This document shows positions 1-26,364 of a stretch of 26,364 nt of DNA, in pieces. Source of the DNA: a virus; the IMG/VR virus record IMGVR_UViG_3300031974_001096, positions 1 to 26,364 of that record; one strand, given 5' to 3'. A program made the translations under genes and the position numbers. The notes beneath the pieces are model-generated. The model saw only the letters and a list, made by a program, of their open reading frames with translations. It was not told the DNA's origin and did no database searches. Positions within the stretch are counted from its first letter, which is position 1. Each line of letters opens with the position of its first letter.

Positions 1-747
1 CACCTTCTCGGAGAACAGCATCATCATCTCTCTCTGATCCATGAAACGCTTCCGCGTGTCCATTTCACCCTTCACGTACCAGCGGTAGTCACCATTACCG
101 ATGTTGATCCATCCGATGTTCGTAGCCTGAGAACCGTTGACGTGGTACGTCTCCTTCGTGATGAGGAAGGGGTTGGTTCTCTTGGTCACGTCCGTCTCGT
201 AGAACTTGTTCGGCTGCTTGGTTCCCTGAGCGTGGATGTTACCAATTATGATGAACGTATCCGTAGCAGCGATTGCAGTCGTGGTGGTAGCTCCGTCAAG
301 ACGCTTAACAGTGACGGAAGGACCAGCGCCAGCCGAGGTAGCGACGTCGGCATCAGCCGTAACAGCGGTAACAACGTAACGGAATCCGTTGGAGTCCATG
401 ATCACGTCGTTGAGTCTGCACGGGATACCACCGTTGTCGAAGTAGTCACCACCAGTAGCATTGACTTCAGTAACCGTCAGGGCACCGTCATCAGCAAGCG
501 TTCCAGTGAACTTCCTGTGGAGACGACCCTCCTCCCAGTATTGGACTTCGTCCTGAACACCAGAAGAGCGGGTAGCACCCGTCAGTTCAAGGAAACCAGT
601 GATACCCTGGTCACCATAGGTTTTAATCAGCAAGTCCCTGTTGTCGGGCTTTGCGTACTTCATCAACTCCCCAAGGGAGATGTATTTATCTGGCGCCGAC
701 TTCAGAAGGTTGTTGACGTCAGTATGGTTTTGATTGGCAGTAGCCAT
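1..747 (-). CDS. Major capsid protein (partial, 3' end outside window)
   Basis: This is the N-terminal 249 residues of the likely major capsid protein, which builds the icosahedral head. The frame starts at the ATG at 747-745 (MATANQNHTDVNN...) and stays open to the window edge. The visible part reads as a phage capsid protein: an N-terminal helical arm, a segment 'GDQGITGFLELTGATRSSG' near residues 45-63, then a beta-rich stretch with conserved-looking 'YVVTAVTADADV' and a helical 'KRFMDQREMMMLFSEKV' at the edge. It follows the acidic scaffold-like gene after 27 bases, the usual scaffold-then-capsid order. Portal and terminase genes lie upstream on the same strand. I recognise no exact capsid family, so the call rests on position, length and texture. 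A decoration or other abundant head protein is the main alternative. Confidence 0.72.
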   Translation of the reverse strand, partial: MATANQNHTDVNNLLKSAPDKYISLGELMKYAKPDNRDLLIKTYGDQGITGFLELTGATRSSGVQDEVQYWEEGRLHRKFTGTLADDGALTVTEVNATGGDYFDNGGIPCRLNDVIMDSNGFRYVVTAVTADADVATSAGAGPSVTVKRLDGATTTTAIAATDTFIIIGNIHAQGTKQPNKFYETDVTKRTNPFLITKETYHVNGSQATNIGWINIGNGDYRWYVKGEMDTRKRFMDQREMMMLFSEKV

Positions 748-774
748 AGCTTATATGTTTTGTTGTTTTTGTTG

Positions 775-1839
775 TTAAAAAGACCAGGTCGAGTCACCAC
801 CAAGAGCTTCTCTAAGCTGCTTGGAAAGATTGTCTTCCTGTTGTTGCCCACCTTGATTCGGAGAAGGTATTCCGACGTTAGCTGCCTGATTCACAATGCC
901 TCTCTGACCGTCACTCATGCCCTGCTTATATACAGCTTGGACAATCTGTTCCATGTTGTCAATTACGGCCCTGTGAACATTCAGCTTGTCGTAGTCCCAA
1001 CTACCATCCCTTTGGACGTAGGGATCAAAGAACTCGTCAAGTCGAGCGTTCTTATCAATGAGTTCATCTCGGTAGTCGTCACTGAGTCCGAATGTGAAGC
1101 TATATCCGTTACCGAGATCAAACTCGACTCCGTCTAGAGCGTCAGTTTCAGCCTCCATGGCATCGTACCAATCCTCATCGAAAAAGTCCTCAAGATCTTC
1201 ATACTCTTCGTACTCAGGGGCGGCGTACCTCTCTCGAAGTTCGTTAATACCATCCCTAGCATTCTGAGCATCAATCTTAAGCTGCAGCTGCGAAACTTTC
1301 ACCTCCTCTTCTGAGTGCAGATCGGGATCGAGCTTGTATTTGTTATTCATCAAAGTGATAACCTCATCCTGAGACAGGTTGGGGTAGTCACTAGACAGCT
1401 GTACTTGTATTGCAGTAACGTCATCCATTTCGGAAGGGTTAAGCTGCTGATAAATGAACCAGTCTTGAGGGTCTCGCCCCGTCTCTTCGACGAAGTTTAC
1501 GATAGCCTCAACACGTTCGTCAAGCTCTGTTTGCTGCTGCTCTACTTCCAAGAGTTGATCCAAAGACTCCACCTCGTAACCAAGCCTTTCGCTCAAGTAA
1601 TCAAGGACCGCGCCTTCGACCTCTTCCTGGTCGTATTCTTCTATATATTCACTCTGAGTTTCCTCCGTTGAGGTCTCATAATCAAGATTCGCATCCTCGA
1701 CCATTTCGGTCTCGAATTGCTCCTCCATCGGTTGTTCCTCAGCCTGTTGAGCTGAAAGAACTTCACTTTCGTCTGCAAACGACCAGTTGCTCAGGTCTTC
1801 CCCTTGCGGCTGCTCGTTAGGATTAATTTCTTCTGACAT
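775..1839 (-). CDS. Putative capsid scaffolding protein
   Basis: A 354-residue, strongly acidic protein. Residues 1-95 are rich in Glu, Asp and Gln, residues 95-230 look helical, there is a Tyr/Asp/Glu-rich stretch near 215-240, and the C-terminus (about 310-354) is a Gln/Asn-rich linker followed by a short helix ending DSTWSF. Acidic, helical, low-complexity proteins just upstream of the capsid gene are typical phage scaffolds, which shape the procapsid and then leave or are cleaved. No catalytic triad of a prohead protease is visible. A TACATTTG box 15 bases upstream of the ATG could give this gene and the capsid gene their own strong transcript. Function is inferred from position and composition. 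Confidence 0.6.
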   Translation of the reverse strand: MSEEINPNEQPQGEDLSNWSFADESEVLSAQQAEEQPMEEQFETEMVEDANLDYETSTEETQSEYIEEYDQEEVEGAVLDYLSERLGYEVESLDQLLEVEQQQTELDERVEAIVNFVEETGRDPQDWFIYQQLNPSEMDDVTAIQVQLSSDYPNLSQDEVITLMNNKYKLDPDLHSEEEVKVSQLQLKIDAQNARDGINELRERYAAPEYEEYEDLEDFFDEDWYDAMEAETDALDGVEFDLGNGYSFTFGLSDDYRDELIDKNARLDEFFDPYVQRDGSWDYDKLNVHRAVIDNMEQIVQAVYKQGMSDGQRGIVNQAANVGIPSPNQGGQQQEDNLSKQLREALGGDSTWSF

Positions 1840-1854
1840 AAATTAAATTTTCCA

Positions 1855-1862
1855 CAAATGTA
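1855..1862 (-). promoter_or_regulatory. Bacteroidota-type -7 box upstream of scaffold and capsid genes
   Basis: On the minus strand this reads TACATTTG, matching the Bacteroidota -7 consensus TAnnTTTG. It lies 15 bases before the scaffold ATG at 1839, in the gap after the preceding gene. I see no clear TTTG -33 box at the usual distance, so this could be a phage-specific or chance match. Confidence 0.4.
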
Positions 1863-1870
1863 AACACAAA

Positions 1871-2125
1871 TTACTTACGGTATTTTACCGTCTTTTTCTT
1901 CTTCCACCTACTAACTCTACCCTTCTCGCGCTTTTCTTTTCTCCCCACAGCCTTTTCTGCTGGAGTAAGTTCTGAAGCCGTCGTGGGGGTGTCTTTACTA
2001 ATTCTTTTAGTAGGCCTAAAACTTCTGTCACCTTTGGAGTAATCCTTGTCTCCAGACAGGGTTCTCCACTCCTCCTTAAACCACCTTCTCAAGGCGGCTC
2101 CTTTTTCAGTTTTTCTTACCGCCAC
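1871..2125 (-). CDS. Small basic protein with DUF5872-like domain
   Basis: About 84 residues, rich in Lys and Arg, with the core 'KGAALRRWFKEEWRTLSG' followed by 'FRPTKRISKDTPTTASELTP' and a basic tail ending TVKYRK. From memory this matches the DUF5872 pattern seen in many phages and some large viruses: LRRWFKEKW, then CRPSKR-type, then TPxT. The function is unknown. The start is uncertain. The frame stays open to an ATG at 2170, but that start would lie deep inside the upstream gene in another frame, so I take the GTG at 2125-2123. The frame overlaps the end of the upstream gene and sits in the +1 frame relative to it. One base fewer in an A5 run would join the two into a single two-domain protein. 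Confidence 0.6.
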   Translation of the reverse strand: MAVRKTEKGAALRRWFKEEWRTLSGDKDYSKGDRSFRPTKRISKDTPTTASELTPAEKAVGRKEKREKGRVSRWKKKKTVKYRK

Positions 2126-2273
2126 TCCCCCAGTTTTTAGCACCAACTTTCCTGCACTTGGCAAGCGCACCAGAGGCGTAAGCCGAAGGCCACACCTTAT
2201 ACCGAGACTTCACCTTGCTATAGCAAGCGTCTTTTACGGCCCCTCCTTTCTTATACTTCTTTACGGGCTTCAT
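2106..2273 (-). CDS. 55-residue protein: KxGG tag plus 'KDACYSKVKSRYKVWPSAYASG' type domain
   Basis: Starts at the ATG at 2273-2271, which overlaps the stop of the upstream gene as ATGA. The protein begins MKPVKKYKKGGAVKDA. The rest contains 'YSKVKSRYKVWPSAYASGAL', then a CRKVGAKNWG motif, and ends SGGKKN. This core (two Cys, a WPSAYASGAL segment, a terminal NWG) is one I recall as recurrent in small proteins of marine phages and nucleocytoplasmic viruses, with unknown function. The N-terminal YKKGGAV belongs to a motif shared with several other small proteins in this window. The stop falls just after an A5 run, and the downstream DUF5872-like domain follows in the +1 frame. The two may have been, or may be expressed as, one protein. 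Confidence 0.65.
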   Translation of the reverse strand: MKPVKKYKKGGAVKDACYSKVKSRYKVWPSAYASGALAKCRKVGAKNWGSGGKKN

Positions 2274-2677
2274 ACTTCGTCAGCTGGTATCCACCCCGCT
2301 GCGTCAGCTTCGGCTTCAGTAAGCTGCTCAGAAGAAGAAGGGATGAGAGCAGCAAACGGTACGGTGCCGCCCCTGTTAGCGTCTATGTACGCCACCAGCT
2401 GATCCTTCTCCGCCTGTGGCACTTCTGGCATAAGGGCGATAAGGTTAGTTAGGTCCACGTCGTTGTGGACAGGAATCTGTTCTGTTGTTTCACCTATGAT
2501 TGCCACCTGGTCGGTGGTGGGGTGGGTGATCGTGCCGTAATAGAACCTAGTTACGTCACTACCAGACTTCACTGAGTCGGGACGTACAAGGCTCCACACT
2601 TCGGCGTTAATTGCTTCGGCGCGTTCTGCGGAAGTCATGCCCGTTACGGGCTCTACGGGGAGATATACTGTTGCCAT
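2270..2677 (-). CDS. Hypothetical phage protein, 135 residues
   Basis: An acidic protein starting MATVYLPVEPVTGMTSAERA. It is locked into the operon by overlaps at both ends: TAATG with the lectin-module gene upstream and ATGA with the small basic gene downstream. The C-terminal half has an amphipathic helix 'PEVPQAEKDQLVAYIDAN' and ends 'TEAEADAAGWIPADEV'. No membrane segment, signal peptide or catalytic motif is visible. Its position right after a fibre or adhesin gene suggests a virion accessory protein or an assembly factor for that fibre. I do not recognise the family. Confidence 0.75.
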   Translation of the reverse strand: MATVYLPVEPVTGMTSAERAEAINAEVWSLVRPDSVKSGSDVTRFYYGTITHPTTDQVAIIGETTEQIPVHNDVDLTNLIALMPEVPQAEKDQLVAYIDANRGGTVPFAALIPSSSEQLTEAEADAAGWIPADEV

Positions 2678-5181
2678 TATTGGTGAATGCTAAAGTACGA
2701 GTTTATATTGTTTTCTATTGAAGACTGATCGCCTGTGTAATCGGAGTCCCAAAGTATATATTCTTGGAAGTGATAATTAGAAATATCACCAACTCTTCTG
2801 TTTGTTAAGTATGTAGGTGTGTAAGTGGTAACGGTACTCGTTGTTGTTCCTGACTCTTGAGCGTTATTGCTTGAAACAAAAATTTCCAAGTTTGTTGCGT
2901 CTGCTGATATAAACTTGGAAACCTGACAATCTTGAGCTGGGTTAGTTACGCTATTACCATTAGCCGTACTAAAGGTAAAGTTGCCACCGCCTATAACGGA
3001 AAATGAATCGTTGCCAATATCATTTCTAAGGTATGGGAGAGGTAAAGAACTCCAGGCATAAGTGCCTCCAATTTTGTTAGCTTTTACAGCAAATACAGAC
3101 TGAATTGTATACGGTTGCGTTACAGAAACACCAGACAACGTAAATCCTACTCCAGAAGTGTTAATAGATTCGTTGTCTATAGCTGGCTTTCCGTTTATTT
3201 CGTTAATAGAGCTCCCGTCATATATCTGAGGCTGAAGGCTCTGTGTGGTCATCACTGCGTGATTCCCGTTAGTGCTTTGGTCCATCCACTGCACCACCCT
3301 TCCGTTTGCTACCCCGCAAAAGTCTATTATGGCTTGAGTGTCGAGATCTCCGTTACTGTCAAATCCAATATTGATCTCCGCATTATCAGAATCACGCCTG
3401 ATGCGCATAGCGATAACCGCCTTGTCTGAAAGCCGCCTAACGGAATAGGCTGCAGCAGCCCCAGAGTAGTCTGCTAGGAGTCCAGTGGTAGGAGCTTCAG
3501 TAGGCTGATGTATTAGGTACTCTGAGTTAATGTTAGACTCGATGCTGGCGATGTTGCCCGCGCTGCGCTGGTTGCTTGACCACACAACAATTTCTTGTAC
3601 AGTATGGGCAGCAGGGCTATTGTTTGAGCCGCCCGCAAGAATTTGCATTGATGTTCCAGCAGTGTAGCTCGTAGCAGTAGCGCTAACTGTTTCACTTTGA
3701 TTGATACGCCCAACAATGTTGCCACTACCAGCAGCGTCATAAACTGCTGTGTACAATGCTTGCGCCGCTGGAGCTGTTCCAACATCCGCATAACTGCCAC
3801 CAAAAATCCTGAAAGTCCTACCTGAAAAATATACAGCAGGCTTCAGGATTCCACTAACGCTACCCAAGATGTATTGCGTGCTTTCATTGTTGTGCGTGAA
3901 TACACTTGTTGCAGTGAAACCGTCACTAATACTATAAGACCCTGAAAAATATCCAGTTCCATTAGGGTATAAAGCAGGCTTCCCGTTCTCAGTTATTACC
4001 GCCGTGCCGTTGTAAATCTGCGGCTGATTGCCTGCCGTGCTTTGCGTAGCGTGGTTACCGTTAGTACTTTGATCCATCCACTCCACTACGTACCCGTTCG
4101 CTGTAGTGCAGAAATCAGATATGGCGGTAGTGTCTAAGCTGCCGTCAGCGTTAAAACCTATATTGATCTCCGCATTATCAGAGTCTCGCCTGATACGCAT
4201 GGCGACAACCGCCTTGTCTGAAAGGCGTCTCACAGAATATGCAGCAGCAGCACCAGAGTAGTCTGCCAAGAGGCCAGATTCTGGAGTGGTGGTAGGCTGG
4301 TATATTAGGTACTCAGAATTGATGTTGTCTTCTATTGCAGTTCGGTTGGTGCTTTGGTCAGAAGCCCACACCAAAACTTCGTGAATCGTTCCGCTGAAAA
4401 GTGGTGCGCCAGATGAACCCGCGCCGAGCTTTAAAGTGCTGTCTGTAGTGTTTAGCGTTCTACTTGATGCCGCTCCAGCCGTTGCCGCCGACCCGTCTAT
4501 AAACATGCTCGAATCGGTCACATTGGTTCCGCTCCACAAGGCCGTAGTTAGAAGGTGTTGAGTGTTGGCCGTTGTCCCGCTGAAACTTTGGTAACCACTT
4601 CCAACACGAATCCACGGTTCAAAGGTATGTTGCCACGCTTCACCCGCACCACCGCCGCCGTAGCTCATTACAGTGCTTTCCGTATTTCCGCTGATGTTGT
4701 CACATTCTGCAACTATGAAATTGGTTCGGTCTCCCGTGCCGCTAATCCCAATATTAGCAGAGCTGAACATACTGCTATTATTTGTAGCCAAGAATGACAA
4801 TCCTGGATTTCCGTTTATAGTAATGACCGACGTGCTGTTATAAATGAGAGGCTGAAACGATGCCGTGCTTTGCGTGACATGGTTTGCGTTAGATGACTGA
4901 TCATACCAGGTGACCACCCGACCGACTGTACCGTTACAGAACGTAGCCAGTGTAGCCAGATCGAGCTCACCGTTGCTGTCAAAGCCAATGTCTGACTCTT
5001 GGTTACCACCTTCCTCTCGAACCCTGATGGCAGGACCAGAGTACGAAGCAGACAGCTTTCTCAAAGAATATGCTGCCGCAGCCCCACCATAGTCATCTAT
5101 AAGGAACCCAGACAGCCCATCGCCTCCGCCAACTAGGATCGCGTAGTTTGATCCATTAAGTCCGAGTCCGCTTCCAATCAT
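2677..5181 (-). CDS. Large virion adhesin with three tandem arabinofuranosidase-type lectin modules
   Basis: An 834-residue protein made of three related modules of about 264 residues (roughly 27-300, 303-566 and 567-834). Each begins 'DYxGAAAAYSxRxLS', continues with 'IRxRxxxxxxxxDIGF/NIGF', 'LDxxxxxxFC', then 'WxDQSxNxNHxxQ' and 'PxIYN/D'. This is the pattern I associate with the ArabFuran-catal (alpha-L-arabinofuranosidase B catalytic-like, concanavalin-type) fold found in surface proteins of Bacteroidota and their phages. The second half of each module resembles a LamG-like jelly roll and ends in SIExNINS-type sequence. The likely role is glycan binding or cleavage by a tail fibre or head decoration. 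Modules two and three are almost identical at their starts, also in DNA, suggesting recent duplication. The start ATG overlaps the upstream stop (ATGA). Catalytic activity cannot be judged. Confidence 0.75.
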   Translation of the reverse strand: MIGSGLGLNGSNYAILVGGGDGLSGFLIDDYGGAAAAYSLRKLSASYSGPAIRVREEGGNQESDIGFDSNGELDLATLATFCNGTVGRVVTWYDQSSNANHVTQSTASFQPLIYNSTSVITINGNPGLSFLATNNSSMFSSANIGISGTGDRTNFIVAECDNISGNTESTVMSYGGGGAGEAWQHTFEPWIRVGSGYQSFSGTTANTQHLLTTALWSGTNVTDSSMFIDGSAATAGAASSRTLNTTDSTLKLGAGSSGAPLFSGTIHEVLVWASDQSTNRTAIEDNINSEYLIYQPTTTPESGLLADYSGAAAAYSVRRLSDKAVVAMRIRRDSDNAEINIGFNADGSLDTTAISDFCTTANGYVVEWMDQSTNGNHATQSTAGNQPQIYNGTAVITENGKPALYPNGTGYFSGSYSISDGFTATSVFTHNNESTQYILGSVSGILKPAVYFSGRTFRIFGGSYADVGTAPAAQALYTAVYDAAGSGNIVGRINQSETVSATATSYTAGTSMQILAGGSNNSPAAHTVQEIVVWSSNQRSAGNIASIESNINSEYLIHQPTEAPTTGLLADYSGAAAAYSVRRLSDKAVIAMRIRRDSDNAEINIGFDSNGDLDTQAIIDFCGVANGRVVQWMDQSTNGNHAVMTTQSLQPQIYDGSSINEINGKPAIDNESINTSGVGFTLSGVSVTQPYTIQSVFAVKANKIGGTYAWSSLPLPYLRNDIGNDSFSVIGGGNFTFSTANGNSVTNPAQDCQVSKFISADATNLEIFVSSNNAQESGTTTSTVTTYTPTYLTNRRVGDISNYHFQEYILWDSDYTGDQSSIENNINSYFSIHQ

Positions 5182-5363
5182 GAGTGACTAGCTATTTTGA
5201 ATTGTGCTTTTGCGACAGCCCCAGGGTGCGGCTTGTAGTCCCCCTCCATCAAGTAGTACCTACCAGATTCTTCCATCCAGTGATACCCTTTCGGTGGGTC
5301 TATACCAACCTTTTTGTTGAGCACCTTAAGCTTACCGCCTTTCTGGTACTTAACAGCCTTCAT
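5178..5363 (-). CDS. Small basic KxGG-motif protein, 61 residues
   Basis: Begins MKAVKYQKGGKLKVLNKK, so it carries the YxKGGKL variant of the N-terminal motif found in other small proteins here. The remainder, 'PPKGYHWMEESGRYYLMEGD' followed by a His/Pro/Ala segment, looks like a small folded aromatic-rich domain. The gene overlaps both neighbours by ATGA: its ATG with the stop of the 86-residue gene upstream, and its stop with the ATG of the lectin-module gene. I do not recognise a function. Placement among fibre genes suggests a virion component or DNA-binding head protein. Confidence 0.7.
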   Translation of the reverse strand: MKAVKYQKGGKLKVLNKKVGIDPPKGYHWMEESGRYYLMEGDYKPHPGAVAKAQFKIASHS

Positions 5364-5620
5364 GCCATATATGCGATGACTGCCCCAGCACCCAGCGTTA
5401 TACTATTCCAGCTACCATACACGGTGACTCCAGTAGGGATCGATTGAGTGGCCATGTTAGGGAATCTGTCCGTGTCTGAGGATGCGGTGGTCATGGTTGT
5501 GCTGTCAGCAAGTACCGTGACAGCCACGAAATTGTACCCATCGGTAGGGGTTGTGGCGTCAGTGGTGGTTATGACCTTGTACCCGTGCTGCCCAAAGGCT
5601 GTAAGGTTCGTATTCTTCAT
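5360..5620 (-). CDS. Small beta-rich virion-type protein, 86 residues
   Basis: A Thr/Ala-rich protein beginning MKNTNLTAFGQHGYKVITTT, with 'GYNFVAVTVLADSTTMTTAS' in the middle and 'SIPTGVTVYGSWNSITLGAG' near the C-terminus, ending VIAYMA. The alternating hydrophobic pattern and absence of charge clusters suggest a small beta-sandwich. Similar small proteins occur in marine phages next to fibre genes, in my recollection, often annotated as hypothetical structural proteins. It overlaps the downstream gene (ATGA) and the upstream coiled-coil gene, so it is part of the same transcript. The function is inferred only as virion-associated. Confidence 0.7.
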   Translation of the reverse strand: MKNTNLTAFGQHGYKVITTTDATTPTDGYNFVAVTVLADSTTMTTASSDTDRFPNMATQSIPTGVTVYGSWNSITLGAGAVIAYMA

Positions 5621-5826
5621 GTTACTTTGTTTTTAGCCAATAAGAGCTTGATTTCTTGTATGTCCTGTAAGAGCGTCTTGACGTCCTTTTTAAAGTCGCT
5701 ATTGTCGTTCTCCAAACCTTCTACCCTAGCCACGAGGCGGGCATAATCCATTTGATGTTTTATCCAGACCCCAACAAGCGATCCAGCAACAAGCAAAAAT
5801 TCAAAATGTGTTATGTTCTCAGGCAT
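5617..5826 (-). CDS. Membrane-anchored coiled-coil protein, holin-like candidate
   Basis: 69 residues if started at the ATG at 5826-5824, which forms a TGATG overlap with the upstream stop. An in-frame ATG four codons earlier (5838) is also possible. Residues 8-22 (FEFLLVAGSLVGVWI) form one hydrophobic segment. Residues 28-64 are a charged amphipathic helix with heptad-like Leu/Ile/Val spacing (ARLVARVEGLENDNSDFKKD, then VKTLLQDIQEIKLLL). One membrane helix plus a coiled coil is common for small phage holin or spanin-like proteins and for XhlA-type accessory proteins, which show the reverse order. The endolysin gene is far away (about 21 kb), so lysis is only a guess. A virion membrane-contact protein is an alternative. 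Confidence 0.6.
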   Translation of the reverse strand: MPENITHFEFLLVAGSLVGVWIKHQMDYARLVARVEGLENDNSDFKKDVKTLLQDIQEIKLLLAKNKVT

Positions 5827-6119
5827 CAGCAGTTCCATTTCCTCAGTGCAAGCGCCTTACGTGTCGGCTTGCCATTGGGCTTTCTCATAGGCCCTTTGAC
5901 ACCGCTCATTCTGGCGCAGAAGCTTTTTCTCCTCTTGGCTGCTTTGCTACCTTTCTTCAGCTTGGAAGGCTTGGTAGTGACTGCCATTTTAAGATTACTC
6001 CCCGTTTCTCTGTTGTATTTATCAACACCAGCCTGAGTCAAACCACCCTTGGGGTCTTTGTGCTTCCCCATTTTCAGTGAGACTCTTCCTCCTTTTTTGT
6101 AGGATTTACAGGCTTTCAT
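5826..6119 (-). CDS. DUF6321-like basic protein with KxGG tag
   Basis: 97 residues, very basic. It starts MKACKSYKKGGRVSLKMGKH, again with the YKKGGRV motif. It then shows 'GGLTQAGVDKYNRETGSNLK', a Lys-rich linker, and 'KRRKSFCARMSGVKGPM', ending ALRKWNC. The GGLT...KYNRETGSNLK, RRKSFCARMSG and ALRKWxC elements match what I remember as DUF6321, a small domain widespread in aquatic phages. The function is unknown, and a nucleic-acid-binding or head-internal protein is plausible given the charge. The ATG sits four bases after a TATATTTG box, so the message may be leaderless. The stop overlaps the next start (TGATG). Confidence 0.72.
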   Translation of the reverse strand: MKACKSYKKGGRVSLKMGKHKDPKGGLTQAGVDKYNRETGSNLKMAVTTKPSKLKKGSKAAKRRKSFCARMSGVKGPMRKPNGKPTRKALALRKWNC

Positions 6120-6123
6120 GTTA

Positions 6124-6131
6124 CAAATATA
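6124..6131 (-). promoter_or_regulatory. TATATTTG -7 box four bases before an ATG
   Basis: The minus strand reads TATATTTG, then TAAC, then the ATG at 6119. A -7 box here would place the transcription start at or next to the start codon. The same box-N4-ATG arrangement recurs at 19640, 24100 and 24165. Confidence 0.5.
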
Positions 6132-6161
6132 AACTACAATATAATTGGGTTTTTTGTTACA

Positions 6162-9100
6162 TCAAAGCTCGATCCAGTCTGGTGATGGGTCTATGAATAT
6201 AGTGCTGCTACCCAATCCATAACCTATAACCCTTACAAAGTCTCCAGTGCCGCTTGGTGCGGTAGAGGTTAGAACACCTTCTGCAGAAGCGCTTATGTAA
6301 AGAATGTCTCCTGCACTAAATGAAGACCAAAGGTTGGAGGTGTATATACCATAAATCAGAAGGCCATCAGATGTAGGACTCGTTCCAAGAGCAATACCGA
6401 ACAGACCTCTTGTATCTGTTTCAGTATTTGCGTCAGTAGGCTCCCATCCAGTAGAAGCATACACGTAAGTTTTTCCAGTTTGAAGTGTTCCGCTACCAAA
6501 CTTCACAATAGTACCCTCGTAACCCTGACTGTAAGACGATCCTTCAGTCTTGAAGTCAAGCTGCTGACCAATTAGATGGTTGTTTTCTATAGTCGGCTTG
6601 TTGGTTAGGTCGTTGTAATCATTAGACGTAGCAACCGCACCGAGAGTGGTAGGTGTGGCGACCCCGCTTGCGTTACCCACCCAGGCCTGACCGTTAGGTA
6701 TGTTCGGGACATCGTTGGTTCTCCCAACACCAGTAACCTTGATGGTTCCGTTGGTGTCGTGAGCCTGCATCACTATACCCAGGTTTTGAATCAGGCCTGT
6801 ACCCGTTGGCTTAGTAGCGGTAACGCCACCTGCAACAGTATCGCTGACATAGACCACGTCACCCTCAGAGAACGACGCTGTAGGGAGCGCAATGCCATTT
6901 GCCTTTCCATTAACCACGGCTAGGCCTTCAGCTCCGATTGCGATGTCATCATACAGCACCCCAATTGCGGGCATAGTAGAAGCCGAGTTTGCTTGAGCAA
7001 GACTGACTTGAGCAACGTTAGAGTTTTGGGCCGCACTGATGTAAACCACATCTCCTCTCGACATTGCAGAAGCAGTGTTATTATACACTCTTACATAAGA
7101 GTGATCTAGGTACACATTTACCCACTCCGAACTGGCAATATCGTATTCTAGAATCTGCTTGTCTGCAACCCCTGTTATTGAAACGTCAGACAGGCCTCCG
7201 ATCGGACCTGTAGCTCCTGTTGGGCCTGTAGGCCCTTCAAGACCAAAAGAGGGGTCTATGGTTACTGACACAGGTCCAGTAGGTATAGTCGAAACACCCC
7301 CGTCATGACCCAAAGAAACATTGTCTAAGGCCAAAAAGTTACCCGTGTACGAAGCCCCGCTAAAGCTATAGACTACCCTTCCAGAGTTTGTTGATATGCT
7401 TACAGAACCCTTTCTGATGTTTGATATCAGGGTTGCTATGTCTGATATACTTCCAGTTACTGCGTCTGTTGCACCGTAGTCAAGACTTAGAGTCTCGCTT
7501 ATGTATATATCCGTTACCTGGTTTGGAGTAGATGAATTCGCAAGGATCTCACCGTCGTTCAGGCTGGTCGGAACAGATCCAGTAACCCCGAAAGACAGCA
7601 TGTTTGTAGAGACTATTCCTTCGAGGAGTAGGTTTGGAGTAACACAAATTAAGGCCTCTACTTCACCTGTACCACCGCCACCATCAAGGTTTAGGGTGTT
7701 GTCAGAAGGACCAGAAATAAGCAAGCATCCACTAATAACGACAACCTGAGACGAATTGTCTGCTATAAGAGTAGAATAAGTGAATGTGGCTATTTCTGAC
7801 GCCCCAAGAGAGTCAAAAACCTCATAGCTTACAACACCTCCAGTGTTAAGATTGGAAACCCCTTGCAAGAACTGAAGTTCTTCACTGGTGAAAGTGTTAT
7901 ACGGGAACGCTATGGTCTCTATTACATTTGGGTTTACAGCGCTTAAGTTAGAAGGTGTCCCCCCGTAAAAGTTGAACTTATTCTCTACCCCGTAGGTTCC
8001 GTTCTTAATATCAAAACACAAAGTCCCCGACGGAGTTGGTCCGTCAGGACCTGTGGGTCCAGTAGCTCCAGTGCAGCAGGGGCCTGTGGGGCCTGTGGGG
8101 CCTGTGGGGCCAACGCCTCCAGTAGCGTCAGGATCGTCACAACATAGGTAGTAACAAATTACAAAGTTCGTTCCTAGGTTTTGAGGCCAAGCGTGAGTGC
8201 TATCTGTGCCACCTATGTATGTTGTAGGAACTTGATATACGTCAACACCATCTTGGGTTTGAAGCGTGTTTGAAGGAAGAGGTCCGTTTATAGTATCTGC
8301 ATCAATAGAGAACCACTCCACCCCGTAACTACCGTCAGCCCAAACCCCAGAAATAGATATGTTTATGGAAAATCCAGTCGGAAGTCCATTTACAGCAAGC
8401 TGTAACATATCGTTTGTTATGCCTCCAGACCCTATTAGCAGGTAATCAGTATCTATTACATCATAAGTATTTGGCCCCCAGAACCAGTTGTTTTGGAAAG
8501 GCTCGTATCCAGCAACAGGATATCCAAGGTTGTTAAGTTGACTCCTAAGGAAGTAGTACTGCTCACAAATGCCCCCAAACCCTCCACCTGGAGGCCCAGT
8601 AGCGCCAGGGTTTCCGCCTCCATAACCTCCGTCTGGACCGCCGCCATTTGATCCACCACCTATAGCAGGCGTAATACAAATTTTGTAGTAAGAGTCACAA
8701 TCAGCAGATGCCGTTGCGCCAGGCATAGATGTTGTTGATCCGCCCTCAATAGGTCCAACAAAGTAAAGGTTCGGGAATTTAAAAAATCCACCTGCATCAC
8801 CAGTTGCCCCAGCTGTAGTGGTGTAACTCGCGCCAGAGTATACCCATGCCCATCCGTCACCATTGCAGTCTACAGCGGTTATATATCCAGCACCCCCACC
8901 GATGGTGATAATCTCTACTATTTCAGCCGTAGAGTCTTCTTCCGTAGCTGACCCAGGATCTGGGTAAAAGTTTTGGTAGTGAATCCCGTTTAGGGCTATT
9001 ACAGAAACGTCATCAGGACCAAAGGGTGTAGTCGTTCCCTCAAGACCAACTATACCAAAAGCAGCAGCTCCGTCTCCTGCTATAGCGGTCCATATATCCT

Positions 9101-10607
9101 CTAAATCTTCCGCTGTAGACTTGTAAAAGAAGCACTCTTGACCTGGAAGCGAACCTGCGGGTCCAGTAGCTCCAGCGGGTCCAGTTGATCCTGCAGGCCC
9201 CGTAGGTCCGCCTGGAGTCCCTGGAGGGCCCTGCGGTCCAGTGGGACCTTGAGGTCCTGTCGGACCTGTGCCACCAGACACAAGCGGAGCTATACACACT
9301 CTTACTACATCCTGAGAAAACCCAGGGAATGAAGAGTTTGCGTCATTAGCAACGAGGTCTCCAAAAGTGTATGTGTAGTTACCGTCGTCAGCATTCAAAG
9401 TAGAGGTGATGCTCGTGGACACAAACGCCATATACCCACCCCCTTCTTGAATAACTTTGATGTATGCAGACCCGACAGCAAGAACAGAATCGAGTATTAG
9501 GCTATTATCTACAGAAGTGGTGTTAGTGAAGCTAGTCTGACCTCTCTGGTGCAGATATATATAGCTTGCGTCACCAAAGGAGCTACCTATTACTTCTCCC
9601 TCCCCAGTATTTTGATCGTCTCCATTTACTATAAGTGGGGTCAGGTTTATATCGTAAAAAGTGCAGACCTCACCAACATAGCTTCCTGTCGGTCCAGTGG
9701 GTCCAGTGGGTCCAGTGGGTCCCTGGTCACCTTGCGCCCCAGCAGCTCCAGTAGGTCCTGTCACTCCTGGGCGACCTACAGGTCCAGTGGGTCCCACATC
9801 ACCATCTCTTCCTGGATCTCCCGTAGGACCCGTCGGACCCCTATCTCCTTGTGGGCCGATTCCGCCTTGCGGTCCTGTCGGCCCTGGAGCAGTAGAAGCT
9901 GCTCCTGTAGGTCCTGCAGGCCCCGTAGGTCCAGCGGGGCCAGGGGCGGTAGATGCCGAACCAGTTGGTCCAGCGGGTCCAGTAGGTCCAGTAGGGCCTA
10001 TAGGTCCAGGAGCTGTAGAGTCAGCACCTGTAGGTCCAGCAGCACCTGTCGGACCTTGCGGACCCGTAGCTCCGTCTAATCCAGCAGAAAAGCAAGACCA
10101 TCCGCTACCAGTGTACACACATATTTCATCACCGATAATCCAAGCGTCTCCAGTAGCTGGATCAGCGACGGCTCCAGTGGATCCAGTAGCCCCAATAACT
10201 TCTAGACCAGTGCCTGCTGGCCCCTCAGGTCCAGTAGGTCCAGTAGGACCAGGGTCCCCGTCAAAACCTCTAGGTCCATCGGCACCATCCTGACCATCCT
10301 GACCGTCTACTCCGTCTTGACCGTCTGCACCTGGAGCTCCAGGAGCACCGTCAGCTCCAGAGGGGCCAGTAGGCCCAGCAGGCCCAGCGGGGCCAGCGGG
10401 GCCAGCAGGTCCAGCGGGACCTTGCGGGCCGAGAAGAACCCCCTCAAAGCTGCTTACATCAATGTACGTTGCTGGGTCTACAGAAACAATAGCAGAACAC
10501 AGGTCTTCCTCGATCGTTATTACGACCTGAGGGGAAGACGGACATTCAAGTTTTATTTCTATGGGGTCCGAAGAAGAAACATCTATGCAAGGGATGCAAT
10601 CTGACAT
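6162..10607 (-). CDS. Giant collagen-like modular virion protein (fibre or fibril)
   Basis: 1481 residues. The N-terminus (1-59) carries four Cys. Gly-X-Y blocks, mostly GPTGPxGP, occupy about 60-133, 179-309, 444-489, 826-858 and 1122-1139. Between them lie beta-rich modules of about 130-330 residues. Several begin with a Cys-aromatic segment (VCTFYDI, CFFYKS, CEQYYFL, LCFDIKN) and end with a VRVCIAP, YKICITP, FVICYYL or LICVTP strand. The C-terminal 340 residues hold repeats such as '[15 protein letters not shown]' and end [11 protein letters not shown]. Phage collagen-like segments form trimeric coiled stalks, so this is likely a trimeric tail or head fibre with globular domains on collagen stems. 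The ATG overlaps the upstream stop (TGATG). Which virion part carries it cannot be told. Confidence 0.8.
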
Positions 10608-10972
10608 CAGGGAAGGGTTACGTCTTCGTTTACTTTAAATGTGCCGTACAGATAAGTCTTTGTGGTGGTAAATCCAGTTGACTGAAGGTCATAGACGTAA
10701 AGACCAGAAGCCACGTCCATGGCGGTCGCAGTCTTTTGTATAGTAAGCTTACTTCCACTAAGGGCGATTTCACCACCAGAAAAGGTCAAAATAGAGGTGC
10801 CAGTAGCATTATCAGTGTCGCTTTCCCTAACCTCCATCTTCCATCCATCACTAGGAACAGTAGTCGTCCCAAAATCCAGAACCATATAAAAGGTGTCTCC
10901 CCTCCTGCATATGATATCTAGGCGGGAAGCAGTATCAAGGTTGATGGTGTTTTTAGTCGTGTTACTGCTCAT
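10607..10972 (-). CDS. Small beta-sandwich virion protein, 121 residues
   Basis: Starts [20 protein letters not shown], followed by '[20 protein letters not shown]' and '[16 protein letters not shown]', and ends with '[20 protein letters not shown]' and [13 protein letters not shown]. The RxGDTF...W.MEVR...[10 protein letters not shown]...[11 protein letters not shown] pattern resembles N-terminal attachment domains of baseplate or fibre proteins (BppU-like) and small phage proteins of the same fold. It overlaps the portal gene's last 11 bases and the collagen gene's ATG. Sitting between portal and fibre genes, it probably connects a fibre to the virion or is a minor structural protein. The assignment is by resemblance only. 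Confidence 0.6.
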
Positions 10973-13439
10973 TTTGACTGTTCAATGCTTGTTGTATTAT
11001 TTCGTCAGGAGAACTCTGCCCAGGAGCCGCTTGCTGAGCGGGTTCCTGTATTTCTCCTCTTTGACCTTGTCTTTGTGAGATAAGCTTGCTCTGATCGGCT
11101 GTCTGCTTCTTGACCCTATCGTCTTTTCTGTCTTCCTTGAAGACTTCCAGCTTCTCCCTAAACTCTTGATCGTCAGTCTTGAATCCGAGAGTAGCCTGCG
11201 CCTTAAGCATTTCAATCTCTTTTCTGTGCTCGTGACGCAAAACCTCCATCTGCGCTTCTAGCTGAGACTTAAGCTGCAGCGATTGTGCATCCAACTGAGC
11301 TTGCATCTGCATCTCTTGCTGCTTGGCTTGAGAAGCGGCCTGAGTGGACTGAATCTGTGCTTGGGACTGTGCCTGTACGTTCTGCTGAGCCATCTGCTGG
11401 TTTCTAGCCATACGCTTTTTTCTCCTCACAATCAGGAGGCGCTCGGCCTGGTTCACGTCCTTAAGCTGCCTAATAGCTATCGCGTCCTCTATATCGAGCT
11501 CCTTCTGAGCAAGCGAGGCCTGGATGTTTTGTTCCAAATACTGCTTTTCAATCTCTTCCATCTCCTTAACTACCGTAACCCCAAAGTTGTACATAGGGAG
11601 GTCGGAGAAGGTGTTGAGCAGGTTTATGTTCTCTTTTCCAATAGCGTTCTCATACGCTTTAAACAGAATACTTTCTCTAGGGATGACCTGAAGGCACTTA
11701 ACTATATCAGCGCACACCTTCTTGAACAGCACCATAGATGAGTTCGTAATATCGTAGATGGCGTTATTGCCAGCTGCGATGGCTTGCTGCCTAACCCCCA
11801 CGAGCTGGTCGCCTTTCGGGGTGGACGCATCCATAGCTTCGTTAATACCCGTAGCGTCACGTATCAGCCTCAAGTAGTGATTGTAGAGGTTGATGAACTC
11901 GTTGATGTTCCGTATGTTATTGCCGATTTCCCTGATGGGAGGATTCTGGAACCCGCCTTCAGGGTTTTTGCTTCTGTAGTAGAATACACCTGTCTGCTCG
12001 TAGATGTCATGGAGCTCCAGAGGCTGCAACTCCCCGCCTTTACCGAGCTGAACATTTTCGAGACCTTCGATATCAATGATGATGCCATCGGGCTTTGCTT
12101 TTGCGATTGCTTGCTGAATCTTCAAGTGCGTCAGCTGAAGCTGGTCGGCAAACCCGATGCAGCTATCTACCATCGATTTCGGGATATTACCATCAAGGTT
12201 AGTAGCAACAACACTGTAAGAGAGATTTGTGCGACTAAGGTCATGAGCGTTCTTAGGTACGTTCTTCTTTATCCCGTAGTTAAAAAGCTTATCGCACCCC
12301 ATAACGTAGCTACCCCCATACACAGTTACATTGGGGAGCCTGGTTACAGACCTCTTGTAGACAGAGTTACTGGGGGCTTTGTAGTTTTCTTCTTTCTGGT
12401 AGAAACCTACATTCCCATACCTGTTTTCTTTCTCCTCGAACACCATCATGTCGACAGAAAGAAACTCGAAATCCAAAACGTCAACCATATACTGATCATA
12501 CGCCCCACGGTTACTCCCCATGGTATTGTCATTCAAGTATGTTCTAACAGAAGTCGTGTCGTATTGATACCTCTTAGCTACGGTCTTGGCTATCTTATCG
12601 TACTCGTCGTCAGTAAACTGATCGCCAGCAATACGCTTCAACTCCTGCAAAGAGATCTTCTTTACGTGACCAGCGTACACTATATCCCCGAAGTTGGGGT
12701 CTTCAGTGTGGCTGTGTACGAAGTTCTTGGGGTCTACGTAGTCTACCTTTATACCGTAGTTCGGGTCGTTGCTCCTCTTGGTGACCGCCATACCCAGGGT
12801 GGCAATATCGTTTACACACCTCCTATAGGTAGAGTCGTTGAAGTCGTTCCACTTCAGGGTCATGTTGGTTGCCACCTGAGCAGCTACCTCTGATGCAGAC
12901 TTGATGTTTGCATCCATGAATATTTCGGCCTCCTCCAGCGACTCTGGTATCTCTTGGCCTTGAGACAGGTCAACACCGACCTTTTCTTTTATCTGTGAAA
13001 TTTTGTCCTTGTTCTCGACAAGCATCTTCACCCTGCGGCGCTCGGCATCTTTTTCAGATGATGATAGTGGATCGACAGCCTCAAGGTTTGGGTATGGTTC
13101 GCTAGAGAGAATCTTGTTGACTACGATCCTTACAAATTTCGGGAGGATGGGTACGGGCGTGAAGTCAAGGTTCAAGAAACTCCCGTCATTATTGCTGGGG
13201 TCCAAGCTGTTAAGGAGTTGCCTGTATATGCTCGTATCCTGAGTTCCGTTTGCGTAAGCCCTGTTGCGCTCGAACGTGCGGGCTCTTTTTTTATACAGGG
13301 AGTTATCCCTCTCAACAGCTCCCCATTGAGAAGAAATGGCCTTTGCATAAGAAAGGCCGTACTCCTTGCCTTCTTTATTTTCCTTACTCGCTAGTGGATC
13401 TGGAAAGCCTACGCTATTCTTCCCTTGCTTGCCGTACAT
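10962..13439 (-). CDS. Portal protein
   Basis: 825 residues. The portal ring sits at one head vertex and is the channel for DNA packaging and ejection. Residues 1-600 have portal texture: 'VPILPKFVRIVVNKILSSEP' near 92-111, a beta-rich clip/stem region, and 'GINEAMDASTPKGDQLVGVR' near 550-570. The last is a motif I associate with portals of crAss-like and other Bacteroidota phages. From about 630 to 790 follows a long Gln/Lys/Glu-rich coiled coil (MAQQNVQAQSQAQIQSTQAA and more), which could form the helical barrel inside the capsid. It directly follows TerL (21-base gap) and precedes fibre genes. A TATATTTG box lies seven bases before its ATG, so transcription may restart here. Confidence 0.85.
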   Translation of the reverse strand: MYGKQGKNSVGFPDPLASKENKEGKEYGLSYAKAISSQWGAVERDNSLYKKRARTFERNRAYANGTQDTSIYRQLLNSLDPSNNDGSFLNLDFTPVPILPKFVRIVVNKILSSEPYPNLEAVDPLSSSEKDAERRRVKMLVENKDKISQIKEKVGVDLSQGQEIPESLEEAEIFMDANIKSASEVAAQVATNMTLKWNDFNDSTYRRCVNDIATLGMAVTKRSNDPNYGIKVDYVDPKNFVHSHTEDPNFGDIVYAGHVKKISLQELKRIAGDQFTDDEYDKIAKTVAKRYQYDTTSVRTYLNDNTMGSNRGAYDQYMVDVLDFEFLSVDMMVFEEKENRYGNVGFYQKEENYKAPSNSVYKRSVTRLPNVTVYGGSYVMGCDKLFNYGIKKNVPKNAHDLSRTNLSYSVVATNLDGNIPKSMVDSCIGFADQLQLTHLKIQQAIAKAKPDGIIIDIEGLENVQLGKGGELQPLELHDIYEQTGVFYYRSKNPEGGFQNPPIREIGNNIRNINEFINLYNHYLRLIRDATGINEAMDASTPKGDQLVGVRQQAIAAGNNAIYDITNSSMVLFKKVCADIVKCLQVIPRESILFKAYENAIGKENINLLNTFSDLPMYNFGVTVVKEMEEIEKQYLEQNIQASLAQKELDIEDAIAIRQLKDVNQAERLLIVRRKKRMARNQQMAQQNVQAQSQAQIQSTQAASQAKQQEMQMQAQLDAQSLQLKSQLEAQMEVLRHEHRKEIEMLKAQATLGFKTDDQEFREKLEVFKEDRKDDRVKKQTADQSKLISQRQGQRGEIQEPAQQAAPGQSSPDEIIQQALNSQNEQ

Positions 13440-13446
13440 CTAACGG

Positions 13447-13454
13447 CAAATATA
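13447..13454 (-). promoter_or_regulatory. TATATTTG -7 box before the portal gene
   Basis: The minus strand reads TATATTTG seven bases before the portal ATG at 13439, inside the 21-base gap after TerL. It fits the Bacteroidota TAnnTTTG element. No convincing -33 box was seen. Confidence 0.4.
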
Positions 13455-13460
13455 ATGAAA

Positions 13461-15572
13461 TCATCTATGCCATTCTTTTGGCTTTGACTTTCTGAAAAAG
13501 CGCTTCCCTTCAAAGTTTGACTGCTTTCTTTCTTGCTTAAACTTTTGAGCCGCAAGCAGGGCCAGACCAGAACTAATAGTAAGGTCGTATTTGGTTCTGT
13601 TGTTTATCTTGTATCCTATCCAGTCTTCTAAAGTCCTGTTGAAATACATATTCCCAACCTTAGCATCATCAGCCCGAATGCCAACATGGTTGTGTATATA
13701 CGCTTCTATCGCATGAGCGTGAGCCTGGATTACGTCAACAGAGTTAGACGGGATACCCTTGGTCTTTACTTTCATGGTTGACCCTGGAGGGGTAAGGTGT
13801 TTAGGCCTATCCATGACATAGCCATCCCAGCCTCGCTTCTCAAAGTACCTTACTATCCCATACTTGTTGTTCTCGATCAATAGTGGGTACCCGTAGAATA
13901 CAGCAGCCATAAGTACATCTTCGTAAAATATACTGGCTAGATCTGGCCTGGACGCATACTCAAGCACAAACATGTTACTTGGGGTATTATCGTCCATATT
14001 GAACTTATTGTAGAGGTGCAAGGCCCCCTTTGACCCCCTACCGTCTACTGTCTCATCAAGGTCGTAAGAGTCGACACCACCGCACCCGAAGTCAGCAAAT
14101 GGAGCTACGCGCTTCCCTTTGTGTTCAGCGATTATGTTTCTTCTGTCTTTAGGCGGCATCCAAGTCACCCTGAACCTCCCCCTGGGGTCTGGAGAGAAGA
14201 TTACCTCCTTGTCTTTCACCTTCCAGATGAAGTTGCCTGTCACGACTGGGTCTGGATACATGTTGTTGTTCCAGTCTATCTGCTGATAGATCTTTCCAAC
14301 GTTGAATATACTCCCTTCGATGCTGTCACGAAACGCCTCGTCTTCAGTTAGCGGGAACTGCCTTATAACTTCGTTGAGCTCAGAAGGGTCGTGTTTCAAG
14401 GACTTCCGTTCGTTTTCGAGATATTCTCTACTTCCTTGGTCTATAAGCTCTCCGTCGATACCTTCTACGGGTTTTGTCGGCTTTTCTGTTACGGGGTTAC
14501 CGTACTTATCAAAAAAGCCCTCAAGAGCATGATCAGCAGGAATAAAGAGACGGTACAAGCCAGAACGAGTTCTGCCATTGTCATTTCTCTCAGTGGGGTC
14601 GGAGTCCTCCCAAAGGTTTTTGTATTCTTCGCCTCCTTTGTCCATTGGATTGACCGTACTCCCAACAAGAGCTTTGCCAACCACTTTTTTACCGACGATA
14701 AGACAAGTTCTTTCAATTCTCCAGGCTTCTTTAATGTCTACTGGCTTCTCCCACTTCCCAGCCTCATCAAGATAGAGGATATGGAGTTTCTCTCCGTCAT
14801 AGGCGTTGTTGGTGGTATTCTTCCAGTTAATGATTGTGTTGAGCGCGTCACCCTTCTGTGACGTCTTATTCTTCTTGGTGATTCGTTTTGATGGTTCCCG
14901 AAAAGCGAGTTCCATACGTGGGTTCGTCGTTCCATCCTGAATGGGTTTAAAGAAGAATGGGTAACTCCGAAACATCGGAATCACCTTCTTCATGAAAATG
15001 TTCTCCTGAGCATCTTTACCAGTCTTTGACTGTATCCCCAACAGCTTATCTTTAACTTGTGTAGCTTCGTCAACAAGTACAGAAGCACAGATGTTAGTGT
15101 AGCCACTACGGCGACACTTAGTATAAAGCTGACCGATACAACGGCTATCAGCTTCGCACGCAGCCATGTGGAGAAAGATCTCACGCTGGAACGCAAGATA
15201 CGAAGGATATCCGATATCGATCTTACTCCATTGGAGAAACATGTAGTGTCTCCCCGTAATATACGTAGGCACACCATTATTGTAAAACCAAATACCGTTG
15301 CGCCTGCGTTCAAACTCTTGCTCGATAAAAGGAGAAAAGGTCCGCCGAAATTCGGCTGGCTTCTCGAACCACTCATCCATACTTCTAATCCGCGACAGTT
15401 CTTGTGGCACATCGGTGCGGCGCCACATCTGCATCTGTTTAGGTAGGTCGTGGAAGAGAATTTCCGATTTTTTTGGCTTCTTCGGAAGAGCAATGTCAAG
15501 ATCATAGATCTGAATAACCTCCCCAGGCTCACTTCCGCTGACCAACCGAATAGCTTCATCGGACTTGCCCAT
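13461..15572 (-). CDS. terL: Terminase large subunit (TerL)
   Basis: 703 residues from the ATG at 15572-15570 (MGKSDEAIRLVSG). A start at 15641 would lie 86 bases inside the upstream gene and is less likely. The protein is the packaging motor: an N-terminal ATPase that pumps DNA through the portal and a C-terminal nuclease that cuts the concatemer. The ATPase shows a non-canonical Walker A region, KCRRSGYTN, near residues 152-160, and a clear Walker B, LHILYLDEAG, near 263-272. The nuclease has FADFGCGGVDSYD near 492-504, the usual RNase H-like GxDxYD metal site. The gene lies just upstream of portal, the standard order, and overlaps the small zinc-ribbon gene before it by 17 bases. Confidence 0.9.
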   Translation of the reverse strand: MGKSDEAIRLVSGSEPGEVIQIYDLDIALPKKPKKSEILFHDLPKQMQMWRRTDVPQELSRIRSMDEWFEKPAEFRRTFSPFIEQEFERRRNGIWFYNNGVPTYITGRHYMFLQWSKIDIGYPSYLAFQREIFLHMAACEADSRCIGQLYTKCRRSGYTNICASVLVDEATQVKDKLLGIQSKTGKDAQENIFMKKVIPMFRSYPFFFKPIQDGTTNPRMELAFREPSKRITKKNKTSQKGDALNTIINWKNTTNNAYDGEKLHILYLDEAGKWEKPVDIKEAWRIERTCLIVGKKVVGKALVGSTVNPMDKGGEEYKNLWEDSDPTERNDNGRTRSGLYRLFIPADHALEGFFDKYGNPVTEKPTKPVEGIDGELIDQGSREYLENERKSLKHDPSELNEVIRQFPLTEDEAFRDSIEGSIFNVGKIYQQIDWNNNMYPDPVVTGNFIWKVKDKEVIFSPDPRGRFRVTWMPPKDRRNIIAEHKGKRVAPFADFGCGGVDSYDLDETVDGRGSKGALHLYNKFNMDDNTPSNMFVLEYASRPDLASIFYEDVLMAAVFYGYPLLIENNKYGIVRYFEKRGWDGYVMDRPKHLTPPGSTMKVKTKGIPSNSVDVIQAHAHAIEAYIHNHVGIRADDAKVGNMYFNRTLEDWIGYKINNRTKYDLTISSGLALLAAQKFKQERKQSNFEGKRFFRKSKPKEWHR

Positions 15573-15738
15573 ATCGGTTACTTTTGAAAGACGGGACCCC
15601 GACCTTTTTCTCAGCCAACTCCATGTACTTCCCGCATTCACACTTCACGTCGTGGCGAACCTGACCGTCAATAACCTTAATCGACACGCTCCCCGTGTGA
15701 TCGGTGGTCTTACCACAATCGCACTTATACTTAGACAT
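15556..15738 (-). CDS. Small zinc-ribbon-like protein, 60 residues
   Basis: Starts MSKYKCDCGKTTDHTGSVSI. It has two CxC knuckles, C6-x-C8 and C33-x-C35 (VKCECGKYMELAEKK), which together could bind one zinc ion. The rest is basic and short. It precedes and overlaps the TerL start. Small zinc proteins before terminase occur in other phages and may help in DNA recognition or late transcription, but nothing here shows which. Very low similarity can be expected in searches because of its size. Confidence 0.65.
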   Translation of the reverse strand: MSKYKCDCGKTTDHTGSVSIKVIDGQVRHDVKCECGKYMELAEKKVGVPSFKSNRYGQVR

Positions 15739-15762
15739 TTAATTATTTATATAGGTTGTGTT

Positions 15763-16140
15763 TTATTCTAAAATGACAAAAGAAGGGGTAAACCCACAAG
15801 ACAAGAAAAGCGCCATACTAGCCTCGTTGTCTACTTTCACTTTAGCGAAAGATTCAGGCCATATCTCTCTGCACTTCTTTATCATGAATTTTCCTATACC
15901 TCTCTTCCAGTAGTCTGGGTGAACACAAACTCTAATGTCGTCATCTATAACCCCGACATACCCACAAGGAGTATCATCAATTAAGCAAACCCGATAACAA
16001 GACGAGTACTCGCTCATATACCTCTCTTGATCTTCTTTAGAGATGTGGGATGTCTTTATAAATCCATGAGAGACTTTGTCATTCATCCTAAGAAGACGAA
16101 CAAATTCCCAATACTTTTTTGAACAATCAACTAATTCCAT
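15763..16140 (-). CDS. GNAT-family N-acetyltransferase
   Basis: 125 residues from the ATG at 16140-16138 (MELVDCSKKYWEFVRLLR). A longer frame reaches 16176 but would run further into the upstream gene. The fold is recognisable: an N-terminal strand-helix, a substrate-facing 'YRVCLIDDTPCGYVGVIDDD', motif A 'IRVCVHPDYWKRGIGKFMIK' with the acetyl-CoA pyrophosphate-binding R/K-x-G-I-G-K loop, and motif B 'NEASMALFLSCGF'. It transfers an acetyl group from acetyl-CoA to an amine, here unknown. Its 14-base overlap with the glycosyltransferase gene suggests joint action on a sugar, for example acetylating an amino sugar that decorates the virion or DNA. That is inference. Confidence 0.75.
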   Translation of the reverse strand: MELVDCSKKYWEFVRLLRMNDKVSHGFIKTSHISKEDQERYMSEYSSCYRVCLIDDTPCGYVGVIDDDIRVCVHPDYWKRGIGKFMIKKCREIWPESFAKVKVDNEASMALFLSCGFTPSFVILE

Positions 16141-16906
16141 AGTACTCAAAACTAAGCCAGTCCTCATTCCCATCAAAAGCTTTAGATGTTTCCATCGCTA
16201 CATCATTTCTAACCTCTCCAATTCTAGACATTTCTGATTTTATTTTTTCAAACAAGTCGTCTAGGTCTTTGTAGTCAACAGTGTGACCAAATCCAAGATG
16301 ATCATGTTCCTGAGTAAAAGTTCTAACACCCATATGTCCCAGCTCCCACATAGCAGTACTTCCACCAATAGGTGTCGGCTTTACGTAAGCGAAACAGTCA
16401 GCGTAATATTTCAGTTTTAAATCTCTTTCAGTCTGTCCGTCAGTCCAGATCACCCTATCTCCGAACTCACTTATAAGCGGCTCAATTACTTCCTTCCACT
16501 TATAGTGACTTGCCCTGTTCCCCCACTGGCCTTTGTATACATATATTTTTTCACCCAACGGTACTGGCTTCCAATAATCGTATTCTTTTAGCGCCGTTAC
16601 GTGATTGTAGACCTTGACTCCAAGGCGTTCTAATTTATCTTTAAAAGGACCATAAGAAACGTGATACGCATTTGGGTCGTCCTTCCACTGATGACCGTGG
16701 AAGTCTATGTCATTGCCAAGAAAGACAATGATTTTTGGACCTACATGATTGTTTATGAGCCTTATGTCTCTTTGACTGTATACTCCAAAAAAAACAACAG
16801 GCTTGGTGATATCCTCGTAAGCGTCAAAAAACCACCTTCGCATTATGCCTGGTTTGAACTTTGGCATATTATCCGAAACGTGAGCTTGAAAAAACCTTCT
16901 TTTCAT
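16127..16906 (-). CDS. Glycosyltransferase, GT-B type
   Basis: 259 residues. The N-terminal half has Rossmann-like strands (VVFFGVYSQRDIRL, KIIVFLGNDIDF). The C-terminal half has the signature of GT-B donor-binding domains: 'WKEVIEPLISEFGDRVIWTD', then 'RDLKLKYYADCFAYVKPTPI', 'GGSTAMWELGHMGVRTFTQE'. The GGSTxMWELGxMG segment corresponds to the conserved E-containing loop that binds the nucleotide sugar. The protein is shorter than typical GT-B enzymes (350-400), so the acceptor domain is reduced. It follows tRNA-Arg and overlaps the GNAT gene. It may modify phage DNA, virion proteins or host surface glycans. Donor and acceptor cannot be told. Confidence 0.7.
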   Translation of the reverse strand: MKRRFFQAHVSDNMPKFKPGIMRRWFFDAYEDITKPVVFFGVYSQRDIRLINNHVGPKIIVFLGNDIDFHGHQWKDDPNAYHVSYGPFKDKLERLGVKVYNHVTALKEYDYWKPVPLGEKIYVYKGQWGNRASHYKWKEVIEPLISEFGDRVIWTDGQTERDLKLKYYADCFAYVKPTPIGGSTAMWELGHMGVRTFTQEHDHLGFGHTVDYKDLDDLFEKIKSEMSRIGEVRNDVAMETSKAFDGNEDWLSFEYYGIS

Positions 16907-16918
16907 TTCATTTAATTG

Positions 16919-16992
16919 TACCCCCGCCAGGGTTCGAACCTGGGACCCACAGCTTAGAAGGCTGTTGCTCTATCCAGCTGAGCTACGAGGGC
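16919..16992 (-). tRNA. tRNA-Arg(UCU)
   Basis: A 74-base tRNA on the minus strand. The acceptor strands GCCCTCG and CGGGGGT pair (with G-T ends and one internal T-G). The D arm is GCTC...GAGC. The anticodon stem ACAGC/GCTGT holds the loop CTTCTAA with anticodon UCU (reads AGA). The T arm is CCAGG-TTCGAAC-CCTGG and the discriminator is A. CCA is not encoded (bases after the discriminator read CA then A). It lies 13 bases before the glycosyltransferase ATG. Confidence 0.93.
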
Positions 16993-17110
16993 ATTGCACG
17001 AAGGTATTCTTTTCCGAATGAATAGTATACGCTTCGCAATGACGAGGTGAGCAAGTGGAGCAGACCATGCCGATCAGGCACAACCCCATGAGTGTTATTC
17101 CCTTTCCCAT
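16970..17110 (-). CDS. Possible 46-residue hydrophobic-headed Cys-rich peptide overlapping tRNA-Arg
   Basis: An open frame starting at the ATG at 17110-17108, which overlaps the last codons of the lipoprotein gene. It reads MGKGITLMGLCLIGMVCSTC and ends inside the tRNA-Arg gene (stop at 16972-16970). The head looks like a short signal or lipoprotein signal sequence with several Cys, but no perfect lipobox (IGMVC, CSTC). Tight coupling to the upstream lipoprotein is suggestive of a two-component envelope or spanin-like pair. Running into a tRNA speaks against it, so it may be chance. Confidence 0.3.
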   Translation of the reverse strand: MGKGITLMGLCLIGMVCSTCSPRHCEAYTIHSEKNTFVQCPRSSAG

Positions 17111-17484
17111 GACAGAACTTTGTTTGACGTATCGACGTAGTCCATGAACATACTGTCGACTTTAGAATGATATAGATGAACCCTGTAGTAATACTCAGAT
17201 CCTTTGGATCCAGGTGTCGTCTGTATTACATACGGGTCTACTTTTACGCCAATCAAGTTGCTGTCTATGCTTAGAGTAGCAATGTAGTCGGGCTCCAGTG
17301 TAGCCCTGTACTCCTGCAGGAATATGGTGTCGAGATAGTTGTACGCTGGGACCTCTCTTTCTTTAAGGTCGGCCTCAAGGGATCTAGATACGCCAGCATA
17401 AGTACCGCAAGCACCAAGGCCAGCAGATACAAGAATAATCGAAAACAACCTCCATCCATTGAAGATGAACTTATCTTTTTCCAT
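17095..17484 (-). CDS. Putative lipoprotein, 129 residues
   Basis: Starts MEKDKFIFNGWRLFSIILVS with basic residues, then a hydrophobic core, then AGLGAC with a lipobox LGAC (Cys 26), so signal peptidase II cleavage and lipidation are expected. The mature part is about 104 residues: an amphipathic helix (SRSLEADLKEREVPAYNYLD) and a beta-rich remainder (DYIATLSIDSNLIGVKVDPY...YYYRVHLYHSKVD). It may act in the periplasm or at the outer membrane, for example in superinfection exclusion or as the outer-membrane part of a lysis complex. I recognise no family. It lies between two tRNA genes. A TACCTTTG box lies 14 bases upstream of its ATG. Confidence 0.7.
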   Translation of the reverse strand: MEKDKFIFNGWRLFSIILVSAGLGACGTYAGVSRSLEADLKEREVPAYNYLDTIFLQEYRATLEPDYIATLSIDSNLIGVKVDPYVIQTTPGSKGSEYYYRVHLYHSKVDSMFMDYVDTSNKVLSWERE

Positions 17485-17498
17485 TGACAGAATTTTCT

Positions 17499-17506
17499 CA
17501 AAGGTA
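17499..17506 (-). promoter_or_regulatory. TACCTTTG -7-like box before the lipoprotein gene
   Basis: The minus strand reads TACCTTTG (TAnnTTTG) 14 bases before the ATG at 17484 and just after the tRNA-Ile 3' end. No -33 box is evident, because that stretch is the tRNA T arm. Confidence 0.3.
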
Positions 17507-17516
17507 AGTAAAAATG

Positions 17517-17590
17517 TTGGGGCGGCGGGACTCGAACCCGCAACCTTCTGTGTATAAGACAGATGCTCTAACCAGCTGAGCTACGCCCCA
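17517..17590 (-). tRNA. tRNA-Ile(UAU)
   Basis: A 74-base tRNA on the minus strand. The acceptor TGGGGCG pairs with CGCCCCA, the D arm is GCTC...GAGC, and the anticodon stem TCTGT/ACAGA holds the loop CTTATAC with anticodon UAU (reads AUA). The T arm is GCGGG-TTCGAGT-CCCGC and the discriminator is A. CCA is not encoded. Bacteria normally read AUA with a lysidine-modified CAU tRNA, so a true UAU isoleucine tRNA is uncommon in hosts but does occur in phages. Confidence 0.92.
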
Positions 17591-17628
17591 GTTGGTCCAC
17601 CTCAAATGCGTAGGAGGTCGTCTGTCGA

Positions 17629-17841
17629 TTATTTACTTGATCTTCGCTTCGGCCTGTTGTTAGCCCTGTTTACAGAGGCTTTGATGAACCTTTTGATTCT
17701 ACCCCCTTCATGAGCTGCATCCAGACCATCTCCATTCCCATAGGTCCCTGCTCTCCTGTTGTGTCTGTTGAGCTCTGCGCGGTACCTTTTGGCTGCCTTG
17801 GTCTTGCCGTACTTTCTGTATTCCTTTTTATAGTCCCTCAT
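17629..17841 (-). CDS. Small very basic phage protein, 70 residues
   Basis: Starts MRDYKKEYRKYGKTKAAKRY and continues with RAELNRHNRRAGTYGNGDGL, then DAAHEGGRIKRFIKAS and a tail NRANNRPKRRSSK. The NRRAGTYGNGDGxDxAHxGG...NR pattern recurs, in my memory, in small proteins of many marine phages. It looks loosely like a degenerate HNH or zinc-less nucleic-acid-binding fold (the A-H/E-G-G segment), but the full HNH residues are not present. It overlaps the MazG-like gene upstream by 14 bases. RNA or DNA binding is likely from charge, the function unknown. Confidence 0.7.
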   Translation of the reverse strand: MRDYKKEYRKYGKTKAAKRYRAELNRHNRRAGTYGNGDGLDAAHEGGRIKRFIKASVNRANNRPKRRSSK

Positions 17842-18163
17842 CTTTTATGAAAACGCCATCGACAGTCTTACCTGTGCGATTTGCGATTTCATTGTAAGCA
17901 TGCGCAAGACACTCGGTAGAGCTGAACCCTAGCTGAACCGCTAAGATAAGGACTGTAACAAGTACGTCTCCGATAGCGTCCTTCTGGGCTTCTCGTTTGT
18001 GTTTCGCTATAGATCCCGCGAGCTCCCCTACTTCTTCCGTTACCTTCAGCATCTGGCCGAAAGCGTTATCGGGGTCCATCAACCCGCGTTCGTCGGCCCA
18101 CGCCAGGACCGCCATAGCTAGCTCATCCAGAGTAGCTGTCTTCGTATTCACCATTCCACTCAT
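17828..18163 (-). CDS. MazG-like nucleotide pyrophosphohydrolase
   Basis: 111 residues, a single all-alpha MazG-type domain. Residues 40-50 read KVTEEVGELAG, with E43, E44 and E47 as the EExxE metal-binding set. The second half-site is KDAIGDVLVTVLIL (D62, D66). The tail 'CLAHAYNEIANRTGKTVDGV' is typical for this group. Such enzymes hydrolyse NTPs, dNTPs or alarmones to the monophosphate. Phage versions are thought to clean dNTP pools or blunt the (p)ppGpp response so that replication continues. The start ATG at 18163 is followed by a second ATG three codons on. It overlaps the downstream small basic gene. Confidence 0.85.
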   Translation of the reverse strand: MSGMVNTKTATLDELAMAVLAWADERGLMDPDNAFGQMLKVTEEVGELAGSIAKHKREAQKDAIGDVLVTVLILAVQLGFSSTECLAHAYNEIANRTGKTVDGVFIKDEGL

Positions 18164-18225
18164 CGTTAAAATAAATATGATTGTTGTTTGTGCTGTCTTG
18201 AGTCCACGTCAAGTTCGGAGTTCGA

Positions 18226-18549
18226 TCACTTACTGAACTTCTCTGCAAACCCGCCTGAGTAGTCTTTGTCTTCTTCGACCTGTCCATTTTCTTGTAGCTC
18301 TTTCACCATAGTCTCCAGCGACTGCCTTTCACGAAGCAGCTCTTTGCAGTCTATGGCTGTTTGTTTCACTGATTGAAGTTCGGCTTTTCTTGCGCTTCCA
18401 TTGACCTCTTGGTCCACTGGCTTTTTAACTTCTTCGATCATGTTATCAATGGCGATAGCCATCGCATCCATGAGCTTCACTGCTGCGGCAAGGGTATTAA
18501 AGTTTGTAGAGGAGTTCTGTGACCGCGACCCTGTAGTATTCTTTTTCAT
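18226..18549 (-). CDS. Helical phage protein, 107 residues (possible small terminase or adaptor)
   Basis: Started at the ATG at 18549-18547 (MKKNTTGSRSQNSSTNFNTL). The frame extends to 18648, but that part lies inside the GroES-like gene and reads like a shadow. The protein is mostly helical: 'AAAVKLMDAMAIAIDNMIEE', then 'KAELQSVKQTAIDCKELLRE' and 'RQSLETMVKELQENGQVEED', ending GGFAEKFSK. Small helical proteins of this size can be terminase small subunits, but no helix-turn-helix is obvious and the gene is about 2.7 kb from TerL, so this is only one option. It overlaps the co-chaperonin gene by about 53 bases. Confidence 0.6.
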   Translation of the reverse strand: MKKNTTGSRSQNSSTNFNTLAAAVKLMDAMAIAIDNMIEEVKKPVDQEVNGSARKAELQSVKQTAIDCKELLRERQSLETMVKELQENGQVEEDKDYSGGFAEKFSK

Positions 18550-19081
18550 CAATTTTAATTCTGTAGTCCCTGTTCTTTTTGAAGCCAACCACGTCACCAT
18601 CGGATACTCCGAGGTCATCAAGCTCTTCGGATGGAAAGGATACCACACCTGTCGTTACTGGGTCCTCTTTCAGTTTGACGACTTCTATCGTGCCTTCTTC
18701 AGGTCCTTGATCATTTTTATCATGAGGCTCCAGCAGACACCAACCCTTGATTGACTGAATCTCTCCCGTATCCTTGCTCTTGTAGGCAATCGCTTGATTG
18801 TACGCCGCATGAATTGGGTTATAGATGACCATATACCACTTATCCAACTCGCTAATTGGCATACCACCGTCCACGACCACGTGGTGGTGAAAGTACAAAG
18901 TATCGCCAACCTTAACTGGAGTCTCCCTATTGCCTGGGACAGCCAGGACTTCACCTTCTGTAGTTCTGTGATCAAACTCATTGAATCTTGTGTCTATGTA
19001 CAGCTCTAACCCGCTGTCGGTTTTCATAGTGTCGTTGGTGGTGTTTTGTATCTTTACAATGAAGTTATTTATGGATTTCAT
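18497..19081 (-). CDS. GroES-like co-chaperonin, apparently double-domain
   Basis: 194 residues. Residues 5-70 align by eye with GroES: NFIVKI for the first strand, a loop, 'RTTEGEVLAVPGNRETPVKV', then GDTLYFHHHVV. Residues 130-194 look like a second Cpn10 half: EGTIEVVKL, PVTTGVVSFPSEE, then 'DGDVVGFKKNRDYRIKIDEK' and EYYRVAVTELLYKL, the last resembling the C-terminal GroES strand that ends DILAIV. A Trp/Tyr/His-rich insertion (80-125) separates them. A GroES caps the GroEL folding chamber. Phage versions such as T4 gp31 adapt the host chaperonin to fold the capsid protein. At twice the GroES length, it may be a fused or highly elaborated form. The start ATG lies three bases after the stop of the 78-residue gene. 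Confidence 0.65.
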   Translation of the reverse strand: MKSINNFIVKIQNTTNDTMKTDSGLELYIDTRFNEFDHRTTEGEVLAVPGNRETPVKVGDTLYFHHHVVVDGGMPISELDKWYMVIYNPIHAAYNQAIAYKSKDTGEIQSIKGWCLLEPHDKNDQGPEEGTIEVVKLKEDPVTTGVVSFPSEELDDLGVSDGDVVGFKKNRDYRIKIDEKEYYRVAVTELLYKL

Positions 19082-19084
19082 ATA

Positions 19085-19321
19085 TTAAAAATCTAGATCA
19101 AATTCGAGCATACATGGCATATCATCAATCACCTTCCAAAGGACAGTGCCCTCTTCATCTCCTGTGTACACTAGGTATCGGATCCTGCTGTACTTGTGCA
19201 AGTAGGCGTCGTCCTGTACGATAGCAGCTACCTTGCTATCGCCTACCCTCATACCCAAGAAGTAGGCCATCCCGTTCTTCGGGTCTTTCCCGATGACGAT
19301 TTTTCTTATAAGTCCACTCAT
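19085..19321 (-). CDS. Hypothetical phage protein, 78 residues
   Basis: Starts MSGLIRKIVIGKDPKNGMAY. The pattern IRKIVIGxDPKNGMAYFLGM...DDAYLHKYSRIRYLVY...EEGTVLWKVIDDMP looks like a conserved small beta-rich fold with an acidic C-terminal tail (CMLEFDLDF). I recall similar sequences in other Bacteroidota phages without function. Its ATG forms a TGATG overlap with the upstream gene's stop, and its own stop is three bases before the co-chaperonin ATG, so the three genes are co-translated. It could assist the chaperonin step, but that is only context. Confidence 0.75.
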   Translation of the reverse strand: MSGLIRKIVIGKDPKNGMAYFLGMRVGDSKVAAIVQDDAYLHKYSRIRYLVYTGDEEGTVLWKVIDDMPCMLEFDLDF

Positions 19322-19635
19322 CAGTTCAGCGATATCCCCATTCCTCCAAGCAAATCGTCGAGGTTGTCAGATTCATCCTGAAACTGACGGGTCATTATTT
19401 CTTTTATTACCTCCAGCTCATCGCTGCTATCCAGGTTGTAGCTAAACACGCTCTTAAGCTGAAGTTCGTCCCCTAACTCTGGGGTTCTTTCCTCGTCGTC
19501 CCAGTCTACGTCTAAGACTCCTATAAGCATAGCCGACATCACTCTATCTTCGTACTTGTACTTCTTGATCAACTCTTCAATTTGTACGATTAGAGAATAT
19601 ACCTCCGCTATAAATTCCTTGTCGGTGCTATTCAT
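19321..19635 (-). CDS. Hypothetical acidic phage protein, 104 residues
   Basis: Starts MNSTDKEFIAEVYSLIVQIE, a long N-terminal amphipathic helix, followed by an acidic middle (VDWDDEERTPELGDELQLKS) and a C-terminal helix with a Gly-rich end (DLLGGMGISLN). No known motif. It is the first gene of the minus-strand unit that runs into the co-chaperonin and MazG genes. Its ATG lies four bases after a TATCTTTG box, and only 19 bases separate it from the divergent winged-helix gene, which may regulate it. Confidence 0.7.
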   Translation of the reverse strand: MNSTDKEFIAEVYSLIVQIEELIKKYKYEDRVMSAMLIGVLDVDWDDEERTPELGDELQLKSVFSYNLDSSDELEVIKEIMTRQFQDESDNLDDLLGGMGISLN

Positions 19636-19639
19636 AATT

Positions 19640-19647
19640 CAAAGATA
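19640..19647 (-). promoter_or_regulatory. TATCTTTG -7 box four bases before an ATG
   Basis: The minus strand reads TATCTTTG, then AATT, then the ATG at 19635. It matches TAnnTTTG with the same N4 spacing as at 6124, 24100 and 24165. It overlaps the 19-base divergent gap shared with the plus-strand regulator. Confidence 0.5.
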
Positions 19648-19654
19648 AGTATTA

Positions 19655-20074
19655 ATGCCAAAGTCTAGAGTTTCCAAAAAACGCATGTTCCGTGACTTCT
19701 CCTTCCTCAAGGAGGTCTACGTATCGAACAATGGATTGAAGAACCTGCACCGTGTCCGTAAAAATTTTTGCGATTCTAACGAAGTCTCGTTCAGTCACCT
19801 AGAGTTTCTATTGTGGTGCTACGACCTAGAGTTCTTTACTATATCGTATGCCTCAGAGGAATACGGGATGAACCATGACAACCTAGCCAACAGGGTCATA
19901 TACCCCCTTATGAAGCAAGGGTATCTGTACAAGCACTTCGACAAGCTTACCCCTTCAGCAGAGCTTGAAGATCATCTTTTCAGGGATGAAACCAAATACA
20001 ACTATAGGGTTAGATATGCTCTAACTCAGAAAGGTCGGCTCCTGGTTCAACGATTTTATCGGTCTTTAGACTAA
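19655..20074 (+). CDS. Winged-helix transcriptional regulator-like protein
   Basis: 139 residues, the only plus-strand gene within 24 kb of minus-strand genes. Residues 45-75 (SHLEFLLWCYDLEFFTISYA) and 76-98 (EYGMNHDNLANRVIYPLMKQ) form helix-turn-helix-like segments. The C-terminal 'YRVRYALTQKGRLLVQRFYR' reads as the wing and dimer helix of MarR/PadR-like winged helices. I recall closely similar proteins in many Bacteroidota phages. The start (MPKSRVSKKRMFRDF) lies 19 bases from the divergent minus gene. The 3' end overlaps the convergent glycosyltransferase gene by 65 bases. It probably binds the divergent gap and controls flanking late genes, an inference from position. Confidence 0.7.
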   Translation: MPKSRVSKKRMFRDFSFLKEVYVSNNGLKNLHRVRKNFCDSNEVSFSHLEFLLWCYDLEFFTISYASEEYGMNHDNLANRVIYPLMKQGYLYKHFDKLTPSAELEDHLFRDETKYNYRVRYALTQKGRLLVQRFYRSLD

Positions 20075-20831
20075 AGTACCCAAGGTCGAGGAGCTTAAAC
20101 TCTTCGTACTCTTCTACAAGCTCTGACCTGTTCTTATATCTAGGGTACACCTGCGGGGATTTTCTCATGTAAGACTCATAAGAGTGTATGTTCGTGCTGT
20201 CCTTAATGTCGAAACAATCGTTAGGCTCCGAGCTTATTCTTTTCACAACGCTGGCGTTCCACTTTGATTCAAACGCCTCGTTGATCTTTCCGTCGAAGTT
20301 GCACGTCTGATTTTCTGCATACACACTTCTGAAGTTGACTGCATTACTCAGAGAGTAGTTTAAATAGAACTGCCCACTTGAACAAAGGTGTATATCCTGT
20401 CTAGTTTTAAAAACACAAGTTTCTTGAATTTTGGGGTCTGAATGCATCACACAAAACTTGTTGCTCCCAAAGGTTACTTGCTTTGATCCTTCTAGTGTTT
20501 TAATGCATTTTTCCCAAAACCCATCTGAGTGTATGTTATTGCTTCCTAGCCAGCATATATAATCCGTCTCTTTCATAAGAGCGCTAGTAAAAGCAAAACT
20601 GAATTTCTTACTGAGCGGAGTGTTTGACTTATCTAAGTGTTCCAGCCCAAGCTTTTCTGCGTACTCCTTTTGCTTTGGCTCACAGCTAGCGCAACCTATA
20701 ACTATACCCTGAGACCTGTGACCAGCCTCATTGAACATCTTCACGACTTTCGCCATGTGCCACATAGACATCCTGGTGAGTTCAGGACGCTTGTGGTACA
20801 GCATGAAGAAACACACTGAACGCTTCTCCAT
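20010..20831 (-). CDS. Glycosyltransferase-like protein, GT-A / family 2 type
   Basis: 273 residues from the ATG at 20831-20829 (MEKRSVCFFMLYHKRPELTR). A TTG two codons earlier is less likely because the ATG makes a TGATG overlap with the endolysin stop. The N-terminal 120 residues look like a GT-A nucleotide-sugar domain: a YHKRPELTxxSM start, GIVIGCASCEPKQKEYAEKL, then 'KFSFAFTSALMKETDYICWL' followed by GSNNIHSDGFWEKC. GSNN takes the place of the usual DxD metal motif, as in other phage GT-A relatives. The C-terminal half is Cys- and Asn-rich and unassigned. Its last 65 bases overlap the plus-strand regulator gene. Substrate unknown. Confidence 0.65.
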   Translation of the reverse strand: MEKRSVCFFMLYHKRPELTRMSMWHMAKVVKMFNEAGHRSQGIVIGCASCEPKQKEYAEKLGLEHLDKSNTPLSKKFSFAFTSALMKETDYICWLGSNNIHSDGFWEKCIKTLEGSKQVTFGSNKFCVMHSDPKIQETCVFKTRQDIHLCSSGQFYLNYSLSNAVNFRSVYAENQTCNFDGKINEAFESKWNASVVKRISSEPNDCFDIKDSTNIHSYESYMRKSPQVYPRYKNRSELVEEYEEFKLLDLGYFSLKTDKIVEPGADLSELEHI

Positions 20832-21295
20832 CACCAAACAGAATAAATAACCTTTCCGTTTTCATCCCTGGATGCTTTATGCACTCTGTTCCTGTTCTCC
20901 CTGTCAGAAACGTATGACACATGCACCCACGCAGGGGAGAGGTCGGTCCCTTGCTCCCATATCAACTGATCGAAATCCAGGTTTTCTTTTATGTACCTGA
21001 ATATATCAGCGTTGGATATTTCCCCGTATACGTCTGCATCCAGGTCGAGAGCCTGTCCCCGCATATGCTGAGATGTCACCGACCCGCCAATCTTGCTGTT
21101 CAACTTAGCCGATCTATATCCAGACGAGACATATATCGGCACTCCGAAGTGGTCTCGTACTGGTTGGAAGATATGCTGCGCAATCTCCCTAAGATTGGCG
21201 ATCTCCTTTTTGTTGGGCTCGTTTTTCAGCCCTAGGCGTGCTGCCGTTATACTTTTTGTACACTCTTTTAGAGTCAGGTTTTTGGACAGTTTCAT
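20831..21295 (-). CDS. M15-family D-Ala-D-Ala carboxypeptidase, endolysin
   Basis: 154 residues, complete peptidase M15A (VanY-like) fold. 'VPIYVSSGYRSAKLNSKIGG' is the SGYRS signature. SQHMRGQALDLD supplies H77 and D84, and PAWVHVSY supplies H125, the three zinc ligands. The segment 'DADVYGEISNADIFRYIKEN' is typical of the M15_3 group. It cleaves peptidoglycan cross-links or stems. In phages such a lone domain is normally the endolysin. There is no signal peptide, so a holin is needed. The gene overlaps the glycosyltransferase downstream (TGATG), and 50 bases separate it from the upstream basic-protein gene. Confidence 0.88.
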   Translation of the reverse strand: MKLSKNLTLKECTKSITAARLGLKNEPNKKEIANLREIAQHIFQPVRDHFGVPIYVSSGYRSAKLNSKIGGSVTSQHMRGQALDLDADVYGEISNADIFRYIKENLDFDQLIWEQGTDLSPAWVHVSYVSDRENRNRVHKASRDENGKVIYSVW

Positions 21296-21345
21296 TCCTC
21301 TTCTTGTTGAAGTCTTTTAATTTCATTCGTGGGTTAAAGTAACCC

Positions 21346-21993
21346 TTATTTCCCATTTCGACCCTGTGCGGCTATGATGTCTAGAGCAATCATAGCATCA
21401 AGCGCAGACTTTGTAGGGTACTTTTTTACCTCTCTACCCCCTTCACGAGACTTAGTTACACGCTTGGTGAGCTCACCTTCAGGTCCATACTTGGACTTAG
21501 TCTTGTACCTTTCTGTAAAAACTCCTGGAAATCTTCTCTGTAACCAGTTTAAGTTTTCTCCACCAGTCTCTACGGTCTTTTTTCTTCCTCCTTCAGGAGT
21601 CATCTTAGTAAAACCTTTGTACTTATTAAAGGTTTTTTCGTAGTCGTCTCTGTCTAAGTTACGAGTTAGATTATAATGTCTGTCAAATTCGTTGTTTTTA
21701 TAGACGTCTCTTACCCCATGAAATTTTTGGTCGATGTAGCGCCTGCCTGTAGGAAGCCCTATGATCTTGCGAGGTTTACCTTTAGGAGATAACCTGACCA
21801 ACTGAAGAATTTCTTTCAATCCAGCGTTGTGACCTTTAACAAAACCTTGCTGTCGAGTATCCCCATCAATTCTATTATAAGGCGCTACAGTTGGTGGGTA
21901 ATAACTTTTAAACGCTCTTTCTGTTGGGAATCCGCCAGGTGCGTTAGAAGATAAGAATCCACCAGGTCGCCGCCGTTTAGGGTCACCGTTCAT
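21346..21993 (-). CDS. Basic phage protein, 215 residues, unknown
   Basis: Starts MNGDPKRRRPGGFLSSNAPG, a Pro/Gly/Arg-rich, probably flexible N-terminus. The middle (FVKGHNAGLKEILQLVRLSP, then IIGLPTGRRYIDQKFHGVRD) may fold, followed by a basic region with many KxGG-like and RxxGG spots (GRKKTVETGGENLNWLQRRF) and a C-terminal helix with SALDAMIALDIIAAQGRNGK. Highly basic, no membrane segment. It overlaps the upstream EF-hand-type gene by ATGA. It belongs to a block of five basic genes read together and may be a head-internal or DNA-condensing protein. That is inference from charge. Confidence 0.65.
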   Translation of the reverse strand: MNGDPKRRRPGGFLSSNAPGGFPTERAFKSYYPPTVAPYNRIDGDTRQQGFVKGHNAGLKEILQLVRLSPKGKPRKIIGLPTGRRYIDQKFHGVRDVYKNNEFDRHYNLTRNLDRDDYEKTFNKYKGFTKMTPEGGRKKTVETGGENLNWLQRRFPGVFTERYKTKSKYGPEGELTKRVTKSREGGREVKKYPTKSALDAMIALDIIAAQGRNGK

Positions 21994-22583
21994 CGCCTAA
22001 CTCCTCTACCCATTAGAATGTCGGCCATTGTGACCTTCCCGTCTTTGTTCAGGTCAGGGAACTTACCGCCTTTACGGTAGATCCTACCTCCGCCCATCAT
22101 CTTTCTACCAGGGGCTGGCTGGCCTCCTTGACCGCGCATCTGGCCGAGCTTCTCCATAAGGTCCTCCATCGGGGAGGCCCCAGGACCGCCAAGGTCTTTT
22201 GTGGCTTCGTAACCGCGATCTTGAGCGTCATACGTCTTTTCATCGAGAGACCACTCACCGCTTTCGTTCTTTACGATCGGGAAGTCCTCGTCAGGGAGGA
22301 ACATGTTCCCCTCTTCGTCCTGACCTTGGGCGTACTCATTCCAGTTTCCGTAGACTTTGAACGAATTCTCATCGCGGCTCCATTCTTCGTCGCTAGAGTC
22401 GAAGTCAAGATCTTCGTTCTGCTTGTTGAACCAAACGTACTCCCTCATGCTCCCGTCAGGAGCTTGTTCTTGTCGGACGGTAGAGGCGTATTGACCGATC
22501 ATGTTATCAGCATCGGTGCCGCCTCCTTGCTTCTTCTCCATCATTTGTCTGATCATGTCAGACATGGTGCTATTGTTCATCAT
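21990..22583 (-). CDS. Acidic phage protein with C-terminal dockerin-like EF-hand
   Basis: 197 residues. The N-terminus MMNNSTMSDMIRQMMEKKQG is nearly identical to that of the next gene upstream. The middle (ASTVRQ...YVWFNKQNEDLDFDSSDEEW...FKVYGNWNEYAQG) aligns with the same neighbour. From about 160 the two part: this protein has a Gly/Met-rich linker, the motif GGGRIYRKGGKFPD, then DLNKDGKVTMADILMGRG. The last is an EF-hand loop of dockerin type (D177, N179, D181, G182, V184, D188) and likely binds calcium. The RIYRKGGKF stretch just before it is a KxGG-type motif at the C-terminal side rather than the N-terminus. Function unknown, overlaps both neighbours by ATGA. Confidence 0.7.
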   Translation of the reverse strand: MMNNSTMSDMIRQMMEKKQGGGTDADNMIGQYASTVRQEQAPDGSMREYVWFNKQNEDLDFDSSDEEWSRDENSFKVYGNWNEYAQGQDEEGNMFLPDEDFPIVKNESGEWSLDEKTYDAQDRGYEATKDLGGPGASPMEDLMEKLGQMRGQGGQPAPGRKMMGGGRIYRKGGKFPDLNKDGKVTMADILMGRGVRR

Positions 22584-23086
22584 TCGTAAGGTCTATCTGG
22601 GTTATATCGCTGAAGTCTATCGAGCAGGGTTCTAATTCTGGATTGATCAGGTCTCTCTTGCTTGAGTCCCATGCCTCTATTGGCGGCGTACTCCTTAGAC
22701 TCTCGGAACTGTTCGTATTGAAAACCGTCGCCGCCCATCGCGTTCATCTGAACAACATCGTCGATCTCATAATCTCCTTGGCTGTTTCTTCTAATCGCGT
22801 ATGGTGCATCGCGCAGGAACTCCCCAGTCACTCCATACTTAGAGAAATCCCCGTAAACCTTAACGGCGCCCTTTTGCATCCAGGCACTGTCGGGCGCCTC
22901 CCACGGAAGGTCTTCTCGCTGATCTTGGTCGTACCAAACGAAAGTTTTTCCGTCCCGATCCCTTCGAATCGTAGAAGCCAAATTGCCATCGAGAACCTTT
23001 TCAGGCATGTCTCCAGACCTGTCTGGCTTCTTCTCCTTGTCCATCATCTGCCTGATCATGTCAGATGTGGTGCTATTGTTCATCAT
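22580..23086 (-). CDS. Paralogue of the EF-hand protein, without the EF-hand, 168 residues
   Basis: Starts MMNNSTTSDMIRQMMDKEKK, then 'ASTIRRDRDGKTFVWYDQDQ', REDLPWEAPDSAWMQKGA and VKVYGDFSKYGVTG. The shared order of N-terminal helix, AST-I/V-R, F/YVW-Y/F, and F/VKVYG shows a tandem duplication with the downstream gene, whereas the C-terminal half here (YAIRRNSQGDYEIDDVVQMN, then a basic tail ending RYNPDRPYE) lacks the calcium loop. The first 16 codons are nearly identical in DNA (positions 23039-23086 against 22536-22583). Virion or assembly role by context only. Confidence 0.68.
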   Translation of the reverse strand: MMNNSTTSDMIRQMMDKEKKPDRSGDMPEKVLDGNLASTIRRDRDGKTFVWYDQDQREDLPWEAPDSAWMQKGAVKVYGDFSKYGVTGEFLRDAPYAIRRNSQGDYEIDDVVQMNAMGGDGFQYEQFRESKEYAANRGMGLKQERPDQSRIRTLLDRLQRYNPDRPYE

Positions 23087-23394
23087 TAGTACTTCGGGAT
23101 TCGGTATTTAGTTTTCTTCTTGTCCTTCTTCACGAGCGCCTCTCCGCTGCTGTAATCCATCTTCTTCTTGTCGCTGATCTTCTTGATCGGGGTGTCTTTA
23201 CTCCCTCTAGCTTTGAATTTGGTTACAGACGTGTTTCCTCGCTTACGCTTGGTGATCAGCTTGCCTTCTACAGGGTAGGTCTCACGATCCACCTCTACAT
23301 CAAACTGACCCTTCTCTACGTACCTTCTATTATCCTGTCGCTTTTGCTTCCTGGATACCTTCCCCCCGTCTTTGTAGGACTTCTTAGCTCTCAT
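23086..23394 (-). CDS. Basic KxGG-tag protein, 102 residues
   Basis: Starts MRAKKSYKDGGKVSRKQKRQ, the YKDGGKV form of the shared N-terminal motif. The rest is Lys/Arg/Asp-rich, with 'VEVDRETYPVEGKLITKRKR' that could form a short beta hairpin, then 'GSKDTPIKKISDKKKMDYSS', and ends KTKYRIPKY. No known domain. It overlaps the upstream gene by ATGA and the downstream paralogue by TAATG. It may bind DNA or RNA, or be carried in the capsid. Confidence 0.65.
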   Translation of the reverse strand: MRAKKSYKDGGKVSRKQKRQDNRRYVEKGQFDVEVDRETYPVEGKLITKRKRGNTSVTKFKARGSKDTPIKKISDKKKMDYSSGEALVKKDKKKTKYRIPKY

Positions 23395-24095
23395 GCCCTC
23401 CTACCGCTTCTCCTAGCTTGACGCCTTTCTCTGCGGACGTCCTTCCTAGTAGCTCCTTGAGCGACAACCTTACCGCCGTCCTTCATCTCCTTATTGGGCT
23501 CTTTGTAGTGCTTACCCATACCACCCTTAATAGCCCTGTGTGCTGCGGCGCCACTAATCTTTCTGGTCTTTTCCTTGGTCTTACCGCCCATCGTCCTCTT
23601 CTTTTTCGTTACGGTTCCAGAACCCTCATCGTAAGTGGTGGTTTTGGACTTGTAAGTGTTGTTTTTGGCGCCACCACGGACCTTGTCCTTTGTCAAAGAC
23701 CTTGTGTTACCCGCAAGGCCTTCTTGCTGATAAGTCTTGGATTTGTTTGTGTTTCTTTTGTCAATGCGCTTACCGTAAATCTTACCGCCGTTTTCCATCC
23801 TTACGATCGTATCGGCAGCTCCCTTATTCCTAAGCTTGGTTACAGTACCGTCCTTTTTGGTTACGGTCTTTGACTTCCCAGTAGCGCTTCTTGTCGTTTC
23901 TACCGTTCGGCCAAACCTCTTCTTGTTCTTAACAGTTGCGTCCTTTCCTTCTCCGAAGGGGTTAGATACGTATCTCTTTGTTTTGTTCTGACCGAGAAGA
24001 CCTCCAGACTTGGTTTTACCTGAGGCGTCTACAGTTTTTTCCCTCCTGGAAAGAGGTGAGGATGATTTGTATCTGAGTTTCTTGAGTGCTTTCAT
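23391..24095 (-). CDS. Very basic Lys/Thr/Gly-rich protein, 234 residues
   Basis: Started at the ATG at 24095-24093 (MKALKKLRYKSSSPLSRREK). An upstream frame to 24113 lacks a good start and would run through the -7 box. The protein is low-complexity and strongly basic, with repeated KTKSGG, TVTKKDGTVTK, RMENGGKIYGKR and MKDGGKVVAQ-type segments, and it ends in an Arg run (RKDVRRERRQARRSGRRA). GGKI and GGKV are internal copies of the KxGG theme. Such composition fits a nucleic-acid-condensing or head-internal protein. It is the first substantial gene of the minus-strand block and has a TATATTTG box four bases before its ATG. Confidence 0.68.
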   Translation of the reverse strand: MKALKKLRYKSSSPLSRREKTVDASGKTKSGGLLGQNKTKRYVSNPFGEGKDATVKNKKRFGRTVETTRSATGKSKTVTKKDGTVTKLRNKGAADTIVRMENGGKIYGKRIDKRNTNKSKTYQQEGLAGNTRSLTKDKVRGGAKNNTYKSKTTTYDEGSGTVTKKKRTMGGKTKEKTRKISGAAAHRAIKGGMGKHYKEPNKEMKDGGKVVAQGATRKDVRRERRQARRSGRRA

Positions 24096-24099
24096 GTCA

Positions 24100-24107
24100 C
24101 AAATATA
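24100..24107 (-). promoter_or_regulatory. TATATTTG -7 box four bases before the 24095 ATG
   Basis: The minus strand reads TATATTTG, TGAC, ATG. It is the putative head promoter of the block 24095 to 20010. The next box and ATG upstream (24165) repeat the design 65 bases away. Confidence 0.55.
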
Positions 24108-24115
24108 TACCAATA

Positions 24116-24160
24116 TTATCTTTTGCCACTGACTCTGTTTCTTCTCTTTTTAGGCTTCAT
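24116..24160 (-). CDS. 14-residue basic micro-ORF
   Basis: Reads MKPKKRRNRVSGKR then TAA, starting at the ATG at 24160-24158, four bases after a TATATTTG box, exactly the arrangement seen before three larger genes. It ends eight bases before the next -7 box. Eight of 14 residues are Lys or Arg, and it opens with MKPxKK like the KxGG protein at 2273. It could be a real micropeptide, a leader peptide, or a decayed copy of a small basic gene. No homology can be expected at this length. Confidence 0.4.
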   Translation of the reverse strand: MKPKKRRNRVSGKR

Positions 24161-24164
24161 GACG

Positions 24165-24172
24165 CAAATATA
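24165..24172 (-). promoter_or_regulatory. TATATTTG -7 box before the micro-ORF
   Basis: The minus strand reads TATATTTG, CGTC, ATG. It is the outermost minus-strand promoter element next to the divergent intergenic region. A TTTG (24200-24203) lies 26-27 bases upstream, a longer spacing than usual for a -33 box, so I do not count it. Confidence 0.45.
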
Positions 24173-24334
24173 AGAAGACAGTCTTTGCGCCTACACAGCA
24201 AACAGCTTCCTGACTCCCTCTCCAACTAAAAAAACCCTTCTTGGAAGCTTCCCGCAACTCGGCTGTCCACTGACCCGCTGAGCTGCAGGGCGAAGTTACA
24301 GGATATTTCTGACATATGCAAGTCTTGAAGTAGA

Positions 24335-24369
24335 TTCTAACGCATCCAAGCTAATTTGTTGTGTTAGAA
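24335..24369 (+). other. Stem-loop, 10-base-pair stem
   Basis: TTCTAACGCA (24335-24344) pairs with TGTGTTAGAA (24360-24369) with one G-U wobble and a 15-base loop. No U-run follows, so it is not a classic terminator. Confidence 0.5.
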
Positions 24370-24478
24370 CAGACTACCCGCTTAAAAATGGGGTGAGTAA
24401 TACAGATCCTGGGGAGGGAACACACATACCAACGCACGCACACACACACCCAAACGCATTCTCGCACCCCGACCCCTC

Positions 24479-24487
24479 GCATAATGC
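24479..24487. repeat. GCATAATGC copy 1
   Basis: Part of CGCATAATGCGCA followed by AGAG. Near-palindrome (GCAT-A-ATGC). The other copies are at 24695 and 24947. Confidence 0.45.
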
Positions 24488-24551
24488 GCAAGAGTCGGCA
24501 AACATTCAGCTTTTTACCGCAATTTGCTCTGCTTCAATGGGTTAGACTGCT

Positions 24552-24595
24552 GGAGTTACAGCACAGCTTGAGGTGACTCCTCTGCTTACGCAGAG
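24552..24595 (+). other. Two adjacent stem-loops
   Basis: GGAGTTAC (24552-24559) pairs with GTGACTCC (24573-24580), one wobble, 13-base loop. It is followed directly by TCTGC-TTAC-GCAGA (24581-24594). The two stems abut and could stack, as in a structured RNA. Confidence 0.5.
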
Positions 24596-24621
24596 ACTCA
24601 GGGAGGGGACAACCACACCCT

Positions 24622-24635
24622 TAGGCTTTAGCCTA
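24622..24635. repeat. Short perfect hairpin TAGGC-TTTA-GCCTA
   Basis: A 14-base inverted repeat in the intergenic region, also readable as TAGGCT/AGCCTA. Could form on either strand. Confidence 0.4.
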
Positions 24636-24694
24636 CCACCTTGCATTCCAAGCTGATAGCACACTGCTCTTCGCAAAGCCATGCAGTTTGGCAG

Positions 24695-24703
24695 GCATAA
24701 TGC
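24695..24703. repeat. GCATAATGC copy 2
   Basis: The same nine bases in a different flank (GGCATAATGCACTG), 216 bases after copy 1. Confidence 0.4.
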
Positions 24704-24726
24704 ACTGAAAACCATAGGGCTTGGTG

Positions 24727-24745
24727 CATGAAGCTCTGCTTCGTG
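24727..24745 (+). other. Hairpin CATGAAGC-TCT-GCTTCGTG
   Basis: An eight-base-pair stem with one T-G wobble and a TCT loop. Its loop region contains GCTCTGCTTC, which also occurs at 24526-24535. Confidence 0.45.
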
Positions 24746-24790
24746 TTGCGAGGCTTCTTGTTTGCAAAACCAATGGGGATAAAACCCTAT

Positions 24791-24820
24791 TACTAACACA
24801 ATACTTGTATTGTATTAGTA
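24791..24820. repeat. 30-base near-perfect palindrome
   Basis: Left arm TACTAACACAATAC and right arm GTATTGTATTAGTA are 14 bases each around a TT centre, with one mismatch that becomes a U-G wobble on the minus strand. It resembles a dimeric repressor operator or a cruciform at an origin. No U-run on either side argues against a terminator. Confidence 0.6.
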
Positions 24821-24946
24821 GCTCATTTTCATCAATGCCAATAGAAACGGCTAAAATACCAACACGAAATCGGGGTCGGGTCATGTGCGTGTAGCCGAGC
24901 GCGGCTGATGCGATGGTGCTATGCGAATCTTCGCCTGTTTCCACGC

Positions 24947-24955
24947 GCATAATGC
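24947..24955. repeat. GCATAATGC copy 3
   Basis: In GCGCATAATGCGCAGGAG, a longer palindrome GCGCAT-A-ATGCGC. It shares CGCATAATGCGCA(A/G)GAG with copy 1, and lies 37 bases before the -33 box of the plus-strand promoter, a possible operator position. Confidence 0.5.
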
Positions 24956-24991
24956 GCAGGAGAAATCGCGCACCAGATTGTCGGCTTCAGA

Positions 24992-25025
24992 TTTGCGATT
25001 GTCCTCGAACTTATCCCTAACTTTG
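24992..25025 (+). promoter_or_regulatory. Bacteroidota-type promoter for the plus-strand operon
   Basis: TTTG at 24992-24995 and TAACTTTG at 25018-25025 (TAnnTTTG), 22 bases apart, match the -33/-7 consensus of the Bacteroidota primary sigma factor. The first ATG follows 45 bases after the -7 box. The promoter at 26286 has the identical -7 box. Confidence 0.65.
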
Positions 25026-25070
25026 CGGTCAGCCTCGGCACCGAAGTCGTGGCGTTCAAACACTCACCTC

Positions 25071-25694
25071 ATGGCAAACATGACCTACACCCTCACCGAC
25101 ACACAGAAGGCGTCCCTCACCCTCGCAGGACGGAAGTCCGCCAACCGCCAACTTTGGGCGGCAGAGAAGGCTGACCGCGCCAAGCTCAAGGCGTACACAG
25201 ACAAGAAGGAGCGCACGGCAACCAAGGTTGCCAAGAAAGCTGACAAGCTGAAGCGCAAGTCCATCGAGGCTGTCTATGCCTCCGTGTCACAGACACACTC
25301 ACGGGGCGTAGCCCTCCTGCCCACGAAGCCGCTGGACTCCAAGGTTCAGTCGGTCACTGCCAAGCGCCTCAAGCGCAAGGCACGGAAGGGTGCCAAGGAC
25401 TCCAACGGCAAGCTGGAGGCACAGGCACAGAAGCAGTCCCTCGCCAACACACAGAAGCGTGCCGCGAAGACCGCACCCAAGGTTGACGTGGTCTGGGACG
25501 AGGCTACCAACCGCCGTGTCGAGGTCGAGGTCGAGGTCAAGAACCCTGCCAAGGCACACGCCATCACACAGACATGGGTGGACTACGCCGATGTGCCTGA
25601 CGGACTCACGCTGGAGGATGCCTTCCGCTGGGCTTCCCTGCAGGACGGCTACGGTTGCCCTGCTGACGAGGTCTCCATGGACGATTGCCTCTGA
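25071..25694 (+). CDS. Basic/acidic bipartite phage protein, 207 residues, unknown
   Basis: Started at the ATG at 25071 (MANMTYTLTDTQKASLTLAG). The longer frame from 24921 includes the promoter and is rejected. Residues 15-130 are a Lys/Ala-rich, probably helical region (RAKLKAYTDKKERTATKVAK and more). Residues 145-207 are acidic, with a short repeat VEVEVEV from a GAGGTC triplication, then 'HAITQTWVDYADVPDGLTLE' and DDCL at the end. Codon use is GC-rich, unlike the minus-strand genes. The opposite charges of the two halves suggest nucleic-acid or histone-like binding regulated by an acidic tail. I do not recognise the family. It is the first gene of the plus-strand, probably early, operon. 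Confidence 0.72.
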   Translation: MANMTYTLTDTQKASLTLAGRKSANRQLWAAEKADRAKLKAYTDKKERTATKVAKKADKLKRKSIEAVYASVSQTHSRGVALLPTKPLDSKVQSVTAKRLKRKARKGAKDSNGKLEAQAQKQSLANTQKRAAKTAPKVDVVWDEATNRRVEVEVEVKNPAKAHAITQTWVDYADVPDGLTLEDAFRWASLQDGYGCPADEVSMDDCL

Positions 25695-25705
25695 CACACA
25701 CAGGA

Positions 25706-25756
25706 AGCGTACACAGGTGACCCTTCGGGGTGGGTGGTTCGATTCCCCCCTGCGCT
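25706..25756 (+). other. tRNA 3'-half-like element with UUCG hairpin
   Basis: Between two plus-strand genes. AGCGTA (25706-25711) can pair with TGCGCT (25751-25756). Inside lie a hairpin ACCC-TTCG-GGGT (25720-25731, cUUCGg tetraloop) and GGTGG-TTCGATT-CCCCC (25734-25750), whose loop and flanks match the tRNA T-arm consensus GGTTCGANTCC, with one stem mismatch. No D arm or anticodon arm is present. It could be a structured RNA, a tRNA relic, or the tRNA-derived core of an attachment site. Confidence 0.45.
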
Positions 25757-25771
25757 CAAACACACAGACAC

Positions 25772-26020
25772 ATGAAAGACATGAACAGACAAGCGGCGGC
25801 TAACGCCCTCATGGGTAGCACCCCACAGACAGACGTGAAGACCATCACGGTAATTTACTACGGCGAAGTGCCCTTCTACCTGAGTGTGGTCACACAGGTG
25901 GCGGGTAGCCACAGACACGAGTGGAGCCACCTCTACAACGGCTTCGCTGACAAGGTTGCCCAGCAGATGCTGGAGACCGACGAGTTCAAGGACTACACGC
26001 TCATCAAGCAGGTACGCTGA
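25772..26020 (+). CDS. Hypothetical phage protein, 82 residues
   Basis: Started at the ATG at 25772 (MKDMNRQAAANALMGSTPQT). A second ATG follows at 25781. The core 'DVKTITVIYYGEVPFYLSVV' is a beta hairpin-like segment, then 'AGSHRHEWSHLYNGFADKVA' and QQMLETDEFKDYTLIKQVR form a helix and a final strand. No known motif. The leader is the CA-rich TCAAACACACAGACAC, like those of its neighbours. GC-rich codon use as in the rest of this operon. Likely an early small protein that targets host functions, but this is only context. Confidence 0.68.
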   Translation: MKDMNRQAAANALMGSTPQTDVKTITVIYYGEVPFYLSVVTQVAGSHRHEWSHLYNGFADKVAQQMLETDEFKDYTLIKQVR

Positions 26021-26059
26021 CACACACACGCACACAGATCGATTTCAACACTCACAGAC

Positions 26060-26260
26060 ATGATGAAAAGACTCTCCAACCGCTCCCTGAACCTGCTCAA
26101 CTTCACCTCCCTGATGGGTGTGTGTGGGTTGACCACCATCCCCCTCGGCTACTTTGGCGAATGGGCTATCGTCCTCGCATGGCTCGTGTCCTTCTGCCTG
26201 TGGATTGAGTCCGACTATGAGCAGGGGCGGCGCGGGCTTCACCCGAACGGCAACGTTTGA
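26060..26260 (+). CDS. Small membrane protein, 66 residues
   Basis: Started at the first ATG of MMKRLSNRSLNLLNFTSLMG. Two hydrophobic segments, about residues 12-32 (LLNFTSLMGVCGLTTIPLGY) and 34-49 (GEWAIVLAWLVSFCLWI), separated by a turn, then a charged tail YEQGRRGLHPNGNV. Probably a two-pass inner membrane protein. Such small early phage proteins often act in exclusion or lysis control, but nothing here shows which. Leader TTTCAACACTCACAGAC as in its neighbours. Confidence 0.7.
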   Translation: MMKRLSNRSLNLLNFTSLMGVCGLTTIPLGYFGEWAIVLAWLVSFCLWIESDYEQGRRGLHPNGNV

Positions 26261-26261
26261 C

Positions 26262-26275
26262 TACCCTAAAGGGTA
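26262..26275. repeat. Inverted repeat TACCCT-AA-AGGGTA
   Basis: Two bases after the stop of the small membrane protein gene. On RNA it forms ACCC-UAAA-GGGU, the same stem as the ACCC-UUCG-GGGU hairpin at 25720. The following bases are A-rich, so it is not a classic U-run terminator. Confidence 0.4.
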
Positions 26276-26285
26276 AGAAAATAAA

Positions 26286-26318
26286 TTTGGAAAAGTGGGA
26301 AAGTTGTGCTTAACTTTG
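26286..26318 (+). promoter_or_regulatory. Bacteroidota-type promoter for genes beyond the window
   Basis: TTTG at 26286-26289 and TAACTTTG at 26311-26318, 21 bases apart. The leader runs to the window end with ATCAAAACACTCACA, so a start codon is expected just outside. Confidence 0.65.
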
Positions 26319-26364
26319 CAGAGCCAACGGCAACCGACCCACGGCACACATCAAAACACTCACA

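Follow-up and report, generated by a model that had tools for sequence, protein, structure and literature searches.

The window analyzed here, i.e., the whole stretch of 26,364 bp from virus record IMGVR_UViG_3300031974_001096, carries nearly all of its genes on the minus strand. Its nearest named relatives are Bacteroidota podoviruses, namely Cellulophaga phages phi38:1 and phi40:1, the Flavobacterium elemo phages and Maribacter phage Panino. The terminase of the window is ~41% identical to those of the elemo phages and Panino and 48% identical to that of the uncultured MW202828, and relatives closer than the named podoviruses were recovered only as metagenomic contigs. In the upstream part of the window, a GroES-like protein and an endolysin are encoded along with a cluster of basic proteins. 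The following features are relevant to the analysis:

775-1839, minus strand: acidic scaffold-like protein of 354 aa, a putative scaffold by its position and acidity
1871-2170, minus strand: untagged neighbor with a DUF5872 (PF19197) body, profile positions 48-111 only
2106-2273, minus strand: tagged protein of 55 aa, KVWPSAYASG domain, PHROG 727 and 38880
2235-2273, minus strand: N-terminal tag MKPVKKYKKGGAV on the 55-aa protein
2677-5181: second fiber gene
5178-5363, minus strand: tagged protein of 61 aa, body predicted to be a small beta domain
5328-5363, minus strand: N-terminal tag MKAVKYQKGGKL on the 61-aa protein
5826-6119, minus strand: tagged protein of 97 aa, DUF6321 (PF19846), E 7.7e-26
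6081-6119, minus strand: N-terminal tag MKACKSYKKGGRV on the 97-aa protein
6162-10607: collagen-like fiber of 1481 aa with GPTGPTGP repeats
10962-13439, minus strand: portal protein, PHROG 6547, used as landmark
13461-15641, minus strand: terminase large subunit, PHROG 6681, used as landmark
17629-17841, minus strand: untagged basic protein of 70 aa, phrog_6437
21990-22583, minus strand: protein of 197 aa with a C-terminal tag and a dockerin-like EF-hand loop (PDLNKDGKVTMADILMGRGV)
22059-22079, minus strand: internal/C-terminal tag YRKGGKF at residue 169 of the 197-aa protein
22580-23086, minus strand: tandem paralog of the 197-aa protein, without the C-terminal tag and the EF-hand tail
23086-23394, minus strand: tagged basic protein of 102 aa with a lineage-specific body
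23356-23394, minus strand: N-terminal tag MRAKKSYKDGGKV on the 102-aa protein
23391-24095, minus strand: very basic protein of 234 aa with two M..GG variants of the tag
23466-23486, minus strand: internal variant MKDGGKV at residue 204 of the 234-aa protein
23778-23798, minus strand: internal variant MENGGKI at residue 100 of the 234-aa protein

Tagged proteins of the window and their bodies

All six proteins named by a preliminary description of this DNA were found with the starts assigned to them and on the minus strand. Four of them feature Y-x-x-G-G-x-[V/L] within residues 6-13, and the proposal of a common N-terminal pattern was borne out by shuffles preserving each protein's own composition. 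In its strict form (Y..GG.[VILMF]), the motif occurs four times within the first 15 residues of the window proteins compared to 0.0275 expected copies, a number reached by none of 2000 shuffles, and five times in the 31 curated window proteins as a whole compared to 0.72 after shuffling, with one of 2000 shuffles reaching five. The same theme had also been reported inside the 234-aa protein, where both copies are indeed present but weaker, with M replacing Y at the first position; homologs of this protein bear Y..GG copies.

Likewise, the bodies behind the tag proved as unrelated as described, comprising DUF6321, the KVWPSAYASG domain, the 61-aa beta domain and lineage-specific basic proteins. 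The 97-aa protein matches DUF6321 with 91 bits (curated cut-off 28.5), and the untagged neighbor at 1871-2170, whose true start by homology is probably a GTG near 2125, matches DUF5872 with 47.9 bits (curated cut-off 27.5). Homologs of the 102-aa protein keep the body without the tag. AlphaFold modeled residues 11-60 of the 61-aa protein confidently, with a mean pLDDT of 57 for tag residues 1-10; in the 97-aa protein, the corresponding mean is 45, to which thin alignment cover over the tag may contribute, compared to 85-91 for the body. These models predict a disordered tag on folded bodies. Fold searches with the 61-aa and DUF6321 models revealed no convincing match, and neither the tag nor DUF6321 matched any PDB entry by sequence.

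Further observations concern the gene neighborhood. The adjacent bodies at 2106-2273 and 1871-2170 correspond to two parts of DUF5872, the first of which was matched weakly and through its homolog KVFPSAY from the second phage lineage treated below (positions 11-40 in the N-terminal half of the profile, below the cut-off); by sequence, the pair likely reflects a gene split or fusion. The 197-aa protein and its tandem paralog both begin with MMNNSTxSDMIRQMM and form a natural pair with and without the tag. The EF-hand loop of the former scored 17.2 bits against the Dockerin/EF-hand profile (PF00404), below the curated cut-off of 22.9. A second portable module containing an EF-hand-like loop, FPDLTGDGxVTxADILKGRGV, is found on different small proteins in several phage lineages, often beside a Y/F-x-x-GG tag and in either order (window 21990-22060; L317, 20690-20956; L237, 2001-2270). 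GroES-like co-chaperonin genes are located near packaging or head genes in the window (18497-19081) and in two other loci (L283, 4207-4596; L317, 23415-23882). The collagen-like fiber contains insert domains, and its length varies among relatives. The 70-aa protein belongs to a family also occurring in Flavobacterium phage elemo. Two contigs, G009 (L161-L164) and G010 (L165-L168), contain two terminase/portal sets each, one G010 terminase being partial, which suggests duplicated packaging modules or misassembly.

Recurrence of the tag in two phage lineages

The scan of related phages proposed in the preliminary description revealed a clear excess over shuffled proteins. Among 148 loci fetched via terminase and portal, with one random member taken per protein family, the motif occurred 49 times (8 expected) and 15.3 times within the first 30 residues (0.58 expected). 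In ten large contigs, the excess was restricted to proteins of at most 300 aa (32 tags vs. 3.4 expected); larger proteins showed none (6 vs. 7.5), which excludes a large-protein background as the source. Five isolate genomes of distant relatives featured no motif excess (4 vs. 3.8 expected). Tagged genes are mainly arranged in two late blocks, one upstream of the endolysin and the other between portal and scaffold/MCP, the MCP gene following the homologs of the scaffold-like gene 775-1839 in related contigs. The median net charge per residue is +0.148 for tagged small proteins vs. 0.000 for untagged ones. Moreover, the motif is found internally, near C-termini and in tandem, with copies spaced 8-11 residues apart, and some copies lie in low-complexity stretches, e.g., MKSKGYKKGGKVSTKGYKKGGKV.

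Most genomes of this lineage with at least two of three bodies have every body tagged; G019 and its close relative L139 feature no tagged body, and G008 (L046) is mixed. The DUF6321 protein of G005 is tagged and uses a GTG start, and some homologs of the 61-aa protein have an eroded tag. The only families present in all tag-positive large contigs and missing from G019 are an endolysin and one small unknown protein, and this comparison therefore provides no receptor candidate.

The tag is conserved as a peptide and not as DNA, since codons change synonymously around fixed residues. The Gly-Gly pairs of the four N-terminal tags are encoded by GGA GGG, GGC GGT, GGA GGA, and GGG GGG. The residue at +6, two places after Gly-Gly, lay outside the motif selection of the homologs compared; it is always Leu in 15 tagged homologs, encoded by five codons, and always Val in 10 others, encoded by four codons. 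A Shine-Dalgarno or other DNA-level origin (AAAGGAGG-like coding) is ruled out by the free variation of the Gly-Gly codons.

A DNA pattern for YKKGGKV matches many unrelated aquatic phage contigs and led to a second lineage with a PHROG 38 terminase and a PHROG 371 major head protein, neither of which has detectable similarity to its counterpart in the lineage of the window. Here, N-termini of the types MRRYYKKGGSV, MRRYYKSGGGI, MRTYYAKGGRV, and MRRYYKSGGKV precede KVFPSAY, YPSAYAN, DUF5872, DUF6321, and KACE-GKEK bodies, including the DUF5872 body left untagged in the window (MRRYYKSGGGIRKTEKG...). The tagged block is located shortly after the MCP gene and ahead of downstream head/tail genes. 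In 80 loci fetched by the capsid protein instead of the tag, thus removing selection on the latter, the strict motif occurred 37 times within the first 25 residues compared to 1.2 expected copies, on at least four different bodies (DUF6321, PSAYA, DUF5872, and KACE-GKEK). The earlier view that different bodies share one tag thus receives strong support from both lineages and holds more widely than first described. The same bodies exist in both states, e.g., MRTYYKSGGKI-RKTEKGASLKRWF and MAV-RKTEKGASLKRWF, and judging from such sequences the tag behaves like an N-terminal cassette that can be exchanged. The tag state agrees in 22 of 35 lineage-2 body pairs vs. 16.4 expected (reached in 40 of 5000 permutations, with relatedness uncontrolled), which is only suggestive of a concerted tag state among the bodies of a genome. 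Besides, small aquatic-phage proteins (L197-L316) often feature the conserved C-terminal peptide S-A-S-x-R-A-D-G-I/C-A-x-R-G-K-T-R-G after YKKGGKV, possibly a second tag.

The same bodies are known from other marine phages, in most cases untagged. In the T7-like pelagiphages Eistla and HTVC142P and in cyanophage P-SCSP2, they are placed between the scaffold and MCP genes; in Pelagibacter phage HTVC027P, they are flanked by terminase and capsid genes and lie immediately upstream of GroES; in T4-like cyanophages, they are embedded in longer proteins. HTVC027P additionally encodes a small protein bearing YKVGGRV and YKKGGSV. As untagged bodies are found in several relatives as well as in many phages of the T7-like and T4-like types, the tag is not needed for the general role of the bodies. 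With regard to the virion, the GenBank record of the distant relative phi40:1 lists gp069 and gp080, both small, basic, untagged and late, as virion proteins identified by MS/MS, and the 70-aa protein of the window resembles gp080 when compared by eye. A protein with the KVWPSAY body is assigned to T4-GC119 and named structural in the GenBank record of S-B68, and Sullivan et al. (PMC3037559) describe T4-GC119 as hypothetical. A search of the open-access literature revealed no virion proteomics of any tagged protein, no mention of the motif and nothing on DUF6321 or DUF5872 beyond one passing mention of DUF5872.

Proposed head loading and competing explanations

The favored reading, held with slightly less than even confidence, is that the tag represents a short linear motif which loads small basic late proteins into the assembling head or anchors them within it. 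The peptide Y-x-x-G-G-x-[V/L/M] would act as a recognition motif within a flexible extension, which is located at the N-terminus of the smallest proteins and internally or C-terminally in longer ones. The Tyr, the Gly-Gly turn and the next hydrophobic residue would be bound by a head component, either the scaffold, the major capsid protein or a protein of the internal core. The differing folded bodies could subsequently exert their functions within the head or once injected, e.g., by neutralizing DNA or by counter-defense as with T4 internal proteins. Procapsid loading agrees with the location of the tagged genes next to those for scaffold and capsid, with the basic charge and flexible N-terminus of the proteins and with the MS-detected proteins of phi40:1. 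Directly observed were the conservation of the peptide, its excess over chance, its late head-proximal position, its exchange between bodies, its recurrence in an unrelated lineage and its low predicted order; the virion location of the tagged proteins, the nature of the receptor and the functions of the bodies are inferred. Nevertheless, short K/G-rich peptides could serve many purposes.

One such purpose would be that of a general sticky or nucleic acid-binding element, providing charge and flexibility for the coating of DNA or RNA or for condensates, wherever it is located. The basic nature of the tagged proteins is compatible with this, as are the tandem copies at 8-11 residues and the low-complexity stretches. 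Still, K/G richness alone would not fix Y-x-x-GG-x-V, composition-preserving shuffles fail to reproduce the motif, and the Tyr, the Gly-Gly spacing and the +6 hydrophobic residue are held while codons change. This explanation appears rather unlikely. Even less probable is a hitch-hiking origin, in which recombination copied N-termini from one small gene to its neighbor, or translation initiation caused them to be retained, with little function of their own. The tag is exactly an N-terminal cassette, it is worn in some homologs, and the N-termini of different bodies are slightly more alike within a genome (0.523) than between genomes (0.484). However, synonymous changes around a fixed peptide argue against recent DNA copying as well as against a role at the level of the mRNA, copies in internal or C-terminal positions do not fit an effect at the start codon, and the tag recurs in two unrelated lineages.

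Docking to tail, fibers or host-surface components instead of the head is considered very unlikely: the tagged genes of the window do flank both fiber genes (6162-10607 and 2677-5181), but the lineage-2 block lies shortly after the MCP gene, and in T7-like phages the bodies are encoded between scaffold and MCP. The lowest probability is assigned to a processing signal at which the maturing head would have its proteins cleaved behind Gly-Gly. Cleavage at this site had been envisaged in the preliminary description and is not supported by the present data. Cuts at Gly-Gly are known from some viruses and leader peptides. Nevertheless, conservation extends beyond it to residue +6, and copies also lie internally, in tandem and near C-termini. 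Peptidase_S78, CLP_protease and Peptidase_C39 were not detected in ten contigs of 53-72 kb (completeness not known), with positive controls for all three, in the case of C39 in eight genomes. Searches for S77 (T4 gp21) and for Adenain/Ulp-like (C48) proteases were uninformative, as their controls gave no signal. Apart from these explanations, mimicry of the GroES mobile loop (GG-I-V-L), conceivable in view of the GroES genes nearby, was set aside: instead of a hydrophobic residue, K/R/S/T/A is usually found at +5, and tagless relatives encode GroES, too.

Within the head-loading reading, the tag might further represent a portable virion address code, i.e., an exchangeable peptide by which aquatic tailed phages of two or more unrelated groups mark a changing set of small proteins for head packaging without a maturation protease. 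This broader proposal is tentative and somewhat doubtful. If the motif is an address for packaging, a simple sequence rule would predict which of the many small unknown proteins in aquatic phages are carried by the virion, and such proteins may be among the first to enter the host, as the capsid-targeting sequence (CTS) predicts for T4 internal proteins. Moreover, cargo could be loaded into phage heads by means of a small tag that possibly stays uncleaved.

Comparison with known systems

Several known systems share single features with the tag. Double-glycine (C39) leaders are likewise N-terminal extensions containing Gly-Gly; in contrast, the tag is not only N-terminal, its Gly-Gly does not end a leader and is followed by a conserved V/L, and no C39 peptidase was detected in the ten contigs. 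The aquatic-phage families DUF6321 (PF19846), DUF5872 (PF19197), and the PHROG 727/3477/38880 polyproteins contain the bodies of the window, but no description of a shared exchangeable tag was found for them, and most members outside the two lineages are untagged. Encapsulin cargo-loading peptides are short, flexible, attached to unrelated cargo and recognized by an HK97-fold shell. The tag resembles them as a short, probably flexible peptide on unrelated proteins; unlike encapsulin cargo, its bearers are phage proteins with no known shell partner.

The CTS of T4 is removed by the prohead protease, whereas here no S78 or ClpP-like protease was detected in the ten contigs, no sign of cleavage was seen, and the motif is also internal, tandem and C-terminal. 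Membership in this class is not claimed, because the virion location is putative and proteolytic removal is not supported. The internal proteins of T-even phages are diverse, with the CTS as their only common part (PMC3012670). Here as well, a short N-terminal peptide is common to diverse small proteins, and in the favored reading of head loading it would, by analogy, work like the CTS of T4.

Follow-up and report, generated by a model that had tools for sequence, protein, structure and literature searches.

The TAnnTTTG box and its placement in the window

Can a phage start the transcription of its late genes at their start codons? The question is raised by a 26.4-kb virus record, IMGVR_UViG_3300031974_001096 (26,364 nt; hereafter the window), on whose minus strand several ATG codons stand at a short, fixed distance from a TAnnTTTG box. 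This strand encodes the portal protein (phrog_6547), the large terminase (phrog_6681), and further late-type genes. "Late" refers to gene content throughout; in longer relatives, the late-type strand carries the virion proteins, and the opposite strand carries ribonucleotide reductase, primase/helicase, and exonuclease. Judging from its homologous portal and large terminase, the window phage is a distant relative of the flavobacterial elemo and Pervagoviridae phages. The best named cultured matches to the two proteins showed approximately 30-41% identity; the portal is homologous to those of Flavobacterium elemo phages and Cellulophaga phi38:1 (Pervagoviridae) (30-32% identity), and the terminase to those of the elemo phages and Maribacter Panino (approximately 41%). 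The phages that share the arrangement described here form a widespread, uncultured group, the hosts of which are probably Bacteroidota.

An initial annotation had pointed out four minus-strand sites at which a TAnnTTTG box, exactly four bases, and ATG follow one another, and all four were present as described. We denote by k the number of bases between the box and the ATG. At the first late promoter, the -7 box TATATTTG (24165..24172, -) is followed by CGTC and the ATG at 24160-24158, and a homologous box occupies the same place in six relatives. At this site (24172-24158), the box-N4-ATG arrangement held up, but the ORF that starts with the ATG at 24160 is just 14 codons long (MKPKKRRNRVSGKR, a basic, predicted leaderless ORF at 24116..24160, -); relatives carry genes of 66-328 codons here. 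The 14-codon ORF, possibly a remnant or a leader peptide, is the only one from the first late promoter to the next. That next promoter, 65 nt away, has the -7 box TATATTTG at 24100..24107 (-), and TGAC separates it from the ATG at 24095 of a predicted leaderless gene for a basic 234-aa protein without family match (23391..24095, -). A third box, TATCTTTG at 19640..19647 (-), precedes by AATT the ATG at 19635 of a predicted leaderless gene for a 104-aa protein of the MNSTDKEF family (19321..19635, -), whose orthologues keep the box at k = 4-5 and vary most at third codon positions. The fourth, TATATTTG at 6124..6131 (-), is joined by TAAC to the ATG at 6119 of a predicted leaderless gene for a 97-aa DUF6321 (PF19846) protein (5826..6119, -), with k = 4 or 5 in the orthologues. 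Two more late promoters, with the -7 boxes TACCTTTG (17499..17506, -) and TACATTTG (1855..1862, -; k = 14-18 in relatives), lie 14 nt before the ATG of 17095-17484 and 15 nt before that of 775-1839, respectively, and because of this distance, the genes behind them are predicted to have leaders, of about 10 nt.

The window contains five matches to TAnnTTTG-N4-ATG where chance would give 0.19, and the count stayed below five in all of 100 shuffles. By itself, the box is not enriched (18 occurrences, 15.1 expected), so the signal lies in its placement before ATG. The fifth match, at 9452-9466 (+), is antisense within a collagen-like gene, opens 20 codons, and is taken as chance. An excess over shuffled sequences had been predicted for the genome-wide count as well, and it was found: across the window and ten long relatives, the late strand has 48 matches, whereas shuffling gave 2.2 on average and 6 at most. 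Most late genes have no box and must be expressed through read-through.

Conservation among related phages

Two scans of viral contigs yielded 148 loci, and ten long contigs were read in their entirety; because the loci were picked via portal and terminase, the sample is centred on relatives of the window. The single genome scan gave one match, in a Kiritimatiellaceae MAG: its contig NZGU01000008.1 ends in 228 bases that encode a portal fragment 93% identical to that of the window; this is possibly a phage or chimeric contig assigned to the wrong genome.

For a wider count, we used 98 dereplicated contigs (the window and relatives, 1.59 Mb). TAnnTTTG-N4-ATG occurs 117 times on their late strand versus 5 times on the other, TATATTTG occurs 292 versus 13 times, and none of the other spacings stands out as strongly as k = 4. 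The arrangement is thus a trait of the phage lineage. In an unbiased count, TATATTTG was the commonest 8-mer at k = 4 and near absent at control spacings. Nearly all of the k = 4 matches (113 of 117) read TAHHTTTG and open an ORF of at least 40 codons, and the 105 unique sites comprise TATATTTG (86), TATCTTTG (18), and TAACTTTG (1); the two variable positions of the box are without G, as in the Bacteroidota -7 element. Among 82 families with a box within 40 nt of the ORF start, single-sequence families included, 38 have a member with k = 4, while the next best spacing is found in 12. The k = 4 families include a virion structural protein (phrog_14543), DUF6321, and many small basic proteins. 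The control pattern TA..TTTC-N4-ATG, with 52 matches, was rejected as a promoter; it mostly represents a conserved coding string, TATGTTTCTNCA, and its ATG opens only 2 codons.

Predicted position of the transcription start

Bacterial RNA polymerase prefers a pyrimidine at -1 and a purine at +1, and leaderless translation has a strong preference for AUG. Both signatures were found at the k = 4 sites. The base before the ATG is a pyrimidine at 101 of the 105 unique sites, compared with 52 of 107 leadered sites (Fisher p = 4e-16), and at 37 of 38 when one site per family is kept. At leadered sites, the fifth base after the box, which lies at the same distance as the A of the ATG at k = 4, is a purine in 85% of cases. 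The codon after TATATTTG- or TATCTTTG-N4 is ATG in 116 cases, GTG and TTG in one each, and CTG in none, a near-exclusive AUG start as expected of leaderless mRNA. In Flavobacterium johnsoniae, the box spans -12 to -5, with 4 or 5 nt from the box to the transcription start (PMC6847099), and this distance predicts that +1 at the N4 sites is the A of the ATG.

In one virion gene family (11 genomes), a terminator hairpin with its T-run reaches exactly to the box, and the hairpin still forms although the letters of its stem vary among these genomes. Because the terminator ends at the box, there is little room for a longer leader in this family. Upstream of the 113 k = 4 ORFs, in-frame start codons are absent in 84 cases, only GTG or TTG in 26, and ATG in one, with two ORFs running off the contig end; translation of 26 of the 113 could thus start from an upstream in-frame GTG or TTG. 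Over the first 20 codons, homologues differ mainly at third codon positions, and the frame is therefore translated from near the k = 4 ATG. Box placement and spacing, conservation over many families and genomes, the initiator (-1 pyrimidine) and start-codon (ATG) signatures, the abutting terminator, and the lineage-wide pattern all support the earlier proposal that initiation takes place at or next to the start codon, and leaderless late genes transcribed from a Bacteroidota-type -7 box are the best-fitting reading of these sequences.

We assign a probability of about 0.82 to the reading that the sites are TAHHTTTG (-7) late promoters at which a Bacteroidota host's RNA polymerase, with its primary sigma factor, starts leaderless mRNAs. 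With the box at -12 to -5 and four bases behind it, +1 would fall on the A of the ATG; some of the late genes would give leaderless mRNAs beginning 5'-AUG, and the portal gene would give an mRNA with a leader of 2-3 nt. Host ribosomes would need to accept a 5'-terminal AUG without upstream contacts. Genes without an intervening terminator are probably transcribed from upstream promoters as well, and the leaderless RNA would come in addition; at a box abutted by a terminator, the leaderless RNA should predominate. What we infer from these features is where exactly the 5' end lies, when the genes are transcribed, that the leaderless form is translated, and which polymerase reads the box.

Reading of the box

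A search of the eleven phage records for a sigma region 2 domain found none. A phage sigma factor was accordingly rejected as the reader, and this result makes host RNA polymerase the likely one; together with its primary sigma factor, it would be the simplest reader. As in F. johnsoniae, the box is immediately preceded by an A+T-rich patch, and beyond this patch, we saw no upstream element shared over all k = 4 sites. The initial annotation had noted the lack of a clear -33 box, which we confirmed, and had suggested that an extended -7 or a phage factor may be used. TTTG at a gap of 17-23, corresponding to the -33 element, occurs at 3 of the 105 leaderless sites and at 5 of the 107 leadered ones, so we assign the promoters to the -7 kind and not to the full -33/-7 class. 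A -33 TTTG has been reported for Bacteroides and is much less evident in F. johnsoniae (PMC6847099). Since it is equally absent from the leadered promoters of the phages and weak in F. johnsoniae, its absence is no argument for a phage factor.

A phage regulator is nevertheless conceivable, because a protein with a MarR-like model is encoded beside one of the sites. This conserved 139-aa protein (19655..20074, +), a candidate regulator with a predicted winged-helix fold, is encoded within the late cluster on the opposite strand, is divergent from the leaderless gene at 19635 (-), with 19 bp between the two start codons, and is kept in approximately 50 contigs. Its model (pLDDT 75, pTM 0.63) gave a best PDB match with Z 12.6 and rmsd 2.9 over 102 residues, with Foldseek E-values of only about 2e-3, and the protein had no significant Pfam, PDB-sequence, or cultured-phage match. 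In one relative (G007), the homologue has TATCTTTG-N4-ATG at its own start. Such a protein might redirect the host polymerase to these boxes without a -33 contact, the transcripts being leaderless all the same. The missing -33 box, the protein's wide conservation and its position next to a site, and, ahead of the first late promoter, a conserved control region (24173..24330, -) with CTGTAACTTCGC and GGCGCAA invariant in an alignment of 7 genomes would fit such a redirection. We consider it unlikely, however, given that the -33 element is weak in normal F. johnsoniae promoters and lacking in the leadered promoters of the same phages, that the k = 4 sites have no common upstream element apart from A+T-richness, and that MarR-like proteins are usually repressors.

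The reverse strand of the control region carries TATTTTTG-N4-ATG with tiny ORFs in two relatives (G001 and G002) and a degenerate TATTTCTG in the window; because of the arrangement in G001 and G002, the region may fire both ways.

Read-through transcripts and the portal gene

The reading as host-read leaderless promoters has also to be weighed against a division of labour in which the boxes are promoters but most protein comes from longer read-through transcripts, the short-leader RNAs being minor or regulatory. Genes are densely packed, many boxes lie within 20 nt of the end of the upstream ORF, and a mere 65 nt separate the promoters at 24172 and 24107. This alternative is about as improbable as a redirected polymerase: the ATG, the pyrimidine at -1, and the exact spacing are all conserved although read-through would not require it, and in the virion family of 11 genomes, a terminator ends at the box.

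The portal gene is informative about the role of the box in another way. As had been claimed, its -7 box (13447..13454, -) lies seven bases from the ATG (TATATTTG-CCGTTAG-ATG), and the portal gene (10962..13439, -) is predicted to be near-leaderless, with a leader of approximately 2-3 nt. Among the relatives, the position of the box after the terminase (TerL) gene is constant and the distance to the ATG moves, being 5-7 nt in one group (36 sequences) and 19-32 nt in the other 43. In a quick tree based on the portal sequences, a single change of this distance is needed (support 98), and the gene thus offers one clean evolutionary switch of leader type while its promoter otherwise stays the same. 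In many of the phages whose portal gene is leadered (L099, L119, L120, and others), the 28-32 nt leader contains an inverted repeat, GAGTTA..TAACTC, a possible 5' hairpin.

If TAnnTTTG-N4-ATG acted on the mRNA, as a signal for translation initiation rather than as a promoter, the fixed spacing to ATG at many sites would be explained, but the same box would hardly serve orthologous portal genes at such different distances from the ATG, have the letters of the known -7 element, or directly follow a terminator. The fixed portal box with its differing ATG distance led us to reject a translation signal as a very improbable candidate. A chance arrangement in an A+T-rich phage, with which the unremarkable number of boxes in the window and its one antisense match in five would agree, has a negligible probability and is refuted by the counts (5 vs 0.19 expected, 48 vs 2.2, and 117 vs 5 between strands).

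Comparison with hosts and known systems

Like the promoters of the Bacteroidota primary sigma factor (sigma-ABfr), the phage promoters have the -7 box with H at its two variable positions, an A+T-rich patch upstream, and, at many leadered sites, a pyrimidine-purine step 4 nt past the box. They differ in the missing -33 TTTG and in the ATG found at the predicted +1 of many phage genes. To our knowledge, Bacteroidota have no Shine-Dalgarno sites. Published transcription start-site maps served as the host baseline: 87% of predicted transcripts of F. johnsoniae have leaders longer than 10 nt (PMC6847099), 5.5% of the mRNAs of F. psychrophilum are leaderless, and 3.7% of the 5' UTRs of B. thetaiotaomicron are shorter than 10 nt. 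A survey found leaderless signals in one of 37 Bacteroidetes/Chlorobi genomes (2.4% in that one), in a search restricted to Pribnow-like boxes (PMC3160421). As the hosts studied make few leaderless mRNAs, their ribosomes are not known to favour them, and with no Shine-Dalgarno sites and few leaderless mRNAs measured, the choice of start codons by Bacteroidota ribosomes is still being worked out. The virion genes of this widespread phage lineage, which seemingly need initiation at a 5'-terminal AUG, provide a natural experiment on how well leaderless mRNA is accepted by these ribosomes.

In the leaderless genes of Actinobacteria and similar bacteria, a -10 box lies approximately 10 nt before the start codon. 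The phage sites resemble those of Actinobacteria (survey PMC3160421) in the short, fixed distance from promoter box to start codon, a likeness by description, and differ in having the Bacteroidota -7 element as their box and in being a trait of phages. Leaderless late phage mRNA is already known from Thermus phage phiYS40, most of whose middle and late transcripts are leaderless (review PMC3594737); the version predicted here for Bacteroidota phages would be new. The transcripts of phiYS40 come from another promoter in another host phylum, Deinococcus-Thermus, which is rich in leaderless genes (an average of 39% predicted; PMC3160421), and we claim no shared genes. A literature search covering few subscription journals returned no paper on leaderless transcription in Bacteroidota phages or on promoters of crAss-like relatives.

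Unlike in the window phage and its relatives, the boxes of its cultured relatives and of more remote phages, namely elemoF, phi38:1, Panino, phi14:2, and crAss001, are mostly leadered in the 50 kb read of each. Two k = 4 sites stand ahead of annotated genes in elemoF, and none was found in phi38:1 or Panino within the same length. The two sites of the elemo phages, whose host is Flavobacterium sp. BAL314, read TACCTTTG-CTAT-ATG (position 18956 of NC_055853) and TATCTTTG-CAAT-ATG (position 46302). We tentatively suggest, as a speculation that is more doubtful than not, that leaderless mRNA has become a programmed strategy for many late genes in a large lineage of Bacteroidota phages, perhaps together with phage-altered host ribosomes or initiation factors that favour a 5'-terminal AUG late in infection. 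If true, this strategy would operate in a phylum without Shine-Dalgarno sites and, as far as is known, with little leaderless mRNA. In uncultured phage genomes, box-N4-ATG provides a sequence rule that fixes promoters and start codons together.

Other elements of the window

An Rfam search gave two tRNAs and nothing else. A sigma-70 style promoter scan showed no excess (7 vs 9.3), and a search for a common early-strand promoter motif gave none as clear as the late box. On the plus strand, the element ACCCTAAAGGGTAAGAAA..TTTGGAA...GTGCTTAACTT at 26263-26320 is kept wholly or partly on the early strand of four relatives (G001, G004, G005, and G006) and is a possible early promoter.
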